Shown here piece after piece: positions 1 through 64,000 of a stretch of 64,000 bases of DNA. The stretch lies in contig JAKSLF010000007.1 of NCBI GenBank assembly GCA_024401355.1, positions 34,858 through 98,857 of the forward strand. The letters run 5' to 3'. Position 1 is the first letter of the stretch. Every line of letters starts with the position of its first letter. A program made the position numbers and the translations under genes. The DNA comes from Bacteroidales bacterium. Its GTDB lineage: Bacteria; Bacteroidota; Bacteroidia; Bacteroidales; Marinilabiliaceae. The notes beneath the pieces are model-generated. The model did no database searches, had not been told where the DNA came from, and was given only the letters and a program-made list of their open reading frames with translations.

Positions 1-194
1 ATACCAGCGCAAGTGACGGCAGCGATGATGATGTATATTACATCGGTAGGTGGATTGCCTGGCTTGAGTTGAAATCCGAAGACGAGGATGGCAAGTCCAA
101 TACCTGATATAGCTCCGAGAGCCAGCGATCCATATCGTGAACCAACATAGAGTGCGAGGAGCACAACTAAGAGTTCGAGAATCATTTCTAACAT
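1..194 (-). CDS. dcuB: Anaerobic C4-dicarboxylate transporter, DcuA/DcuB family (N-terminal part)
   Basis: Partial gene running off the left edge; only the first 64 codons are present. The start ATG is at 192-194 and the protein begins MLEMILELLVVLLALYVG. The stretch GLAILVFGFQLKPGNPP closely matches the N-terminus of E. coli DcuB (remembered sequence) and includes the first hydrophobic segments of this inner-membrane antiporter. The family exchanges succinate for fumarate, malate or aspartate, which fits succinate-producing fermentation in Prevotella. It has a consensus promoter just upstream, and a transposon has landed about 90 bp beyond that promoter. DcuA remains possible, but the KPGNPP region favours DcuB. 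Confidence 0.85.
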   Translation of the reverse strand, partial: MLEMILELLVVLLALYVGSRYGSLALGAISGIGLAILVFGFQLKPGNPPTDVIYIIIAAVTCAG

Positions 195-228
195 ATTTCT
201 TTGTTTTGTTATATTTAATATATGGTGA

Positions 229-259
229 CAAAAATAGTGTGATTTTTTGTTTCTGCAAA
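229..259 (-). promoter_or_regulatory. Bacteroidetes-type promoter of dcuB
   Basis: On the minus strand TTTG (256-259) is followed after exactly 19 bp by TATTTTTG (229-236). This matches the Bacteroidetes sigma consensus TTTG-N19-21-TAnnTTTG. The -7 box lies about 35 bp before the dcuB start codon. Confidence 0.7.
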
Positions 260-341
260 AAGATTAGCAATATTTTTATGATATGTTTTGTGCTTTTTGT
301 TTGTAAATGTTGTTGTAAATTAAAATATTGTTGAGTTATGT

Positions 342-349
342 TATATTTA
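342..349. repeat. 8-bp target-site duplication, left copy (element 1)
   Basis: TATATTTA stands directly outside the left inverted repeat and is repeated exactly at 3593-3600 outside the right one. An 8-bp duplication is typical of IS1595-family transposition. Confidence 0.93.
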
Positions 350-375
350 GGCAATTATATAGGAGTTGACCCCTA
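350..375 (+). repeat. Left terminal inverted repeat of element 1
   Basis: Begins GGCAATTATATAG at 350. The reverse complement of 3567-3592 gives the same 26 bases without mismatch. Confidence 0.92.
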
Positions 376-388
376 ATAATCAAAAGCA

Positions 389-420
389 AAGACATAGCAA
401 CGTATTGTATACTATGTCTT
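389..420 (-). terminator. Hairpin after the BspA-like gene
   Basis: AAGACATAG (389-397) pairs with CTATGTCTT (412-420). It lies 25 bp past the stop of the minus-strand repeat-protein gene and keeps its transcription inside the element. Confidence 0.6.
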
Positions 421-444
421 CGTTGTATTATTGTGTTAATGATG

Positions 445-1617
445 TTATCCTTGATAGACTTCAACAGACCATCCTTCTGGAATGTAGCTTCCTCCACGTC
501 TCATATCATTCCATTGTGCGTTAGGTGACTTATAGAATGTACCGTCACTTGAAACATTGTTTAACCAAAAGAATGTGTAAGAGAATAAGTCACTACCTTC
601 ATATAAGCAAGTGATTGATTGTAGTTTTTTACAGTCGCTAAACATACTACAGTAGCAATTATCAACGAGTGTAGTAGCAGACAATTTAGGTGCGGTTATA
701 AGGCTCGTGCAACCATGGAACATATAATCGTAGCAAAACGAGGCGAGTGTAGTAGCAGGCAATTCAGGTGCGTTTACAAGGCTTGAACAATTAAGGAACA
801 TACTACCATAGCAATACGAGGCGAGTGTAGTAGCATACAATTTAGGTGCAGTTATAAGGCTCGTACAATTGGCGAACATGTCACGGCAACAACCTTCAGC
901 AACTGTAGTAGCAGACAATTTAGGTGCAGACACAAGGTTTGAACAACCATTGAACATACCATTGTAACAACTTTTAGTAAGTGTAGTAGCAGGCAATTCA
1001 GGTGCGTTTACAAGGCTCGTACAATTATAGAACATACAATTGTAACAACTTTCAGTAAGTGTAGTAGCAGACAATTTAGGTGCAGACACAAGGTTTGAAC
1101 AACCAATGAACATATTACCGTAGCAACAATCACAAGGTATAGTGTCTAAATCCTTTGTATAAGATAGCAAATACATGATGTCGCCCTTACAAGATACTTC
1201 ATCGCCTCTCATTTTAAATGAAGCACATTTACTTAAAGACTTATTTATTCCATTTGGATTATCACCTCTTACATATAATGGACTATCAGCAGAAATGCTT
1301 TGTGTAGCATAAACATTGCTTCCGTCGTTCCAAGTCTCCCAAGTCTTACCATCTCTACTTATTTCAAAATTTGGGTAGCTTCCTTTGGAAGACAATCCAA
1401 CAGTTGCATCGCCTTCAGTTGTGAATTTCAGTGCTTTTACAGTCAAAACTTCATCATTGTCTTCAGTCTCTTCGTTTTCATTCTTCAATCTTCCCTTCCA
1501 TCTGACTTCACTTTTGTCTTCGTCATTGAAATGAGCAAGAAATGCGTCATATGACATGAGAACATTCTCTTCTGAAGAATATCCTTCACGTGTTCCAAAA
1601 TGCTTGATGTATTTCAT
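445..1617 (-). CDS. BspA-like leucine-rich-repeat passenger protein of element 1
   Basis: A 390-residue protein without a signal peptide. Residues 1-60 form an acidic N-terminal segment (MKYIKHFGTREGYSSEEN...). A middle domain with PNFEISRDGKTWETWNDG follows. From about residue 165 there are seven 26-residue repeats of the pattern CYxxMFxxCTSLVxAPxLPATTL, then a C-terminal cap ending FYKSP...IPEGWSVEVYQG. The repeats belong to the BspA/LRR_5 type, known mostly from binding proteins. It is transcribed away from the transposase. The first ~220 nt are almost identical to the passenger of element 2 and then identity collapses. Its function in a transposon is unknown; without a secretion signal it may act inside the cell or be a captured binding module. 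Confidence 0.85.
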   Translation of the reverse strand: MKYIKHFGTREGYSSEENVLMSYDAFLAHFNDEDKSEVRWKGRLKNENEETEDNDEVLTVKALKFTTEGDATVGLSSKGSYPNFEISRDGKTWETWNDGSNVYATQSISADSPLYVRGDNPNGINKSLSKCASFKMRGDEVSCKGDIMYLLSYTKDLDTIPCDCCYGNMFIGCSNLVSAPKLSATTLTESCYNCMFYNCTSLVNAPELPATTLTKSCYNGMFNGCSNLVSAPKLSATTVAEGCCRDMFANCTSLITAPKLYATTLASYCYGSMFLNCSSLVNAPELPATTLASFCYDYMFHGCTSLITAPKLSATTLVDNCYCSMFSDCKKLQSITCLYEGSDLFSYTFFWLNNVSSDGTFYKSPNAQWNDMRRGGSYIPEGWSVEVYQG

Positions 1618-1674
1618 AGGTACAATAGGTCTTTTATTATATTTATCTGAATTTCTTGATTTATTTCTTTGGTG

Positions 1675-1708
1675 TGCAGAAATACTGCATAGACGAAATC
1701 TAAATTTG
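1675..1708 (+). promoter_or_regulatory. Divergent promoter/operator region of element 1
   Basis: TGCAGAAATACTGCA (1675-1689) is an inverted repeat with 5-bp arms. TAAATTTG (1701-1708) is a perfect TAnnTTTG -7 box about 28 bp before the transposase start. On the other strand TATTTCTG inside the palindrome resembles a -7 box for the repeat-protein gene. The region is almost unchanged in element 2 (13610-13726). Confidence 0.55.
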
Positions 1709-1735
1709 TACTATAATCTTAAAAGGTAGTACGCT

Positions 1736-2746
1736 ATGATAGACTTCTCGAAATTCAAATCTCTGTTCTCCGTAATGAACTACTTTCACGATGAGCAGAT
1801 GTGCAAACAGACACTTGCAGATGCTCGTTGGAATGGTGACGTTGTCTGCCCTTACTGTGGAAAGCACCACTGCTCTACAAGAAAGAACGGAAGATACAGA
1901 TGCAACAAGTGCAAGAAGAACTTTTCAGTGTTGGTCGGTACTATCTTTGAGAATACCAAACTCCCACTATACAAGTGGTTCGTTGCTATGTACTTGATTT
2001 CTTCACACAAAAAAGGCGTGTCATCTTGTCAGTTGAGCAGAGACATAGAGGTCAGTCAAGCGACTGCTTGGTACATGTTGCAGAAGATAAGACTCTTGTA
2101 TCCGCAGAATGATAGTGAACGCATGAGATGTGTTGTTGAATGTGATGAGGTCTATATAGGTGGCAAGGAGAAGTGGAAACATCAGTCAATGAGAACACCT
2201 CATACTCAAGGTAGGTCAACTGCAACAAAAGTACCAGTGTTCGGTATGCTTGAACGCTCAAGGTATATAGATGACAAAGGAGTTGAAAGGCAGATGACCT
2301 ATGTTCATGCTATGGCAGTAGATAAAACAGACAAATCTACTCTTCAACCTATCATAGAGCAGTTCGTTGACAAGGGTTCATTGATTATGACTGATGAGCT
2401 TAGTGCATACAAGGGTCTTGACAAGTTAGGTTATAGACATTGGATAGTAAGACATAGCGAAGCAGAATATGTAAAGAAGACCAATGTGGATGAAATCAAG
2501 GAAGGTGACCCAATAGATATATTCACCAATTCAATAGAGGGTTTTTGGAGCCACTTTCGAAGAATGATAGTAGGTTGCTACCATAATGTAACTGATGAGC
2601 ATTTGCAGTCGTATATTGACGAAGCAGTCTATAGATGGAACACAAGAAAGATGACTGAAGACGAAAGATTTGAGCATATGTTCAATCTTTCAATAGGATT
2701 GGTTATTACTTGGAATGATTTGAAGTCATGTGAATATGTTGCATAG
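1736..2746 (+). CDS. IS1595-family (ISXO2-like) transposase
   Basis: A 336-residue DDE transposase that moves element 1. An N-terminal zinc ribbon has CPYCGKHHC and CNKCKK (about residues 38-63). The catalytic core shows ECDEVYIGGKEKW, IMTDELSAYKG and FTNSIEGFWSHFRR, which fit the acidic residues and Asn-rich third motif of DDE_Tnp_IS1595. Length is normal for the family, with no frameshift or stop, so it is probably active. It is about 90% identical to the copy at 12626-13609; a nine-residue insertion before DPIDIFTNS and the C-terminus differ. The start ATG at 1736 is shared in sequence context with the other copy. A gene of unknown function follows after 50 bp on the same strand. Confidence 0.93.
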   Translation: MIDFSKFKSLFSVMNYFHDEQMCKQTLADARWNGDVVCPYCGKHHCSTRKNGRYRCNKCKKNFSVLVGTIFENTKLPLYKWFVAMYLISSHKKGVSSCQLSRDIEVSQATAWYMLQKIRLLYPQNDSERMRCVVECDEVYIGGKEKWKHQSMRTPHTQGRSTATKVPVFGMLERSRYIDDKGVERQMTYVHAMAVDKTDKSTLQPIIEQFVDKGSLIMTDELSAYKGLDKLGYRHWIVRHSEAEYVKKTNVDEIKEGDPIDIFTNSIEGFWSHFRRMIVGCYHNVTDEHLQSYIDEAVYRWNTRKMTEDERFEHMFNLSIGLVITWNDLKSCEYVA

Positions 2747-2796
2747 AACGCTATATTTTATAAAGTGTTGGAATAAATAAAGAAAAATAGAAGAAT

Positions 2797-3504
2797 ATGG
2801 ATTTATATAGTAGATTAAATGAAGCAATACGTAATGCGATACAAGAAGCATTAGAATGTAATGATGATATTAATCATAGAGTGACGAAATTAAAATCTGC
2901 ATTAAGAACATCACAACAATATGCCATCAATGAAATTGGACATCGTTTGGCAACCCGTCCCATGGGAATTAACATGTGTGCAGATAATAAGATTGATAAA
3001 GGGAATGACGTGTACATTGCTAAAAATGGGAAGCAAACATCATTAGATGACATAAGAGAAAAATCTAGTAAGATTTCTTACGACATTTTAACTCAAGGAG
3101 TCAAAGACAACATAGGAGATAGTTTAGTGCTGAATTTTGGTAGACCCGAAGTTGATAGAACAACAAGTAGTGTGAGATTTGTATTTGATAAGATGCGTTT
3201 ACTAACTGACAAGAGATTTGTAATGGAAGGATTTGTCACGACTTCAAGAAGCCCCAATCCTTTAGGTTCCAAAAAGCCTAAACGCATCCAAATAGACTAT
3301 TTATGGAACGAACAACAATTTTATGAAGCGGTTTATTGTGCGAATGGTTCAGTACGACACTTAGCAAAATTGAAACTAAATCAAAATGGAGTTCGTGGTC
3401 AAGACAATATCACGACGGCTTGTAATCTAATAGGGTTCTTAACCCAATGCTTATATTGTATCGACGATTATCTTGATGATATTGCTAATAATAGACATAT
3501 ATAA
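2797..3504 (+). CDS. Passenger protein of element 1, unknown function
   Basis: A 235-residue soluble protein I do not recognise. It starts MDLYSRLNEAIRNAIQEAL, predicted helical. The genes in the same position of elements 2 and 3 also begin with a short helix of similar pattern (MDLAKKIESRIKTVLYEV in element 2). After that opening it is unrelated to them and lacks their PHFH motif. The rest is mixed alpha/beta with a basic loop (GSKKPKRIQ) and an acidic C-terminus (CIDDYLDDIANN). It is probably co-transcribed with the transposase (50-bp gap) and ends before a strong hairpin. It may help transposition or be cargo; the sequence does not decide. Confidence 0.75.
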   Translation: MDLYSRLNEAIRNAIQEALECNDDINHRVTKLKSALRTSQQYAINEIGHRLATRPMGINMCADNKIDKGNDVYIAKNGKQTSLDDIREKSSKISYDILTQGVKDNIGDSLVLNFGRPEVDRTTSSVRFVFDKMRLLTDKRFVMEGFVTTSRSPNPLGSKKPKRIQIDYLWNEQQFYEAVYCANGSVRHLAKLKLNQNGVRGQDNITTACNLIGFLTQCLYCIDDYLDDIANNRHI

Positions 3505-3522
3505 TCTGAAAATCATACAAAG

Positions 3523-3557
3523 ATGAAGAGATGTATTATTAGTGTACATCTCTTCAT
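3523..3557 (+). terminator. Terminator at the right arm of element 1
   Basis: ATGAAGAGATGTA (3523-3535) pairs perfectly over 13 bp with TACATCTCTTCAT (3545-3557). It follows the passenger stop by 18 bp and lies just inside the right inverted repeat. Confidence 0.75.
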
Positions 3558-3566
3558 TTATTATAT

Positions 3567-3592
3567 AAGGGGTCAACTCCTATATAATTGCC
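3567..3592 (-). repeat. Right terminal inverted repeat of element 1
   Basis: Exact reverse complement of 350-375, followed directly by the target duplication. Confidence 0.92.
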
Positions 3593-3600
3593 TATATTTA
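3593..3600. repeat. 8-bp target-site duplication, right copy (element 1)
   Basis: TATATTTA, identical to 342-349. Confidence 0.93.
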
Positions 3601-3701
3601 TTCATGCGGTATCCCTATGGTATCCTTATGGGAAAATCATGGAACTGGAAACGGGTGCTAATGTTAAAAATGTGCATGTGCGAAAAAATACTATAAATAT
3701 A

Positions 3702-3738
3702 GTTGGTGCTTTGGAATTAATGTACTACATTTGTAGTA
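3702..3738 (+). promoter_or_regulatory. blaI promoter with overlapping BlaI operator
   Basis: TACTACATTTGTAGTA (3723-3738) is a perfect 7+7 bp palindrome with a TT centre and matches the known BlaI/MecI operator type. Inside it, TACATTTG (3726-3733) is a perfect TAnnTTTG -7 box, with GTTG 20 bp upstream (3702-3705). BlaI bound here would block the promoter, implying autoregulation of blaI and the following protease gene. Confidence 0.8.
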
Positions 3739-3764
3739 TCAAAAAAGAATTAAACAAGAAAGAA

Positions 3765-4139
3765 ATGGGAAAAGAGAAAAATACACAGTCACTTACAAAG
3801 GCAGAACTTCATCTTATGAACATCTTGTGGGACAAGGGACAGGCAACAGTTCAGCAGCTGCATGATGTACTTGATGAGCCCAAGCCGGCTTATACTACAA
3901 CACTCACCGTGATGCAGGTTTTAGCAAAGAAGGGTATAGTGACCTTTGAGAAGTCGGGCAAGGCAAATGTCTACAAGCCACTACTCAGTCGAGACACATA
4001 CATTGGGTCGTTTATGAATGAGACGTGTGAAAATGTTTTTGGTGGTTCGATGCGTTCGTTCTTTTCATTTTTTGCTAAAAGCGAGAAGATCAGCAAGGAA
4101 GAACTTGTTGAGATTTTGAAAGAGATGGCAAAAGAGTAG
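3765..4139 (+). CDS. blaI: BlaI/MecI/CopY-family transcriptional repressor
   Basis: A 124-residue winged-helix repressor. The first half (KAELHLMNILWDKGQATVQQ, then TTTLTVMQVLAKKGIVTFEKSG) is the BlaI DNA-binding domain; the second half is the helical dimerisation part ending EELVEILKEMAKE. The start at 3765 (MGKEKNTQS) is chosen over an upstream in-frame ATG because the latter would place the operator and promoter inside the coding region. The gene is followed after 33 bp by the BlaR1-like protease, the usual partner that inactivates BlaI upon a signal. No beta-lactamase is nearby, so the regulated function is probably something else. Confidence 0.92.
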   Translation: MGKEKNTQSLTKAELHLMNILWDKGQATVQQLHDVLDEPKPAYTTTLTVMQVLAKKGIVTFEKSGKANVYKPLLSRDTYIGSFMNETCENVFGGSMRSFFSFFAKSEKISKEELVEILKEMAKE

Positions 4140-4172
4140 AGTATATAATTGTTTAACCCTAATACCATAGAT

Positions 4173-6893
4173 ATGACTATATTGTATGTAAAATTTCTGG
4201 TTTCTATGGCTTTGTTCATGGCGTTCTACTGGGTAGTACTGAGAAACAAAGCTGGTTATGGCTTTAGAAGAGCATATTTGTTGGCAGCGCCGATAGTGTG
4301 TGTCTTGATGAGTACACTTGCTTTTGGTGTGTATCCGGTTGAAGTAGAGCCTGAGGAAATGGCTTATGCGAGTGACTTGGTGGCTGCTCCTGTAGTGGGG
4401 AAACCTGCTGATGTTGTCGTGATGAGCGAACGAGTGCCGGTGAAGATGTCGAACGAAGTGGTGGAGCCTGTAGTGGAAGACTCGTGGAGTTGGTCTGACA
4501 TTGACTGGTCGGCAGTTGTCGGTTACCTGGTTCCGGCGATATCGTTGATACTTCTGCTTGTTGCACTTTTTTATTTTGTGAAGCTCGTTGTTATTAAATC
4601 ACGGATGAGGTCGGAGATGACAGAAGAGGGATATGAGATTATCCGTTCGTCGTCGGTAAAAACTCCGTTTTCGTTTGCCAAGACAATATTTTGTCCGTCG
4701 GACCTTGACGAGAACAGCGAAAGTCTGATAATGCGTCATGAGAAGGCGCATATAGCTCATCGTCATTATGTTGATGTGTGGGTGATAGAAGTGTTGACAC
4801 GAGTGTTCTGGTTCAATCCGCTTATATGGCTTTGTCGCTCGGAATTGCGTGATGTGCATGAATTTGAGGCTGACCATGATGTGATAGCTAGTGGTGCCAG
4901 CATATTAAAGTATCAGACAACGCTTCTGGAGATGGTGTTGAACGAGAATTGTCCGGTAGTAAATGGATTTAGCCATTCGTTTATACGACGTCGATTTATA
5001 GAGATGAAGACATCGGCAGCTGGTACTTTGGGTCGTGTGGCAAAGATAGGTGTTTTTGTGTGGGCTGCGGCATTGTTCTGTATGTTTACGTTTGAGGAAT
5101 GTGCTCCGAAAACATCAGACAAAGTGAAGCTTGACCTGGATGCACCCCAAAAATTTGTTTTAGAAGGAACCGTTGATGCAGGGATAACGGACTCGTGTTA
5201 TCTTGTATATATATCAGATGAATACTTGCACATACCAGACACGACAGACATTTGTATACCAGTAGTGGACAAGAAATTTCACTTTGAGATGGATTTGCAG
5301 CGAGTGACAGCGGCACGAGTGCGATGCATATTTCCTGGTGGTGAAGTGTGTAGCGCCTTTATAGACTATTTCATGGTGCCTGGTGAAACACTATACTTGA
5401 ACGTGCATAATGGATACTATGACTTCAGGGCAACAGACGGATTTAATTCGAAGATAGAGCGTGGAATGGAGGCTTTGAGAAAAATGACAAACTGGGAGTC
5501 GCCACATTTGCCTAAATTTGACTGCCCGATGTGGAGTAATCCATCGCAGGTGAGCAGAGATTACAGTCGTCTGCATGTCAAGGATGTCTATTTTGACAAG
5601 GATGAGACAGTTGTCAGACTGGTGTCGGACCAGCATACTGCGAATATGAATATTCCGAGCACATTTTTCCTTAAAGACAACAAAGGAAACGCATATAAAT
5701 TCAAGCGAGCTGTAATGGGAAATGTTGAAGATAACAATGGCAAGGAGTGCCGTGCGTATGGTGTGTATCTGGCATACGAACCTATGCCGGCAGATGTTGA
5801 ATCGTTCAACATAATGTGCCCGTCATCTGATAATAGTGAAATTGTCTGGATAGAGAATGTGAGGAAAGCGTCGAGCATGGATAACCTGAAGCCTAACTTT
5901 GAATTGACGATTACGACAGAGAGTGGCATTGATGATTCGGGTTATCTGATAAGGATGTTTAATGTTGATGGGTATTCGGCAACGCAGATAGCGGACTTGA
6001 CAAATGACAGGAATCGTCAGTCGCATTTTGCGATGAACCTTGATGAGACGAAGACGATTGAAGTGGTTGCGACATATCCAGATGGTTCGATAAGTCAACG
6101 TGGCATGGTGTTCCCATTTGTGCCAGGAGAAAGGGCTGAACTGAAAGTCATGGGTGACAGATTTGAGTTGACGGGAACAGGATTCTACAAGGAGTGGGCG
6201 AAGGCGGATGAGGCAGTTGAAAATCTGACGAGATATGCGTCGGGTGAAGAACAGTCGGAAAAGCTGAAAGCATATTATAAGGATCATGCGGACAATCTTG
6301 GTGTCGTGGTTTATTTCATGATGCATAGAAACCTTGTTTCAATGGATGATGTTATTGAGAACATGCCAGAAGCAATCGGGGCAGATGAGTTTGTGAAGAA
6401 GGCAAAGGAACGTTATCAGGCAGAAAAGCAGTCGTTGGCTGCGTATGAAGCAGAGAGGGCGTTGAGACAGAAAGACACCCAGCCGGGCATGATGTTCAAG
6501 GATTTTGCTGTAAAGTATGAAGGCAAGACTCAGAGGTTGTCGGACTATGTCGGCAAGGGAAAATATGTGCTTGTTGACTTCTGGGCCAGCTGGTGTGGAC
6601 CATGTCGCATGGAGACTCCTAATGTCATCAAGGTGTGGGAGAAATATGCTGGCAATAGATTTGAAGTGGTTGGCATAGCTACGTGGGATGAACCAGAAGA
6701 TACCAAGAGAGCCATTGAGGAAGAGGGAATAAAATATCCTCAGATAATGAATGCTCAGTCGGTGGCAAGCGACTTATATGGTGTGATGGGAATACCGGAA
6801 TTTATCCTTTTCGGTCCTGACGGCAAGATTGTAGAACGAGGAATGCGTGGTGAAGAGATTGAGCTGGCAGTAAAGAAAGCGCTTGGTGAATAA
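4173..6893 (+). CDS. BlaR1-like M56 metallopeptidase fused to DUF4369-like domains and a TlpA thioredoxin domain
   Basis: A 906-residue membrane protein. Residues 1-170 hold about four transmembrane segments. RHEKAHIAHRH (near residue 188) contains the HExxH zinc motif, and EFEADHD supplies the third ligand as in BlaR1/MecR1. A further hydrophobic segment lies near residue 300. The next ~450 residues contain two similar beta-rich segments (TVDAGITDSCYLVYI, TTESGIDDSGYLIRM) resembling the DUF4369 domain in front of Bacteroidetes thioredoxins. The last 140 residues are a TlpA/ResA-like redoxin with FWASWCGPCRMETPN. The start at 4173 (MTILYVKF) skips eight codons without hydrophobic character. 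A protease that de-represses blaI combined with a thioredoxin suggests envelope redox or thiol sensing; that role is inference. Confidence 0.88.
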   Translation: MTILYVKFLVSMALFMAFYWVVLRNKAGYGFRRAYLLAAPIVCVLMSTLAFGVYPVEVEPEEMAYASDLVAAPVVGKPADVVVMSERVPVKMSNEVVEPVVEDSWSWSDIDWSAVVGYLVPAISLILLLVALFYFVKLVVIKSRMRSEMTEEGYEIIRSSSVKTPFSFAKTIFCPSDLDENSESLIMRHEKAHIAHRHYVDVWVIEVLTRVFWFNPLIWLCRSELRDVHEFEADHDVIASGASILKYQTTLLEMVLNENCPVVNGFSHSFIRRRFIEMKTSAAGTLGRVAKIGVFVWAAALFCMFTFEECAPKTSDKVKLDLDAPQKFVLEGTVDAGITDSCYLVYISDEYLHIPDTTDICIPVVDKKFHFEMDLQRVTAARVRCIFPGGEVCSAFIDYFMVPGETLYLNVHNGYYDFRATDGFNSKIERGMEALRKMTNWESPHLPKFDCPMWSNPSQVSRDYSRLHVKDVYFDKDETVVRLVSDQHTANMNIPSTFFLKDNKGNAYKFKRAVMGNVEDNNGKECRAYGVYLAYEPMPADVESFNIMCPSSDNSEIVWIENVRKASSMDNLKPNFELTITTESGIDDSGYLIRMFNVDGYSATQIADLTNDRNRQSHFAMNLDETKTIEVVATYPDGSISQRGMVFPFVPGERAELKVMGDRFELTGTGFYKEWAKADEAVENLTRYASGEEQSEKLKAYYKDHADNLGVVVYFMMHRNLVSMDDVIENMPEAIGADEFVKKAKERYQAEKQSLAAYEAERALRQKDTQPGMMFKDFAVKYEGKTQRLSDYVGKGKYVLVDFWASWCGPCRMETPNVIKVWEKYAGNRFEVVGIATWDEPEDTKRAIEEEGIKYPQIMNAQSVASDLYGVMGIPEFILFGPDGKIVERGMRGEEIELAVKKALGE

Positions 6894-6968
6894 GATTAAT
6901 AGTAATATAGAATAGAGGTTTTTTTAGTGTCAATCATTTGTAAAACGCATATAAGCACAATGTGAATG

Positions 6969-7003
6969 AAAGAGGTTCGCTACGAAAAGTGGCGAACCTC
7001 TTT
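6969..7003 (+). terminator. Terminator after the blaI-protease operon
   Basis: AAAGAGGTTCGC (6969-6980) pairs with GCGAACCTCTTT (6992-7003), a 12-bp perfect stem ending in T residues. Confidence 0.8.
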
Positions 7004-7071
7004 TCGCTTTGGAGAAAAATGATTAATTTTGCAGAAAAAGTTAGTGGCATAAAGAAATAGGAGAAAAAGTC

Positions 7072-7584
7072 ATGACAAAGCATGATATAAATGTTTTGGG
7101 CAAGGAAAATGCCTTTGATCTTATAAGCAAACAGTGGATGCTTGTTACAGCAGGTGAAGAAGGGAAATATAACACCATGACAGCATCGTGGGGCGGTATA
7201 GGATGGTTGTGGAACAAGCCAGTGGCATTCCTTTTTATACGTCCTGAACGCTATACACATGAATTTATTGAAGCCAATGACCGCTTGACTTTGTCGTTCT
7301 TTGCAGAGGAATATAGAAAAGCATTGCAGATATGCGGTAGCAAGTCGGGTCGTGACACAGACAAAGCCAAGGAGGCTGGTATAACCCCTGTCGCATTGGA
7401 GAGTGGTGCAGTAACATTTGGTGAAGCTCGCATGACACTCGACTGTCGCAAATTGTTCAAGGTCGACATGAAAGCAGCAAACTTTGTTGACAAGGAGGTG
7501 TTCACACGCTGGTATAACGAGAACCCTGGCGGTGGACTTCATTCGGTTTATGTCGTTGAGATAGAAAACGTATATACAAAATAA
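7072..7584 (+). CDS. Flavin reductase family protein
   Basis: A 170-residue cytosolic protein of the flavin reductase (split-barrel FMN-binding) type. NTMTASWGGIGWLWNKP is the typical FMN-contact strand and turn, followed by FIRPERYTHEFIE and LTLSFF. Such proteins bind FMN and pass electrons to partners; the substrate cannot be read from the sequence. It is first in a compact run with a NifX-like protein (14-bp gap) and an LrgA/LrgB pair, so the four may be co-transcribed. The length is normal and no lesions are seen. Confidence 0.87.
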   Translation: MTKHDINVLGKENAFDLISKQWMLVTAGEEGKYNTMTASWGGIGWLWNKPVAFLFIRPERYTHEFIEANDRLTLSFFAEEYRKALQICGSKSGRDTDKAKEAGITPVALESGAVTFGEARMTLDCRKLFKVDMKAANFVDKEVFTRWYNENPGGGLHSVYVVEIENVYTK

Positions 7585-7598
7585 AAAAAAGACAACAG

Positions 7599-7985
7599 AT
7601 GAAACTGGCGATTCCTACGCGTGACGGAGTGGTTGACAGCCATTTCGGACATTGTGCGTATTATACGATTGTTGAAATAGGTGACAAGAAAGAAGTCATG
7701 TCGACTTCGACACTTGAGAGTCCGGAGGGCTGTGGATGCAAGTCGAACATAGCATACCAGATGAAGGACATGGGCATAACACTAATGCTTGCAGGAAACA
7801 TGGGGCAGGGTGCAGTAGACAAACTTGCATCATGTGGAATAGAAGTCATCAAGGGATGCCAGGGTGATGTGATGAAACTTGTAGAGGATTACCTGGCAGG
7901 CAAAGTTGTAGACAATCCACAAGTGTGCGACCACCACGATTGTGGTCATCATGGCGACGAGCCAAAATTCCGATTGGCATTGTAG
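7599..7985 (+). CDS. NifX/NifB-associated (dinitrogenase FeMo-cofactor) family protein
   Basis: A 128-residue protein with the RNase H-like fold of the NifX/NifY/VnfX family: MKLAIPTRDGVVDSHFGHC, then AGNMGQGAVDKLASCGIEV. The SHFGHC histidine/cysteine motif and GCGCKS suggest metal or cluster binding. The C-terminal tail is rich in His and Cys (CDHHDCGHHGDE). In non-nitrogen-fixing anaerobes such proteins are thought to handle Fe-S clusters or metals; no nif genes are nearby. It sits between the flavin reductase and lrgA with very small gaps. Confidence 0.88.
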   Translation: MKLAIPTRDGVVDSHFGHCAYYTIVEIGDKKEVMSTSTLESPEGCGCKSNIAYQMKDMGITLMLAGNMGQGAVDKLASCGIEVIKGCQGDVMKLVEDYLAGKVVDNPQVCDHHDCGHHGDEPKFRLAL

Positions 7986-7988
7986 ACA

Positions 7989-8336
7989 ATGATACGTCAA
8001 TGTGTGATAATATTCGGTTGTCTGGCGATAGGTGAGCTGATAGTATGGCTTACAGGCATAGGCATACCAAGCAGCATAATCGGCATGTTGCTTCTGACCG
8101 TGCTGCTTCAGTTTAAGGTTGTTAAGCTTGAGTGGGTTAAGGGCGTGTCGGATTTTCTGATATCAAACCTTGGGTTGTTTTTTGTGCCGCCAGGAGTGGC
8201 TCTTATGCTTTATTATGACGTCATAGCGTCGGAGTGGTTGCCTATAACAGTTGCAACCATTGTGAGCACAGTTATTGTATTGGTTGTCACAGGATGGACA
8301 CATCAAATATTCAAGAACGATGGAGATAGTAAGTAA
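7989..8336 (+). CDS. CidA/LrgA family holin-like membrane protein
   Basis: A 115-residue protein with four hydrophobic segments: VIIFGCLAIGELIVWLTG, then IIGMLLLTVLLQFK, then LFFVPPGVALMLYYDV and TVATIVSTVIVLVVTG. The FFVPPGVALM stretch is the family signature. CidA/LrgA proteins form holin-like oligomers that influence murein hydrolase export and, with LrgB, have also been linked to small-acid (pyruvate) transport. The gene overlaps lrgB by 17 bp, the usual pair arrangement. Confidence 0.9.
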   Translation: MIRQCVIIFGCLAIGELIVWLTGIGIPSSIIGMLLLTVLLQFKVVKLEWVKGVSDFLISNLGLFFVPPGVALMLYYDVIASEWLPITVATIVSTVIVLVVTGWTHQIFKNDGDSK

Positions 8337-9012
8337 CAGCATAGTACTTTTTGCTTTGACATTTGGTGTCTTCTATGGGTCGCGACAGTTGCAGAAGAAG
8401 ACAGGATGGGTAGTGCTGAACCCCGTGCTTGTGACCATAGTGGTACTGATAGCATTTCTGCAGTTGACAGGAGTGAGCTATGAGACATATTCGAAAGCAG
8501 GAGCGCAGATAGACTTCTGGCAGAAGCCTGCTATAGTGGCATTGGCGGTGCCTTTGTATCAGCATCTGAAGCAGATAAGAAAGCAGTTTCTGCCGATATT
8601 CCTTTCTCAGCTTGTAGGTTGTGTTTTGGGTGTTGTGAGTGTAGTGCTGATAGCGCAGATGATGGGTGCATCGCGAGAAGTGATAATATCATTGGCTCCG
8701 AAATCGGTGACAACACCAATAGCCATGGAAGTTTGTACCTCATTGGGTGGAATACCGGCCTTGACCGTAGCGATAGTTGTGATTGCCGGATTGTTGGGAG
8801 CCGTATTTGGTTTTAAAGTACTTGAGGTATGGCATGTCAAGAATCCGTTTTCGCAGGGTCTGAGCATGGGAACAGCATCTCATGCTCTTGGTACGACACG
8901 AGCAATGGAAAAGGGTGAGACATTCGGGGCGTATGCTTCGCTGGGATTGATACTTAACGGAGTGCTGACAGCCGTTTTTGCACCGATGATTCTCAGGCTG
9001 ATGGGAATATAG
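8320..9012 (+). CDS. LrgB/CidB family membrane protein
   Basis: A 230-residue polytopic membrane protein starting MEIVSNSIVLFALTFG. The family signature SLAPKSVTTPIAMEV is present, followed by GLSMGTASHALGTTRAME. The start at 8320 inside the 3' end of lrgA fits translational coupling; a longer start at 8275 would add charged residues read from lrgA coding sequence and is unlikely. It probably works with the preceding LrgA in murein hydrolase control or small-organic-acid transport. A terminator is not evident before the GH10 gene. Confidence 0.9.
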   Translation: MEIVSNSIVLFALTFGVFYGSRQLQKKTGWVVLNPVLVTIVVLIAFLQLTGVSYETYSKAGAQIDFWQKPAIVALAVPLYQHLKQIRKQFLPIFLSQLVGCVLGVVSVVLIAQMMGASREVIISLAPKSVTTPIAMEVCTSLGGIPALTVAIVVIAGLLGAVFGFKVLEVWHVKNPFSQGLSMGTASHALGTTRAMEKGETFGAYASLGLILNGVLTAVFAPMILRLMGI

Positions 9013-9107
9013 TAGCTTGTGTTGTTACTATGTGTAGAATTATTGGTAATTTTTATACATAAATTCACTTTTGCCCTATAAAGTTATGATTTGATATCAA
9101 TAAAGGT

Positions 9108-9115
9108 TAAATTTG
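9108..9115 (+). promoter_or_regulatory. -7 promoter box of the GH10 gene
   Basis: TAAATTTG matches TAnnTTTG, 26 bp before the start codon. The nearest upstream TTTG (9090-9093) is only 14 bp away, so the -33 element is non-ideal and an activator may be needed. Confidence 0.45.
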
Positions 9116-9141
9116 CATAGTCATCAAAAAATCAAATCATA

Positions 9142-11853
9142 ATGATAAAACCTATACTCTTTTCAGCATTATGTCTGTCGGTGGCTGGCAATGTATGTGC
9201 CCAGTTGTCGAGCAATCCTGATAAGTTTCTTGGTAACATAACGACGCGTGGTCAAGTCAATGGTACTGGCTATGAGTATTCGTCATTATGGAACCAGATA
9301 ACTCCGGAAAACGAATCAAAATGGCAGTCGGTCGAATGGACACGTGATGTCTACACATGGGATGGTTGTGACAATGCCTACAACTATGCCAAGAAGAATA
9401 ATTTCCCATTCAAATTTCATACATTAGTATGGGGTTCTCAGTATCCGAATTGGATGGACGGCTTGTCGAAAGAAGAGCAGTTTGAGGAAATTGTTGAATG
9501 GATGGATGCCGTCAAGGAACGTTATCCGGACCTTCAGATGATAGACGTCGTAAATGAGGCCATAGTAGGTCATGCTCCGGCTCCATATAAGGAAGCTCTT
9601 GGTGGTGACGGAAAGACAGGATATGACTGGATAATCAAAGCCTTTGAGATGGCGGCAGAACGTTGGCCGGATGCAATCCTTATATATAACGACTACAACA
9701 CATTCCAGTGGCAGAAATCTGAATTTATTGATCTGGTCAAGACCATCCGAGATGCAGGTGCGCCAATCGACGCATACGGATGTCAGTCGCATGACCTTAC
9801 AGATATAGACTTCAATACCTTTAAGGCATCTATGGAAGAGATACAGGATGCACTTCAGATGCCGATGTATAGTACAGAATATGACATAGGTACGGAAAGC
9901 GACACAAAGCAGGAGACGCAGTATAAGAACCAGATAAAGTACATGTGGGAGCAGGAATATGTTGCCGGTGTTACATTATGGGGATTCATATATGGTGCGA
10001 CATGGACAACAGATGGTAATTCTGGCATCATAAAGGATGGCAAAGAACGTCCGGCGATGACATGGCTGAAAGAATATATGGCAACAGAAGAAGCCAAGAC
10101 AGCCAAGAGTCCATTCCCAGGAATGAAGAAAGAAGCGTCGGTCTATGTCAAGCCACAGGCACTCAATCTGACAATAGGCGAAGAGTCTTCAGTTGCCGTC
10201 AATGCGCGACTTGCCAGCAAGACCATCGAAAAAATAGAGCTTTATATAAACGACGAACTTTCAGCAACCTTGAAAGAGGCTCCATATACTGCCAAGTTTA
10301 CGCCAGAGAAGCTTGGTGAGACAAGTATAAAAGCTGTAGTCTATGCAACAGACGGATCGTCTTACACCCGTATGTCGGGAGTCAACGTCAATCCTCCAAG
10401 AAGACCATTCAAGGATGAGATGGCAGTTTTGCCAGGCATTATCGAAGCCGAAGACTTCGATGAGGGAGGTGATGGAGTAGCATTCCACGACTCGAACAAG
10501 ATAAAGGAAGGTACAGGTGCCTCATATCGTGAAGATGGTGGAGTTGACATCGAGAAGGGCAATGGCGGTTATGTACTTGGCTATACTCTTTCGGGTGAAT
10601 GGACAGAATATACAGTCGATGTAAAAGAGGCTGGATATTATGACTTTGAGGCGTATGTCTCTTCTAGCTCCGACAACTCGACATTTAGCATCGATCTTAG
10701 TGATGCAGATGGCCTGACAAGCATAGCAAAGGATATAGTAGTTCCAAACAAGGGATGGAATACATACAGCAATATCCATGGTCGATCGGCCATAAAGCTT
10801 GAAGAGGGTGTACAGCGTCTGCGCATCACAATCGGCAGTGGCAGCAGCTATGTCTGCAACATTGACAAGATAGCCATGACGCGTGTCGATCTGAATGAAG
10901 ATATTAAGATAGACGTTGACATAGATGTAGAAACAGCAACAGTCGGAACCGCCTTCTTCATCAAAGCGAAAGCTTCGTGTGAGGCAGTTGACATCAAGTC
11001 GGTTACAATATACATCAATGGCGTTGCTCAAGAAGCATTGACAGCGGCTCCATTTGAGATGAAGTACACTCCATCGGTTGATGGTGTCCTAGACATTACG
11101 GCTGTGGCTACAGATGCGGATGGCAAAGTGTCTGTTGTAGCAGAGAAGAACGTCGTAGTCAACAAGAAGCGAGAGCCATTCAAGAGTGTCATAACGGTAC
11201 CAGGAACTATAGAAGTAGAAAACTTCGACAAGGGAGGTGAAGGATTGACATTCCACGACTCGGACAGCAACGACGAAGGCAATGCAGGATTCCGCAACGA
11301 CAATGAGGGCGTTGACATCGTGAAATGCACAGGTGGCTATGCGTTGGGTTATACAGCAACAGGTGAGTGGCTGGAATATACGATCAACGTAACAGTTGCA
11401 GCAGAATACAACTACGAGACCGTTGTAGCTTCTGGTGCTGACAACTCAGGCTTCAAGATATCGCTTGTCAAGGATGGCGAATTGACAGACCTGACAGACA
11501 AGATAACGGTTCCAAATGGTGGAACGTGGGATGTATATACGACACTCAAGGGCACTTTGAAGAAGAAACTTGAAGTAGGCCAGCAGACCATACGTGTCAC
11601 CATTATGTCGCCATACGTCAACATCGACAACATAAAGCTTATCAGCAATGTCAACGATGGAATTGAAGAGATAGTATGTGATACGGAAGCCGTTTACGAA
11701 GCTTATACACTTACAGGAGTCTTGGTTGGTAAAGTCGAGGCATCAGGTTTGGCGGACCTTCAGCAGAAGATGCACAAGATGGTTGGCAAGCGTGGACTTT
11801 ATGTCATCAAGAATGTGGTGAACGGCAATTCTATGAAGATGATGATCAAGTAG
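9142..11853 (+). CDS. Modular endo-1,4-beta-xylanase: GH10, Ig-like, CBM6, Ig-like, CBM6, C-terminal sorting tail
   Basis: A 903-residue secreted enzyme. The signal peptide ends near GNVCAQ. The GH10 barrel spans about residues 20-315, with acid/base Glu in DVVNEA (~138) and nucleophile Glu in YSTEYDIG (~246); WNQITPENESKW and FHTLVWGSQYP are family motifs. After it come an Ig-like domain (~330-420), a CBM6-type module (AEDFDEGGDG...SGEWTEYTVDV, ~427-580), a second Ig-like domain and a second CBM6 (~680-836). The last ~65 residues resemble the C-terminal sorting domain of Bacteroidetes secretion systems. It would cut the xylan backbone outside the cell, supplying oligosaccharides for the GH43/GH8/GH3 enzymes at 40-48 kb. 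Confidence 0.93.
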   Translation: MIKPILFSALCLSVAGNVCAQLSSNPDKFLGNITTRGQVNGTGYEYSSLWNQITPENESKWQSVEWTRDVYTWDGCDNAYNYAKKNNFPFKFHTLVWGSQYPNWMDGLSKEEQFEEIVEWMDAVKERYPDLQMIDVVNEAIVGHAPAPYKEALGGDGKTGYDWIIKAFEMAAERWPDAILIYNDYNTFQWQKSEFIDLVKTIRDAGAPIDAYGCQSHDLTDIDFNTFKASMEEIQDALQMPMYSTEYDIGTESDTKQETQYKNQIKYMWEQEYVAGVTLWGFIYGATWTTDGNSGIIKDGKERPAMTWLKEYMATEEAKTAKSPFPGMKKEASVYVKPQALNLTIGEESSVAVNARLASKTIEKIELYINDELSATLKEAPYTAKFTPEKLGETSIKAVVYATDGSSYTRMSGVNVNPPRRPFKDEMAVLPGIIEAEDFDEGGDGVAFHDSNKIKEGTGASYREDGGVDIEKGNGGYVLGYTLSGEWTEYTVDVKEAGYYDFEAYVSSSSDNSTFSIDLSDADGLTSIAKDIVVPNKGWNTYSNIHGRSAIKLEEGVQRLRITIGSGSSYVCNIDKIAMTRVDLNEDIKIDVDIDVETATVGTAFFIKAKASCEAVDIKSVTIYINGVAQEALTAAPFEMKYTPSVDGVLDITAVATDADGKVSVVAEKNVVVNKKREPFKSVITVPGTIEVENFDKGGEGLTFHDSDSNDEGNAGFRNDNEGVDIVKCTGGYALGYTATGEWLEYTINVTVAAEYNYETVVASGADNSGFKISLVKDGELTDLTDKITVPNGGTWDVYTTLKGTLKKKLEVGQQTIRVTIMSPYVNIDNIKLISNVNDGIEEIVCDTEAVYEAYTLTGVLVGKVEASGLADLQQKMHKMVGKRGLYVIKNVVNGNSMKMMIK

Positions 11854-11880
11854 AACAATTTGGTCATAGAATATTAAGAC

Positions 11881-11911
11881 AAAGGAGGGGCTTGGGGCTC
11901 CTCCTTTTTTT
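11881..11911 (+). terminator. Terminator of the GH10 gene
   Basis: AAAGGAGG (11881-11888) pairs with CCTCCTTT (11900-11907) and runs into a T stretch. Confidence 0.8.
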
Positions 11912-11929
11912 GTTGGGGCAAGCGGATTT

Positions 11930-11973
11930 ATGTCTGGCTCATGTCTGGCTTATGTCTAGCTCATGTCTGGCTT
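11930..11973. repeat. Four tandem copies of an 11-bp repeat
   Basis: Units ATGTCTGGCTC, ATGTCTGGCTT, ATGTCTAGCTC and ATGTCTGGCTT follow each other without gaps, between the GH10 terminator and the insertion point of element 2. Confidence 0.85.
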
Positions 11974-11981
11974 GGTTGTTA

Positions 11982-11989
11982 TATTTTTT
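11982..11989. repeat. 8-bp target-site duplication, left copy (element 2)
   Basis: TATTTTTT, repeated exactly at 14862-14869. Confidence 0.92.
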
Positions 11990-12013
11990 GGCAATTATAT
12001 AGCAGTTGACCCC
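11990..12013 (+). repeat. Left terminal inverted repeat of element 2
   Basis: Starts GGCAATTATATAGC; the first 24 bases match the reverse complement of 14838-14861 exactly. Confidence 0.9.
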
Positions 12014-12067
12014 TAATTATAGATTAGTAGGAAATCAATTACTATGTAATCAACTTTCAGTAGCGGT

Positions 12068-12514
12068 TTAATTGCAGTATTCTTCGTCTATTTCATTGGT
12101 TGGGTTGCAGTCGTTCCATGCGTTTATCATACGTTGCAAATTTGTAAGTCCAAATGCTTTCTTAGGTACTTCATATAACCAATCGTTTATACGTTTCTTC
12201 ACGTTAGTAACACCATTCCACGTTTTCGGATGATTCCCTTTTGTCCTCCATATTATAAGTTGGTCTATATGTTTAAACTGTATCTCAAGTTCAATTTTTC
12301 CATTATCTATGTTTACATGAAAATGTGGTGTCTTTGTTCCTTGCTCGTCATTTTCACCATAAACCAATATTTTAGTATTGTTGGGTATATTGTCAGATGG
12401 TCTTGATATTGTCGCCATCTCGTCAATACGATGCATTTTTAAAAATTCTGCATTATCTATTACTTCATATAATACAGTTTTTATGCGAGATTCTATCTTT
12501 TTTGCTAAGTCCAT
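12068..12514 (-). CDS. PHFH-motif passenger protein of element 2
   Basis: A 148-residue protein starting MDLAKKIESRIKTVLYEV. A central segment has TPHFHVNIDNGKIELEIQ followed by KTWNGVTNVKKRINDWLYE. The PHFHV core recalls DUF4160-like small proteins found in some toxin-antitoxin contexts, but the match is only a motif. The remnant element 3 has a clearly similar gene (PHFHI, same downstream layout). The start at 12514 is preferred over an upstream ATG at 12592 because the homologues begin here. It lies 111 bp behind the transposase and is likely co-transcribed with it. Function unknown; it replaces the unrelated 235-residue protein of element 1. Confidence 0.7.
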   Translation of the reverse strand: MDLAKKIESRIKTVLYEVIDNAEFLKMHRIDEMATISRPSDNIPNNTKILVYGENDEQGTKTPHFHVNIDNGKIELEIQFKHIDQLIIWRTKGNHPKTWNGVTNVKKRINDWLYEVPKKAFGLTNLQRMINAWNDCNPTNEIDEEYCN

Positions 12515-12625
12515 AGTTATTATTGTTTTTATGTTATTTATCTGTTGTTTTAAAATCAACATCATATCAACTAACACCATCATATATGACACAACGTATT
12601 ACCGTAGTTGTCCTTTGAAAAACGT

Positions 12626-13609
12626 CTATGCACACAATCTTAAATCATTCCAAGTAACAACAAGTCCGACCGACAAGTTGAACATATGCTCAAATCTTTC
12701 GTCTTCAGTCATCTTCCTTGTGTTCCAACGATAGACAGCTTCGTCAATATACGACTGCAAATGCTCTTCAGTTACATTGTGGTAGCATCCCACTATCATA
12801 CGTCTAAAGTGGCTCCAAAAGCCCTCTATAGAGTTTGTGAATATGTCAATTGGGTCATTATCAGTCTTATTAACAAACTCTGCTTCACCATGCTTCACTA
12901 CTCTATGAAAGTAACCTAGCTTATCAATACCCTTGTATGCACTTAGTTCATCGGTCATAATCAATGAACCCTTGTCAACGAACTGCTCGATTATAGGTTG
13001 TAAAGTAGCCTTATCAGTCTTCTCAACTATCATTGCATGAACGTATGTCATTGGTCTTTCAACACCATTATCATCTACGTATGTTGTTCTTTCAAGCATA
13101 CCAAACACGGGTACTTTCGTTGCAGTTGACCTACCTTGAGTGTGTGGGGTACGCATAGACTTATGCTTCCACTTCTCCTTGCCACCTATATACACTTCAT
13201 CACACTCTATAACACCACTCATTCGCTCACTATCATTTTGAGGATATAGTAATCTTATCTTCTGCAACATGTACCAAGCGGTAGCTTGACTGACCTCTAT
13301 GTCTCTACTCAACTGACATGATGATACGCCTTTCTTGTGTGATGAAATCAGATACATAGCAACGAACCACTTGTATAATGGGAGTTTAGTGTTCTCAAAG
13401 ATAGTGCCCACCAATACTGAAAAGTTCTTCTTGCACTTGATGCATCTATATCTGCCGTTCTTTCTCTTTGAGCAGTGGTGCTTTCCGCAGTAAGGGCAGA
13501 TAACATCACCATTCCAACGTGCATCTGCAAGTGCATCCTTGCACATCTGCTCGTCACGGAAGAAGTTCATCACGGAGAACAGAGATTTGAATTTTGAGAA
13601 GTCTATCAT
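12626..13609 (-). CDS. IS1595-family (ISXO2-like) transposase
   Basis: A 327-residue DDE transposase with the zinc ribbon CPYCGKHHC / CIKCKK and catalytic motifs ECDEVYIGGKEKW, IMTDELSAYKG, FTNSIEGFWSHFRR. It is intact and close to the copy in element 1, differing mainly by a shorter stretch before DPIDIFTNS and a C-terminus ending NDLRLCA. The start ATG at 13607-13609 follows the same conserved leader. Expression is likely driven from the divergent promoter shared with the repeat-protein gene. Confidence 0.93.
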   Translation of the reverse strand: MIDFSKFKSLFSVMNFFRDEQMCKDALADARWNGDVICPYCGKHHCSKRKNGRYRCIKCKKNFSVLVGTIFENTKLPLYKWFVAMYLISSHKKGVSSCQLSRDIEVSQATAWYMLQKIRLLYPQNDSERMSGVIECDEVYIGGKEKWKHKSMRTPHTQGRSTATKVPVFGMLERTTYVDDNGVERPMTYVHAMIVEKTDKATLQPIIEQFVDKGSLIMTDELSAYKGIDKLGYFHRVVKHGEAEFVNKTDNDPIDIFTNSIEGFWSHFRRMIVGCYHNVTEEHLQSYIDEAVYRWNTRKMTEDERFEHMFNLSVGLVVTWNDLRLCA

Positions 13610-13655
13610 AGCGTACTACCTTTTAAGATTATAGTACAAATTTAGATTTAGTCTA

Positions 13656-13670
13656 TGCAGTATTTCTGCA
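13656..13670. promoter_or_regulatory. Palindrome in the divergent promoter of element 2
   Basis: TGCAGTATTTCTGCA is the same inverted repeat as at 1675-1689 in the opposite orientation. TATTTCTG within it is a near-consensus -7 box toward the repeat-protein gene; CAAATTTA (13637-13644) is the -7 box of the transposase on the minus strand. Confidence 0.5.
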
Positions 13671-13726
13671 CACCAAAAAATAAATCAAGAAATTCAGATA
13701 AATATAATAAAAGACCTATTGTACCT

Positions 13727-14770
13727 ATGAAATACATCAAGCATTTTGGAACACGTGAAGGATATTCTTCAGAAGAGAATGTTCTCATGTCATATGACGC
13801 ATTTCTTGCTCATTTCAATGACGAAGACAAAAGTGAAGTCAGATGGAAGGGAAGATTGAAGAATGAAAACGAAGAGACTGAAGACAATGATGAAGTTTTG
13901 TCTGTAAAAGCACTGAAATTCACAACAGATGATGAAATTGAAATAGGATTAATATGTAATGATACATATCCTAATTTTGAGATAAGTCGTGATGGAAAGA
14001 ATTGGAAAACATGGAATGATGGGAATAATAAATATGAAAAACAGACTATAAATCAAGGAGACGTTTTATATGTAAGAGGAAACAATCCTAGTGGAATCAC
14101 TACGGTACATTACAGAAGTGCTAGTTTCTCTTCAAATTCAGCAAATGAAAATAGCAAGTTGTTTTGTGAAGGTAATATAATGCATTTATTGTCTTATACA
14201 GAAGATTTAGATGTGATACCTTGTGATAATTGTTTTAAAAGCATGTTTCGCGGTTGTACGCACCTTGTGAAAGCACCAAATCTTCCTGCTACTACGATAA
14301 CGACAAATTGTTACACCTTGATGTTCGCGGATTGTGTAAATCTTGTAGATGTTCCTAAAGTATTACCTGCTACTACAATCTATGACCAATGTTATTATTC
14401 TATGTTCCAAAATTGTACAAGCCTTATTGAAGCGCCATACCTTCCTGCGACTATATTAGCATCACAATGTTACAGCCTTATGTTCCAAGGTTGTTCAAGC
14501 CTTGTTAAAGCCCCAAATCTTATTGCTACAACACTCGCAGAAGGATGCTACACTTCAATGTTCAGAAATTGCACAAGTCTTAGTGAAATCATATGTTTAT
14601 ACGAAAAAACTGACTTGTTCAAATATAGTTATACTACAAATTGGTTGTATGATGTATGTTCACAAGGTATATTCTACAAATCTCCTCATTTGAATTTGGT
14701 ACTTGAGTCTTATCAATATAATGGTTCAAAGGTTCCAAGTGGTTGGATAATTCAAAACTACGAAGGATAA
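13727..14770 (+). CDS. BspA-like leucine-rich-repeat passenger protein of element 2
   Basis: A 347-residue protein, no signal peptide. The N-terminal ~70 residues match the element 1 passenger almost exactly. Then the sequence diverges: a related PNFEISRDGKNWKTWNDG domain, five repeats of the CYxxMFxxCTSLVxAPxLPATTL type (26 residues, one with 27) instead of seven, and a cap ending FYKSPH...VPSGWIIQNYEG. The start at 13727 corresponds to that of element 1; an upstream in-frame ATG at 13655 would run through the promoter palindrome. The role of the repeat domain is unknown, probably protein or glycan binding. Confidence 0.85.
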   Translation: MKYIKHFGTREGYSSEENVLMSYDAFLAHFNDEDKSEVRWKGRLKNENEETEDNDEVLSVKALKFTTDDEIEIGLICNDTYPNFEISRDGKNWKTWNDGNNKYEKQTINQGDVLYVRGNNPSGITTVHYRSASFSSNSANENSKLFCEGNIMHLLSYTEDLDVIPCDNCFKSMFRGCTHLVKAPNLPATTITTNCYTLMFADCVNLVDVPKVLPATTIYDQCYYSMFQNCTSLIEAPYLPATILASQCYSLMFQGCSSLVKAPNLIATTLAEGCYTSMFRNCTSLSEIICLYEKTDLFKYSYTTNWLYDVCSQGIFYKSPHLNLVLESYQYNGSKVPSGWIIQNYEG

Positions 14771-14789
14771 AACTTTTAAGAAATCGTAT

Positions 14790-14825
14790 ATGGGATGTGT
14801 GATAAGCGAAACACATCCCATTTTT
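14790..14825 (+). terminator. Terminator at the right arm of element 2
   Basis: ATGGGATGTGT (14790-14800) pairs over 11 bp with ACACATCCCAT (14811-14821), followed by T residues. Confidence 0.75.
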
Positions 14826-14837
14826 CAAAAACATATT

Positions 14838-14861
14838 GGGGTCAACTGCTATATAATTGCC
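14838..14861 (-). repeat. Right terminal inverted repeat of element 2
   Basis: Reverse complement of 11990-12013, next to the duplication TATTTTTT. Confidence 0.9.
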
Positions 14862-14869
14862 TATTTTTT
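14862..14869. repeat. 8-bp target-site duplication, right copy (element 2)
   Basis: TATTTTTT, identical to 11982-11989. Confidence 0.92.
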
Positions 14870-14936
14870 AGGGAACTATAACTCAGTTGGCACAAACCTA
14901 ATAGAAATCTATAAAAATGTATTGACAACTATTGTT

Positions 14937-15359
14937 TCAACTATTATTTCTTCGCCATTCAAGCGATGCAACTTCACCATTCGTTTTGCCTTCATCCGCC
15001 GCATTAGGCTTCTTTACCCATTCTTTTGATATTTTTTCAATATCATCAAAATCTGTATTCTTTTGGCGACCACGTCCACCTTTTGTTTTAATGGAATGAA
15101 AACTTCCATCCATATTCATTCTAATATCCCATTTGTCTTGTTTGTGCCGAATATGAAAATGTGGAAATTTTTTATAGCCACCTTCACCCTTGACATATAT
15201 ATAATATACATCTTCATTGAACCCACACTTTTTATCTTGACCTTTTTCGTCCAAGTTTATCTGTGACATTTCATTCAATGACATAATTTGGTTGTATGTC
15301 ATCTCATTCAAAGCACTTTCAATACCTTTTGATATTGCATATAACAATTTATCGTTCAT
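14937..15359 (-). CDS. PHFH-motif protein of element 3
   Basis: A 140-residue protein starting MNDKLLYAISKGIESALNEM. The central KKFPHFHIRHKQDKWDIRMN is the same motif and context as in the element 2 passenger, followed by a basic GGRGRQK stretch and DIEKISKEWVKK. The reading frame is open to the end although the neighbouring transposase is broken. A GTG start at 15389 would overlap the transposase stop; the ATG at 15359 is favoured by similarity to the other copy. Function unknown. The TSD and end of element 2 lie 70 bp downstream. Confidence 0.65.
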   Translation of the reverse strand: MNDKLLYAISKGIESALNEMTYNQIMSLNEMSQINLDEKGQDKKCGFNEDVYYIYVKGEGGYKKFPHFHIRHKQDKWDIRMNMDGSFHSIKTKGGRGRQKNTDFDDIEKISKEWVKKPNAADEGKTNGEVASLEWRRNNS

Positions 15360-15385
15360 AAGTTTTTTTCTATTATTTATTTCAT

Positions 15386-15872
15386 TCACGCAACCATCTT
15401 CATCTGCTTAACCATAGAATAGGTTACATTCCCAATAGCCTTTTCAAGCAAACCTTGAGCAACCGCACCGATAGCATAGTCCTTGTTGTTGAATCGGAAT
15501 ACGACCTCATCTACGTATCTGTGCAAGTATTTCTTGCTCATATAGTGATATGTACCTATCACACCACGTCTAAAGACACCCCAAAAGCCTTCAATGTGAT
15601 TGGTCGTATATCCATCTTCATTACCGAAGAACTTCTCCGAATGGTTCACTTGCTGATGCTCACAGCAGTTTACGCATTTCTCGTACAATTTTATACATCT
15701 TTCCAGTATCAGTCACCACTGTTGTACCTTTCTTTATATGTTCATCAATGATAGGTAACAATGTTTCACCCTTGCAGTTCTTTACCACCTTTGCATACAC
15801 TTGCCATACTCTGTCGTATTCAAAACCCATTTCATCCCTCTTGACAACATATCCTACCATACCAAATACAGG
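15386..15872 (-). pseudogene. IS1595-family transposase remnant, 5'-truncated and frameshifted
   Basis: Only the C-terminal half remains. Reading starts at PVFGMVGYVVKRDEM, which corresponds to PVFGMLERSRY near the middle of the intact transposases, and continues through VVTDTGKMYK. Around 15675-15690 the frame changes: one frame ends in REMRKLL and stop, while the homologous sequence resumes in another frame with YEKCVNCCEHQQVNHSEKFF and the motif NHIEGFWGVFRRGVIG. So it has lost the zinc ribbon, the first catalytic motif and the reading frame, and cannot be active. Confidence 0.85.
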
Positions 15873-15877
15873 TGATA

Positions 15878-15941
15878 AAAAAGGCTCAGCATTGGCTGGG
15901 CCTTTGGTATCTTTTTCGTGAGGGGACGAAGATGATGGTTA
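15878..15941 (-). repeat. 64-bp direct repeat, copy A (shared 3' UTR with terminator)
   Basis: Differs from 18000-18062 by one extra G and one A/G exchange. Read on the minus strand it carries a stop codon TAA, a conserved untranslated stretch and the hairpin GGCCCAGC...GCTGAGCC followed by T residues. Confidence 0.88.
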
Positions 15942-16040
15942 AAATGGGAATCTGCCGATTCTGCCACCACCCTTGTGATTATAAGCAGCATAACAGATGC
16001 CTATAAAGTATAATACCCCGAGTATAAATAATATAATCAT
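15939..16040 (-). CDS. Small single-pass membrane protein A (33 aa)
   Basis: Too short for usual gene callers. The ATG at 16038-16040 gives MIILFILGVLYFIGICYAAY followed by a basic glycine-rich tail (NHKGGGRIGRFPF). Support comes from position: an equally tiny membrane protein at 18060-18173 ends on the same conserved 64-bp 3' sequence. The upstream regions also share pieces (ACTGTAAC, then TTGCGTA before the start). An in-frame ATG at 16151 exists but would add a segment lying partly in a hairpin. Could be a type I toxin-like or signalling peptide; function unknown. Confidence 0.45.
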   Translation of the reverse strand: MIILFILGVLYFIGICYAAYNHKGGGRIGRFPF

Positions 16041-16189
16041 AGCAGTAAGTTTTTTATTTGTTATACGCAAGTGTATGGATAAGGTTACAGTAAAAAAGTT
16101 GATTGTTGGTGAAGGTAGGGCGAATTTATGAGGAACGGCGACGGGTTGCACTATGTGTTGCGGCTGGTCGCCGTTGGTGTTTTTGTGAG

Positions 16190-17056
16190 CTATCTGATTT
16201 TGTCGTTGAAGTGAGCAAAGAAATATTCTCTCTGCTTCATTACGACAGAAATGTCCTGGTATAAGAAATAACTATTCCAATCGAATGAAGGCTTATTGAC
16301 AGAAAGAGACAACTGACTGTTGTGGGCAATATTTAGCAACCTTGTCTTGTAATATGTCACAAGACTGCCGTCGGCATCGGAATCTGCGGCGAAGAGGAAC
16401 AGATATTGACATCCGGCACACTCAAGCAGATCTTCGACCTTCTTTATTATGAAAGTCCAGAATAACGTTTCGCCCATCTTCTGCATCATGCCTAAAGACT
16501 TCCAATAGCTTCTGGCGGCTTCATTTGTGATGAAGTACATAAGCTCTATCGAAGGATATACAACCGAAACACGACTGACGGTACTGCATGGCTCTACCTT
16601 TTTGTCCCTAAAAACACTTTTGCCTTTTTGGGAGTATTCAAATATCCTGTCTATGCCTATTTCTTGTGCGGCATGAATGATGATTTCCTTTTTCTTTTTG
16701 TCTTCATCAGGAGGAAGTGGATGCCCTGAATCGTGAGCGGCAGAGAGAGACCGCAGGGCATCGTGAGCTTTCATCGCCAAGACAAGTTTATTGTGGTCTA
16801 TGACCTCATACAGTTCTCCGCATCGGAGCGAGAATAGTATCAGTGGCAGATTATCAGAATTAAGGACAACAAATGAAGCTATATGTCCATTCTTGTCGTC
16901 CTCTATGTTTTGCATGAAGCAATCTATGAGATGCCTATCTTCGATACCATCGGTAGTACGTCCTTTAACTGCTTGTAATATATCGGGGTTAACATCTCGA
17001 ACTCTTACGATATTAAAACCATCAAGGATTTTCTTCTGTTCTGGAGTGATGCTCAT
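16190..17056 (-). CDS. Putative toxin partner of Panacea antitoxin, GNAT-like C-terminal domain
   Basis: A 288-residue protein directly behind the Panacea gene with an ATGA overlap (17053-17056), so translation is coupled. The N-terminal ~110 residues include FVVLNSDNLPLILFSLRCG, like the first strands of an acetyltransferase. The C-terminal part has VYPSIELMYFITNEAARSYW, GETLFWTFIIKKVEDLLE and LFAADSDADGSLVTYYKTRL, resembling a GNAT-type fold of toxin-associated acetyltransferases. A hairpin (16134-16175) lies just past the stop. The antitoxin-first order and coupling support a toxin role; the catalytic activity is inferred, not shown. Confidence 0.65.
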   Translation of the reverse strand: MSITPEQKKILDGFNIVRVRDVNPDILQAVKGRTTDGIEDRHLIDCFMQNIEDDKNGHIASFVVLNSDNLPLILFSLRCGELYEVIDHNKLVLAMKAHDALRSLSAAHDSGHPLPPDEDKKKKEIIIHAAQEIGIDRIFEYSQKGKSVFRDKKVEPCSTVSRVSVVYPSIELMYFITNEAARSYWKSLGMMQKMGETLFWTFIIKKVEDLLECAGCQYLFLFAADSDADGSLVTYYKTRLLNIAHNSQLSLSVNKPSFDWNSYFLYQDISVVMKQREYFFAHFNDKIR

Positions 17057-17541
17057 TTTTGAGTCTCTAGTTGTGGCAACAATTCGTTGAAATAGAATCG
17101 GCGCAATTTGATTCGCTCCGCATCGCTTTTTATGTCGTCAGTTTTTATGAGCACGTCGCAATGAGCGTCCTGCTCGTACCCCTCGCGAGCTTTTTGCCAT
17201 GAACTTTCGCCGTGTGTAAGCATACTCAATGTCCAAGAATCTTTTACAGCATAGTTGATAAAGACATAGTCGAATGTGCTTTGATATGGTGCAAGTTCTT
17301 CTGCTGTAGGCATGTCGTCGAGTGAAGATGTACGATATCTATTGCGCACCTCCACCATCACAGGTCCATACTTCCATGCCTCGAACATATCTTCAAACAT
17401 GGGCGCACCCGTCCTAATGATAGCCTCGCGCTGAGAGAAATAGAGCAACTTGTGAAGCTTCATTTCGTCTATAGCGACACTTCCATTTTCTTCCATATAC
17501 CTTGAATAGATGTATGAAGCTGCCTTTACTACGCTAATCAT
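17053..17541 (-). CDS. Panacea (DUF4065, SocA-like) domain antitoxin
   Basis: A 162-residue protein whose first 90 residues are the Panacea domain: AASYIYSRYMEENGSVAIDE, MKLHKLLYFSQREAI and MFEDMFEAWKYGPVMVEVRN are its hallmark. Panacea proteins are known as antitoxins that neutralise many unrelated toxins. The remaining ~60 residues are likely the toxin-specific part. It is the first gene of a two-gene unit. The unit lies between two direct repeats with a tiny membrane-protein gene at each, suggesting an exchangeable module. Confidence 0.88.
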   Translation of the reverse strand: MISVVKAASYIYSRYMEENGSVAIDEMKLHKLLYFSQREAIIRTGAPMFEDMFEAWKYGPVMVEVRNRYRTSSLDDMPTAEELAPYQSTFDYVFINYAVKDSWTLSMLTHGESSWQKAREGYEQDAHCDVLIKTDDIKSDAERIKLRRFYFNELLPQLETQK

Positions 17542-17655
17542 GATTTATCCTTTCTTTCTTGTGTCCCCCAAATGTTGAATGCTTCAAAGATACTAACATT
17601 CTGCGCGATAACCAAAGTTTTGGGCAAATATCTGTTGTGTTTTAGATTTTGTTTG

Positions 17656-17733
17656 TATATTTGTGTTGCGATAGGTGCAACCGGTTTTCGTGGGCGTGTC
17701 GCTCCAGGCCATCATAATTGATGGCTTTTTTTT
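17656..17733 (+). ncRNA. Putative small RNA 1 with promoter and terminator
   Basis: TATATTTG (17656-17663) is a perfect -7 box with TCTG/GTTG about 18-21 bp upstream. The predicted transcript starts near 17670, is about 65 nt, contains GGGCGTGTCGCTCC (short stem) and ends with the perfect hairpin GCCATCA-TAAT-TGATGGC (17708-17725) and eight T residues. No plausible open frame is present. The promoter closely resembles that of small RNA 2, 180 bp downstream. Confidence 0.6.
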
Positions 17734-17837
17734 ATATATGAAAGGTAGGTTGAAATTGAAGTATGCAAGGTTAGATTGGCAATGCCTTATAAGCAACGTT
17801 TTTTGTAAATATCTATTGCATTTAAGGCTTTTAGTTG

Positions 17838-17917
17838 TATATTTGCGGTCGAAGATGTCGATGTGAGACCGCCACAATGGGCGTGACCCGTGGTTAGGCT
17901 TTCGACATCTTTTTTTG
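17838..17917 (+). ncRNA. Putative small RNA 2 with promoter and terminator
   Basis: TATATTTG (17838-17845) with ATTG 19 bp upstream. The predicted 5' end AAGATGTCGA (17852-17861) pairs perfectly with TCGACATCTT (17902-17911), followed by T residues, so the RNA is closed end to end. Inside, CCAC/GTGG and GGG/CCC form a second stem around GGGCGTGACCC. GGGCGTG is shared with small RNA 1. About 65 nt, no open frame. Confidence 0.6.
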
Positions 17918-17999
17918 TTCTCACTTGTAGATTATCAGGACGTAGCGTCGACCTGAAGAAGTGTGACGAACACGGCAAGATCATCCGCTGACACGAAAC

Positions 18000-18062
18000 A
18001 AAAAGGCTCAGCATTGCTGGGCCTTTGGTATCTTTTTCGTGAGGGGACGGAGATGATGGTTA
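18000..18062 (-). repeat. 64-bp direct repeat, copy B (shared 3' UTR with terminator)
   Basis: Second copy of 15878-15941, 2.1 kb away in the same orientation, with one single-base gap and one substitution. It holds a bidirectional terminator with an 11-bp stem (AAAGGCTCAGC / GCTGGGCCTTT). Confidence 0.88.
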
Positions 18063-18173
18063 CTTACGATTCTTCCTGTTCTCTCTCCAATGGCGGAACA
18101 TAGGCATATCGATATTAGGCATTTTGATTACCCAATAAAAGACGGCAAAAAATATTACAAGAAAAAGTATCAT
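18060..18173 (-). CDS. Small single-pass membrane protein B (37 aa)
   Basis: The ATG at 18171-18173 gives MILFLVIFFAVFYWVIK, a membrane segment, then MPNIDMPMFRHWRENRKNRK, a basic tail. It has the same plan as the 33-residue protein at 15939-16040. Both genes end on the same 64-bp sequence with stop codon, untranslated stretch and terminator, while the coding parts have diverged. Not recognised; candidates are a type I toxin-like peptide or an accessory of the Panacea system between the two copies. Confidence 0.45.
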   Translation of the reverse strand: MILFLVIFFAVFYWVIKMPNIDMPMFRHWRENRKNRK

Positions 18174-18940
18174 AGTATCATCCTTGATATTGTTATTAAT
18201 ATTTACGCAACATGGCAAATAATGTTACAGTATATACCTTCACTTTACCCTTACTTTACCTTCACTTAATCCTTGGGGTCACCATCTATCTACTGCCCGT
18301 AACAGTTGTAACAGTTTTTTTCGTTACTCCATAACAATAACAGCTATTCTATATTATTATATGCTAACTGTTTTATTATTAAATATATATATAGTGTGTT
18401 CGCGTTCGTTTTGAACTCCTCATCTTCATATTTTACTCCCTGATTTATTATACCCCGATAATACGTAACTGTTACGTTCTCCTTTTTTTGATTTAATTGT
18501 CGGGGAACTAGCATAGGCAAAATAGTGGTGGTATCGGAAAGAAAATAGAAATGTTAAAAAGGCACGAAACTACAATTCAAACGCGATTGGAGATGTTAAT
18601 GAAATGTTAAGAAAAAGCGAAAATCGAGTTTGACAACTTTGACCATGACCATTGTTAAGGAGAGTTAAGAAAATGCCTTTTTTAATGGAGTCAGAAAGGT
18701 ATGGTAAGGTTACGGTAAGGTACCGTTATCCCTCCGAGAAAAGTGTCTAAAGTCGAGGTTGCCAAAATTGTGAAAGATTATTAAATGTTATTAATAGGGG
18801 TCTGCTTGAATTAACAAATGGAATATGGGTTTTAACGTTAAGTTAGACGATGTAATTGGATAGAAATGCAGAAAAGTTGGAATGGTCACGGTCAAACGGT
18901 CAAAGTTGTTTTTTGGCTTGCATTTGTTGCATTTGTTGGA
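18174..18940. other. Gene-free region rich in GTTAC/GTTAA motifs
   Basis: No convincing coding sequence on either strand. It contains clustered variants of GTAACAGTT, a perfect inverted repeat ACGTAACTGTTACGT (18463-18477), and around it CCCCGATAAT / ATTGTCGGGG arms (18454-18507). There are also repeated stretches such as CTTTACCCTTACTTTACC and GGTAAGGTTACGGTAAGG. Such density suggests protein binding sites or old element ends. Confidence 0.5.
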
Positions 18941-18970
18941 TTTGTTTTATTTACAGAATGATTATCTTTG
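18941..18970 (+). promoter_or_regulatory. Promoter of the nitroreductase lipoprotein gene
   Basis: TTTG (18941-18944), 18 bp, TATCTTTG (18963-18970), 27 bp before the start codon. Close to the Bacteroidetes consensus. Confidence 0.6.
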
Positions 18971-18997
18971 TGGTGCAAACCAAAATAATAAAACAGG

Positions 18998-19633
18998 ATG
19001 AAAAAGATTTTGATTCTCCTATCTGCTGCTGTAATGTTAGTTGCGTGTGGCGAGCAGTCTGCAAAGACTAACTCATCAGAAAACCAGTCTGATGCAGTAA
19101 CAGAAGTGATGATGTCTCGCCGAAGCATCCGCCAGTATAAGGAAACAGCAATAGGACGTGATACGCTCGATGCCATCATGGAGTGTGGTGTGAATGCTCC
19201 AAATGGTAGAGGCATGCAGGCATACGAAGTAAGAGTAGTTGATTCGCCAGCGTTGATAGATTCGATGACAGCGGCTGTTCTTGTAGACAATCCGGAATTG
19301 GGTAAGCGTCCGGGCTTCAAGAACATCTTTGTGAATGCTCCATGTGTAGTGTTTGTAGCATTTGACAGAAGTTATGACCTGTCGCAGGTAGATTGTGGTC
19401 TTCTGGGTGAGAACATAATGCTCTCGGCCTGGTCGAAAGGCATAGGTTCGTGCTGCCTGGGCAGTTCGGTCAGATGGATGAAAGATTCGCCGACAGCAGC
19501 ACCATATCTTGAGCGCCTTGGTTTTTCTGAGGGTTATGAGCTCCTTTATTGCATAGCATTGGGCTATCCGGACGAGGCGCCTGCAGCCAAGCCACGCAAT
19601 GGAGAAAAGGTGAAGTATGTTGAAAACTACTAA
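18998..19633 (+). CDS. Nitroreductase family lipoprotein
   Basis: A 211-residue protein with a lipoprotein signal ending LVACGE (Cys 17), so it should be membrane-anchored outside the cytoplasm, which is unusual for a flavin oxidoreductase. The nitroreductase fold is marked by MSRRSIRQYKETAIGRDTLD, APNGRGMQAYEVRV and ENIMLSAWSKGIGSCCLGS, with a C-terminal GYPDEAPAAKPR. FMN would bind through the RRSIRQY arginines. It begins a run with a Sel1/Cys-motif protein, a flavodoxin-like lipoprotein and GH27 on the same strand with short gaps. Electron donor and substrate are unknown. Confidence 0.9.
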   Translation: MKKILILLSAAVMLVACGEQSAKTNSSENQSDAVTEVMMSRRSIRQYKETAIGRDTLDAIMECGVNAPNGRGMQAYEVRVVDSPALIDSMTAAVLVDNPELGKRPGFKNIFVNAPCVVFVAFDRSYDLSQVDCGLLGENIMLSAWSKGIGSCCLGSSVRWMKDSPTAAPYLERLGFSEGYELLYCIALGYPDEAPAAKPRNGEKVKYVENY

Positions 19634-19640
19634 TTAATTT

Positions 19641-20009
19641 ATGAATTGCGATTTCAACAATACATACGACGACGACAACGACGTCGAAGTACTCTTCTCT
19701 GTCGGACGTCGGTTCTTGACCGGCAATGGCATAGAGCAGGATGTAGAGAAGGGAAGGGCGATGCTGATGGAGGCTGCATCGATGGGGCATCCTCTGGCAA
19801 AGCAATTTCTCGACCAGTATGATCATCCGGCTCCTGTAGTGGAAGAGCCCAAGGCAGAAGTGAAGAGAGAAGTGTGTCCTCATAATGCCTCTATTGATTG
19901 CCCATGTACAAAGGACTGTCCTCGTCATGGACGTTGCTGCCAATGTGTGGCTCATCATCGTTCGATGGGTAACCTTCCAAAATGTCTGCGTGACATGGAG
20001 TCTAAATAA
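19641..20009 (+). CDS. Sel1-repeat protein with Cys-rich C-terminal motif
   Basis: A 122-residue cytosolic protein, 7 bp behind the nitroreductase. Residues ~15-58 form one Sel1-like repeat (FSVGRRFLTGNGIEQDVEKG, AMLMEAASMGHPLAKQFLD). The C-terminal 40 residues hold CPHNASIDCPCTKDCPRHGR CCQCVAHH in outline, a Cys/His cluster followed by LPKCLRDM. That type of motif is seen in small Bacteroidetes proteins (DUF6485-like) and probably binds a metal or cluster. The function is unknown; co-localisation with two flavoproteins suggests a redox accessory role. Confidence 0.8.
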   Translation: MNCDFNNTYDDDNDVEVLFSVGRRFLTGNGIEQDVEKGRAMLMEAASMGHPLAKQFLDQYDHPAPVVEEPKAEVKREVCPHNASIDCPCTKDCPRHGRCCQCVAHHRSMGNLPKCLRDMESK

Positions 20010-20030
20010 AAGTTCTGAATAAAAAAAGTA

Positions 20031-20726
20031 ATGATTATGAAACGATTAATATTATTCCTTTCTGCAGCTTTGTTCCTCTCGTCATGTTGTAACAAAGAGT
20101 GCAGCGAGACATCTCGTCAGACAGCATCTCTTGCTGCGGTCTCAGGCATCAAGTTTAGTGCGACAACTCCAAACGTCAAAGAAGGCAAGCGAGTGCTTGT
20201 GGTCAGTTCGAGTCCACGTCCGGGTGGCAATACCGATCTTCTGGCCGATGAATTCGTTCGTGGAGCCCGTGAAGCAGGTGGTCAGGTCGAGAAAGTATTC
20301 CTTGCCGACATACAGCTAGACTACTTGTCTGAGGAAGGTGCCAACAAGCCTCACGACGTGTCGAGAGACAGCGACACAGGCCGACTTGTCGAGCAATTTC
20401 TTGCAGCCGATGTTGTTTGTCTTGCGTCGCCTACCTACTATATGAACGTCAACGACCGCATGAAAGCATTTATTGATGCCACATATCTGGCATGGGGTGA
20501 CGAGCGCATGGGCAACAAGGAGTATTATTATATAACAGCATGTGCCCAGAACAGCGACGAGACAGCCGAGTGGTGTCTCAATGGATTCCGTGGTTTTGTC
20601 ATGTGCATGCCTAATCCAACAGAGCGAGGCTCAGTCAAGGCAATATCAATGGGTCGTCCGGGAGCAGTAAAGGGTACCGACTATATGGACCAGGCATACC
20701 AGCTGGGATTGTCAATCAACAAGTAA
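20031..20726 (+). CDS. NADPH-dependent FMN reductase / flavodoxin-like lipoprotein
   Basis: A 231-residue protein with lipoprotein signal (LFLSSCC). The flavodoxin-type FMN loop is VLVVSSSPRPGGNTDLLADE, followed by the helix with FVRGAREAGGQVEKV and the second loop ASPTYYMNVNDRMKAFID, as in iron-sulfur flavoprotein and NAD(P)H:quinone reductase families. An ATG six bases further in (20037) is equally likely as start. Like the nitroreductase two genes upstream it would be exported, so the cluster may form an envelope electron-transfer route; that is inference. Confidence 0.88.
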   Translation: MIMKRLILFLSAALFLSSCCNKECSETSRQTASLAAVSGIKFSATTPNVKEGKRVLVVSSSPRPGGNTDLLADEFVRGAREAGGQVEKVFLADIQLDYLSEEGANKPHDVSRDSDTGRLVEQFLAADVVCLASPTYYMNVNDRMKAFIDATYLAWGDERMGNKEYYYITACAQNSDETAEWCLNGFRGFVMCMPNPTERGSVKAISMGRPGAVKGTDYMDQAYQLGLSINK

Positions 20727-20777
20727 ACCGTCATGTGGCGGAGTGTTTTTGTCAGAAAAAATAAAAGCAAGACATAT

Positions 20778-22436
20778 ATGAAAAAAACAATAAAGGCAGT
20801 CGCAGCATTGGCGGCGCTATGCTGTGGATGTTCACTACAGGACAAGACGGAAGTAGCTGAATATGAAACACCGACGATGGGTTGGAGTTCATATAATACC
20901 TTCGGCATTGATATCAACGAAGAGATAATTCTTGGACAGGCTAATGCGCTTGTTGAGAAAGGACTTGACAAGGCTGGTTATAGATATATCAACATCGATG
21001 ATGGATATTTTGGTGGACGTGACAAGCAGACAGGTCGTCTGCTCATCCATCCAAAGCGATTCCCTAATGGCATGCGCTATGTGGTAGACCACATTCATGC
21101 TCTTGGACTGAAGGCTGGCATTTATAGCGATGCGGGAACCAACACCTGTGGCAACTATTGGGGCAAAGACAGCATAGCCGACTATGTCGGACTTTATGGT
21201 CATGACCAGCAGGACTGCGACATGTTCTTCAAGGAGATGGATTTCGACTTCATCAAAGTGGACTACTGTGGCGGTACGACATGGCAGAATTTTTATAGCT
21301 ATGGTCTCGACGAGAAGGAACGCTTCACGCAGATAAGCGAGGCAATGAAAAACACAGGCGTCAAAGGTCTTCGCTTAAACGTCTGCCGATGGGACTATCC
21401 AGGAACGTGGGTTAGCGATGTGGCCACCTCTTGGCGTATGTCGGTCGACATCAACTGTTCGTGGCCATCTATCCGTGGCATTATAGATCAGAGCCTCTAC
21501 CTTTCAGCCTATGCTTCACCAGGTCATTATAACGACATGGACATGCTTGAAGTCGGACGAACCCTGACACAGGAAGAAGACCGCACCCATTTCGGCATGT
21601 GGTGTATAATGTCGTCACCTCTTCTGATAGGTTGTGATATGCGCACCCTGAGTCAGGAGACTATAGACCTTATCACCAATCCAGAGTTGCTTGCCCTTAA
21701 TCAGGACACACTCGGACTGCAGGCCTATGTTGCCAAGAATTATGGAAATGGTGCGTACGCCCTTGTCAAGGATGTCGAAACCCGTTATAGTATGACACGT
21801 GCCGTAGCGCTATATAACTCATCAGATGACGCACAGGAACTGTATTTGCCATATAAGGAAGTCGATCTTCAAGGACAAGTGAAAGTGCGTGACCTTTTTG
21901 AGCGCAAGGACGTAGAGATGCCAGCCGATGGACTCTCTGTTACTGTGCCAGCACATGGAACACGCATCTTCAAGTTGACAGCATCGCAGCGCAACGAGCG
22001 CAACGTCTACGAGGCCGAAACAGCATTCCTTACAAAATATCAGGAACTCAAGAATCCGCTGGCAGTAGGTTCTGCATTCTATGAGAAAGATGACAAATGC
22101 AGTGGAGGAGCCAAAGTGTCTAATCTTGGTTATGCTCCAGCCAACGATTTACGATGGCTCGACGTCGAAAGCTTCGAAGGTGGCTCATATACCGTTAAGA
22201 TACGTATAGCACCAACCGATAAGGCGCTGCAGATAGATGAATGGGACAGCTTCCCTGGTGGCTATCAGTTCTTCCTCTCAGTCAATGGTGGCGAAGGCAA
22301 TCGCATCCGCTTTAATGCCGACCAGACAGAAGCTACGATAACGATCAATCTCAAGAAGGGTAATAATGTCATCAGACTTTATGACGACCGCTATTTGATG
22401 CCTGGCATCGACTGCATGACGATCATGCACAACTGA
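20778..22436 (+). CDS. GH27 alpha-galactosidase lipoprotein with C-terminal carbohydrate-binding domain
   Basis: A 552-residue enzyme with lipoprotein signal (ALCCGC). The GH27 barrel begins TPTMGWSSYNTFGIDINEE and includes YRYINIDDGYF, GLKAGIYSDAGTNTC, the nucleophile Asp in FDFIKVDYCGG and the acid/base region WRMSVDIN. An antiparallel beta domain follows (to ~400). The last ~135 residues (from VYEAETAFL) look like a CBM35-type module. It would release alpha-galactose from galactomannan, galactosyl side chains or raffinose-type sugars at the cell surface. The start at 20778 gives a standard signal; the longer frame from 20733 does not. Confidence 0.92.
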   Translation: MKKTIKAVAALAALCCGCSLQDKTEVAEYETPTMGWSSYNTFGIDINEEIILGQANALVEKGLDKAGYRYINIDDGYFGGRDKQTGRLLIHPKRFPNGMRYVVDHIHALGLKAGIYSDAGTNTCGNYWGKDSIADYVGLYGHDQQDCDMFFKEMDFDFIKVDYCGGTTWQNFYSYGLDEKERFTQISEAMKNTGVKGLRLNVCRWDYPGTWVSDVATSWRMSVDINCSWPSIRGIIDQSLYLSAYASPGHYNDMDMLEVGRTLTQEEDRTHFGMWCIMSSPLLIGCDMRTLSQETIDLITNPELLALNQDTLGLQAYVAKNYGNGAYALVKDVETRYSMTRAVALYNSSDDAQELYLPYKEVDLQGQVKVRDLFERKDVEMPADGLSVTVPAHGTRIFKLTASQRNERNVYEAETAFLTKYQELKNPLAVGSAFYEKDDKCSGGAKVSNLGYAPANDLRWLDVESFEGGSYTVKIRIAPTDKALQIDEWDSFPGGYQFFLSVNGGEGNRIRFNADQTEATITINLKKGNNVIRLYDDRYLMPGIDCMTIMHN

Positions 22437-22444
22437 TACGGCAA

Positions 22445-23863
22445 TTAGTCGACGACTGTAATGATGACTCTTTTGTAGGAGACAAGTTTGAAGTCGCCAT
22501 TGTCATGCACCTCGCAGATGACGTGAAGAGTCTCACCTTCGTCGACGTTGTCTGGTATCTTTATAGTGCATTTCTGGCTGTCAGCAGCTTCTATTGTCAC
22601 GTTGTCGTCGTCCATAGTTCCTGCTTCAGGCTGTATCCACCACTTGAACTCTAATTCGTCGCCCTCGGCATCGGAAGTATCTGATGCATCGAGGGTGATG
22701 TTCTTTCCACTCTTGGTCTTGATGTGAAGTGGGGCACGTCCGCTCTTGCCGTTGACGACAACCGATGGGTTGGTGTTGCCCTTGCCTTCGTGTGCCCAAG
22801 CCATACGTGCAGCGAAGTCGTTGAATTCGTCATCATAAAACCTCTTCTCGTAAGCGTCGCTTATGCTTTTGACAGGTTCATACCAGTTGGTCCATGCGTA
22901 TGTCACGCTGTCGGGTGACATGCCAAAAGTGTGGTATCCTCCCCATCCCACCTGCTGAGGGTCTTCGGGGTCATTGAGTCCATTAGGCATCACGTAGAGG
23001 AAGCTTGGAGTGTCGCCTTCGACGCCCCAAAGGTATGCAGGGTAGTTTTTGCCAAGTTCTCCATGTCCCTGTATGTATGTCTCATATTTTGCCCAGTTCT
23101 GCTTGCCCAGTTCGTTTTGGTTGAGCCATGCAGATTCGTCCCATACAAACTTCAGGTCATCCTTGAACTCATCTCTCAGCCATAAGTGAGACGAATAGTC
23201 ACGCTGCATGCGCATAGACCATTGCATGTCCTGGTCGGTAATAGTGTAGATGCGAAGTTTGCGCAAGAACTTCTTGAGTTCTTTGGGTGAGCGAGTCTGT
23301 TTCACCTTCCAGATGGCTTGTGCCAGAGTGTTAGCTCCTCCCCATGAAGTGATCCATATAGGGCGTGGGTCGTCTTCGTCGGCAAGCTTTATGATATAGT
23401 CGCTGCCTGGTGAGTCGTTGCCTTCGCCAATGACTCCAATGCCAGCTTTGCGGCTGCCCATCATACTTCGGCTACGAATGTATTGTGCACTAGGCCAATA
23501 TCCGAGTTCTTGTTGGCCGTTCTCGACGTCAAGTGTCTTGAACCATGTCTGTCCGGACCTCTTCATCAGGTTTTTGACGTCGGCAGAATAGGCATCTATT
23601 ACCTTGTCAAGATATTTGCTCCATTCCTCAGGATACGGGTCACAGTTCCATCCGATTGTTGTGCAGATGGCTTCGATTTCAAATCGGTCGGCATAGGCCA
23701 TGAGTCGTACCATAGACTCGTTGTCATCGGGTTCTACTTCCGACGGACCGATGTCAGTCAAGACGACAAGTCGTGGCTTCAGATATGACCATCTGTCGTC
23801 GGTGTATTCATTTGAGCACCCTAATAAAAAGGCGCAGAAGATAGGATAGATAAATTTTTTCAT
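22445..23863 (-). CDS. DUF1593 (nucleoside hydrolase-like) lipoprotein
   Basis: A 472-residue protein with lipoprotein signal (AFLLGC). The N-terminal 300 residues are the DUF1593 domain, distantly related to nucleoside hydrolases: RLVVLTDIGPSEVEPDDNES carries the Asp cluster for calcium, then ICTTIGWN and PIWITSWGGANTLAQAIW. The last ~110 residues form an Ig/cadherin-like domain (SDAEGDELEFKWWIQPEAGT). Such proteins occur near polysaccharide-degradation genes in Bacteroidetes; the substrate is unknown. It follows the MFS gene after 39 bp on the same strand. Confidence 0.87.
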   Translation of the reverse strand: MKKFIYPIFCAFLLGCSNEYTDDRWSYLKPRLVVLTDIGPSEVEPDDNESMVRLMAYADRFEIEAICTTIGWNCDPYPEEWSKYLDKVIDAYSADVKNLMKRSGQTWFKTLDVENGQQELGYWPSAQYIRSRSMMGSRKAGIGVIGEGNDSPGSDYIIKLADEDDPRPIWITSWGGANTLAQAIWKVKQTRSPKELKKFLRKLRIYTITDQDMQWSMRMQRDYSSHLWLRDEFKDDLKFVWDESAWLNQNELGKQNWAKYETYIQGHGELGKNYPAYLWGVEGDTPSFLYVMPNGLNDPEDPQQVGWGGYHTFGMSPDSVTYAWTNWYEPVKSISDAYEKRFYDDEFNDFAARMAWAHEGKGNTNPSVVVNGKSGRAPLHIKTKSGKNITLDASDTSDAEGDELEFKWWIQPEAGTMDDDNVTIEAADSQKCTIKIPDNVDEGETLHVICEVHDNGDFKLVSYKRVIITVVD

Positions 23864-23902
23864 TTAGATTTTGGTGTTTGCTACTTTATTTTACATTAAG
23901 GA

Positions 23903-25132
23903 TTATATTTTCTCTTCATTCTTGAACGTTATGACTACGTAGAGCAGATTGGCTGCTGCGACCAATGCCATAATATAGAATAGGGCGGTGAATCCCCAGT
24001 TGTCGGCAATGCTTCCGCTTATGAGTGCCATGAGCAATCCGCTGAGGTGTGTAATGACCGTCTGTATGGTGAAGTCAGTTCCCTCTCGTCCCGGACGGAC
24101 ACATTCCATGGCAGTAGTGTAGACCACCACCGTGCATAGTCCATAGCTCATCCATAGCATAATCAGGCCAATGATTATCATCGCGTATGTCGGTTCGACA
24201 ATAGTGAAAGTCAGGAAGTAGAGCATAGTGGCCAAAGTTATGCCGGCAAAAATACGTCGGGCCTTGAAGCATCCTATGAACACAATTGTATGACCGCTTG
24301 CTATCGATGCGACACAGGCGCCAGCCGAACCTATTACGCCACTCATCATTCCAATCTCTTTCATCGTATAGCCCAAGTCGACAAGATATGGTCTGATGAC
24401 AGAAAGCACGCCTATGATAGAGGCATAGTAAAGCATGAGGAAAGCAATCTGCTTCCATATAGTCTTCCGTGTGAAAAACCAGATAAAATCGCTCTTCCTC
24501 ACCTCCTTGTCGTTCTCCTTTGACTCTATCTTCAGATTCTTGTTTTTATAGAGCGGAAGCATGGCAAAGAATACGAAAAGAGCCATGAATGGCAGCACGT
24601 AGTGCCATCCAAAACGTTGGAGCAACGCCAGCAGTACGCCACTTCCGATGAGTGTAGCGCAGAAACTGCCAAGCGACTGCATGCTGTTGACCAGTCCTTT
24701 CTCCTCTTTACTGAAAGACAGCACGGCCAAGGCATCTGTCGCAATGTCCTGAGTTGCTGATGCCACAAACGACAGGAAAATCAGGCCTATGATGAGGTTG
24801 AAGCTGTTGGCCAGGTCAAGATGTCCGACAAGAAGGATTATTGCCGCATATATGCCTTCGCTTATGAAGATGCACTTGCGAAATCCCTTCATCGTCTCGC
24901 ATTTCTTGTCTATCATTGGCGACCAAAGGAATTTCAGTATCCAAGGCAGCTTGACGAACTGCAGAAGTGCAATGGCTGAGAACGAGTATGACGCCTGTCG
25001 CATAGTGACCTGTAGTGCCGTAGTGAAGAACGTCATCGGCAACGATTGCGCTATGTAGAGACAAAAGAAAGTGAACATGTCAAACTTTCGTTTGCCTGCC
25101 TGTTGCTTTAATATTTCGTGTGTCTTTCCCAA
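23903..25132 (-). CDS. Major facilitator superfamily transporter, AmpG/PAT-like
   Basis: A 409-residue membrane protein with about 12 segments. FFCLYIAQSLPMTFFTTALQ and LPWILKFLWSPMIDKKC match the AmpG/acetyl-CoA transporter (PAT) subgroup, as does SATQDIATDALAVLSF. The subgroup imports muropeptides, siderophore derivatives and related bulky solutes. It is five bases behind hemG and on the same strand as hemN and a TonB-dependent receptor. The substrate may therefore be a porphyrin or an iron chelate; the family alone does not tell. Confidence 0.85.
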   Translation of the reverse strand: MGKTHEILKQQAGKRKFDMFTFFCLYIAQSLPMTFFTTALQVTMRQASYSFSAIALLQFVKLPWILKFLWSPMIDKKCETMKGFRKCIFISEGIYAAIILLVGHLDLANSFNLIIGLIFLSFVASATQDIATDALAVLSFSKEEKGLVNSMQSLGSFCATLIGSGVLLALLQRFGWHYVLPFMALFVFFAMLPLYKNKNLKIESKENDKEVRKSDFIWFFTRKTIWKQIAFLMLYYASIIGVLSVIRPYLVDLGYTMKEIGMMSGVIGSAGACVASIASGHTIVFIGCFKARRIFAGITLATMLYFLTFTIVEPTYAMIIIGLIMLWMSYGLCTVVVYTTAMECVRPGREGTDFTIQTVITHLSGLLMALISGSIADNWGFTALFYIMALVAAANLLYVVITFKNEEKI

Positions 25133-25137
25133 TTTTT

Positions 25138-26508
25138 CTACATTTCTGCGGCTACATCAAAAGCCTGCTTAATTCTGTCACCAATGCCTATTCCGTCTCG
25201 CAGGTTTCCTGCAATTCTTATCGTAGGGTATTGGCTCTCGATTTTCTTTATTGCAGCCAGTCGCTGGTCGGTGTTTGGCATATATTGTGGTATTGCCCGT
25301 TCGTGACGGAAAATGCGTATGGCGTCGGCCTTCTTGCCATCGTCGTGTTTCAGCATCTCGACGAGAGTCTTGTTTACGAGTGCAGTCAGTTCATCGTCGC
25401 TCTTCTCCAAAAATTCGGGGTGACGAGTGCCTCCAATGAAATAGGCCATTGCAGCGCCTTCTTCTGGAGATCGGCCTTCGAAGCATGCCGAAGGGAACAG
25501 TATGCCAAGTACGTCTTTTTTCTCTTTTGATGGTATGAGTCCGCCAAATGCCTTCCACTGGTTACCCTCACAATCCTTGATTCCAACGCCAATCTGTATC
25601 ACTGGTGCATAGTACAGGTTGCTGAGGTCGTCCATCGTCTCCTTGTCAACAAAAGGCAGTATCTGAGGCAGGGCGTATGCTCCGCATGTTGTCACTACTT
25701 TATCAGCCATTATAGCGTGCTGCTGTCCCTCTTTAGTGTATGTGATGAACCATCTGTCGCCTTCGGGATTGATATTGATGCCAGTTGCCGATGTGGTTAT
25801 ATTATCTTTGCCAATAGCATCGGCCATTGCGTTGATGAGGTTGCTGAAGCCGCCTTTAGCCGAAAATACTTTCTTGGTAGCCTTCTTGTCACGTTCGCTC
25901 TTGGGTTGCTTGGCTTTGGCGATCGAACCTTTGATGAAGCTACCGTAGTTCTGTTCAAGCAGATAGAGCTTTGGCATAGCACATCGTGCAGGCAGCTTGT
26001 AAGGGTCGCCGGCGTAGACTCCCGACAGGAATGGGTCGACAGCATAGTCAACAAAAGACTTACCCAGACGACGGGCAGCGAGCTCTCCTACCGACTCGTT
26101 GGGATCAGTACCTTTGGCTCGCCAAGGCTCGCCAAGAATTCGTAGTTTGTCGCTGAATTTGAAGAGTGGGGTAGTGATGGCACTTCCCAATCCAGATGGC
26201 AGAGCATGGAAGTTATCGCCTTTCCATATCAGTCGTCTCTTGCTCGACTCGAGTGCAGTCTCCAGTTGGCATGCTCCGTCGAGGTGTTCAAAGAGTTCGA
26301 CAACCTCTGGGTATTTTACAACGCCAGTATTCGGTCCGCTCTCGAAAGTGAAACCATCAATATGATGAGTGTTTATCTGGCCACCTATGCGGTCTTGCAC
26401 TTCGAGTACCTCTACGTCGCGTCCTTTGCGTCTCAGTTCGTAGGCGCAAGTCAGGCCTGTAACTCCGGCTCCAATAACTACTATATCTCGTTTTGTCATC
26501 ATGATCAA
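25138..26508 (-). CDS. hemG: Protoporphyrinogen oxidase
   Basis: A 456-residue FAD enzyme of the HemY/HemG (Bacillus-type) family that oxidises protoporphyrinogen or coproporphyrinogen, a late heme step. The N-terminal dinucleotide fold is VVIGAGVTGLTCAYELRRKG, followed by VQDRIGGQINTHHIDGF; the C-terminal FAD motif is IRIAGNLRDGIGIGDRIK. The start overlaps the hemN stop by ATGA (26505-26508), indicating translational coupling; MTKRD two codons in is an alternative. In an anaerobe the electron acceptor cannot be oxygen, so quinone or another acceptor is expected. Confidence 0.9.
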   Translation of the reverse strand: MIMMTKRDIVVIGAGVTGLTCAYELRRKGRDVEVLEVQDRIGGQINTHHIDGFTFESGPNTGVVKYPEVVELFEHLDGACQLETALESSKRRLIWKGDNFHALPSGLGSAITTPLFKFSDKLRILGEPWRAKGTDPNESVGELAARRLGKSFVDYAVDPFLSGVYAGDPYKLPARCAMPKLYLLEQNYGSFIKGSIAKAKQPKSERDKKATKKVFSAKGGFSNLINAMADAIGKDNITTSATGININPEGDRWFITYTKEGQQHAIMADKVVTTCGAYALPQILPFVDKETMDDLSNLYYAPVIQIGVGIKDCEGNQWKAFGGLIPSKEKKDVLGILFPSACFEGRSPEEGAAMAYFIGGTRHPEFLEKSDDELTALVNKTLVEMLKHDDGKKADAIRIFRHERAIPQYMPNTDQRLAAIKKIESQYPTIRIAGNLRDGIGIGDRIKQAFDVAAEM

Positions 26509-27866
26509 ATAGGTTTTGAGAATTGCTTCGTCGTGTTCTGCATCAGTGGGTCAAGTGCTGCCGCAACATTGCGAACAAAAGGATGTCCTTCTTCAGTCAT
26601 CTTCAGTCCTTCGTCACTCAAGACAAACAAACCGTCGTCAGCCATCTCAGCCAACTGTCTTTCATCATAGTGCAGAGCCGACTTGAGGTTGTCGACAGAA
26701 ATGCCGAGCGATGAGGCGATGTCGTTCCAGTTTATGCGGTAGTTGCACATCAGCAGTTCGATGACCTCCTTGGCAATGCGTTCCTGCAATGTGAGGCAGT
26801 AGCCCTTCTTGGTGCTAATCTCGCCCTTCAGGGTTGTGTTGATATATTCTTCTATATCCTTAGTGTTTTGCGCATACGACATGTCGAGCTGGCTTATACC
26901 TGTCGCACCGAAGGCGTATACTTGTCCAGTTGTGCGTCGTGTGCAGTAACCCTGGAAATTGCGGTATAGCTGTCCGTTCTGCAGGGCAACATAGAGTTCG
27001 TCATTAGGAAGTACGAAATGGTCCAAGCCAATGCTCTTATATCCAGCCTCGTGAAGCAATTGTGCGGCGTTGTCATACATCTTCTGCTTCTCGTCGGCCG
27101 CTGGCAATCCGTGTTTTTCAAGCACCAGCTGACGCTTGAACACCCATGGTACATGTCCGTAGCTGAATGTCACAAGGCGGTCGGGATGCAGTTCTATAGC
27201 CTGATTTATATTGTCGGCAAAACTTTCTGGTGTCTGATATGGCAGTCCGAAAAGAAAATCCATGTTGACCGTTGCACCTGCTGCACGCAGTATGTCCATC
27301 ACATCTTTTAGTGGCATAGCCGATGCTGTTCGTCCTACAGCCTTGAGTACGTTTTCGTGGAGGTCCTGCACACCGATGCTGAAGCGGTTGAAACGACTCT
27401 CTGTCAAAGCTCTCCAATCATCGGCCGATAGGTATCCTGGGTGGCATTCTATTGCTATCTCGGGGCGCTCTATCGTAGGGAAGAGAGACAGCATGTGTTC
27501 GTTGAGTTCGCGTAGCACCTCAACAGGCATGGCAGTAGGACTTCCGCCACCATAGTGTATCTGGCTTATCTTTCGGTCCTTGCTCAGGTGCGATGCTATT
27601 GTGTCAATCTCCTTGTGGAGTGCCTTGATGTATCGTTCTGTAGTGTCGCCCTTGGGCATTATGTATGAGTTGCATCCGCAATAGTGGCACAGACGGCGGC
27701 AGAATGGCATGTGAAGGTAGAATGATATGGTCTGGCAACCTTCGGTGTTCGACCTGTCTACGGCTTCCAGATAGCTTTTGCTGTCCATCTCGCCAAAGTA
27801 GTTTGCTGGCGGATAACTGGTATATCGTGGTACTGAAACGTTATATTTCTCTATCAGGTTCATCAT
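26505..27866 (-). CDS. hemN: Oxygen-independent coproporphyrinogen III oxidase (radical SAM)
   Basis: A 453-residue radical SAM enzyme that decarboxylates coproporphyrinogen III to protoporphyrinogen IX without oxygen. The cluster motif CRRLCHYCGC (CxxxCxxC plus a fourth Cys) lies near residue 55 after SFYLHMPF, and IHYGGGSPTAMP binds SAM. NMDFLFGLPYQTPESF and the C-terminal winged-helix HemN domain complete the protein. RTTGQVYAFGATGISQLD is typical of true HemN, as opposed to HemW. It is followed by hemG with overlapping codons and preceded, 76 bp upstream, by a TonB-dependent receptor gene. Confidence 0.93.
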   Translation of the reverse strand: MMNLIEKYNVSVPRYTSYPPANYFGEMDSKSYLEAVDRSNTEGCQTISFYLHMPFCRRLCHYCGCNSYIMPKGDTTERYIKALHKEIDTIASHLSKDRKISQIHYGGGSPTAMPVEVLRELNEHMLSLFPTIERPEIAIECHPGYLSADDWRALTESRFNRFSIGVQDLHENVLKAVGRTASAMPLKDVMDILRAAGATVNMDFLFGLPYQTPESFADNINQAIELHPDRLVTFSYGHVPWVFKRQLVLEKHGLPAADEKQKMYDNAAQLLHEAGYKSIGLDHFVLPNDELYVALQNGQLYRNFQGYCTRRTTGQVYAFGATGISQLDMSYAQNTKDIEEYINTTLKGEISTKKGYCLTLQERIAKEVIELLMCNYRINWNDIASSLGISVDNLKSALHYDERQLAEMADDGLFVLSDEGLKMTEEGHPFVRNVAAALDPLMQNTTKQFSKPI

Positions 27867-27942
27867 TTCCTCTTATTCTTTGCAAATTTACAAATCCTTC
27901 GACATTTCGCCAACTATCAATGGCTAAGTTTTCCGTTTTGTA

Positions 27943-30021
27943 CTATATCTTTATGTTCAAAGTCGCTCCGAAAGTAGCCGGCTGCCCTTTCTGTGCGAAT
28001 GGTGCCGACGACATGAAATAATAGCTTAGATATTTGGTGTTGGTCATGTTTTTCGCCCACAGTTCGAGAGTGGCAATACTTTTTTCTATGGCTATCTTTG
28101 CTCCTGCCTGCAAGTAGAATGGCTGTTCTACCTTGTTGTCCTCAAGCCAGTATAGTTTGCCTACACCATTCATATTCATGCTGACGGTTACCAAGTCAAG
28201 TTCCTTGCGGGGCACCATCGAATAGCTTGCCAGCATGGTTATAGTGTTCCGAGGCACCATCGGTATCATATTGTCAGAGTAGTCTTGCGTGTCGCTCTTT
28301 TTATATTCAATGAACCGTGCGAAAGTGTATCCATAGTTGCCTTGCAGCAGCAGTCCCACTATTGGCTTGGCCGTGATTGATGCTTCTATACCTTTGCTGT
28401 CAGAGTGTCCAGCATTGTATATCACATTGCCTATTCCTGGCAGAGTCCTGCTTATGTGCTGTTTTTTCCAGTCGATGTAGAATAGTGTCAGTTCTCCACC
28501 AATCTTCTTGTTTTCGCTCGCCATCTTGATGCCTGCCTCATAGTTCCAGTTGTATTCATCGTCGTATGTCCGCTCTTCCTCTTTCTCAAATACGGTATTG
28601 AATCCGCCAGCCTTGCATCCTCTCGTTATGTTGGCAAAGGCCACGTTGCGCCCGTTCCATTTATATTTGAGTCCGAATTTCGGCATCAGGTCTGTAGTCG
28701 CCAGTTCCGAGTCAAAGTCCGATTTGATAGTCTTTGTGTCGCCTTCTTTCTTGTAGCTGCAATAGTCGTCCTCGCTCTTCTCATAGTCGAAGCGCAATCC
28801 TGCCGTGGCCGAAAGTCCTCCAACTATGTTATATGACAGCTGGGCGTATGCAGCAAAGCCTGTCGTTGGCATGACGTAGTCGTTAACCGAGTGGTATGCC
28901 TGTTTGATATATTCGGTGTCTGACAGATAGTCGCGCTTCTGGTGGAAGAAGAACAATCCGCCTACCCATTGCATTCTGCTGTTGTTGTCGGTCTTAATGG
29001 TCAGTTCCTCGCTTATGGCTCTCTGCCCGATATCGAGAGTGATGAAGTATTTGTCTTCAGCCGAATAGTCCTGGTCCATGCTGACGTGCTCATCAACAAA
29101 TTGCATGGTAGTCTGGCTGTTGATGCTTAGGCCGTTGCCGCTATAGTTTATGTTGAATCCGTTGGTCGACATATTGCGGCTGAATCCACATTCGCGGTTG
29201 TAGCTTATTGTGCCGCACTCTTTTCGTTCTGTATCGTATGGTGCGTATGGGTATCCTCCTTGGTTTACATAGTCGTAGTTCGATGTCAGCCTCATATTTA
29301 TCTTGCGTGACAGGCGCCAGTATAGTCCTAGTTTTCCGCCTGCTTCGTTGCTCTTGTCAGCCTTTTTGCCTAGATATTCGTTGGTATAAAAACCTCCCTT
29401 ATGCTTGAAATACCCTCCTGCGCTCAGGCCAAATTTGTTGTTTATGCGTGTATAGTTAGATAATTGTGCGTTGATATTGCTATAGTTGCCATAGCCCACG
29501 CGAATCTTGGTTCCTTGATGCTCGAATGGCGAATATGTATATATGTTTATCACGCCGCCAAGTGTATTGCGTCCGTAGAGAGTTCCCTGTGGACCACGAA
29601 AGACCTCTATGGCTTTCACGTCGAGCATGTCGCTGTCAAACGACGATACTTCAAAGTGTGGCATTCCGTCAACATAGAACCCAACAGCCGTGCTTTTTAC
29701 TTTCGACATTATGCCTCGTATGGCTATAGGCGTTGTCTGTTTCGAACCGTATTCTGGAATATAGAAATTGGGCAGGACTCCAGAAAGTTCAGACACTTCT
29801 GTGAGTTGCTGTGTGCGTAGTATGGCAGGTCCGATAAGCGAAACACTTGCTGGAGTGAGGTCGTGCTTGTTAGTCTTTACGCTAGCCACAGTAACCTCGT
29901 CGATATGCCCCTCTATGAATATACTGTCAGAAACCACAGGTGCCGACAACCCGGCAATGTGCAGCAGCATCAAGGCTGCGGTCATCTCTGTTCTGTATAA
30001 TCTGCGGTTTCTGAAAAGCAT
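27943..30021 (-). CDS. TonB-dependent outer-membrane receptor
   Basis: A 692-residue receptor. A signal segment (ALMLLHIAGLSAPVVS) precedes the plug: ILRTQQLTEVSELSGVLPNF, PIAIRGIMSK, VKAIEVFRGPQGTLYGRNTL and GGVINIYT. The rest is a 22-strand barrel ending GATLNIKI. There is no SusD partner and no carboxypeptidase-like N-terminal extension, so it is closer to metal/porphyrin/vitamin receptors than to SusC sugar receptors. It is the first gene of the run with hemN, hemG and an MFS permease, which suggests uptake of a porphyrin or heme intermediate. That substrate is inference from context. Confidence 0.88.
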   Translation of the reverse strand: MLFRNRRLYRTEMTAALMLLHIAGLSAPVVSDSIFIEGHIDEVTVASVKTNKHDLTPASVSLIGPAILRTQQLTEVSELSGVLPNFYIPEYGSKQTTPIAIRGIMSKVKSTAVGFYVDGMPHFEVSSFDSDMLDVKAIEVFRGPQGTLYGRNTLGGVINIYTYSPFEHQGTKIRVGYGNYSNINAQLSNYTRINNKFGLSAGGYFKHKGGFYTNEYLGKKADKSNEAGGKLGLYWRLSRKINMRLTSNYDYVNQGGYPYAPYDTERKECGTISYNRECGFSRNMSTNGFNINYSGNGLSINSQTTMQFVDEHVSMDQDYSAEDKYFITLDIGQRAISEELTIKTDNNSRMQWVGGLFFFHQKRDYLSDTEYIKQAYHSVNDYVMPTTGFAAYAQLSYNIVGGLSATAGLRFDYEKSEDDYCSYKKEGDTKTIKSDFDSELATTDLMPKFGLKYKWNGRNVAFANITRGCKAGGFNTVFEKEEERTYDDEYNWNYEAGIKMASENKKIGGELTLFYIDWKKQHISRTLPGIGNVIYNAGHSDSKGIEASITAKPIVGLLLQGNYGYTFARFIEYKKSDTQDYSDNMIPMVPRNTITMLASYSMVPRKELDLVTVSMNMNGVGKLYWLEDNKVEQPFYLQAGAKIAIEKSIATLELWAKNMTNTKYLSYYFMSSAPFAQKGQPATFGATLNIKI

Positions 30022-30109
30022 CGTGTTGTTATCTATTGTGATGCAAAGTTACAAATAAATGGCTATTCTGCCAATCCTCATTTGTTAGGATTTTTGCTTA
30101 TGCGAGCAT

Positions 30110-30143
30110 AAAAAAATCTGCCCACCACAATGTGGCAGGCAGA
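30110..30143 (-). terminator. Terminator of ndk
   Basis: On the minus strand TCTGCC..CCACATTGTGG..GGCAGA forms a long hairpin (30117-30143) followed by seven T residues. Confidence 0.85.
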
Positions 30144-30166
30144 CATGAAGTCAATATTTCTATTGA

Positions 30167-30619
30167 TTAGTACTTGTCGATAGATGTTATTACTTCGTCA
30201 GAACGGAGGAACTCGCGACGGCTGAAGAAGAATGCGCTTTCACGCTCTGCGCTTGCATCAGAGTCGGAACCGTGAACGGCATTGTGTGACTTGCTTGTTG
30301 CAAAGAGTTTGCGGATAGTTCCCTCTTCTGCCTTTTCTGGGTCTGTCGAACCAATCAGCTTGCGGAAGTCCTCTACAGCATTGTCCTTGAGAAGTACCAT
30401 GGCAATGATAGGACCAGATGACATGAAGTCAATGAGTTCGCCAAAGAATGACCTCTCCTTATGCTCTACATAAAATTCTGCTGCATCTTCGCGAGAGAGG
30501 CGAATAGTCTTGATTGCTGCAATTGTAAATCCGGCTTCTTCTATCTTTGAGAGGATGTGGCCGATGTGCTTATTGTGAACAGCACCTGGCTTGATCATTG
30601 AAAAGGTCTTATTTCCCAT
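30167..30619 (-). CDS. ndk: Nucleoside diphosphate kinase
   Basis: A 150-residue cytosolic enzyme that transfers the gamma-phosphate of ATP to nucleoside diphosphates. KTFSMIKPGAVHNKHIG is the start, and the active-site His lies in SHNAVHGSDSDASAE near residue 118. The family length is usual. It is a single gene with its own terminator, divergent from nrnA. Confidence 0.96.
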   Translation of the reverse strand: MGNKTFSMIKPGAVHNKHIGHILSKIEEAGFTIAAIKTIRLSREDAAEFYVEHKERSFFGELIDFMSSGPIIAMVLLKDNAVEDFRKLIGSTDPEKAEEGTIRKLFATSKSHNAVHGSDSDASAERESAFFFSRREFLRSDEVITSIDKY

Positions 30620-30793
30620 GCTTTTTTTATTTATCTTGTTTGACTTAATTTTTCCAAAACTACATCGGTAGTTTTAAAATATGTTGCTAATTTATAATTA
30701 TTTTATAATATATCAAAGTTTCGGGCGTTTTTTCATTATTTTTGTCCCTAAATTGCATCTGCAACTGGCTCGCGATGCTTCAAATGATATTCT

Positions 30794-31828
30794 ATGGTAC
30801 TATCTCTCGACGCAATAGACAACTTCTCGACTCTTGTCAACGAACATCAGGTTTTTGTGCTTACATGCCACACTAATGCTGACGGCGACGCACTTGGCTC
30901 AACTCTTGCGCTTCGCAAGGCTCTTGTAAATATGGGCAAGAAGGCAACGGTGGTCACTCCCGACCTGCCTCCTACATATTTCTCTTGGATGCCTGGCTTC
31001 AAGACTATCCGCACCTACGAGAAGGAAACTGAACTGTGCAATTCTATCGTCGATGAGGCCGAGGTTATTGTAGTTCTCGACTATAGTGATATCCGCCGAG
31101 TCAAGACACTGGGCGATAAGCTCGCCTCTGTCACGGGTAAGAAGAGTATCATGATAGACCATCATCTCGACCCTATATTCAAGGCAGATGTCTCGTTCTC
31201 CTTCCCAGAGGCTTGCGCCACATGTGACCTTCTTTTTACGATACTTCGTAAATCTTCACTTGCTCCGTTTGTCGATGTCGATGTCGCTACTTGTATATAT
31301 ACAGGTATTCTGACTGATACCGGTGGCTTGTCATACAATTCCAGCGACCCTGAGATATATCTTACCGTAGCTGAACTGCTTCGCATGGGCATCGATAAGC
31401 CTACTATCCACGACAATGTCTTCAACAACAAGACAGTCCGTCGTCTAAAGCTCTTAGGCTATACTCTCAATCGCAAGCTTCATCGCATAGAGAAGTATCC
31501 ACTTTCCATAATGACACTCGACGCTAAGGAGCTCGAACAATATGGCTATCATACAGGCGATACAGAGGGATTCGTTAACTATCCGCTTCAGGTTAAGGAT
31601 ATCATCGCTACGGCGTTCATTATGGAACGTCCCGATGGCGTCAAGATATCTCTCCGTTCCAAGGGTAATTTCCCAGTCAACGAATTCGCCGCACGCTATT
31701 ACTCAGGTGGAGGACATCTCAATGCTGCCGGAGGTAATTTCAGTGGCACTTTCGAGGAGGCAGTCAATACCTATAATGATAATATAGTCGAGTTCTATGC
31801 CAAGTGGCTCAAGCAGCAGTCAAAATGA
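30794..31828 (+). CDS. nrnA: DHH/DHHA1 phosphoesterase, NrnA type
   Basis: A 344-residue cytosolic exonuclease/phosphatase that degrades oligoribonucleotides (and pAp in some species). The DHH motifs are CHTNADGDALGSTLAL, VLDYSDIRR, IMIDHHLDP and CIYTGILTDTGGLSY; the DHHA1 domain ends with YYSGGGHLNAAGG. The gene is first in a tight run with an FKBP-type lipoprotein (ATGA overlap) and a NigD-like lipoprotein. The start at 30794 is the first ATG after a long non-coding gap. Confidence 0.9.
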   Translation: MVLSLDAIDNFSTLVNEHQVFVLTCHTNADGDALGSTLALRKALVNMGKKATVVTPDLPPTYFSWMPGFKTIRTYEKETELCNSIVDEAEVIVVLDYSDIRRVKTLGDKLASVTGKKSIMIDHHLDPIFKADVSFSFPEACATCDLLFTILRKSSLAPFVDVDVATCIYTGILTDTGGLSYNSSDPEIYLTVAELLRMGIDKPTIHDNVFNNKTVRRLKLLGYTLNRKLHRIEKYPLSIMTLDAKELEQYGYHTGDTEGFVNYPLQVKDIIATAFIMERPDGVKISLRSKGNFPVNEFAARYYSGGGHLNAAGGNFSGTFEEAVNTYNDNIVEFYAKWLKQQSK

Positions 31829-32343
31829 TCACCCGTCTCTTACGCATATTATTCTCTCTGGCTGCTATTATAGCTCTTGCTTCGTGTACGAGCGAACCGC
31901 CTCGACGTCCTATGCCTTCACGTGACAGGCTAATTGACTATAACCGCCAATTGGTGTCTCGCGATTCTGCTTTTATAGTCCACTATTGCGCCTCACAACA
32001 GCTCGACTCTGTCCCTACACGCGAGGGACTATGGATTACCGAGACAAAAGTAGGCGAGGGTAGTGCAATCTCGCAGGGCTCGGTCGTCACATTGGCCTAC
32101 CGTATATCCGACATTACGGGCAAGCTCTACTATTCTTCCGACAATGATGGCGTCAAGCGGTTTTCGGTTGGTGCTGGCAACGATATTATGGCTCTCGACC
32201 TTGCTCTCCCGATGTTCCATAAGGGTTCGGTCGCCACTCTTATCGTGATGCCCGACCTAGCTTACGGCTTGCATGGCGATGATGACCGCATCGGTATGCG
32301 TCGCATTTTGCGTTATGATATTGAGGTCCTTGATGTTCAATAG
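31825..32343 (+). CDS. FKBP-type peptidyl-prolyl isomerase lipoprotein
   Basis: A 172-residue protein starting at the ATGA overlap with nrnA. The lipoprotein signal ends IALASC. The C-terminal ~100 residues form an FKBP domain (VKVGEG-like ETKVGEGSAISQGSVVTLAY, then FHKGSVATLIVMPDLAYGLHGDD, VEVLDVQ-like IEVLDVQ end). It likely assists folding of envelope proteins; GldI is a related Bacteroidetes lipoprotein, but no other gliding genes are nearby. The longer frame from 31804 would lie inside nrnA. Confidence 0.87.
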   Translation: MITRLLRILFSLAAIIALASCTSEPPRRPMPSRDRLIDYNRQLVSRDSAFIVHYCASQQLDSVPTREGLWITETKVGEGSAISQGSVVTLAYRISDITGKLYYSSDNDGVKRFSVGAGNDIMALDLALPMFHKGSVATLIVMPDLAYGLHGDDDRIGMRRILRYDIEVLDVQ

Positions 32344-32345
32344 CT

Positions 32346-33050
32346 ATGGTTAGACGTCTCGGCATACTGCTTGTTATAGTTTCGGCTCTTTGTTCGTGTT
32401 CCGACGAGGGGCCTTCCTATCCGTCATATTCTGGCATTGCATCTGTTGAGGTTAACGACACTCTGTGGATTCTCCATTTCTATTCCTATTCTTTCTGTAT
32501 CCCTCTTTCTCAGTTGCCCGAGGGTATTGACAACTCTTCACGCGTCTCCTTTAAGGTGCGTCCTGTCGAGCCGCTTGCTAACTCCGATACGGCGGTTGTC
32601 TATCGTGCTAATCTCATAGATATTTCGCCTGATCTTCGCAGCGACATTCTTTTCTTGTCTGAAGGTACCGGTGACTCTTCTCTTGCCTCAGGTTCTGCAG
32701 TTTGTGTGCCTACTGATATGCATATCACACGAGACTTCCGTCACAACGACTTTTTCAATGTGACAACGTTCTACTATACAACTGTTGACAATGGAGACCA
32801 GACAGCTCTTGTCTTCGACCCGTCCGAACAGATTTATCCTACGGATAGTGTTGTGGTCTTATGGCTCAGGCATTCTCAGCTGCGTTCTGATTCACTCACC
32901 CACGTCGAGTACAACACCTTCAGCTCTCCGCTTAATGTCCTCATCCCTTCACCTGAAAGCGAGAGGATTCGCATCAAAGTCAAACGCCTCGGACTCGAAA
33001 ACGACACTATCGTCGACGACTATGTCTATAGTTTCCGCAACGAGTTGTAG
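32346..33050 (+). CDS. NigD-like lipoprotein
   Basis: A 234-residue lipoprotein (signal ending ALCSCS). After a short linker come beta-rich segments: ASVEVNDTLWILHFYSYS, RVSFKVRPVEP, FNVTTFYYTTVDNGDQ, VVVLWLRHSQLRSDS and the end IVDDYVYSFRNEL. The plan of OB-like N-terminus and Ig-like C-terminus recalls NigD-type lipoproteins of Bacteroidales, whose role is unclear. It follows the isomerase by 2 bp, so the two are co-translated and may share an envelope folding role. Assignment to the family is moderate. Confidence 0.65.
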   Translation: MVRRLGILLVIVSALCSCSDEGPSYPSYSGIASVEVNDTLWILHFYSYSFCIPLSQLPEGIDNSSRVSFKVRPVEPLANSDTAVVYRANLIDISPDLRSDILFLSEGTGDSSLASGSAVCVPTDMHITRDFRHNDFFNVTTFYYTTVDNGDQTALVFDPSEQIYPTDSVVVLWLRHSQLRSDSLTHVEYNTFSSPLNVLIPSPESERIRIKVKRLGLENDTIVDDYVYSFRNEL

Positions 33051-33052
33051 CC

Positions 33053-34048
33053 CTATTGCTGATTGTCGTTTCGTCCGTCTCTCTCTCTTCGCTTCTGTTT
33101 TTCCCTTTCTCTGAAAAACTCTTTTCTCTTCTCCTTCTCAGCTGCTCTTTTTGCCTTGTAGTTTTCTCTCTTGTCCGTTCGGCTCTTGTAGTCCTGTGTG
33201 TTGGTAAGTGGATTCAGCTGCGGTTTCTCATCATCCTCAAGGATGTCACCGTCATCGCCGTCTTCTGGTATTCTCTGTCCATTGTTTGCAAAGTATGGCG
33301 ACATCTGCTGTCCGTTGACATTGACGGTTGCTGTCAGTCGTCCGTCTTTCTTCTGCTTCACCTTAAGGGTGAACATCTCTTCCCACAGTTGCTCAAATTC
33401 TTCGATGAATGCGTGCACTATAGTGTAGTTGGTCGTTATCACCAGGTTCTCCTGGTTGTATGCCTTGGCCGTGTATGTCCAGTTGTAGCTTCCTGTGAAA
33501 GCTATCTTTCCGTCTATCAAGCCAAACTTGTTGTGCATGTGATATTTCGAGTTGTCCACTTTCACCTGTACTCCGGCCCTTGCGAGGTCCTTCACTTGCG
33601 ATCCCGTGTCCCTCATCTTGTTACCGTCGGTGATGAGTCTCACTCTGATGCCTCTCTCGTGCGCAGCCTTGAGACTCTTGCCTAGCATCTCGTCGCTTAT
33701 AGTGAATACGCATAGGTCTATCGACTCCTTGGCTCTATTTATGTGGAAAGCAATGTTTTCAGGTATGTCCTGACCAGGCGAGAAGAGCACTTCGTGCATT
33801 CTGAATGAGTTTTTCTCGATGAGGTTAAAGGCGTTCTCGAGCCATCTGACTGCTTTCAGGCCATCATTGCCGTCGCTTATCTGTACCAGCTTTCTTGCTT
33901 CAGTGAATAGTTTCGACTTCAGCTCACCACGTTCGGCACGGTCTAGCGAATTGAGCTGGCTCACGATTGTCGGAGGTAGTTCATAGTCTTTGCCTAGTTT
34001 ATACATCTCCGAAAAATATGCTACTATGTCGTCTGCTTTATACTTCAT
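33053..34048 (-). CDS. Phospholipase D-like nuclease domain protein with charged tail
   Basis: A 331-residue protein. After a helical N-terminal ~100 residues, a PLD domain contains one HKD motif, HMHNKFGLIDGKIAFTGSYN, preceded by FTISDEMLGKSLKAAHERGI. With only one motif it should work as a dimer, as in Nuc-type nucleases. The last ~90 residues are low-complexity and very basic (KRAAEKEKRKEFFREREKQK), likely nucleic-acid binding or a coiled coil. No signal peptide. A nuclease is more likely than a lipase; the biological role is unknown. It converges with the NigD-like gene (2 bp apart). Confidence 0.85.
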   Translation of the reverse strand: MKYKADDIVAYFSEMYKLGKDYELPPTIVSQLNSLDRAERGELKSKLFTEARKLVQISDGNDGLKAVRWLENAFNLIEKNSFRMHEVLFSPGQDIPENIAFHINRAKESIDLCVFTISDEMLGKSLKAAHERGIRVRLITDGNKMRDTGSQVKDLARAGVQVKVDNSKYHMHNKFGLIDGKIAFTGSYNWTYTAKAYNQENLVITTNYTIVHAFIEEFEQLWEEMFTLKVKQKKDGRLTATVNVNGQQMSPYFANNGQRIPEDGDDGDILEDDEKPQLNPLTNTQDYKSRTDKRENYKAKRAAEKEKRKEFFREREKQKRRERDGRNDNQQ

Positions 34049-34080
34049 CTTCTTCTCTTTTTTGTTCTGCTTGTGGACTC

Positions 34081-34581
34081 TTATTTCCTTTGTCCCAGCT
34101 CTATTATTTCCATATCTTTTACTTCGCCATTGTCTATGGCAAAGCGCAAGGCTGTCATCACGTTATGAATGCCATATCTGCCACATGCTCCTGGGTTTAC
34201 ATGCAGGCACTCATACTTCTTGTCGTATATCACTTTCAGTATGTGCGAATGTCCGCATACAAGCATCTTGGGAGCATTCTGGGCCAGAGTCACAAGAGCT
34301 CCTGCCGAATACTTGCCAGGATATCCTCCGATGTGCATCATTACGACGTCTATGCCTTCCACCGTGAATCTTTCCGTGCTGTTGAGGTTATATCTCATCT
34401 CCGCATCGTCTATGTTGCCATAGACTGCTCTTATCGTCTTTCCCCATCTCCTCAATTCGTTCAGTACGGCCATGCTCCCTATGTCGCCACAATGCCATAT
34501 TTCGTCCCTGTCGGCCATAAGTTCTTTCAGCCGTGGGTTCAGATATCCGTGCGTGTCTGATATGACTCCTATTCTGGTCAT
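34081..34581 (-). CDS. YfcE/MJ0936-family metallophosphoesterase
   Basis: A 166-residue cytosolic phosphodiesterase. Metal-binding motifs are GVISDTHGYL (D, H), WHCGDIGS (GD), VYGNIDDAE (GN), MMHIGGYPG (H) and VCGHSHILK (GHxH). Enzymes of this type cleave artificial phosphodiesters in vitro; the natural substrate is generally not known. It lies 32 bp upstream of the PLD gene on the same strand. Confidence 0.9.
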   Translation of the reverse strand: MTRIGVISDTHGYLNPRLKELMADRDEIWHCGDIGSMAVLNELRRWGKTIRAVYGNIDDAEMRYNLNSTERFTVEGIDVVMMHIGGYPGKYSAGALVTLAQNAPKMLVCGHSHILKVIYDKKYECLHVNPGACGRYGIHNVMTALRFAIDNGEVKDMEIIELGQRK

Positions 34582-34737
34582 CGTTTTTCCGTTGTTTTCT
34601 TTTATGCAAAAATAAATAAAATTGTTTCATATTTGTTGTCTATTTCTAAAAAATCCTTAACTTTGGGATGGCGGCTTGCATTTTAGGGGGCGTTTTTCAA
34701 CTAAAATGACTTGTTGTGCTATATAAATGGTGTCTTT

Positions 34738-36810
34738 ATGTCTCTAAGATTCAAATACTTCAATCGCGACATAAGCTGGCTTGCTTTCAACTATCGAGTT
34801 CTCGAGGAAGCCAAAGATACCACTCTGCCCATCTATGAACAGATGAGTTTCCTTGCACGCTATTCATCCAATCTCGACGAATTTTATCGAGTCCGTGTGG
34901 CGGCCTATCGCAATGCTGCCGACTCAGATGCTTCTCTCGAAGATGTTACCAATCCGACACACGTCCTTTCGCGCATCAACCAGATTGTCTCTGCACAGAT
35001 TTTCGACATGTCTGATATCTTGCGCGACCAACTTGTGCCCGAATTGCTCAAGCACAATGTCACTCTTTTTATTGGTCAGCAGCCCGACCTCCCGGAGCAT
35101 AAGATGTTCGTACACGACTATTTCCTCCACGAGGTCATAGCCTATCTTCAGCCTGTGCTTCTCACAAGGGGGACTCGCACATTCCTGCGTGACAACCGTC
35201 CTTATCTGGCCCTTAAGCTCTTCACTAAGCATAAGCGACCTCTCAAGACAGCTCCTCGCCCTTCCTATGCTCTCGTCAAGCTTCCGTTCAAGGATGCTCC
35301 CTATTTCAACGACCTTCCTCGCTTTGTCGAGTTGCCGCAGGTAGGCGAGATGCGCTATATTATGTTTCTCGACGATGTCATCCGTTTCAATCTCTCCGAG
35401 CTGTTCCCTGGCTATGATATAGAAGGGGCATGGAGCATCAAGGTCAACCGCGATGCAGACCTTGGTATCGACGAGATTGGCGAGGAGGATCTCGTGCAGG
35501 TCATCAAGCAGAATCTAGCTCGTCGTTCGACGGGTTTGGCTTCCAGCATTTACCACGACCGCACTATTGCACCTGATTTGCTCAAGTGCCTCAAGAAGAC
35601 ATTTGGATTCTCCGATGCCGAGATGGTTGAGAGCGGACGTTATCTCAATTTGCATCATTTCGACGAGTTCCCTCGTCACCTTATACCAGCTGAGGCCCTC
35701 AAACCTCTGCAGCCTATTCACCCACGCCGATTGCAGAATATTTCAATGTTTGATGCCATCAGACAAGGTGACCAGGTTATCCACTATCCTTACCAGTCGT
35801 TCGACTATGTCATCCGCCTTCTCAGCGAGGCCGCTATCGATGCCAATGTTACCGAAATAAAAGTCACTCAATATCGTGTGGCTACCAATTCCGCAGTTGT
35901 CGATTCGCTAATTGCTGCAGCTCACAACAACAAGCGCGTAACGGTCTTCGTCGAGCTCAAAGCCCGCTTTGATGAACAGAACAATCTCCAGATGTCTGAG
36001 CGCATGAAGGAGGCCGGCATCAACATCATCTATAGCATTCCTGGTCTCAAGGTCCATGCCAAGATGGCACTCATCAACCGTGTCGAGGATGGCAGGCAGC
36101 GTTCCTACGCTTATCTCAGCACAGGCAATTTCAACGAGAAGACTGCCCGACAGTATACCGACCATGGTCTCTTCACTTGCGACGAGGCTATTGTCACCGA
36201 CCTTCAGAAGGCTTTCCTCTTCCTCGAAAACCAATCTTCGCAACCTGTGTTCAATAAGTTGCTCCTCTCGCAGGTCAACATGTTCGACAGGCTCATGGAA
36301 CTTATCGACCGTGAAATATCCATTGCCCGTCAGGGCCGTGACGCATATATTGTTCTCAAGATGAACGGACTCCAGTATAGGCCTCTCATCAACAAACTCT
36401 ATGAAGCCAGTTGTGCCGGTGTCCGCGTCAACCTTATCATACGTGGCATTTGCTGCCTAGTTCCTCAACAGGAGTTCTCCAGCAATATCCACATCATCCG
36501 CATCGTCGACCGTTTTCTCGAGCACGGACGCGTATGGCTCTTCCACAATGATGGAGCCGACGACCTCTACCTCACTTCGGCCGACCTTCTCAACCGTAAT
36601 CTCAAACGTCGCATCGAACTCGCTTTCCCTGTCGAAAACCAGTCCGTACGCAACGAGATTATCTCTATCCTCCGTCTCCAACTTGCCGACAATGTCAAGG
36701 CTAGGGTTATCGACGACAATCTCGACGGTCATATTCCTCCACAGTCGCCACAGCCCATCCGTTCGCAAGAGGCCATCTACCGCATGTTGCTAAGTAAGGA
36801 GACTGTATGA
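34738..36810 (+). CDS. ppk: Polyphosphate kinase 1
   Basis: A 690-residue enzyme that makes polyphosphate from ATP. The N-terminal domain is marked by FNRDISWLAFNYRVLEEA and LDEFYRVRVAAYR. The catalytic PLD-like domains contain VFVELKARFDEQNN, the phospho-His region IPGLKVHAKMALINR, and YLSTGNFNEKTARQYTDHGL, then IRGICCLVP. Start at 34738 (MSLRFKYF), with a nine-codon upstream alternative lacking similarity. The family length of ~690 is normal. A NlpC/P60 gene follows after 47 bp. Confidence 0.95.
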   Translation: MSLRFKYFNRDISWLAFNYRVLEEAKDTTLPIYEQMSFLARYSSNLDEFYRVRVAAYRNAADSDASLEDVTNPTHVLSRINQIVSAQIFDMSDILRDQLVPELLKHNVTLFIGQQPDLPEHKMFVHDYFLHEVIAYLQPVLLTRGTRTFLRDNRPYLALKLFTKHKRPLKTAPRPSYALVKLPFKDAPYFNDLPRFVELPQVGEMRYIMFLDDVIRFNLSELFPGYDIEGAWSIKVNRDADLGIDEIGEEDLVQVIKQNLARRSTGLASSIYHDRTIAPDLLKCLKKTFGFSDAEMVESGRYLNLHHFDEFPRHLIPAEALKPLQPIHPRRLQNISMFDAIRQGDQVIHYPYQSFDYVIRLLSEAAIDANVTEIKVTQYRVATNSAVVDSLIAAAHNNKRVTVFVELKARFDEQNNLQMSERMKEAGINIIYSIPGLKVHAKMALINRVEDGRQRSYAYLSTGNFNEKTARQYTDHGLFTCDEAIVTDLQKAFLFLENQSSQPVFNKLLLSQVNMFDRLMELIDREISIARQGRDAYIVLKMNGLQYRPLINKLYEASCAGVRVNLIIRGICCLVPQQEFSSNIHIIRIVDRFLEHGRVWLFHNDGADDLYLTSADLLNRNLKRRIELAFPVENQSVRNEIISILRLQLADNVKARVIDDNLDGHIPPQSPQPIRSQEAIYRMLLSKETV

Positions 36811-36857
36811 AGCATGTATTAAATTGATTATTAACAGACACTATAATAATTCCGAAT

Positions 36858-37628
36858 ATGAAACACTCAATCTGTCACTATGGATTCATTCCTGTTCGCA
36901 CCGAGCCTCGCGAGTCGGCCGAACTCTGCACACAGATTCTATTTGGCGAAACATACGAGGTTCTCGAACAGCAGGGGCGTTGGCTCCGTGTATCTCTCGA
37001 CCTCGATGGCTATCAAGGATGGATCGATGCCAAGCTCGACTGGAACGACGATGAGCAGGAAGTGCTCAGATGGTCGCGTGCAAAGAAGTGGATTGTGCCT
37101 TGGCCTTCTGTTAAGGTTGTCTGCAAGGGTGAGCCTCACTCAACTCTCCTCTCTGCTGGTAGCGAAATTTGGGTCAATGGAAATGAGTTAGCTTCTTTCC
37201 ATATCGGAACTAGCGAGTATCACCTCGACTGCGACTACCTCCTCAACGCCACTCCTGGCATCGAGGCCGTTGCCATGTCTCTCTTCGGAGCTCCTTACCT
37301 TTGGGGAGGACGTAGCTTCTATGGCATCGACTGCTCAGGTTTTACTCAGCTTGTCTATAAGATTGTCGGACGCAACATACCTCGTGATGCTTCACAGCAG
37401 ATTGCTATAGGTACCACTCTTGCTCCAGGCGAAGAACCTCAGTTGGGTGACCTCGCTTTCTTCAATAGTCCTGCTGGCAATATCACTCACGTAGGACTTT
37501 GTCTTGGCGATAGGCGTATCATTCATGCTTCAGGCAATGTCCGCATTGACTGGCTCGACGAGAAGGGTATCTTCTCTGACCAGGTGAATGCCTATACTCA
37601 TACGCTGACCACTATTAAGCGCCTATGA
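36858..37628 (+). CDS. NlpC/P60 cell-wall endopeptidase with SH3-like domain
   Basis: A 256-residue protein of the YkfC type. The N-terminal SH3-like segment includes GFIPVRTEPRESAELCTQIL and EVLEQQGRWLRVSLDLDG. The C-terminal NlpC/P60 domain has YLWGGRSFYGIDCSGF (catalytic Cys), NITHVGLCLGD (His) and RIIHASGNVRID (His). Such enzymes cut gamma-D-Glu to diamino acid bonds of peptidoglycan peptides. No signal peptide is visible, so it may process recycled muropeptides in the cytoplasm. It overlaps nth by ATGA. Confidence 0.9.
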   Translation: MKHSICHYGFIPVRTEPRESAELCTQILFGETYEVLEQQGRWLRVSLDLDGYQGWIDAKLDWNDDEQEVLRWSRAKKWIVPWPSVKVVCKGEPHSTLLSAGSEIWVNGNELASFHIGTSEYHLDCDYLLNATPGIEAVAMSLFGAPYLWGGRSFYGIDCSGFTQLVYKIVGRNIPRDASQQIAIGTTLAPGEEPQLGDLAFFNSPAGNITHVGLCLGDRRIIHASGNVRIDWLDEKGIFSDQVNAYTHTLTTIKRL

Positions 37629-38263
37629 CGCGGAAAAAGCTTTTCGACTTTGTCGTTCGCTATTTTTCCGAGACGATGCCCAAGGCCGAGACTGAGCTCC
37701 ATTATTCCGATGCTTTTAGTCTCCTTGTCGCTGTGATGCTCTCCGCTCAATGCACCGACAAGCGTGTCAATATGGTAACTCCGGCTCTTTTGCAACGGTT
37801 CCCCTCTGCCGCTGATATGGCACAGGGGTCGGTCGATGAGATTCTTGCCCTTATATCATCTGTCTCCTATCCCAACTCCAAGGCTCGTCATCTTTCCGAG
37901 ATGTCACGCCTTCTTGTCGATAGGTTCAATGGTGAGGTGCCATCCGATTTCGACAGCCTTGTCACTCTGCCTGGTGTAGGACGCAAGACTGCCAATGTCA
38001 TGATCTCTGTATTCTTCCATCAGCAGGCTATTGCTGTCGACACCCATGTGTTTCGTGTCTCTGCCCGCATAGGGCTCTCTGTTGGCGCTACTACGCCATT
38101 GCAGACTGAACAGCAACTTACGGCTGGGTTCCCGCACGATTTGCTCGCTACGGCCCACCATTGGCTCATCCTCCACGGACGCTATGTTTGTACGGCACGC
38201 AAGCCACATTGCGAGGACTGCGGACTCACCGGTGTCTGTCTCCATTTCAAGAATAATATCTGA
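37625..38263 (+). CDS. nth: Endonuclease III
   Basis: A 212-residue DNA glycosylase/AP lyase that removes oxidised pyrimidines. The helix-hairpin-helix LPGVGRKTANVMIS and following VDTHVFRVSARIGL contain the catalytic Lys/Asp. The four-Cys iron-sulfur loop is CTARKPHCEDCGLTGVC near the C-terminus. Translation is coupled to the NlpC gene by an ATGA overlap. It is followed by a strong terminator. Confidence 0.95.
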   Translation: MTRKKLFDFVVRYFSETMPKAETELHYSDAFSLLVAVMLSAQCTDKRVNMVTPALLQRFPSAADMAQGSVDEILALISSVSYPNSKARHLSEMSRLLVDRFNGEVPSDFDSLVTLPGVGRKTANVMISVFFHQQAIAVDTHVFRVSARIGLSVGATTPLQTEQQLTAGFPHDLLATAHHWLILHGRYVCTARKPHCEDCGLTGVCLHFKNNI

Positions 38264-38283
38264 TATAATACATTTGATGCATT

Positions 38284-38316
38284 AAAGGCGGTATGTTTCT
38301 TTGACATACCGCCTTT
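38284..38316 (+). terminator. Terminator after nth
   Basis: AAAGGCGGTATGT (38284-38296) pairs perfectly with ACATACCGCCTTT (38304-38316). Confidence 0.85.
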
Positions 38317-38473
38317 ATTGATTGAATTTTTGGAGTTTTCTAAATTTTGTTAGTTTCGTGTTTTGCCGTCTTTACTTTTTTAGGTTTATAATTCCGTGAA
38401 CTAAATTGGTATAGAGTTGCAAAACTAAAAACCAAAAACCGTGCCAAATTATTCTTGCGTCTTCAGAGGGCGA

Positions 38474-39367
38474 CTATTCCGCCTCCTCATCTGGTTCTAT
38501 GTGTATCGAGATGAGTGTCTCTCGTCCAAATTTATCCCTTACAGCTTTCTCTGCCATCACCGTTATGTGATGCGCTTCTGCTACTGTTATGTTCGGGTCT
38601 ACCACGATGTGGGCACTCATTATTATCGTCGGACCGTTTCTTCGCGTCTTCAGCGCATGCACGTTCTCTACGCCTTCTACGCCCTCTATCAACCCAATAA
38701 CTTCTGCTTCCACATCTTCTGGCAGCGACCCTTCTGTCAGCTCATGCAGTGCCGGTATGGCCATCTTGATGGCTATCACGATGATGAATATGCTTATGAC
38801 GCATCCTACTATCGGGTCCAGTATGGCCCATTCACCACCAAGCATCATCGCTCCGCCTATTCCCACGGCCGAACCTATTGATGATAGGGCGTCGCTCCTG
38901 TGGTGCCATGCGTTTGTTACCATTGCTGGACTATTAAGCCGTTTGCCTACTCGTGCCGTCCACTGGTATAGTATCTCTTTCACTGCTATCGAGACCAGAG
39001 CCGCCCATAGGGCCACTTCACCAGGAATGGATAGCTTCTCGCCGTTCATTACAGCATCTATCTTCCCTATGCCGTCGGCCATCAGCTTACCACCTACTGC
39101 CACCAGTAGTATGGCTACGGCTGCCGTGGCCAGTGTCTCGTATTTTCCATGACCATAGTCGTGGTCCTTGTCTATGCCTTTGCTACTTATCTTTACCATG
39201 ATAAGCACAACAATGTCACTCACAAGGTCGCTCAGCGAATGTACTGCGTCGGCTACCATAGCCGCACTATGCCCCCATAGCCCCGCCACCATCTTCATGC
39301 CAGCAAGACACATGTTGCCTATCGCACCACAAATAGTTACTTTCGATATGGTCTTCTCTCTGTCCAT
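38474..39367 (-). CDS. Cation diffusion facilitator (zinc/iron efflux) transporter
   Basis: A 297-residue inner-membrane protein with six segments. The metal-site motifs are VADAVHSLSDLVSDIV and AWHHRSDALSSIG (HxxxD pairs), with DHDYGHGKYETLATAA typical of the family. The C-terminal ~90 residues form the cytoplasmic regulatory domain (VENVHALKTRRNGPTIIMSA...). It exports Zn, Fe or Mn in exchange for protons; the ion cannot be read with certainty. Third in a minus-strand run behind the alkD-like gene and a small hypothetical gene. Confidence 0.92.
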   Translation of the reverse strand: MDREKTISKVTICGAIGNMCLAGMKMVAGLWGHSAAMVADAVHSLSDLVSDIVVLIMVKISSKGIDKDHDYGHGKYETLATAAVAILLVAVGGKLMADGIGKIDAVMNGEKLSIPGEVALWAALVSIAVKEILYQWTARVGKRLNSPAMVTNAWHHRSDALSSIGSAVGIGGAMMLGGEWAILDPIVGCVISIFIIVIAIKMAIPALHELTEGSLPEDVEAEVIGLIEGVEGVENVHALKTRRNGPTIIMSAHIVVDPNITVAEAHHITVMAEKAVRDKFGRETLISIHIEPDEEAE

Positions 39368-39376
39368 TGTTGTCGC

Positions 39377-39613
39377 TTAGTAGCTCATGCACTTGCCTTC
39401 CTTCCACTCTGGTAGCAGCAGTCCGTGCTTGTCAGTGCAGTGGTCGTGAATGGCCTGTTTGCGTTCTTCGCTTATCGAAAGCCACCAGCGCGAGCATTCT
39501 GGATATTTCACTTCTATGGTTTCGTCACCGCTGTCTTTGCGTGTGGCTTTTGTTGCAATGCGTTCTTTCTCAACTACCTTGAGCGATGCCCACCATGTGT
39601 CTAGTTCGTTCAT
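39377..39613 (-). CDS. Conserved small protein, unknown function
   Basis: A 78-residue acidic protein I do not recognise. It has two Trp-rich parts (LDTWWASLKVVEKERI and ECSRWWLSISEERKQAI) and a Cys/His-containing end (HDHCTDKHGLLLPEWKEGKC). It overlaps the alkD-like gene by 4 bp and is followed by the CDF transporter after 9 bp, so it is translated as part of that unit. Probably a real small cytosolic protein; no function can be given. Confidence 0.75.
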   Translation of the reverse strand: MNELDTWWASLKVVEKERIATKATRKDSGDETIEVKYPECSRWWLSISEERKQAIHDHCTDKHGLLLPEWKEGKCMSY

Positions 39614-40329
39614 TTTATGTCTTTTTTATTATTGTTTTTTTCTTTGCTCCTCAGTGTTTTTAGATATGCCTTCCTCTCGTCGCTCACTCTATAGCTCTCG
39701 ATGGCCTTTTGTATGGTCTTCGAGTGCACCCATGCTGTCAGTCGACCATCCTCTATATATTTTACTGCTGCGTCATATTGCTTTGCTAATGCTGTCGCAA
39801 AATACCATGCCACCATCATTTTTACGTAGTAGTGCTCTGTTATCGAGTTTGCCACCCATTCCAGATATTCCGGCTTGAAGTCTTCGTCCAGATAGTGGCT
39901 CATAAGCATCTCTATGCCAAAGCGACGCGTATATGGCTCCTCGCTATCTATCCATCGCTTCACGTCTTTTATCAGTCTTCCCCTGTTCGCCTTCGTCTTA
40001 AACGCCTTGGGCGATATCAGGTCACACGATGCCCAGTTGTCAATGTAGGGTAGTAACCTCTCTATCTCCCTCACTGTGGCGTCATACTCTTTCATTTCGC
40101 ATATTATGAATCCGTGAAGGTTCACTTCGTCATAATATTTGTGAGGCATGTCGTTGAGGAATGTCCCGATGTCGGCCTTTTTGCTCAGTATCTTCGCATA
40201 GCTTCGCAATACAGGTGTCCTTACACCAATGATCTTCTCAATCTCTATGTTCGGCACTAGCTTCGCATGAAATTCCCTGTATTTCAGGTCCTGATTATCT
40301 TTCAGGTATTGCTCTATCTCTTTTGTCAT
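39610..40329 (-). CDS. DNA alkylation repair protein, AlkD-like
   Basis: A 239-residue helical-repeat protein. YREFHAKLVPNIEIEKIIGV, RTPVLRSYAKILSKK and WASCDLISPKAFKTK, with VKRWIDSEEPYTRRFGIEML, match the AlkD family of HEAT-like DNA glycosylases that remove bulky or cationic alkyl bases. It is the first gene of a three-gene minus-strand run. Confidence 0.88.
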   Translation of the reverse strand: MTKEIEQYLKDNQDLKYREFHAKLVPNIEIEKIIGVRTPVLRSYAKILSKKADIGTFLNDMPHKYYDEVNLHGFIICEMKEYDATVREIERLLPYIDNWASCDLISPKAFKTKANRGRLIKDVKRWIDSEEPYTRRFGIEMLMSHYLDEDFKPEYLEWVANSITEHYYVKMMVAWYFATALAKQYDAAVKYIEDGRLTAWVHSKTIQKAIESYRVSDERKAYLKTLRSKEKNNNKKDIK

Positions 40330-40409
40330 CAGCTATATCTTTGTCACTGTATCTCTGCAAATATATCTATAATTATTTGATATGCAAAGCCATTGTGCTA
40401 TTAAAAGGC

Positions 40410-40446
40410 AATGGCCGAATCTCCTTGTCAGAGACTCAGCCATTAC
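40410..40446 (-). terminator. Terminator of the GH3 gene
   Basis: On the minus strand AATGGC.GAGTCTC pairs with GAGATTC.GCCATT with two mismatches near the middle, then TTTT. Confidence 0.65.
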
Positions 40447-40467
40447 TTTTATCTTTGGGGGGCTAAA

Positions 40468-42954
40468 TTAGATATTTGGTGTCTCCCATTTCTTTGTCTC
40501 TGTAGCCTTTATTGTCACTGCCTGACCACCTGCTGTGATTACAAATTCACCTTCTTCAAGCACCCACTTGCCATCGGCTCCTACAAATGCAAGGTCGCTG
40601 GCTGGTATGCTGAAGCTGACAGTCTTTGTCTCGCCAGGCTGAAGCTCTACTTTCTCGAATGCTCTCAGGCGACGGCTGTCTGGAACTACCGATGCTAAGA
40701 GGTCACTGCTGTAAAGGAGCACTGCTTCCTTGCCTGCCACATTGCCAGTGTTTGTTACGTCAACTGTGAACTTCAACTCTTCGCCTGCCTTGAATTCGCT
40801 CTTCTCAGCCTTCAGGTTGGCGTAGCTGTATGTTGTGTATGACAGTCCATAGCCAAATGCCCACTGCTGTGTGACTTTTGCGTCGTAGTCGTATGCTCCA
40901 GCCATTGTGCTGACCTGTTCGCTTACTTTGTAGTCATAGTTGATGAGCGAGTTTATCTCCTTTGGATATGTGTATGGCATCTTGGCGCTGAAGTTGACAT
41001 CGCCTGCGATGAGGTTAGCCAATGCGTCTGCTCCATAGTTGCCTGGCAGGAATATGTCGATGATACCCTTGGCCAATGGTTCGATGTCTGCAATGAGTCG
41101 TGGACGGCCACCGTTGATTACGAGCACTACTGGCTTGCCTGTCTGTGCAAGTGCCTTGACAAGGTTACGCTGGTTGGTGCTGAGTGTCAGGTCTGTTAAG
41201 TTGCCAGGTGTCTCGCAGTATGAGTTCTCGCCGATGCATGCTACGATGATGTCTGCACGTCCTGCTGCTGCCACTGCCTTGCCTATTTGTGGCTCGTTTT
41301 CGTCCCACCATGAGCCGTTCTCGTTGTATGTCACGCCCTGTTCAAGGATGACGTTCTGGGCGCCATACTTGTTCGAGAGTGCTTCATATATGGTGTTATA
41401 CTGCTCTGTGAAGGCTTCCGACTTAGATCCCTGCCATGTGTAGCTCCATCCACCGTTGAGGCAGCGTATCTGGTTGGCATTCGGACCAGTGACGAGTATT
41501 CTCTTGCCCTTTGCTATTGGCAACACACCATCGTTCTTCAGCAGCACTTCTGTCTCTTCTGCTGCACGAAGCGATTTCTCGGCATATTCAGCGCATGCAA
41601 AATTAGGATGTGCCTCTGCTGTTGTGTTAGGGTTCTCGAAGAGTCCCAAACGATATTTCAGACGGATGATGCGGCGCACTGCGTCATCGATGCGCGACAT
41701 TGGCACCTGACCCTCTTCTACAAGTTCTTTCAGCAGTACGCAGAAGTCTGTGCTGTATGGGTCCATGCTCATGTCGATGCCGGCATTGATTGCTATGCGG
41801 ATAGCGTCTTTCTTGTCCTTCGCCACTTTCTCACGTGTGTAGAGGTTGTTGATGTCGGCCCAGTCGGTGATTATCATGCCGTCCCAGTTGAGATCTTCCT
41901 TAAGCCACTTTGTGAGATATTCGTATGATGCGTGCACTGGCACTCCGTTGATAGATGCCGAGTTCACCATGATTGTCATAGCTCCTGCCTGGATGGCTGC
42001 CTTGAATGGTGCGAAATATTTCTCGCGTAGCATCTGAGGCGATACGTATGCCGGTGTACGATCTTTGCCCGACCATGGCGCGCCATAGCAGAAGTAATGC
42101 TTCACTGATGTCGCTACGTGATTGCCGTCTATGTGGTTGTTGTCTTCGCCCTGGTAGCCTCTTACAGCTGCCTCTACCATGCGTGATGTCACTATCGCAT
42201 CCTCGCCATAGCTCTCCCAGATGCGCGACCAGCGAGGGTCACGTCCGAGGTCGATTGTAGGGTTGTATACCCATGGGCATTTCGCTGCACGGCTCTCGTA
42301 TGCACATATCTCTGACGATTCGTATGCCAACTTTGTGTTGAATGATGCTGCTACATTTATCGACTGTGGGAAGAGTGTACCACCTGCCACGTATGTCACA
42401 CCATGGTTGTTGTCAAGGCCATAGATACATGGTATGCCGATGTGTTTCATCGATAGTTCCTGAATCTTTGGTATTATGGTCTGCCACTTCTCTACACTCA
42501 GCGCATGGCCAGGAGCATTCAGTATCGATCCTATCTTCCATGTGCCGATGAGCGAGTCGAGCAGCTCTTCGTTTAGTGTCCATTCGCGGTTTACGCTTCC
42601 CTCATAGATATCAAGGCCATAGTTGCCCATTTGGGCGTCAATCTCTTCATCGCTCTGTTTCAATATTCCCTCTATCATTTCTGGCTTGGTGCCATATTGT
42701 GCCAGTACCTGTTTGAGCTTGTTTCGGTCTATCTTCACTTCACCCTGGGCTTTCATCGAACCCATAAGGTCAAGGTTCAATTCAAGCATCTGGCCTATCT
42801 TCTCGTCAAGTGTGAGCTTGTCTATCCACTTCTCGACATTCTTCTCTATCTCAGCATCCTTGGCTATGGCTGGTGCCACCTGGCTGCTGTTCTTAGGTCC
42901 GCATGAGACAAGCGCTAGGGCTGCCATTGCGATGACTGTCAGTTGTTTCTTCAT
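40468..42954 (-). CDS. GH3 family beta-glucosidase/beta-xylosidase lipoprotein
   Basis: An 828-residue enzyme with lipoprotein signal (ALALVSCG). The N-terminal barrel includes MLELNLDLMGSMKAQ, GIPCIYGLDNNHGVTYVAGG and RDPRWSRIWESYGED. The nucleophile Asp lies in WDGMIITDWADINNL. The alpha/beta sandwich has LLKNDGVLPIAKGKRILVTG and a possible acid/base region, and the C-terminal fibronectin III-like domain ends the protein. The start at 42954 gives a standard signal, unlike the longer frame from 42993. It removes terminal glucose or xylose from oligosaccharides made by the neighbouring enzymes. It has its own terminator. Confidence 0.92.
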   Translation of the reverse strand: MKKQLTVIAMAALALVSCGPKNSSQVAPAIAKDAEIEKNVEKWIDKLTLDEKIGQMLELNLDLMGSMKAQGEVKIDRNKLKQVLAQYGTKPEMIEGILKQSDEEIDAQMGNYGLDIYEGSVNREWTLNEELLDSLIGTWKIGSILNAPGHALSVEKWQTIIPKIQELSMKHIGIPCIYGLDNNHGVTYVAGGTLFPQSINVAASFNTKLAYESSEICAYESRAAKCPWVYNPTIDLGRDPRWSRIWESYGEDAIVTSRMVEAAVRGYQGEDNNHIDGNHVATSVKHYFCYGAPWSGKDRTPAYVSPQMLREKYFAPFKAAIQAGAMTIMVNSASINGVPVHASYEYLTKWLKEDLNWDGMIITDWADINNLYTREKVAKDKKDAIRIAINAGIDMSMDPYSTDFCVLLKELVEEGQVPMSRIDDAVRRIIRLKYRLGLFENPNTTAEAHPNFACAEYAEKSLRAAEETEVLLKNDGVLPIAKGKRILVTGPNANQIRCLNGGWSYTWQGSKSEAFTEQYNTIYEALSNKYGAQNVILEQGVTYNENGSWWDENEPQIGKAVAAAGRADIIVACIGENSYCETPGNLTDLTLSTNQRNLVKALAQTGKPVVLVINGGRPRLIADIEPLAKGIIDIFLPGNYGADALANLIAGDVNFSAKMPYTYPKEINSLINYDYKVSEQVSTMAGAYDYDAKVTQQWAFGYGLSYTTYSYANLKAEKSEFKAGEELKFTVDVTNTGNVAGKEAVLLYSSDLLASVVPDSRRLRAFEKVELQPGETKTVSFSIPASDLAFVGADGKWVLEEGEFVITAGGQAVTIKATETKKWETPNI

Positions 42955-43033
42955 GTTTATGTTATTATCGGTTTGAATTTTTTGTTTGTGCAAATTTATG
43001 CATTTTTTGTCATACTATTGTCGCTGTCTATAT

Positions 43034-43067
43034 AAAAAAAGGAGCCGGTATTTTTATTTCCAGCTCC
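43034..43067 (-). terminator. Terminator of the GH43-GH8 gene
   Basis: On the minus strand GGAGCTGG pairs with CCGGCTCC (one G-T pair) and is followed by seven T residues. Confidence 0.8.
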
Positions 43068-43096
43068 ATTCCAAGTTTATGTTGTTTGAATTCTTT

Positions 43097-45742
43097 TTAC
43101 TTCGAACCTTCTATCACACGGTAGTTGCCGCTCAGATGCATGAATGCAAACAATCGGAGTATGCCTTCGTAGTATGCATCAAAGTAGCCGCTTGGTGTTG
43201 GCTCATGCTTGTTGTTCCAGAATCTGTCGATAAACTCACGGCTCTTGCTGTGCGAACATACAAGTGAGAGTGCCGCACTTGTTGCTATGAAGCCTGGTGT
43301 ATGGCGCAATTCCTTGTAGCCGCCAGCTCCCATGATGTCTTCTGGTATTGTTCCGTCAATGTTATACTGGTCAAGGAATTTGTCTATGCCCTCGTTGTAG
43401 AGGAAGTTCTGCAGCTTGTTGCCGTATGCGTTCTGCCATTCCTTGTCCTTGCAAGCCCATGAGTAGTCAAGGGCTATGTTCATTGGCACGCGCCATGAGT
43501 CATATCTGAACACGTCACCCAGTGTGCGTCCTGTCTTCATCAGCGAACCGTCGTAGTTGCTGTAGTCTGGGTTTAGGCCAGTGACAGGGTGTATTGCCTT
43601 GTGGAGGTATTCGCGGCTTGCCTTGGCACATTCGTTCCAATAGTCGCTGCGTCCGTCCTTGGCATATTTTGCCCACACTTCATAGAATGCCGGAATGTGG
43701 TATGAAGGGTCTGTATAGTTGGCACCTGGCACAAATGTGATGAGCTTGGTCGCTTCGTCTATCAGTTTTGGCTGACCTTCCTTGCCCATTGCGCTGTCCA
43801 GTATATACTGTGCTTCCTTCAAGTAGTCGATGCCTGTGTTGTTGCCCCAGCGGTTTGAGGCGAAGATAAGGCTTGTGATGAAGTATAGCTCGCCGTCTGA
43901 TGCTGCACCGTATGCTCCACGCACTCCGTCTGGCGATACGCTCCACTTGAAGTAGCCCTTCATCTTGCCATCCTGCATCTGCATGTTGGTCTTCGCCCAG
44001 CGCCATAGCTTGTCAAACACGTCTTTCTTGTTGAGCTGTACGGCGATCATTAGTCCGTATGACATGCCCTCTGTTCTCGCGTCGTGGTTCTTCACGTCGC
44101 TGATGTATGCCATGTCGTCGCCCACTTCGAAGTATATCTTGTTCGGACCTGTGAACAATGCGTCATAGAGTTCCTGCAACTTCGCGTCTATCTGCTTCTG
44201 CGAGTAGCCCATCTCGGCAAAGAGATTGCGATACTGGTGTGTCTCCATTCCGCCTTTCTCCCAAGGTCTCAGCTGTGTTTTCGACATTACTGCAGCATGT
44301 AGTTCTGGCTGAAGGTCAAAGCCTATCCAGTCCACTGTTATCTCACTGCCGTCTTTGCTCTGCAATTTGATGTCTACAACTCCCTTTGGCGAACGGTTGA
44401 TAGGCAGTGTTATGATGCGGTAGTCTGCCGATGTAGGTATGTCTACAGTCGCTATTGTGCTAAATCCTGCTGTAAATTCCTTTGGCATCGGACGTCCGTG
44501 CCATGTAGGCAGTTTTGTTGTCAAGTCTGATATCACGAGTTTGCCTCCCTTGGGTGCCTTCGCTCTTACGCTGATTGTCGTCACTTCTTTGTTTCCAAAG
44601 TCTACGGCGTTGTATGTCGAGTATGCCTCTGTACCTGCGTATGTGAGCTGCCATCCCTCAAAGCGGTTGACGGTGTCCTTCTCGTTGATGAATGCCATCT
44701 TCACACCCTCTGCCTTGCTGTAGCGGTCAATCTGTATGTTGCTGCGTGCATCGGTCAGGCCTACGCCTCGCAGTGTTGGTATCACCTGATTGATTGTTCC
44801 GTCGGCGTTGAAGCTCAAGCTGTCGATGCATACCGAACGGCTCTTGTCAAAGTTTGGCGAGTAGTTGTTATGATGGTAGAAGAGGTACCACTGTCCCTTG
44901 TAGTTGACGATAGAGTGGTGGTTGGTCCAGCAGTCTGGCCACTCTTCCATGATCAGTCCCTTGTATTCGTATGGACCCATTGGGTTCTTGCTCATTGCGT
45001 ATGCCAGCACTTCTGTGTCCTTGCGTACGTATGGGTATGTCAGGTAGTAGTTTCCGTTATATTCAAAGGCAAACGGACCCTCTGCCTGACGTGATGGTAG
45101 ACCCTTGAGGCAGTTCACGCCCTTCATCACAAACTGGTGAGGACCAAATTTTACTGTGTCTGTCGGATTGTCTTCTGCCAGTTCTACGAGGTTGTCCTTC
45201 AGCTTTGCGCAGTTGCCTGCTCCCCAGAATATGTAGTTGTTGCCGTCGCTGGCCTGAAGCACACATGGGTCAATGCCGTTGATGCCCTCTATGTTCTTCT
45301 CTAGTACGGTGTATGGTCCTTCTGGCTTCTCTGCTACTGCCACACCAATGCCAAAGCCACGTCCCTGCTTTGTGGCGTCAGGAAAGTAGAAGTAGTATTT
45401 CCCGTCCTTGCCCTGTATGCAGTCTGGTGCCCACATACTATATGCTGTAGGGTTGCCCCATGGCACGTCTTTCTGGTCGATTATCTTGCCATGGTCTGCC
45501 CAGTCTGTCAGGTTATCCGATGAGAATACATGGTAGTCGTTCATGCAGAACCAGTCCTTGCGTGGATAGTCCTCTGCACTCATAGGAGGAATGTCGTGCG
45601 ATGGGAATAAGTAGATTTTTCCATTGAATAGTCGGGCTGTCGGATCGGCCGCAAACTGGTCACGTATGACTGGGTTCTGACCCATCATCTGTGTGCCGAG
45701 CAACATCATTCCGCCCAATAAGATTAGATTTTTGTGTTTCAT
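43097..45742 (-). CDS. GH43-(beta-sandwich)-GH8 bifunctional xylan enzyme
   Basis: An 881-residue fusion with a signal peptide (MMLLGTQMMGQ). Residues ~22-320 are a five-bladed GH43 domain: RDQFAADPTARLFNGKIYLF, YSMWAPDCIQGKDGKYYFYF and RQAEGPFAFEYNGNYYLTYP contain the acid residues. Residues ~340-480 form a beta-sandwich (CBM6-like) spacer. Residues ~485-875 are GH8, with ARTEGMSYGLMIAVQLNKK (general acid Glu) and AASDGELYFITSLIFA. GH8 members of this sort include reducing-end xylose-releasing exo-oligoxylanases; GH43 commonly gives beta-xylosidase or arabinofuranosidase. The two would act on the same xylo-oligosaccharides from both ends. Confidence 0.92.
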   Translation of the reverse strand: MKHKNLILLGGMMLLGTQMMGQNPVIRDQFAADPTARLFNGKIYLFPSHDIPPMSAEDYPRKDWFCMNDYHVFSSDNLTDWADHGKIIDQKDVPWGNPTAYSMWAPDCIQGKDGKYYFYFPDATKQGRGFGIGVAVAEKPEGPYTVLEKNIEGINGIDPCVLQASDGNNYIFWGAGNCAKLKDNLVELAEDNPTDTVKFGPHQFVMKGVNCLKGLPSRQAEGPFAFEYNGNYYLTYPYVRKDTEVLAYAMSKNPMGPYEYKGLIMEEWPDCWTNHHSIVNYKGQWYLFYHHNNYSPNFDKSRSVCIDSLSFNADGTINQVIPTLRGVGLTDARSNIQIDRYSKAEGVKMAFINEKDTVNRFEGWQLTYAGTEAYSTYNAVDFGNKEVTTISVRAKAPKGGKLVISDLTTKLPTWHGRPMPKEFTAGFSTIATVDIPTSADYRIITLPINRSPKGVVDIKLQSKDGSEITVDWIGFDLQPELHAAVMSKTQLRPWEKGGMETHQYRNLFAEMGYSQKQIDAKLQELYDALFTGPNKIYFEVGDDMAYISDVKNHDARTEGMSYGLMIAVQLNKKDVFDKLWRWAKTNMQMQDGKMKGYFKWSVSPDGVRGAYGAASDGELYFITSLIFASNRWGNNTGIDYLKEAQYILDSAMGKEGQPKLIDEATKLITFVPGANYTDPSYHIPAFYEVWAKYAKDGRSDYWNECAKASREYLHKAIHPVTGLNPDYSNYDGSLMKTGRTLGDVFRYDSWRVPMNIALDYSWACKDKEWQNAYGNKLQNFLYNEGIDKFLDQYNIDGTIPEDIMGAGGYKELRHTPGFIATSAALSLVCSHSKSREFIDRFWNNKHEPTPSGYFDAYYEGILRLFAFMHLSGNYRVIEGSK

Positions 45743-45762
45743 TTTACTGTCTGGTTATATAA

Positions 45763-45811
45763 ATATCACCGAATAAAAGTTGGCCTTGGCTTTCGTTTTA
45801 TCCGGTGATAT
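45763..45811 (-). terminator. Hairpin after the GH43 arabinanase-like gene
   Basis: ATATCACCG.ATAAAA pairs with TTTTAT.CGGTGATAT, a 15-bp stem with one mismatch; weak T run on the minus strand. Confidence 0.6.
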
Positions 45812-45849
45812 GAGTTTTTCTCTATGCGTTGTCTCTTTTGCTTGACTGT

Positions 45850-47307
45850 TTATCGCTGCTCGTTGAGGTTCCACTTGCAGTTGTCGTTCTTGAAGTCGAA
45901 TTCAGCAAGTGTTGGTGTACTGTCGGCGATTGATACGAGGCAGCGCTTCTTGCCTTTAGCCTCCGACTTAGGCATGATTCTGTATGTGCCGTCTGTCATT
46001 TGGTCTATCTGCCAAAGCTGCTCGTCTGTCTTGTCAAACTTAGGTGTTGTGATGACGTTGCCCTCCTTTGTTGCTGTGAGTGCACGATCTGTTCCTTCGA
46101 TGGTAATCTTGTAGTATGGCTGGCCAAGGAAACCACCTACACCCTCTACTGCTGTGATTGTCCACTTCTGATGTGGACGTACCATGAAGTCACCATTTCT
46201 TACGCCAATCTCGTCGGCTGGCCATTCGTCCTTCACCTGCTCGAGGGTCTGCATTGGTATAGGCTTAATCTCACGCTTCTCGTTAGGATTGAACCAACGC
46301 ATACGACCTCCTTCGATTCTCTTGAAGTCTACTGCAAGCTCAAGCGCGTAGCCATGACGTGCCGACTCCACTTCGTATGTGCCTTCTCTGAACTTCTCGC
46401 CTGCCACTGGCCAACCGTTCTTCCACAACAATGGACGGATGCCAAGCACGCTGTAGCCGTTCATGTCAAAGTCTGCCTCAAAGTGGCATGACATCTTCTC
46501 TACGCCCTCAGCAACTATTGTGCGGCCGAAGTGACCAGGGCCTACTACTTTGTCGTGGGCAGCAATCACCATCTTGCCACCACCCTGAAGCATCGGACGA
46601 CCAAGGTTGTCTACGTATGGACCTGTTACGTTGCGCGAACGACCACATACGATGTTGTATGTCGAGTTGACACCGTCGCAGCATGTGCCGTGTGTGCCAA
46701 GGAGGTAATACCATCCGTCTCTATATATAAGGTCTGTTGCTTCACAGTCAATTGCTACGTCTACTGCCTCATTGCCCTCAACGCGCTTACCTGTCTCTGG
46801 GTCAAGCTCTACGATGCGGATGTTGCCGAAGTATGTGCCATAGCTCAGCCACAGACGACCTGTTGTAGGGTCCAAAAGCAAACCTGCATCGATGGCGTCA
46901 CAGTCTTCACCGTCTACCGAACTTGCTACGATTACCTTCTCTGTGAACTTGAAGTCTGGCGATTTGGGGTCGAGTGTCTTGTTCCACATTGTCAACACGT
47001 CACCGCTGTGTGTGCCACCAAGTCCACCACCTGTAGCCGACCATGCAAAGAGGTATCTGTCGCCTATTTTTATTACGTCAGGTGCCGCACCACGGTTAGG
47101 GCGTATAGCACCGCTGTGCCATGTGTAGCCACCGTCTTCCGACATGATTCCGTTCTCGCCTGTTCCGTATGTATACCACACTCCGTCACACTCCTGAAGT
47201 GTTGCTGGGTCGTGGATAAATGGTTCGCCTACTTGTGCGTTTGCCTCACCCATTGCTAGCATCGACGATGCTATGAGGGCTGCATTGAGTATATTTCTCT
47301 TTTTCAT
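45850..47307 (-). CDS. GH43 arabinanase/arabinofuranosidase-like enzyme with ricin-type C-terminus
   Basis: A 485-residue secreted enzyme (signal ending GEANAQ). The GH43 propeller shows EPFIHDPATLQECDGVWYTY, APDVIKIGDRYLFAWSATGG, DAIDAGLLLDPTTGRLWLSY and CEATDLIYRDGWYYLLGTHG (acid Asp and Glu positions). This set resembles endo-1,5-alpha-L-arabinanase subfamilies. The last ~130 residues (HQKWTITAVEGVGGFLGQPY ... DEQLWQIDQMTDGTYRIMPK) look like a ricin-type or RICIN-like lectin fold. It lies 27 bp behind the 246-residue protein gene and is likely co-transcribed with it. Confidence 0.9.
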   Translation of the reverse strand: MKKRNILNAALIASSMLAMGEANAQVGEPFIHDPATLQECDGVWYTYGTGENGIMSEDGGYTWHSGAIRPNRGAAPDVIKIGDRYLFAWSATGGGLGGTHSGDVLTMWNKTLDPKSPDFKFTEKVIVASSVDGEDCDAIDAGLLLDPTTGRLWLSYGTYFGNIRIVELDPETGKRVEGNEAVDVAIDCEATDLIYRDGWYYLLGTHGTCCDGVNSTYNIVCGRSRNVTGPYVDNLGRPMLQGGGKMVIAAHDKVVGPGHFGRTIVAEGVEKMSCHFEADFDMNGYSVLGIRPLLWKNGWPVAGEKFREGTYEVESARHGYALELAVDFKRIEGGRMRWFNPNEKREIKPIPMQTLEQVKDEWPADEIGVRNGDFMVRPHQKWTITAVEGVGGFLGQPYYKITIEGTDRALTATKEGNVITTPKFDKTDEQLWQIDQMTDGTYRIMPKSEAKGKKRCLVSIADSTPTLAEFDFKNDNCKWNLNEQR

Positions 47308-47334
47308 TTCTTTCTTCTTGTTAGTTGGAATTTT

Positions 47335-48075
47335 TTACTTGATGTTGATACCACTTGTAATTGCCTTGCCGTTCTCGTCTGCAAAGCGTACGCAGAAGTC
47401 GGTCATGCCTGGGCCGTTGATGATGGCGCCACGTATGATGTTCTCGCCCTTCTTGAGGTTGATTCTTTCTGACATGCAGTCATCGGCTACCATACGGCGG
47501 TCACCCGAGAGTATCAAGGTCTCATTGCCGTTGATCCACCACTTTGATGCTGAGTTTGAACCTACCGACAGACGCACGTTCTCCATATCCTGGTCACAGT
47601 TGATCACTGTCACTACCCAGTAGATGACACCATAGAGTCGCTTTGTCTGATATTCACCAAAGCGCATCAACTTCAAGTTGTATGTCTTGCTGTCAATCTT
47701 GTGCCACTTGAGTGTCTCGTTCTTGAATGTTCTCTTGATCTGGCTTGGATCCTGCATTCTGCGGAAGTCAGCTGGCATCTCTACTATCTCTGCTATGGCC
47801 TTCACCTTGTCGCCATCCTTTGGCAAACATGTCATCTGACCTTTGAAATATTCCTTTGCGAATACTTCGTGCAGATAGCTGTCAACAAATGGTGTGTTCG
47901 AATGGTTCGGCTTGCTGATAGGCTCGAGTACGGTCCATCGGCGAATGAAGCCTTCGTTGTCCAGCGACATAGGTGCTGGTGTCGACGCAGTGAAGTACTT
48001 CTCCTGCGCCATCGCTTTTCCGCCAAAGAGCGAAAGCAGCGATACTGCAAATACTAATGCAATTGATTTTTTCAT
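47335..48075 (-). CDS. Secreted protein of unknown function linked to xylan-degradation genes
   Basis: A 246-residue exported protein (signal ending GGKAMAQ). After TASTPAPMSLDNEGFIRRWT the first half is beta-rich. The second half (SASKWWINGNETLILSGDRR, then CMSERINLKKGENIIRGAII and NGPGMTDFCVRFADENGKAI) resembles the jelly-roll accessory domains found in front of esterases and other enzymes in Bacteroidetes polysaccharide clusters. No catalytic residues are apparent. It precedes the GH43 gene by 27 bp, so it may be a glycan-binding partner. Confidence 0.7.
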   Translation of the reverse strand: MKKSIALVFAVSLLSLFGGKAMAQEKYFTASTPAPMSLDNEGFIRRWTVLEPISKPNHSNTPFVDSYLHEVFAKEYFKGQMTCLPKDGDKVKAIAEIVEMPADFRRMQDPSQIKRTFKNETLKWHKIDSKTYNLKLMRFGEYQTKRLYGVIYWVVTVINCDQDMENVRLSVGSNSASKWWINGNETLILSGDRRMVADDCMSERINLKKGENIIRGAIINGPGMTDFCVRFADENGKAITSGINIK

Positions 48076-48194
48076 AATTAATTAAGGTTAATATACTATT
48101 TATGTATAGTAGTTTGATAATTTTACTTAATGATTGTAAATTTAGCGCAAAGGTAATTAAACGAGTTTTAATATCCAATTATTTCTTCGCTTTA

Positions 48195-50150
48195 TTATTC
48201 TATAAAGATTTCCTTTATCTCTACTGGCTTCCCTCCGTAGGTCCATATACCTATTATTGTAATGTTCGTTACATCGAGTTTGTTGCCGTCGCTCTTGGTC
48301 ATGTTCTCGCTTAGCTCTATCACGGCTTCTCTGTTCTTGAAGTTCACTTCCTTGGCTCCTCCCCAGTATCCGCCGCCGTCAAATATTCTCAGCGACGCTC
48401 CTGCCGAGTCGTCTGTTCCGTTACCCAGACGGCATACTATCTTGCTGAAGTTTTTCAAGTTGAGCCCTGGTGAATATTGCCATCCAGCAAAGCCATATTT
48501 CCCTGTCACGAAGGTTTTGGTCTCTTTGTCAAATGTTCCCTCCTCCCAGATGCTCGGGTTGAATTTGCTGAAGTCAAATGGATTGAATTCTTCTACGACT
48601 ATCTCTATCGTCTTCTCTGCTCCCAGTGCCCTGACGGTCATTGTCGTCTTGCCGGCTTTTATGGCCTCTATCTGTTCGCCGTCCAGTTTTGCTATGCTCT
48701 TGTCGGCTATGCTTATCTCTGCTCCTGTCATTATCGGCGCTATGCGTGTGCCGTTCAGTGCGTTGGCTATGATTCTCTTCGTGCCGCCTTTCTGCAGTGT
48801 CAGCTGCCCGTTCACTGCTCCACCTATGGCTATCGCTTGCGCACTCTCTGGCTGTATGCGTCCAGCGGCATAGTCTTCATACCAGTGGAATATCTGCCAT
48901 GGGCATCCCCTCTGGTCGTTCCAGTAGTTCTCTATGGCACCTTCCTTGCCATATTTTCCAAAGTCGGCTAGGTCGTTCGGTGCCGTGAATAGTATGTAGC
49001 TGACGTTGCCCGTCTCTTCTACGAGCCATTTGAAGTTTGCTCCGAAGCCATGTCCGCCTGCTTCGCCCGTGACGCTCTTGCCCCACGATTTGTTATACAT
49101 CTCTGGTGCCCAGTCCATCTCGGTCACCATGATTGGGGCTATCTTGGCTGCCGGAGCTATCTGCGCATCCCATCCTCCCTTGAACGACTCGAAACCACCG
49201 CCCCAGGCTCCTCCCAGTTCGGCACTCTCTTTCTCCGCGTCACTGCCATACCATCCTGGGTAGCAGTGTACTGCAAAGCCATAGTTGTCGTCGTTTATTT
49301 TGTATTTTGCATAGCCCGCATATTGGCTCTGGTAGCCTGTGCCTGGCACCCATATTATGTTCTTGGCGTTCTTGCGTATTAGGTCCACAAGGCTCTGCAT
49401 ATACTCTGTCAGCGCCTTGTTGTGCGAGTCGTCGTTACCTCCGGCCACTCCGTTGGCGTCTTTTATCTGGCGTGGCTCGTTTACTAGCTCAAACATCACG
49501 TCCATGTTGTTACATAGCTTCGGATGCCTGCTTATGTTGGTCCATAGCCTTGTCAGTACTTGATGAAACTGGTCGTCCTTGGCTAGGCATTCCGGTGCCG
49601 AGTAGCCCGGCATCAATATTACATATAGTCCTTTCGATATGCAGTATTCCACCATCGGCACGAATACTTCGTCAAGATATTTCTTGAATAGCGTCTCGTT
49701 GAAGTCTTCATACTCCTGTCTCGAGGTAGGGTAGGGCCTCGATCTGCTCAGGCTCCAGTACGGGTCCATGTGCAGGCGCATGAAGTCCATCTTCCATCCG
49801 CTCTCCAGTATCCTGTCTATCTCGTTTTGGTTATATCTCAGGCACTCTGCCACGTTGTAGTCACCCCAGCTATGCTTGCCCCATGCGTCACCGTTAAACC
49901 ATGGGCTGTATGTCTGCCAAAATCCGTGCAGGTTGATGTGCTTGCCGCTCTCGTCCACTAGCCAACGTCCGTCGGTGTGCAGCATCGGCAGTGTATGGTT
50001 TATCGCTATGTTTACTGGCTCGTCTTCGTTGACGATAGGTTCCTCTGGAGTCTCCGTGCCAGGTTTGTCGTTGGGGTTTATGTCGTCCTTCTCCTTGTCA
50101 CATGCCGTCATTATCAGGCCAGCTATGATTAAAAAAAATACTTTCTTCAT
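48195..50150 (-). CDS. GH5 family endo-glycanase lipoprotein with Ig-like and C-terminal binding domains
   Basis: A 651-residue protein with lipoprotein signal (GLIMTACDK) and a Pro/Glu-rich linker. The GH5 barrel (~55-430) has HINLHGFWQTYSPWFNGDAW, the acid/base Glu in DVMFELVNEPRQIKD and the nucleophile Glu in APIMVTEMDWAPEM. An Ig-like segment (~445-525, KAGKTTMTVRALGAEKTIEI) and a ~120-residue beta-sandwich (GLNLKNFSKIVCRLGNGTDD...) follow. Likely targets are glucan or mannan; the subfamily is not clear from motifs. As a surface lipoprotein it would act outside the cell. Farthest upstream gene of the minus-strand hydrolase group. Confidence 0.88.
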   Translation of the reverse strand: MKKVFFLIIAGLIMTACDKEKDDINPNDKPGTETPEEPIVNEDEPVNIAINHTLPMLHTDGRWLVDESGKHINLHGFWQTYSPWFNGDAWGKHSWGDYNVAECLRYNQNEIDRILESGWKMDFMRLHMDPYWSLSRSRPYPTSRQEYEDFNETLFKKYLDEVFVPMVEYCISKGLYVILMPGYSAPECLAKDDQFHQVLTRLWTNISRHPKLCNNMDVMFELVNEPRQIKDANGVAGGNDDSHNKALTEYMQSLVDLIRKNAKNIIWVPGTGYQSQYAGYAKYKINDDNYGFAVHCYPGWYGSDAEKESAELGGAWGGGFESFKGGWDAQIAPAAKIAPIMVTEMDWAPEMYNKSWGKSVTGEAGGHGFGANFKWLVEETGNVSYILFTAPNDLADFGKYGKEGAIENYWNDQRGCPWQIFHWYEDYAAGRIQPESAQAIAIGGAVNGQLTLQKGGTKRIIANALNGTRIAPIMTGAEISIADKSIAKLDGEQIEAIKAGKTTMTVRALGAEKTIEIVVEEFNPFDFSKFNPSIWEEGTFDKETKTFVTGKYGFAGWQYSPGLNLKNFSKIVCRLGNGTDDSAGASLRIFDGGGYWGGAKEVNFKNREAVIELSENMTKSDGNKLDVTNITIIGIWTYGGKPVEIKEIFIE

Positions 50151-50292
50151 TTGTCGTCTCTTGGTGTTTTTACATGTGCTTTCTGCAAAGATAGATTATT
50201 TTTTCCACAATTCTATGTAAATATTTGTAGATTTCTGTTTACATTTGCAACACCCTATTAAAAATGATTAAAACGAAAGGACGATAATAATT

Positions 50293-51915
50293 ATGGAAAA
50301 GAGACTTCTTCTCGGTGACGAAGCTGTGGCACTCGGTGCCATTCATGCCGGATTGAGCGGTGTCTATGCCTATCCTGGCACTCCGTCAACTGAGATCACC
50401 GAATTTATTCAGACTAATAAGGAAGCTAAGGAACGTAATATACGCAGCCGCTGGTGCACCAACGAGAAGACTGCCATGGAGGCTGCTCTCGGCATGAGCT
50501 ACTGCGGCAAGCGTGCTCTTGTCTGCATGAAGCATGTGGGCATGAATGTCTGCGCCGACGCTTTTGTTAATAGTGCTGTAACGGGTGTCAACGGCGGTGT
50601 CGTTGTCCTCGCTGCCGACGATCCTTCGATGCACTCTAGCCAGAACGAACAGGATAGCCGCTTCTATGGCAAGTTCGCTATGGTGCCTGTCTTCGAGCCT
50701 AGCAACCAGCAGGAGGCTTATGATATGATGAGTCGCGCGTTCGACCTCTCCGAGAAGCTTCACGAACCGGTTCTCATGCGTGTAGTCACTCGTCTCGCAC
50801 ACAGCCGCGCAGCTGTCGAAATCCGACAGGCTAAACAGCAGAATGCTCTCAACCCTTCAACCGACAATTCTCACTGGGTGCTCCTCCCTGGCAATGCTCG
50901 CCGCAACTATGCCGAGCTCATCCAGAAGCAGGGCGATATGCTCCAGGCTAGCTATGATGCCGAAACCAACGATATGATCTCTATCAGCAACAGCGACAAG
51001 GGCAGCTGGAAGGGTGTCGTCGCCTGTGGTATTGGTTACAACTATGTGCGTGAGGCTCTCGCCTCTGGCGCTACTGATGATAATTTCGCTATTCTCAAGG
51101 TCACTCAGTATCCTCTCCCCGAGGATGGCGTCCGTCAGCTTGCACAGATGTGCAGCGAGATTCTCGTTGTCGAGGACGGCCAGCCTGTGGTCGAGGATGA
51201 TGTCAAGAAGCTCCTCGGAGCCGACTTTAAGGTCGAGGGCCGTCTTACCGGACGTCTGCCTCGTGCCGGCGAACTCAACCCTGATAATGTGGCTCTCGGT
51301 CTCGGCATGGAGAACAAGCCTGTCTACGATACTGCCAAGAATCTTGCACCACGCCCTCCTCAGCTCTGTCAGGGATGCGGCCACCGCGATGTCTATACCG
51401 CTCTCGGCGAGGTGGTCAAGGAGTATGAAAATGCTCGCGTATTCGGCGATATCGGTTGTTACACTCTCGGAGCTCTCCCTCCTTTCAAGGCTCTCGCTAG
51501 CTGCGTCGACATGGGCGCCAGCATCACGATGGCCAAGGGCGCTGCCGACGCTGGCCTCTGGCCTGCAATCGCTGTCATCGGCGACTCCACTTTCACGCAT
51601 AGCGGCATGACTGGTCTTCTCGATGCGGTCAACGACAATAGCAATGTCACTATCATCATCAGCGACAACCTCACTACTGGCATGACTGGCGGGCAGGATA
51701 GTGCCGGACTCAATAAGTATGAGGCTATTTGCCTCGGACTGGGTGTCGATCCCGATCATGTCAAGGTCGTTGTGCCTCTGCCTAAGAATATGCCTGAAAT
51801 CACTCAGACTCTCCGCGACGAGATTAACTACAAGGGTGTCAGTGTCATCATCCCTCGACGCGAGTGCATACAGACTGCGGCTCGCCACGCCCGTGAAAAG
51901 GCAAAGAAACAATAA
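50293..51915 (+). CDS. iorA: Indolepyruvate:ferredoxin oxidoreductase, alpha subunit
   Basis: A 540-residue TPP enzyme subunit oxidising arylpyruvates to arylacetyl-CoA. The N-terminal pyrimidine domain has YAYPGTPSTEITEFIQTN and SRWCTNEKTAMEAALG, and the TPP domain has QLCQGCGHRDVYTALGEV, GDIGCYTLGALPPFK and AVIGDSTFTHSGMTG. The protein ends soon after VSVIIPRRECIQTA. The C-terminal 2x[4Fe-4S] ferredoxin domain of classical IorA (four-Cys motifs) is therefore absent, so electrons must pass to a separate carrier. iorB follows after 14 bp and a CoA ligase after that. Confidence 0.93.
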   Translation: MEKRLLLGDEAVALGAIHAGLSGVYAYPGTPSTEITEFIQTNKEAKERNIRSRWCTNEKTAMEAALGMSYCGKRALVCMKHVGMNVCADAFVNSAVTGVNGGVVVLAADDPSMHSSQNEQDSRFYGKFAMVPVFEPSNQQEAYDMMSRAFDLSEKLHEPVLMRVVTRLAHSRAAVEIRQAKQQNALNPSTDNSHWVLLPGNARRNYAELIQKQGDMLQASYDAETNDMISISNSDKGSWKGVVACGIGYNYVREALASGATDDNFAILKVTQYPLPEDGVRQLAQMCSEILVVEDGQPVVEDDVKKLLGADFKVEGRLTGRLPRAGELNPDNVALGLGMENKPVYDTAKNLAPRPPQLCQGCGHRDVYTALGEVVKEYENARVFGDIGCYTLGALPPFKALASCVDMGASITMAKGAADAGLWPAIAVIGDSTFTHSGMTGLLDAVNDNSNVTIIISDNLTTGMTGGQDSAGLNKYEAICLGLGVDPDHVKVVVPLPKNMPEITQTLRDEINYKGVSVIIPRRECIQTAARHAREKAKKQ

Positions 51916-51929
51916 TAGCTATTAATGTC

Positions 51930-52502
51930 ATGAAGAAAGATATAATATTGTGCGGTGTCGGCGGACAAGGCATCCTCTCCATCGCAACTATCATAGGTGA
52001 AGCTGCTACTGAGGCTGGCATCCAGCTCAAGCAGGCCGAGGTTCACGGCATGAGCCAGCGCGGAGGTGACGTACAGAGCAACCTCCGACTCTCTACCGAT
52101 ACTATCTGGAGCGACCAGATCCCTACAGGACAGACTGATGTCATCATCAGCATGGAGCCCATGGAGGCTCTCCGATACCTCCCTTATCTCGGGCCTAAGG
52201 GCGTTATCGTCACTAGCAGCAAGACGTTCGTCAATATTCCTAACTATCCCGACGAAGCCGCTCTCAAGGCCGAACTCGCCGACCTCCCTAACGTACAGCT
52301 CGAAATAGAGGAGATCGCTGCCGAACTCAAGAGCCCTAAGAGTGCCAATATGGTTCTCCTCGGTATGGCTGCTCCTTATATTGAGATTCTCTCGGTCGAG
52401 CAGCTCCGCAAGGCTGTCTCTGTTATCTTCGCTCGCAAGGGCGAGGCTGTCGTTGAGGCCAACCTCAAGGCTTTCGACCGTGGTGTTGAAGCCGCTAAGT
52501 AA
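51930..52502 (+). CDS. iorB: Indolepyruvate:ferredoxin oxidoreductase, beta subunit
   Basis: A 190-residue partner of IorA of the gamma-type 2-oxoacid oxidoreductase fold. KKDIILCGVGGQGILSIATI is the typical start, then EVHGMSQRGGDVQSNLRLS and DVIISMEPMEALRYLPYL. It completes the CoA-dependent oxidoreductase. The short gaps to iorA (14 bp) and the CoA ligase (39 bp) indicate one transcript. Confidence 0.94.
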   Translation: MKKDIILCGVGGQGILSIATIIGEAATEAGIQLKQAEVHGMSQRGGDVQSNLRLSTDTIWSDQIPTGQTDVIISMEPMEALRYLPYLGPKGVIVTSSKTFVNIPNYPDEAALKAELADLPNVQLEIEEIAAELKSPKSANMVLLGMAAPYIEILSVEQLRKAVSVIFARKGEAVVEANLKAFDRGVEAAK

Positions 52503-52541
52503 TGATAAATGATGTTTCATAATTTGTAATTCATAATTGTA

Positions 52542-53849
52542 ATGATACACAATCCGCAAATTGAGTGCATGAGCCGCGAGGATATGCGCAAACTACAGAG
52601 TGAACGACTCGTCAAGGTCGTTAAGACTTGCTATGAAAAGGTGCCTTTCTACAAGAAGAAGATGGATGAGATGGGCGTTAAGCCCGAGGATATCAAGAGC
52701 ATCGACGATATCAATAAGCTCCCTTTCACAACTAAACACGACCTCCGCGACGAATACCCATTCGGCCTCCAGGCTGTACCAATGAGCGATGTGCGTCGTA
52801 TACATGCTTCTTCCGGTACTACTGGCAAGCCTGTTGTCGACACTTATACCGACAATGATGTGGCTAATTGGGCCGAGGGCGTTGCTCGCGTCATGGCTGT
52901 TGGTGATGTTGGTCCAGGCGATGTTGTTCAGGTGTCATACGGCTACGGCCTCTTCACTGGCGGTCTCGGCGCTCACGATGGTGCAAACGTCCGTGGTGCT
53001 GTCCAGCTGCCTACTTCTGCCGGCAATTCCGAGAAGCAGATCATGCTCATGAAGGATTTCGGCTCTACGGCTCTCTGCTGCACTCCATCATACGCTCTCC
53101 ACCTCGCTGAATGTATCGAGAAGAGCGAGAATGTCAAAATCGAGGACATGAAGCTCCGTGTCGGCTTCTTCGGCGCTGAACCATGGACCGAGGGTATGCG
53201 CAAGGAACTCGAGAGCAAGCTGCATATCAAGGCTATCGATATCTATGGTCTTACCGAGATGAGCGGACCAGGTGTCGGCGGCGAATGCGAATATCAGGAT
53301 GGTACTCACCTCTGGGAGGATATGTTCTTCCCTGAAATCATCAACCCTGACACTCTCGAGCCTGTTGCTCCTGGTGAGTTCGGCGAACTTGTGTTCACGT
53401 CACTCTGCAAGGAGGCTATGCCTATCCTTCGCTACCGTACTCGCGACCTTACTCGCCTTATCTACGAGCCTTGCAAGTGCGGACGTACCGCTGTCCGTAT
53501 GGACCGTATTCTCGGCCGTTCCGACGATATGCTCATCATTCGTGGTGTCAACGTATTCCCTTCACAGATCGAGACTGTTCTCACCGAGTTCCCTTCGTTC
53601 ACTCCTTACTACTTCATCACCGTCGACCGTAAGAACAACGAGGATATGTTCGACCTCGATGTCGAACTGCGCGAGGAGTACTTCAGCGCCAACCCTGAGA
53701 AGCAGATGCCTTTCATCAAGCCTCTCTACGACCGCATCGTGAGCCTCATCGGCATCAAGCCTAACATCCACATCCTCCCTCCGGGCAGCATCGAACGCTC
53801 AATGGGCAAGGCTAAGCATGTCAATGATAAGAGAAATTTCAAAGGATAA
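52542..53849 (+). CDS. paaK: Phenylacetate-CoA ligase family enzyme
   Basis: A 435-residue adenylate-forming enzyme. The start MIHNPQIECMSREDMRKLQS, the loop HASSGTTGKPVVDTYTDNDV, VGFFGAEPWTEGMRKELESK, and the C-terminal RSDDMLIIRGVNVFPSQIET are characteristic of PaaK. Together with IorAB it can run either way: arylacetyl-CoA to arylacetate plus ATP in fermentation, or activation of arylacetates for reductive carboxylation to aromatic amino acids. It is followed by a strong hairpin. Confidence 0.92.
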   Translation: MIHNPQIECMSREDMRKLQSERLVKVVKTCYEKVPFYKKKMDEMGVKPEDIKSIDDINKLPFTTKHDLRDEYPFGLQAVPMSDVRRIHASSGTTGKPVVDTYTDNDVANWAEGVARVMAVGDVGPGDVVQVSYGYGLFTGGLGAHDGANVRGAVQLPTSAGNSEKQIMLMKDFGSTALCCTPSYALHLAECIEKSENVKIEDMKLRVGFFGAEPWTEGMRKELESKLHIKAIDIYGLTEMSGPGVGGECEYQDGTHLWEDMFFPEIINPDTLEPVAPGEFGELVFTSLCKEAMPILRYRTRDLTRLIYEPCKCGRTAVRMDRILGRSDDMLIIRGVNVFPSQIETVLTEFPSFTPYYFITVDRKNNEDMFDLDVELREEYFSANPEKQMPFIKPLYDRIVSLIGIKPNIHILPPGSIERSMGKAKHVNDKRNFKG

Positions 53850-53876
53850 AATATTAATCTGATAATTCTCTGAATG

Positions 53877-53912
53877 ATGACGAGCGACCCTGCTATGGTT
53901 GTCGCTCGTCAT
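53877..53912 (+). terminator. Terminator after the CoA ligase gene
   Basis: ATGACGAGCGAC (53877-53888) pairs perfectly with GTCGCTCGTCAT (53901-53912), followed by TTTGTT. Confidence 0.8.
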
Positions 53913-53934
53913 TTGTTCGGTTTAATTCCTACTC

Positions 53935-55245
53935 ATGAATACTCCATTAGACTTTAATACTGTAACCGCCGCCATCGACTCTATGCACCTTGGCGACTTC
54001 TCTAACGCTACCATACGCGACATTCAGGCTCTCTCGCGTCTCCTCGAGGAGAAGACTGGCCAGAGTGTCATCCACCTCGAAATGGGCGTCCCTGGCCTTA
54101 AGCCTTCCGAGATTGCTCTCAAGGCCGAGCAGGAGGCTCTCGCCAACGGTTGCGCTACTGTTTACCCCCCAAATGGAGGTATACCTCGCATCAAGAATGC
54201 CGCTTCGCAGTTCGTTAAGGCTTTCATAGGCATCGATATCGACCCTCTCTGCTGCATCCCGACTACTGGTAGCATGCAGGGCACGTTCGCTACGTTCACG
54301 GCTATCCGACACGCTTTCGCCGGTACGCCTAAGGATACTGTCCTCTTCATTCAGCCCGGATTCCCTGTGCAGACCACTCAGTGCGATGTCATCGGTCTCA
54401 AGCATGTCGGACTCGATATCCACGACTACCGTGGCGACGCTCTTATCGCTAAGCTCGACGAGATGCTCTCTGCCGGCAATGTCAACAGCATCGTCTATTC
54501 CAACCCTAACAACCCTTCGTGGGTATGCTTCACCGACGACGAACTCAAGGGTATCGCCCAACTTGCCGACAAGCACGATGTCATAATACTCGAAGATCTC
54601 GCCTATTTCGCCATGGATTTCCGACGCGACCTCTCGCATCCTTTCCAGGCACCTTACCAGGCTACGGTGGCTAAGTATACCGACAACTGCGTCCTCTGGG
54701 TCTCTGGCTCTAAGGCGTTCTCCTATGCCGGTCAGCGCATTGGCGTCACCTGCATCAGCAACTCTCTCTACCACCGCGTGTTCGAGCCTCTCGCTAAGAA
54801 TTTCGGTGTCGGCGAATTCGGCAATTTCTTCTGCAACCGACTGATGTACACTCTCTCCAGCGGCACTACTCATAGCGTCCAGCATGCTATGGCTGCCCTC
54901 ATGGAGGCTGCTTGCGAGGGCCGATACAATTTCCTCGACGATGTCAAGGAATATGGCCGACGTGCTAAGTTCATGAAGGACGTGCTCCTCGCCAATGGTT
55001 TCTATCTCGTCTACGACAACGATATGGGTGCTCCACTGGCCGACGGTTTCTACTTCACTGTCCAGTATCCAGGCATGGACGACCTTCAGCTCACACGCGA
55101 ACTGATGTACTATGGCATCGCCGTTTTCCCACTCGACACTATGGGCTCTGAGCAGCAGGGTGTGCGCATCTGCACGTCTTTCTTCCAGAAGGAACAGGAA
55201 CAAATTTTCAAAGATCGTATCGAATCATTCAAAGCTAATCACTAA
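53935..55245 (+). CDS. PLP-dependent aminotransferase, class I/II
   Basis: A 436-residue enzyme. IHLEMGVPGLKPSEIALKAE and TVYPPNGGIPRIKNAASQFV mark the N-terminal part, SIVYSNPNNPSWVCFTDDEL the cofactor Asn region, EDLAYFAMDFRRD the Asp/Tyr, and WVSGSKAFSYAGQRIG the PLP Lys. Its place between the ligase and a thioesterase suggests it interconverts aromatic amino acids and arylpyruvates, feeding IorAB. The exact substrate is inferred from context only. Confidence 0.88.
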   Translation: MNTPLDFNTVTAAIDSMHLGDFSNATIRDIQALSRLLEEKTGQSVIHLEMGVPGLKPSEIALKAEQEALANGCATVYPPNGGIPRIKNAASQFVKAFIGIDIDPLCCIPTTGSMQGTFATFTAIRHAFAGTPKDTVLFIQPGFPVQTTQCDVIGLKHVGLDIHDYRGDALIAKLDEMLSAGNVNSIVYSNPNNPSWVCFTDDELKGIAQLADKHDVIILEDLAYFAMDFRRDLSHPFQAPYQATVAKYTDNCVLWVSGSKAFSYAGQRIGVTCISNSLYHRVFEPLAKNFGVGEFGNFFCNRLMYTLSSGTTHSVQHAMAALMEAACEGRYNFLDDVKEYGRRAKFMKDVLLANGFYLVYDNDMGAPLADGFYFTVQYPGMDDLQLTRELMYYGIAVFPLDTMGSEQQGVRICTSFFQKEQEQIFKDRIESFKANH

Positions 55246-55250
55246 TCGCT

Positions 55251-55664
55251 ATGACTCTGCAGGATTCTCTCAACAAGAACGACCGCTTTGCGGCTAGCAT
55301 CGGAGCCCAGCTGACTGAGGTCCGTGAAGGCTATGCCAAGGCTGAGCTTACTGTCGACGAACGTCATCTCAATGGCGCCGGTGTCTGTCAGGGTGGGGTG
55401 ATGTATACTCTTGCCGACCTCTCTTTCGCCGCTGTGGCCAACTGTCACGGCACACTCACTCTCGGCATATCCAACACCATCACCTTCCTCAAGTCTGCCC
55501 AGATGGGCGACACTCTCATCGCCGAGTGCAACGAGCTCCTCGACCATCACAAGCTGCCTTACTGCGATATCCGTGTGACCAACCAGAATGGCGAACTTCT
55601 CGCTGTGGTCACTGGCCTCGCTTACCGTCTCAAGAAGGATTTCCCCTTCGACGCCCTGATGTAG
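55251..55664 (+). CDS. paaI: PaaI-type hotdog-fold acyl-CoA thioesterase
   Basis: A 137-residue thioesterase. The signature is HLNGAGVCQGGVMYTLADLS, with the catalytic Asp in LADLS, then LGISNTITFLKSAQMGDTL. It follows the aminotransferase by 5 bp. PaaI-like enzymes release CoA from aryl- or hydroxyphenylacetyl-CoA that has become stuck, which fits the preceding IorAB-ligase genes. Confidence 0.9.
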   Translation: MTLQDSLNKNDRFAASIGAQLTEVREGYAKAELTVDERHLNGAGVCQGGVMYTLADLSFAAVANCHGTLTLGISNTITFLKSAQMGDTLIAECNELLDHHKLPYCDIRVTNQNGELLAVVTGLAYRLKKDFPFDALM

Positions 55665-55668
55665 CTTC

Positions 55669-56313
55669 TTACGATGCCATCGTCGTTCGGCAAAATGATT
55701 TCTCGTTGAAACGGAATAAAGCCACTCTCCCTCCTATGGGCCGGGTGGCTTTCTGTTTTCTTGCCGCCCTGGTTGTTCCCATTGACGATGCAAAGTTACG
55801 ACGTGTTGTCAAATCACTTTGTCTTTTCTTGGCTTTTCTTGCCGTTTCTATACTTTTCTTGCCTAAATGTCGTCTACTCTTGCTGAGCCATTCGCCCTTA
55901 TGCATCCCAATCACCTCTAGCTGCACATGAACAGGCAGCGCCTGTTCCCTCCTGTTATCAGATTTTTCATGACTGCCTGCTGCTCTACCTTTTGATTCTG
56001 CTTTAGCAGAAGTTTTAGTATTTATATATTTATCTTTATCTTTATCTTTATTTTGTCGGTGGTTATGTTGCTGATTGTCAGCGGAATCATGTATCGTTGC
56101 TCTTTCACTTTTTTCATCATTTTTGATTGAGATATTATCGTTTTTGGAAATTTTTTCGTCATTTTTTTTGCAAGTTTTCAGCTTATCTATGTTGTCACAG
56201 ATGTCATCGTAGACAAATTGTGCAGCGATAGGAAGAGTGTTTATGCGTTCGCCACAGTACCAATAGTCGACAATGGCAGAAAAAAGCAGTCCTTGAACTC
56301 TTTTCTTGAACAT
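55669..56313 (-). CDS. Doubtful replication-type (DUF6291-like) protein, possibly degenerate
   Basis: An open frame of 214 codons. The first ~48 residues (FKKRVQGLLFSAIVDYWYCG, ERINTLPIAAQFVYDDICDN) resemble the N-terminus of DUF6291-like phage/plasmid replication proteins. The remainder is low-complexity Lys/Asn/Asp and then basic. Just upstream another frame reads MKGLFINEREF and would join smoothly to DRIKMFKKR if one T of a TTTT run (about 56330) were absent, so a frameshift at the start is likely. The 3' end runs through an inverted repeat (AAAGCCAC...GTGGCTTT, ~55719-55753) that looks like the terminator of the convergent thioesterase. Probably a relic of a mobile element. Confidence 0.35.
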   Translation of the reverse strand: MFKKRVQGLLFSAIVDYWYCGERINTLPIAAQFVYDDICDNIDKLKTCKKNDEKISKNDNISIKNDEKSERATIHDSADNQQHNHRQNKDKDKDKYINTKTSAKAESKGRAAGSHEKSDNRREQALPVHVQLEVIGMHKGEWLSKSRRHLGKKSIETARKAKKRQSDLTTRRNFASSMGTTRAARKQKATRPIGGRVALFRFNEKSFCRTTMAS

Positions 56314-56672
56314 TTTTATGCGATCAAAATTCGCGCTCGTTGATGAATAGTCCTTTCATTGTTTTGATTTTTATGGATGTGACGATTTGCAACGAACTGC
56401 AAGTGTTTTACTTTCAGTTCGTCATAATGATAAAACCCCCATTTCAACGGAGGACAAACGGAACATAAACGGACTGCTTATAATCATTCTATATTGATAT
56501 AATGAAATTCATCCTCCGTTTCCAACTTCCAATCTGAAAGCAGAGAATTTGTCCCAATCGGAAGCATTTAACACAAAACTTGGAAGACCAGCTTGAATCT
56601 TAAAGTGGTCAAATTGTTTATAAATGCCAATATTTTTATATCTTTGTTTCCGTTTCATCTTTTTTGTGATTT
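56314..56672. other. Gene-free region upstream of the thioredoxin-sigma pair
   Basis: It contains the possible truncated leader MKGLFINEREF on the minus strand, an imperfect inverted pair CGGAGGACAAACGGAA / TCCTCCGTTTCC, and a -7 box TATCTTTG (56639-56646) 26 bp before the thioredoxin start. No other gene is visible. Confidence 0.5.
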
Positions 56673-57224
56673 ATGAAGTCTATTTATAAATGGATAATTG
56701 GCATTGTTGTCGTTGTTGTACTGGCACTGAAGGCTAATGATATGGTAATCGCTGTCTCTGCTCTCTATTTCAGTGTGAACAGATACATAGAGAGTTATGC
56801 GACTAAAAAGGCTACGGCTGAAGGCAAGATGTTTGTCGATTTTGAGGCCGAGTATGACGGCAAGTCACAAAAGCTGTCCGACTATGTAGGCAATGGAAAA
56901 TATGTTCTAGTCGATTTCTGGGCTAGCTGGTGCGGACCGTGCCGTGCTGAAATTCCTAATCTTATCAGACTCTATGACAAGTATAAGGGCGATAATTTCG
57001 AGATTGTTGGCGTCGCTTCATGGGATAAGCCCGAAGACACTCTGAGGGCCATTGAAAAGGAGGGCATGCCATATCCACAGATTATAAATGCAAAGTTTGT
57101 TGGTACAGATGCTTATGGCGTAATGGGCATACCTCAGATCATTCTCTTCGCTCCCGATGGGACAATCCTGCGCCGCGACCTGCGTGGCAACGCTATCGAG
57201 GACGTGTTGAAGGAGTATCTTTGA
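56673..57224 (+). CDS. Membrane-anchored TlpA/ResA-like thioredoxin
   Basis: A 183-residue protein. Residues 6-20 form a membrane anchor (WIIGIVVVVVLALKA); from ~50 on a TlpA-like redoxin follows with FWASWCGPCRAEIPN (CGPC site), VGVASWDKPEDTLRAIEKEG and the cis-Pro region YGVMGIPQIILFAPDG. It is very similar to the C-terminal domain of the BlaR1-like fusion at 4173-6893 (shared QKLSDYVG.GKYVLVDFWAS). It probably works in thiol reduction on the outer side of the membrane. The sigma-like gene follows after 7 bp. Confidence 0.9.
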   Translation: MKSIYKWIIGIVVVVVLALKANDMVIAVSALYFSVNRYIESYATKKATAEGKMFVDFEAEYDGKSQKLSDYVGNGKYVLVDFWASWCGPCRAEIPNLIRLYDKYKGDNFEIVGVASWDKPEDTLRAIEKEGMPYPQIINAKFVGTDAYGVMGIPQIILFAPDGTILRRDLRGNAIEDVLKEYL

Positions 57225-57231
57225 TTTCCTC

Positions 57232-57855
57232 ATGACCGACCAGGAATACATACAGGCTATCAGGGTTAATGACCAAAAGATAATTGGTCAGATATATTCC
57301 CGTTTCCGTTCGTCTACTCTGGGCTATCTGAGAAAGCACACTACACTTGACGAGGGTGACATTTGTGACGTCTACCAGGAGGCTTTGATTGTTGTTGTCA
57401 ATAAGGTCTTTCAGGACGGCTTCGAGCTTTCCAGCTCTCTGTCAACTTTCATTGTCTCTATCGCCAGAAATATTGCTATGAATCGTCTGAGAAAGAACAA
57501 TCATACGGTTTCTCTCGATGCTGATCTGGACCCGGTTCTCTGTAAGGCTGCCAATACCAGGGCTCACGAAATAGGAGAATATTTCTCCGACAACCGTCCA
57601 CCAAAGTCAAATGGCAAAAGGAGATATGTATACCGCAATTTCGATACTGCTGTCAAGAAGAAGTACCGCTTTTCGCTGATTGCCGAAAACATAGGTTTAA
57701 ATAGATATAATGCGTATGATGCAATGCACGACCTGGTGGTCAGTTCGCGTCTTGTCACATCCGATGCTTTGGGTAAGATTGGTATCGGCTACGATCGTCA
57801 CACTGGCGCTTGGGTCGAGATGTATGTCGATGCCGATGCCGGGATGAAGGATTAG
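57232..57855 (+). CDS. Sigma-70 region 2 (ECF-like) protein with atypical C-terminus
   Basis: A 207-residue protein. Residues ~5-95 match sigma-70 region 2: YIQAIRVNDQKIIGQIYSRF, DICDVYQEALIVVVNKVFQD and STFIVSIARNIAMNRLRKNN. The remaining ~110 residues do not show the usual region 4 helix-turn-helix. They contain FDTAVKKKYRFSLIAENIGL, NRYNAYDAMHDLVVSSRLVT and an unusual end GYDRHTGAWVEMYVDADAG. No frameshift is evident. It is co-transcribed with the thioredoxin, so it may respond to redox state. It could be a variant ECF factor or a regulator that only binds RNA polymerase. Confidence 0.75.
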   Translation: MTDQEYIQAIRVNDQKIIGQIYSRFRSSTLGYLRKHTTLDEGDICDVYQEALIVVVNKVFQDGFELSSSLSTFIVSIARNIAMNRLRKNNHTVSLDADLDPVLCKAANTRAHEIGEYFSDNRPPKSNGKRRYVYRNFDTAVKKKYRFSLIAENIGLNRYNAYDAMHDLVVSSRLVTSDALGKIGIGYDRHTGAWVEMYVDADAGMKD

Positions 57856-57877
57856 TCAGTTCACTCTTGGAAAAGAA

Positions 57878-57908
57878 AAGAGGTTGCAAATTATTCTTGC
57901 AACCTCTT
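57878..57908. terminator. Bidirectional terminator
   Basis: AAGAGGTTGCAA (57878-57889) pairs with TTGCAACCTCTT (57897-57908), with T or A runs on both sides, between convergent genes. Confidence 0.85.
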
Positions 57909-57920
57909 CTTTTTATCTTA

Positions 57921-58841
57921 TTAAAACAGTTTGTTAGGATATGTTCCGTCGTCAACAAGACTCTTGATTCTTGCTACGGTGTCCGGACGGTCCTCTGAGT
58001 ATGTCACGCCAAACCATTTCGATGTGGTGTCAAGCACTTCAACTGTGGCTGTTCCGTCGTTTATCAGTTTGTTCACCATCAGTGGTATGAAGAATTCCGA
58101 TTTCAAGTTTGTCATGTTCGCTTTGTCTGAAAGGAATTCCTTGAAATACTCTTCCGAATACTCAAAGTAGTCTGGGGTGAATCCCCACATGTTCATCGAT
58201 ACAGGTGTGTTCTCGTCAACGTTGATCCACTCGCCGTCTTCCTTGTTGTCGGCTCTGTAGGCTACCTTGCCGTCGACGCGTGCTATCTTTGTTCTCTCGA
58301 CGCATGTTGTCAAGTAGTTGTTGCTGTCCTTCGAGCAGATGCCTCGCGATACTGTACCGTTCTCTGACAATGTATTTGCCACGCGGAAACCTACCATGGC
58401 ATATTTGCCCTTCGATCCTTCAGGAAGGCTTGAAAGGTATTTGCCCATCACCATATATGCGTCTCTGTTGTAGAAGTCGTCGCAGTTGATTACGCAGAAT
58501 GGCTCCTTTATCACATCCTTGCCCATCAATATGGCATGGTTTGTTCCCCATGGCTTCTGACGGCCTTCTGGGCACTTGAATCCCTCTGGAAGTGCGTCGA
58601 TCGACTGGAAGCAGAGCTCGCACTTCACTTTGCCCTCATATTTCGACAATATCTGTGTTCTGAACTGCTCCTCAAAGTCCTTGCGGATTACCCATACTAT
58701 CTTTCCAAATCCGGCTGCTATCGCATCATAGATGCTGTAGTCCATTATTGTCTCGCCATTTGGTCCAAGACCGTCAAGCTGCTTGAGTCCGCCATAGCGG
58801 CTTCCCATACCTGCAGCAAGTAAAAAAAGTGTCGGTTTCAT
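57921..58841 (-). CDS. NDP-sugar nucleotidyltransferase family protein
   Basis: A 306-residue cytosolic protein. The nucleotide-binding start is TLFLLAAGMGSRYGGLKQLD with the GxGxR-like signature, followed by LGPNGETIMDYSIYDAI, WGTNHAILMGKDVIKEPFCV and INCDDFYNRDA (metal Asp). It belongs to the sugar-1-phosphate nucleotidyltransferase superfamily; the substrate is not clear from sequence. In Bacteroidales a similar gene lies near putative sugar kinases, as here (divergent BadF-type kinase). Confidence 0.85.
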   Translation of the reverse strand: MKPTLFLLAAGMGSRYGGLKQLDGLGPNGETIMDYSIYDAIAAGFGKIVWVIRKDFEEQFRTQILSKYEGKVKCELCFQSIDALPEGFKCPEGRQKPWGTNHAILMGKDVIKEPFCVINCDDFYNRDAYMVMGKYLSSLPEGSKGKYAMVGFRVANTLSENGTVSRGICSKDSNNYLTTCVERTKIARVDGKVAYRADNKEDGEWINVDENTPVSMNMWGFTPDYFEYSEEYFKEFLSDKANMTNLKSEFFIPLMVNKLINDGTATVEVLDTTSKWFGVTYSEDRPDTVARIKSLVDDGTYPNKLF

Positions 58842-59002
58842 ATTTTGTGATCTTTTATCTGTGTTTTAATCTCCATTTTTTACCACCATTGCAAAAGTAA
58901 TACTATTTTTGCATAGTTATTGCTTCTTGGCATTTTTTACTGCCAAAATTACATAACAATCTGCAATATTTATCGTAAGATATAAACAAAAATGTATCTA
59001 TT

Positions 59003-59866
59003 ATGACTATCGTATCTCCTCTGATTATCGCCGACAGCGGTTCTACCAAGACCGATTGGGCCGTCATCTCTGGTGATGGTGATACTTTCTTCTTCCAGAC
59101 TCCGGGCATCAATCCGTCGCTGATGGATTCCTACGATATTGTCTCTATGCTGCGAGATGCCTATTCTGCCTGGGACGACTTCCTTGATGCCGATGTTCAT
59201 TTCTTCGGTGCCGGATGCATCGGTGGCGACGCTAATGCACGTGTGTCGAAGGCTGTCAATACCGTCCTCTCTGCCAAGTCTGTCACTGTCCGTAGCGACC
59301 TCGATGCCGCTTGCATCGCCCTCTACGGCAATAAGCCTGGCATCGCCTGCATTCTCGGTACTGGAGCCAATTCGTGCCACTATGACGGATGCAATATTGT
59401 GGCTAACACTCATCCTCTTGGCTTCATTCTTGGCGACGAGGGTAGTGGCGCCTATATCGGCAAGCGTCTTCTGGCCGATGCTCTCAAGGGCATCCTCCCT
59501 TCCGATCTGTCATCGCGGCTGCTGCAGTTCACCGGTCTCACCTATCAGCAGATTATTTCGCGTGTCTACCGCGAGCCGTTCCCTAACAGGTTCCTCGCCA
59601 GTCTGACACGTTTTGCTGCCGAGAATATCGACCGTGAGGAGATTCACAATATCATTCTCGAGGCGTTTGTCTCTTTCATCGACCGTAATATCATGCAGTA
59701 TGGCGCGGCGGTCAATTCGTGCACCATCAGCGCTGTCGGCAGTGTCGCTTTCCATTTCGAGTTCATCTTCGCCGAGGCTGTCGAGGTGTGTGGACTCCGT
59801 TTCGGACATGTGCTGCAGTCGCCTATGGACGGACTAGTCGACTTCTTCTCCAAAACGAATAACTAG
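59003..59866 (+). CDS. BadF/BadG/BcrA-family ATPase, GlcNAc kinase-like
   Basis: A 287-residue ASKHA-fold kinase. LIIADSGSTKTDWAVISGDG is the phosphate-1 motif, HFFGAGCIGGDANARVSKAV the connect region, and CILGTGANSCHYDGCNIV with LGFILGDEGSGAYIGKRLLA the phosphate-2 and substrate part. The DEGSG motif is typical of N-acetylglucosamine kinases of this family, involved in amino-sugar or cell-wall recycling. It precedes the HerA-like gene by 49 bp of AT-rich repeats (TTCTTAATTC). Confidence 0.87.
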   Translation: MTIVSPLIIADSGSTKTDWAVISGDGDTFFFQTPGINPSLMDSYDIVSMLRDAYSAWDDFLDADVHFFGAGCIGGDANARVSKAVNTVLSAKSVTVRSDLDAACIALYGNKPGIACILGTGANSCHYDGCNIVANTHPLGFILGDEGSGAYIGKRLLADALKGILPSDLSSRLLQFTGLTYQQIISRVYREPFPNRFLASLTRFAAENIDREEIHNIILEAFVSFIDRNIMQYGAAVNSCTISAVGSVAFHFEFIFAEAVEVCGLRFGHVLQSPMDGLVDFFSKTNN

Positions 59867-59915
59867 AACTCTTAATTCTTAATTCTTAATTCGTAACTCG
59901 TAATTTTAATATATC

Positions 59916-61469
59916 ATGTACACTCAAGACAAGGGCTTATATGTAGCATGCTCTGACAACGGACCAGTCAGCATTATTGGCAAGATGGCCAACCGACATG
60001 GTCTTATCGCTGGTGCTACCGGTACCGGTAAAACAGTAACTCTGCAAGTGCTTGCCGAAACTTTCTCACAGGCTGGCGTTCCTTGCTTCATGGCCGACAT
60101 GAAGGGCGACCTCTCCGGCATCAGCCAGGTTGGCACCATGTCTGGCTTCATCGAGAAGCGCAAGGATAAGTTTGGCGTACCAGAGCCTCAGTTCCAGAGC
60201 TGCCCTGTCACTTTCTATGATGTTTTTGGCGAGCAGGGACATCCTATGCGTTGCACTATCAGCGATATGGGACCGGATATGCTGGCACGTCTCCTTGAAC
60301 TCAATGAGACACAGACTGGCGTCCTCAATATTGTGTTCCGCATCGCTGACGACCGTGGCCTGCTTCTTCTCGACATGAAGGACCTCCGCTCGATGCTCAA
60401 CTATGTCAGCAAGAACGCTTCTGATTTTACTGCCAAGTATGGCAATATTTCTGCCGCTAGTGTCGGCGCTATTCAGCGTTCACTTCTCGCTTTCGAGAAT
60501 CAGGGCGCTGACATGTTCTTCGGCGAACCGGCATTTGACATCAACGACCTTATGGCAGTACGCGACGGCAAGGGCATGATGAGCGTCCTCGCTGCCGATA
60601 AGCTTATGCTCCAGCCTAAGCTCTATTCTACGTTCCTCCTCTGGCTCATGAGCGAACTCTATGTTACTCTCCCTGAGGTGGGTGACCTCGACCTGCCTAA
60701 GCTGGTCTTCTTCTTCGACGAGGCTCACATGCTTTTCGAAGATACCTCAAAGGCTATGGTAGGCAAGATCGAGCAGGTAGTCCGTCTCATCCGAAGCAAG
60801 GGTGTTGGCATCTACTTCATCTCGCAGAATCCTAGCGACATTCCTGATTCTATCCTCGGACAGCTCGGCAACCGTGTTCAGCATGCTCTCCGTGCCTATA
60901 CTCCAAAGGATAAGAAGTCTCTCAAGGCTGCAGCCGACAGTTTCCGTGCTAATCCTGAGTTCGACACTCAGGAGGCTATTCAGGCTCTTGAGACTGGCGA
61001 GGCTCTTGTCTCTTTCCTCGACGAGAAGGGTGCTCCTCGTGTAGTTGAGCGCTGCAAGATTCTCTTCCCACTGAGCCAGATTGGTGCCGTGACAGACGAG
61101 CAGCGTCGTGATATCATCAAGACGTCACGCATCAACGGCAAGTATGACACTCCTATCGACCGTGAGAGCGCATTCGAGGTTCTCCTCGCCGATGCTGAAA
61201 AGGCTCAGGCTGAAGCTGAAAAGGCTGCTGCAGAGAAAGAAAAGGCAAAGGAGTCAAAGACAAGCAAGTCGTCAAAGAAGGACAGCAACGACATAGCTTC
61301 CAAGGTAGGCAAGTCTGTCAAGACATCAATAATATCGTCCGTAGCAGGATTCGTGGCTTCGTTTGTCGCAGGTCTCTTCACAAGCAAGAAGAGTTCTGCC
61401 GCATCAAAGGCTACCCAGAGTGCAGTACGCACTCTGACACGCAGCGTCCTCGGCAATTTGCTAAAGTAG
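59916..61469 (+). CDS. HerA-like (DUF853) ATPase
   Basis: A 517-residue cytosolic AAA-type ATPase. Walker A is [20 protein letters not shown], Walker B is [20 protein letters not shown], and the arginine-finger/sensor region includes [21 protein letters not shown]-terminal of ~410 there is a long Ala/Glu/Lys coiled coil ([20 protein letters not shown]) followed by a hydrophobic stretch ([15 protein letters not shown]). Members of DUF853 are related to the bipolar helicase HerA; the cellular task is not well known. No NurA or defence genes are adjacent, so a defence role is not supported here. Confidence 0.9.
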
Positions 61470-61495
61470 AGTAGTGTTATATATGAAATAATTTA

Positions 61496-61520
61496 GGGCG
61501 TCCTTTCGGTCGCCCTTTTT
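61496..61520 (+). terminator. Terminator after the HerA-like gene
   Basis: AGGGCG (61496-61501) pairs with CGCCCT (61512-61517) over a TCCTTTCGGT loop, then TTTTT. Confidence 0.75.
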
Positions 61521-61524
61521 CGTT

Positions 61525-61980
61525 TTATTTCTTCTCCATGTGTGCTGCCATCACTCCGTTGACTACTTCATATTTGTCATATTCTACAAATCCGTCTCGC
61601 TTGTAAAAGTTATACGTGTTTGTGTCGTTTATATATGAGCAGAGCCATTCTCTTTTATAGTCAAACATCGATTCAAGTTTCCTCTGAAGTTTTCGTCCTA
61701 GTCCTTTGCCTTGATATTTCGGGTCTATCATCAGTCGTCCTATATACAATGATCCGTCATTCACATTACCGCGTACAGAACCGATTATTTTGTTGTCGTC
61801 CGACAGCATTTTTAGTATTGTGTCTTTGCCAAATTCTGCAATGCAGTTTTCAAGTGTGTCCATCATCTGTGGTATCTCTTCACACTTCAATGTTTCGGCA
61901 ACAGGCTTAAATGCTCTTTTTTGTAATTCCAGCAACTCTTTCATGTCATCGATAGTCGCAGTCTCAATTCTGTATTCCAT
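61525..61980 (-). CDS. GNAT family N-acetyltransferase
   Basis: A 151-residue acetyltransferase. MEYRIETATIDDMKELLELQ is the usual N-terminal strand-helix, and the acetyl-CoA loop is LMIDPKYQGKGLGRKLQRKL (Q/RxxGxG). The C-terminal YNFYKRDGFVEYDKYEV is typical. Substrate unknown. It lies 22 bp downstream of the nitroreductase on the same strand. Confidence 0.9.
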   Translation of the reverse strand: MEYRIETATIDDMKELLELQKRAFKPVAETLKCEEIPQMMDTLENCIAEFGKDTILKMLSDDNKIIGSVRGNVNDGSLYIGRLMIDPKYQGKGLGRKLQRKLESMFDYKREWLCSYINDTNTYNFYKRDGFVEYDKYEVVNGVMAAHMEKK

Positions 61981-62002
61981 AGCCTTTTTTTTAGTGAATG
62001 TC

Positions 62003-62518
62003 TTATTCCCAGAATGTAGCTATTTCTCCCATATCCTTTCGTGTGTGTGCCTTGATAGGTGTTTCTGGATCGGCATACCCGATAGGTATCAGCACATCAA
62101 CCTCTTCGCCGTCATTTAGTTTCAGCACTTCGCTGGCTATTGTGGTGTCGAAGTTGCAAACCCAGCATGTCGACAGTCCCAAGTCCGTAGCCTTAAGTGT
62201 GATATGCTCTGTTGCTATTGCGATGTCGATGTCGCAATGGTCCTTGCCGTCCGAACCTCTGTGCCAGCTCTGGTTGTGGTCGCCTATCACGGCAATCATT
62301 GCTGGTGCGCTCTCTATCCATTCCCTCTGATAGGCTTTCTTTATCTCGGCCAGCTTCTCCTTGTTGGTTATCACCACAAAGCGCCAAGGCTGTTTGTTGA
62401 CTGCCGATGGAGCCTGTCGTGCGGCTTCAATCACTTGGGTCAACATCTCTTTTGATGGAACCTCCGAGGTATATTTTCTCACCGAGGTTCTGTTCTTTAT
62501 TATCTCATCCAATATCAT
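62003..62518 (-). CDS. Nitroreductase family protein
   Basis: A 171-residue FMN-dependent oxidoreductase. IIKNRTSVRKYTSEVPSKEM supplies the Arg/Ser phosphate contacts, APSAVNKQPWRFVVITNKEK the next motif, and ITLKATDLGLSTCWVCNFDT the flavin-facing helix. Cytosolic, unlike the lipoprotein relative at 18998. Substrate unknown. Confidence 0.92.
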   Translation of the reverse strand: MILDEIIKNRTSVRKYTSEVPSKEMLTQVIEAARQAPSAVNKQPWRFVVITNKEKLAEIKKAYQREWIESAPAMIAVIGDHNQSWHRGSDGKDHCDIDIAIATEHITLKATDLGLSTCWVCNFDTTIASEVLKLNDGEEVDVLIPIGYADPETPIKAHTRKDMGEIATFWE

Positions 62519-62536
62519 AGTGCTTAACTTGTTTTC

Positions 62537-63259
62537 TTAAGATTCAAGACAGAAAAAACTCATTTCAAGTGCATCAAATATAAGTAGACGGTCGGTCAGC
62601 AGATGGCCGATGCCGAGTATATACTTCACGGCCTCCGTTGCTTGTATCGTGCCGACAATACCTGGTACAACGCCCAGTATTCCCTTTGCCGCACACGACT
62701 CACATCCCTTGGTGTCTTCTGCTTCAGGGAATATGTCCCTATAGCTTCTGCTTCCTGGCACACACGTCACCGTCTGGCCGCCAAACTGCTGCACTCCGCC
62801 AATGCTGAACGCCTTGCCTATCCTTGTGCATACATCGTTGATGAGATATTTCGACTCAAAGTGGTCCGTCGCCTCAATGACGAAGTCGTAGCCTGACAAT
62901 ATCTCCTCGGCATTCTCCGTGGTGAGGAATCCGTTGTGGCATATCACCTCCACGTGCGTATTTATCTCCCTTATTCTTGCCTTGGCCGATTCTGTCTTGG
63001 GCGTTCCTACTGCCGATGTCGAGTGTATCACTTGCCTCTGCAGGTTGCTCAGGTCCACGTTGTCTCCATCCACTATTCCCAGTGTCCCGATGCCGGCAGC
63101 TGCCAGATAGAGTAGGGCGGGTGAACCAAGCCCTCCGGCTCCCACAACGCACACTTTCGCCTCTTTCAGTTTCTTCTGACCCTGCGGACCGACGCCTTCA
63201 AGGTCTATGTGTCTGAGGTATCGCTGGACCTCTTCGTCAGTGAATGTTTTCTTGTCCAT
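62537..63259 (-). CDS. ThiF/MoeB/HesA-family adenylyltransferase
   Basis: A 240-residue E1-like enzyme that activates the C-terminus of a small sulfur carrier (ThiS or MoaD). RYLRHIDLEGVGPQGQKKLK and VVGAGGLGSPALLYLAAAGI (nucleotide loop) are followed by DLSNLQRQVIHSTSAVGTPK (Arg/Lys) and FVIEATDHFESKYLINDVC. One zinc pair, CESCAAKG, is visible; the second CxxC expected near the C-terminus is missing because the protein ends at DALEMSFFCLES. So zinc binding may be lost. ThiF and MoeB cannot be separated here, as neither thi nor moa genes are adjacent. Confidence 0.88.
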   Translation of the reverse strand: MDKKTFTDEEVQRYLRHIDLEGVGPQGQKKLKEAKVCVVGAGGLGSPALLYLAAAGIGTLGIVDGDNVDLSNLQRQVIHSTSAVGTPKTESAKARIREINTHVEVICHNGFLTTENAEEILSGYDFVIEATDHFESKYLINDVCTRIGKAFSIGGVQQFGGQTVTCVPGSRSYRDIFPEAEDTKGCESCAAKGILGVVPGIVGTIQATEAVKYILGIGHLLTDRLLIFDALEMSFFCLES

Positions 63260-63273
63260 TGCTTTTAGCTTTT

Positions 63274-63852
63274 TTATAGCTCTACAAACAAGCCTATTGA
63301 TATGCCCTTGCTTCCGCCTGATATGTGATTATATTTAGCACCTTCGCAGTAATATCCAATGAATGGTGATAGTGCCACCTTGTGCAGTGCAATACGACAT
63401 CCTCCGTTGATGCCTCGGAAAAGGCCTCCTCTTGCATTGTTGTAGTTTGATACTTGTGTGCCGATGTTGGCATATACGAATGGTGACGCTATTCGTTTGC
63501 CGAAGTCATATTTCACCCATGCGTATATTGGCATTGTGAAAAATGCTCCGTCATATTCATAGTATACGTCTTTTTCTGTCTCTAGGTCGTCTTTCAGGCT
63601 ATCAAACAGATAGTCGACGTCCATGTTGATGCTTGGAGTGATTCCTACTCCGGTCTGCAATTGAGGCACGATTCTTTTTCCTAGGTCTATCATCACTCCT
63701 TCGGTAGCCAGACCGCTGTTACGGCCTACATCTCCGAGGTGTATCACCATGCCTTTGCTTGTTAATGCCTTGCGGCTTACTTCGTTATTCTGCTCCTGAC
63801 CCATAGCCATAGTGGCAGTCAGAGCTAACAGTACTGCAATAATCGATTTCAT
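63274..63852 (-). CDS. Putative outer-membrane beta-barrel protein
   Basis: A 192-residue exported protein with signal peptide MKSIIAVLLALTATMAMGQ. The mature part has alternating strands such as GMVIHLGDVGRNSGLATEGV, FTMPIYAWVKYDFGKRIASP and FVYANIGTQVSNYNNARGGL, ending in SIGLFVEL, with a terminal hydrophobic strand typical of small barrels. Function unknown. The gene follows the terminator of the upstream partial gene and precedes the ThiF-like gene by 14 bp. Confidence 0.75.
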   Translation of the reverse strand: MKSIIAVLLALTATMAMGQEQNNEVSRKALTSKGMVIHLGDVGRNSGLATEGVMIDLGKRIVPQLQTGVGITPSINMDVDYLFDSLKDDLETEKDVYYEYDGAFFTMPIYAWVKYDFGKRIASPFVYANIGTQVSNYNNARGGLFRGINGGCRIALHKVALSPFIGYYCEGAKYNHISGGSKGISIGLFVEL

Positions 63853-63874
63853 AGGTTTGAGGTTTTTAATTGAA

Positions 63875-63903
63875 AGAGGTCGCTCCTAGCAGAAGCGACC
63901 TCT
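63875..63903 (-). terminator. Terminator of the partial gene at the right edge
   Basis: AGAGGTCGCT (63875-63884) pairs with AGCGACCTCT (63894-63903), a 10-bp stem. Confidence 0.75.
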
Positions 63904-63936
63904 ATTATTGATTGTCAATTTGCAATTGTCAAATCA

Positions 63937-64000
63937 TTAGAGCTGTGGACCAGCTGCAACGAGTGCCTTACCAGCTTCGTTAGTTGTGTACTTAGCGAAG
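63937..64000 (-). CDS. C-terminal end of an unidentified protein
   Basis: The last 20 codons of a gene entering from the right edge, read on the minus strand: FAKYTTNEAGKALVAAGPQL followed by TAA. Codon use looks like that of a well-expressed gene and a terminator follows. Too short to identify. Confidence 0.6.
   Translation of the reverse strand, partial: FAKYTTNEAGKALVAAGPQL

Follow-up and report, generated by a model that had tools for sequence, protein, structure and literature searches.

The window analyzed here, a 64,000-nt stretch of contig JAKSLF010000007.1 (34,858..98,857) whose positions serve for all element coordinates below, contains two intact IS1595-family elements, copy 1 at 350-3592 and copy 2 at 11990-14861. 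By base-by-base reading, the terminal inverted repeats are complementary at 24/24 bases in copy 1 (350-373, plus strand, and 3569-3592, minus strand) and at 24/24 bases in copy 2 (11990-12013, plus strand, and 14838-14861, minus strand), and the end sequences of the two copies differ by a single base, which is common to both arms within each copy. Exact 8-bp target duplications, the length typical for the IS1595 family, flank both copy 1 (TATATTTA, 342-349 and 3593-3600) and copy 2 (TATTTTTT, 11982-11989 and 14862-14869). Chance hardly explains the end pattern, which has 0 matches at ≤3 mismatches in base-shuffled phage sequence. The transposases of copy 1 (336 aa, 1736..2746, plus strand) and copy 2 (327 aa, 12626..13609, minus strand) are 88% identical to one another and match, respectively, Pfam PF12762, DDE_Tnp_IS1595 (E 1.2e-39 and 1.5e-40), and NCBIfam NF033547, IS1595 (E 8.3e-52 and 6.4e-56), with an N-terminal zinc ribbon, PF12760, Zn_ribbon_IS1595 (E 3.4e-9 and 1e-7). 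Both copies have the features by which IS1595 elements are recognized (a DDE transposase of the IS1595/ISXO2 type, the zinc ribbon, and inverted ends with an 8-bp duplication), and the preliminary description of two intact copies sharing one gene plan was accurate.

In that plan a gene for a repeat protein (passenger 1) is divergent from the transposase gene and a second passenger lies behind the transposase. Passenger 1 of copy 1 encodes 390 residues (445..1617, minus strand) and passenger 2 encodes 235 residues (2797..3504, plus strand), the latter with the N-terminal sequence MDLYSRLNEAIRNAIQEALE and with neither a family match nor a relative in the viral contigs. The corresponding proteins of copy 2 have 347 residues, counted from MKYIKHF (13727..14770, plus strand), and 148 residues (12068..12514, minus strand). 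The copies are ~99% identical in a block (1430..1747) that spans the initial 67 codons of the repeat-protein gene, the divergent promoter region and the transposase start, and the remaining transposase is ~86% identical where the alignment is gap-free. Beside copy 2 lies a third element that is more distantly related and survives as a relic (14871..15860, minus strand) with transposase fragments, a passenger (14940-15359) and, at 14871, a single end-like sequence; a search for its second end found none. The relic passenger is related to that of a relative (L040; 29%, E 6e-10) and is weakly similar to passenger 2 of copy 2, whose predicted structure consists of a leader helix, a disordered linker and a small domain. 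DUF4160 (PF13711) was considered for this second passenger (the PHFHV passenger) and rejected, as its four matches in the genome included none on the window's contig (the sites tested were 12071-12514 or 14940-15359).

Passenger 1 had been described as BspA-like, a label that is weak by family models: LRR_5 scored 18.2 bits for copy 1 (cut-off 27.7) with no match for copy 2, and the model of the 26-residue PARCEL repeat, TIGR02167, scored ~22 bits in both copies (cut-off 30). The part of that description that stood is the tandem repeat itself, which has a 78-nt (26-aa) period and five overlapping repeat copies in copy 1. PARCEL repeats occur in surface proteins of bacteria and in ORFs with links to mobile elements (excerpt of PMC2996958), and the protein could be a surface protein in the BspA sense, that is, adaptive cargo unrelated to phages. 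We regard this as very improbable. Simple hydropathy detected no hydrophobic stretch of the signal-peptide kind in the first 45 residues of the copy 1 protein, no further copy is found elsewhere in the window's own genome (85% complete), and the homologues among the loci examined are phage genes. Those on one phage contig (G072) share 38% identity with it over residues 1-334 and 52-63% within the repeats, and one of them sits between the tape-measure gene and the baseplate-hub, tube and sheath genes; judged by sequence similarity, the window repeat protein has a homologue within a phage tail cluster. A PARCEL repeat protein has also been reported in the Vibrio jumbo phage vB_VhaM_pir03 (excerpt of PMC7765460). 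The window proteins have the same repeat type as PARCEL proteins and differ in being encoded within an intact transposon whose ends are defined.

The sequence ATAAATA is present 21-29 nt before the start of 5/5 window passengers (four of them independent, the relic passenger included), compared with 2/49 other window ORFs. It lies 29 nt upstream of passenger 1 in copy 1 (1640..1646, minus strand) and copy 2 (13698..13704, plus strand), and 24 and 27 nt upstream of passenger 2 in copy 1 (2773..2779, plus strand) and copy 2 (12535..12541, minus strand), respectively. The copy 1 transposase is preceded by TAAATTTG, which we take, by its consensus, to be a host-type motif. The passenger motif resembles the core of T4 late promoters, (T)ATAAATA (excerpt of PMC1524935). 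As the RLTESDL tag of the relatives described below is absent from the passengers of both window copies, the link of the window elements to virions rests on the phage homology and this 7-base motif.

A survey of relatives with family ends, delimited by limits on end mismatches and a 7 or 8/8 target duplication (7 in 1/25 and 3/14) and with duplicates removed by their first 150 bases, gave 39 non-redundant elements, of which 25 have a transposase gene (the frame-broken genes of L037, L038 and L040 included) and 14 do not; owing to these limits, 26 of the 49 loci yielded no counted transposase element. One element (L032) contains a run of N, and L113 and L123 share a single cassette body. Elements with a transposase and nothing else had been named in advance as evidence against a passenger-bearing type; there were none among the 25 delimited ones with a transposase, and the proposal of a defined transposon with regular passengers is upheld. 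The further suggestion that a BspA-type protein is the standard passenger is not, as the repeat protein was found in 2/25 transposase-bearing elements, both of them the window copies. The slot is variable: by-eye counting found a phage-type gene tagged with MNKKLIRLTESDLHRIVKESVNRILNE or one of its variants in 19/25 transposase-bearing and 10/14 transposase-less elements, and no recognized tag in 6/25 and 4/14. Virus contigs also contain family-type ends, in many cases unaccompanied by a transposase, while the exact window-type pattern had 0 matches there. Thirteen of the 14 transposase-less elements are on IMG/VR contigs and one (L038:2951) is on a bacterial-bin contig; two (L120 and L129) retain ~30 codons near the 3' end of the transposase gene. 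Many relatives are on bacterial contigs, two of these from isolates, and their cargo might serve the cell.

The passengers are highly diverse across the relatives and are swapped between backbones, in that L018 and L048 have transposases with 97% identity and unrelated first passenger domains, and L019 and L028 have transposases with 73% identity and a passenger pair with 98% and 94%. This is what would be expected of ordinary capture, by which an IS1595 element resident on phages and chromosomes picks up neighboring genes that have no function for the transposon, and the frequent presence of the elements in phages would account for the phage-like look of the passengers. The lack of transposase-only elements and the regularity of the tag and its upstream motif make this explanation unlikely. 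In the relatives the motif is TATTTAT, which was found upstream of 25/29 tagged passengers (25/28 on recheck) and 1/29 transposases, with a background of 1.6%, in a set of 30 hand-listed elements that omits L006, L032, L036, L047, L049 and both window copies. A further argument against capture is that the two passengers co-vary: in the 17 elements with both, 14/14 pairs whose second passengers are of the same family also share the first domain, and 0/10,000 permutations were as good (the linker was trimmed and the antisense ORFs of L018 and L026 were left out; before these changes, 15/15 pairs in 19 elements). Those two elements were also examined for a PBECR domain (the PBECR being nucleases of polyvalent proteins), with no Pfam match at E 0.1.

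Paired passengers with divided regulation could also indicate an anti-phage device, a chromosomal gene whose late promoter becomes active only upon infection by a T4-like phage and whose product poisons or loads the virions, with a partner or antidote read from a host promoter. Consistent with such a device, the first passenger of the relatives mostly has the phage motif, the second mostly has TAnnTTTG (20/28, with the phage motif in 6/28), the pair co-varies, and several copies are on bacterial contigs, two of them from isolates. However, virus contigs also contain tagged genes that lack both partner and transposase, the window has the late-type motif before both passengers, and PADLOC detected no defence family in 9/10 proteins tested, with one weak match to NsnC (1.3e-3), leading us to judge the device quite unlikely. 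Comparison by sequence with the PDB gave one weak, probably chance match for one alignment and none for another.

The tag was detected in 26/28 virus records (threshold 0.01; best E ≤3.4e-11 in all 26), which are part of the records behind 47 virus loci and are metagenome contigs of unestablished completeness, and in 0/99 genomes of the window's order (threshold 1e-6), a sample of approximately one genome per family in which chromosomal copies of the relatives' kind can be missed. The peptides used to build the tag HMM had been selected for an LxE ending, making an HMM-based count of LxE partly circular; free of that selection, [LIVMA]xE, the hydrophobic-x-Glu ending that cleavage at a gp21-type site would require, is present at one fixed offset in 77/90 distinct segments selected on eight residues only. 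The tag begins within 14 residues of the protein start in 40/50 phage-contig matches, and in 19 element genes it is internal, following another domain to which it is fused in frame. TATTTAT is also enriched before tagged phage genes outside the elements, at 15/35 compared with 83/624 others (p 3.5e-5; tagged genes called by HMM, genes inside listed delimited elements removed); before the HMM recount, when some tagged genes were among the others, the counts were 12/23 and 85/622. We infer that TATTTAT is the late promoter of these phages. They carry it on the sense strand, where the window has its reverse complement, ATAAATA, so none of the phages examined has the window's orientation.

A short conserved leader shared by proteins with no other relationship, as seen in both the relatives and the phages, is reminiscent of the T4-type capsid targeting sequence (CTS). 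The T4 internal proteins IPI-III, of which there are several per phage, have a short conserved N-terminal CTS leader that is cleaved after glutamate and a hypervariable body (excerpts of PMC3012670, PMC9026906 and PMC12373910). The proteins described here likewise have a short leader with a glutamate end on diverse bodies, and a 335-kb virus record (G074) encodes a gp21-type prohead protease; they differ in their tag sequence, in its sometimes internal position and in being encoded on transposons with 8-bp duplications. In G074 there were matches to major head, portal and terminase proteins, the protease was over the cut-off (the one case among 8 virus records), and a probable scaffold protein, assigned by eye, has a similar helix near its start that ends in ILNE. 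The large ORFs examined were 10/17 of G071, 35/44 of G074 and 23/30 of G072. A short-peptide search of annotated phages gave one match (E 9), in a 484-kb phage, a 49-kb stretch of which has some N-terminal leaders of similar type.

Movement of the family is evident at two places. The empty site of one relative, L142, was found, with flanks 96% and 84% identical that meet at the 8-bp duplication, showing transposition of a relative, and one cassette body is present in two virus records (G071 and G091; 96% over 581 bp) with unrelated flanks and different target duplications. For two elements of G071 there were 0 exact empty sites. The preliminary description had proposed a search for empty sites in related strains, which thus succeeded for this relative and not for copy 1, where none was found among 14 other genomes of the genus because its flank is unmatched in them.

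Based on these observations we believe, with a probability of about 0.6, that the window elements belong to an IS1595-type family with virion-type cargo that moves between large Bacteroidales T4-like phages and host chromosomes. In this reading the transposase would be read from a host-type promoter and the passengers from phage-late-type promoters, so that they would be made when virions assemble. By analogy with the T4 CTS, the helical tag ending in LxE of most delimited relatives would route the passenger into the prohead, where the prohead protease would cleave the tag, and the passenger protein would be injected into the next cell. The equivalent cargo in the window would be the repeat protein, probably a virion surface protein, and the small second protein, which has a leader helix. 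The transposon would help its carrier phage and so ride to new cells, there to jump to the chromosome or a co-infecting phage, and the transposase-less one-gene cassettes may be deletion derivatives moved in trans. A more far-reaching account, to which we give somewhat less than even odds, is that there is a class of transposons, with one-gene cassettes that they move in trans, whose function is to convey proteins targeted to the capsid or tail between phages and by way of host chromosomes; with the transposase under host control and the cargo under phage late control, the product of the element itself would be packaged into virus particles and injected into the next cell.

Several known systems share features with this family. 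Non-autonomous IS derivatives, or MITEs, have ends without a transposase and are presumably moved in trans; unlike them, most transposase-less elements here hold a complete gene, usually tagged, and are in virus contigs. The accessory genes of T-even phages shuffle as promoter-stem-loop cassettes by homologous recombination at shared regulatory sequences. Accessory phage genes are exchanged as modules in both cases, here by transposition with target duplication. The tIS of the IS1595 family (MTnSag1/tISSag10 and tISCpe8) have a DDE transposase, ~25-bp inverted repeats, target duplication and passengers (excerpt of PMC5704250). An IS1595 transposase, inverted ends, target duplication and passengers are thus common to both, but the tIS are small mobilizable elements in that excerpt, tISCpe8 being by the paper's title a lincomycin resistance element, whereas the passengers here are phage-type with phage-type upstream motifs, and many transposase-less copies are in virus contigs. 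In the open-access literature, as judged from titles and the opening lines of abstracts and from part of a jumbo-phage review (PMC13282480), we found no description of transposons with capsid-targeted or virion cargo.

These elements bear on the origin and exchange of the small, variable proteins, injected or virion-associated, that large phages possess in large numbers. Such exchange is usually ascribed to homologous recombination, and a family with virus-particle-type cargo suggests a new route by which large phages trade these genes. The defined ends, the duplications, the empty site and the cassette in two virus contigs make the exchange traceable as transposition. The combination of ends, tag and upstream motif provides a search mark for candidate injected genes in uncultured gut Bacteroidales phages, and the family illustrates that a single mobile element may hold two sets of regulatory motifs.

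Both IS1595-family elements in the window (copy 1, 350-3592; copy 2, 11990-14861) are bounded by perfect 24-bp inverted repeats and an exact 8-bp target duplication (TATATTTA for copy 1 and TATTTTTT for copy 2), and both encode an intact IS1595-type transposase with a zinc ribbon and a DDE domain. In both, a PARCEL/BspA-type repeat protein is divergent from the transposase and a second small gene lies behind the transposase, as the preliminary description had observed. Identity of ~99% between the copies is confined to ~1430-1747, a block spanning repeat-protein codons 1-67, the divergent promoter region and the transposase start; outside it the transposases are ~86% identical and the repeat bodies less so, so that within the window itself the start is constant and the body variable. 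The second passengers of the two copies have no mutual match. Set against the ~86% identity of the transposases, the 99% block (1430-1747 in copy 1 and the corresponding stretch of copy 2) is suggestive of a recent recombination or swap at the divergent promoter and N-terminal module. Adjoining copy 2 are the remains of a third element that is more distantly related (14871-15860), and the neighbourhood of the copies looks chromosomal, as judged from gene content. Among 71 genomes of the family (own included), a transposase match at E ≤1e-70 was identified in the window's own genome only, and no further copy of the repeat protein was found in that genome.

A search of GTDB genome contigs with the transposase gave 41 relatives, whose titles place most in Bacteroidales and many in the rumen, and eight more were found in IMG/VR virus contigs; many of the relatives are bounded by an 8-bp duplication and by ends resembling GGYAAYNAYATHGNNSTTGRCMCA. 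The virus contigs were searched again with the end pattern, adding 34 and 5 stretches. The count required both ends and a target duplication matching at 7-8 of 8 positions, and it gave 39 non-redundant elements, 25 with a transposase (24 with an exact duplication) and 14 without (11 exact). None of the 25 transposase-bearing delimited elements consists of a transposase only, which bears out the proposal of a defined passenger transposon type, and the smallest of them, at 1,513 bp, still holds a 102-aa passenger. The accompanying proposal that a BspA-type repeat protein is the standard passenger was mistaken, as among the counted elements this protein is present in the two window copies only. 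The cargo of one relative, L006, is a different protein with weak matches to Lcl_C and Fib_succ_major, under the cut-off, and a start that is by eye akin to that of the window repeat protein. In virus record G072, a transposase-bearing relative (L089:15085-17586), for which no intact target duplication was detected, lies inside a phage tail-gene cluster with tail-tube and tail-sheath genes on either side. The same record has a second, more distant IS1595 transposase (L088:9024-10888, 54% to that of the window), and the gene adjoining it begins MGDYLKLFSTDAE, again akin by eye to the window repeat-protein start.

A gene with the helical segment MNKKLIRLTESDLHRIVKESVNRILNE or a variant of it, hereafter the tag, was found by eye in 19 of the 25 transposase-bearing and 10 of the 14 transposase-less elements. 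The same tag opens many genes of virus contigs. An initial set of eight records has 50 ORFs with it, at ≤14 residues from the start in 40, and there are 33 matches in G074 (335 kb) and 21 in G091 (401 kb). Overall it was found in 26 of 28 virus records and in none of 99 genomes of the window's order (a sample of ~one genome per family). When segments were selected by their first eight residues alone, 77 of the 90 distinct ones carried [LIVMA]xE at a single fixed offset, past which the sequences diverge. G074 has matches to major head, portal and terminase families, which we take to be of the T4 type, and encodes a gp21-type prohead protease. In T4, a short N-terminal capsid targeting sequence, which gp21 cuts after Glu, directs the packaging of variable internal proteins; once injected, these are able to block restriction enzymes (PMC9026906, PMC3012670, PMC12373910). 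Based on the fixed [LIVMA]xE, the divergence after it, the gp21-type protease of G074 and the analogy with T4, we consider the tag most likely to be a capsid targeting sequence. Several genes at 160000-209000 (L101) of the 484-kb uncultured phage LR756508.1 begin MRLTERRLKKIVKEEIDKVLQE or similar, so leaders ending in LxE may be common in huge phages.

Tagged genes of G071, G072 and G074 outside delimited elements have TATTTAT in the 70 nt upstream more often than other genes (15/35 vs 83/624, p 3.5e-5; 2.65% in random 70-mers), and the motif also precedes a sheath-like gene of G074 and the genes that probably encode its scaffold and protease (labels partly by eye). Within elements, TATTTAT is upstream of 25 of 29 tagged passengers (25/28 recounted), one of 29 transposases and six of 28 second passengers, on a background of 1.6%. 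The opposite pattern is shown by TAnnTTTG, the host promoter consensus, which precedes none of the 29 tagged passengers, 15 of the 29 transposases and 20 of the 28 second passengers (background 3.5%). In the flanks of bacterial-bin loci, TATTTAT is 12-38 nt upstream of 6 of 257 genes. From these counts, the transposase bears host-type signals and the tagged passenger phage-type signals. Window passengers instead have ATAAATA, 21-29 nt before the start in 5/5 genes (four independent; relic included), against 2 of 49 other window ORFs. The two motifs are reverse complements of each other, and the T4 late consensus is given as TATAAATA, its first T poorly conserved (PMC1524935). Sense-strand ATAAATA had no enrichment in the phages examined, and late transcription of the window passengers is therefore something that we infer.

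In 19 elements the tagged gene has another domain fused in frame ahead, and in the predicted model of one such fusion protein (mean pLDDT 63) the first domain is folded, the tag forms a helix and the rest is disordered. The linker TENKQYKTNTN ahead of the internal tag in fusions such as L050 and L027 looks as if it had once been the tagged gene's 5' untranslated region and is now translated. First domains and second passengers co-vary: in the 17 elements with both, 14 of 14 pairs with same-family second passengers share a first domain, compared with 44 of 136 pairs overall, a result equaled in none of 10,000 permutations. Co-varying pairs are in L007, L010-L012, L014, L016, L019, L021, L028, L030, L042, L045, L046 and L048; the second gene of the pair is divergent, mostly with the host-type motif. 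The transposases of L019 and L028 are 73% identical and their pair members 98% and 94%, while L018 and L048 have transposases 97% identical and unrelated first domains, showing that the pair moves between backbones (as a pair in one case), which together with the co-variation suggests an interacting two-protein module. Comparing the passenger pair by sequence with PADLOC, Pfam and PDB gave nothing firm.

Insertion of the transposon family into phage contigs was demonstrated. One cassette body, 96% identical over 581 bp, is common to G071 and G091, with unrelated flanks and different duplications (TAATAATT and ATTATTTA); both records are rich in tags, and G091 has a phage DNA polymerase family match (phrog_262). 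For the 1,513-bp element of G073, virus contig L142 offers an empty site, whose flanks (96% identical over 1,307 bp on one side and 84% over 1,178 bp on the other) are joined exactly at a single 8-bp sequence; two other empty-site searches found nothing. By eye, this element (L094:14686-16198; L142 ~10346) is inserted in a homing-endonuclease-like ORF. Approximately 30 codons from near the transposase 3' end are retained in L120 and L129, marking these as deletion derivatives. The delimited element of L120 (1684-3595) holds a tagged gene, a TnpB-like ORF (by eye) and the transposase remnant, and is thus one mobile element nested in another within a virus contig.

The window repeat protein, which has no obvious export signal, is homologous to two G072 genes, with 38% identity over residues 1-334 for one and 52-63% within the repeats. 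The gene matched over the full start (L089:8745-10511) has a tape-measure gene on one side and genes for the baseplate hub, tail tube and tail sheath on the other. The second passenger of copy 2, for which a leader helix, disordered linker and small domain are predicted (mean pLDDT 62), is weakly similar to the relic passenger (BLASTP E 0.004, single comparison). The relic passenger is itself similar to L040's second passenger (29%, E 6e-10), a gene under TATTTAT that adjoins a tagged gene. For the second passenger of copy 1, viral contigs yielded no relative. Judging from these homologies, the window cargo is likely to act in the virion, with less support than for its tagged relatives. A search of the open-access literature found nothing like this family, which is better described as a transposon family of phages and hosts carrying virion-type cargo, whose packaging and benefit we infer.
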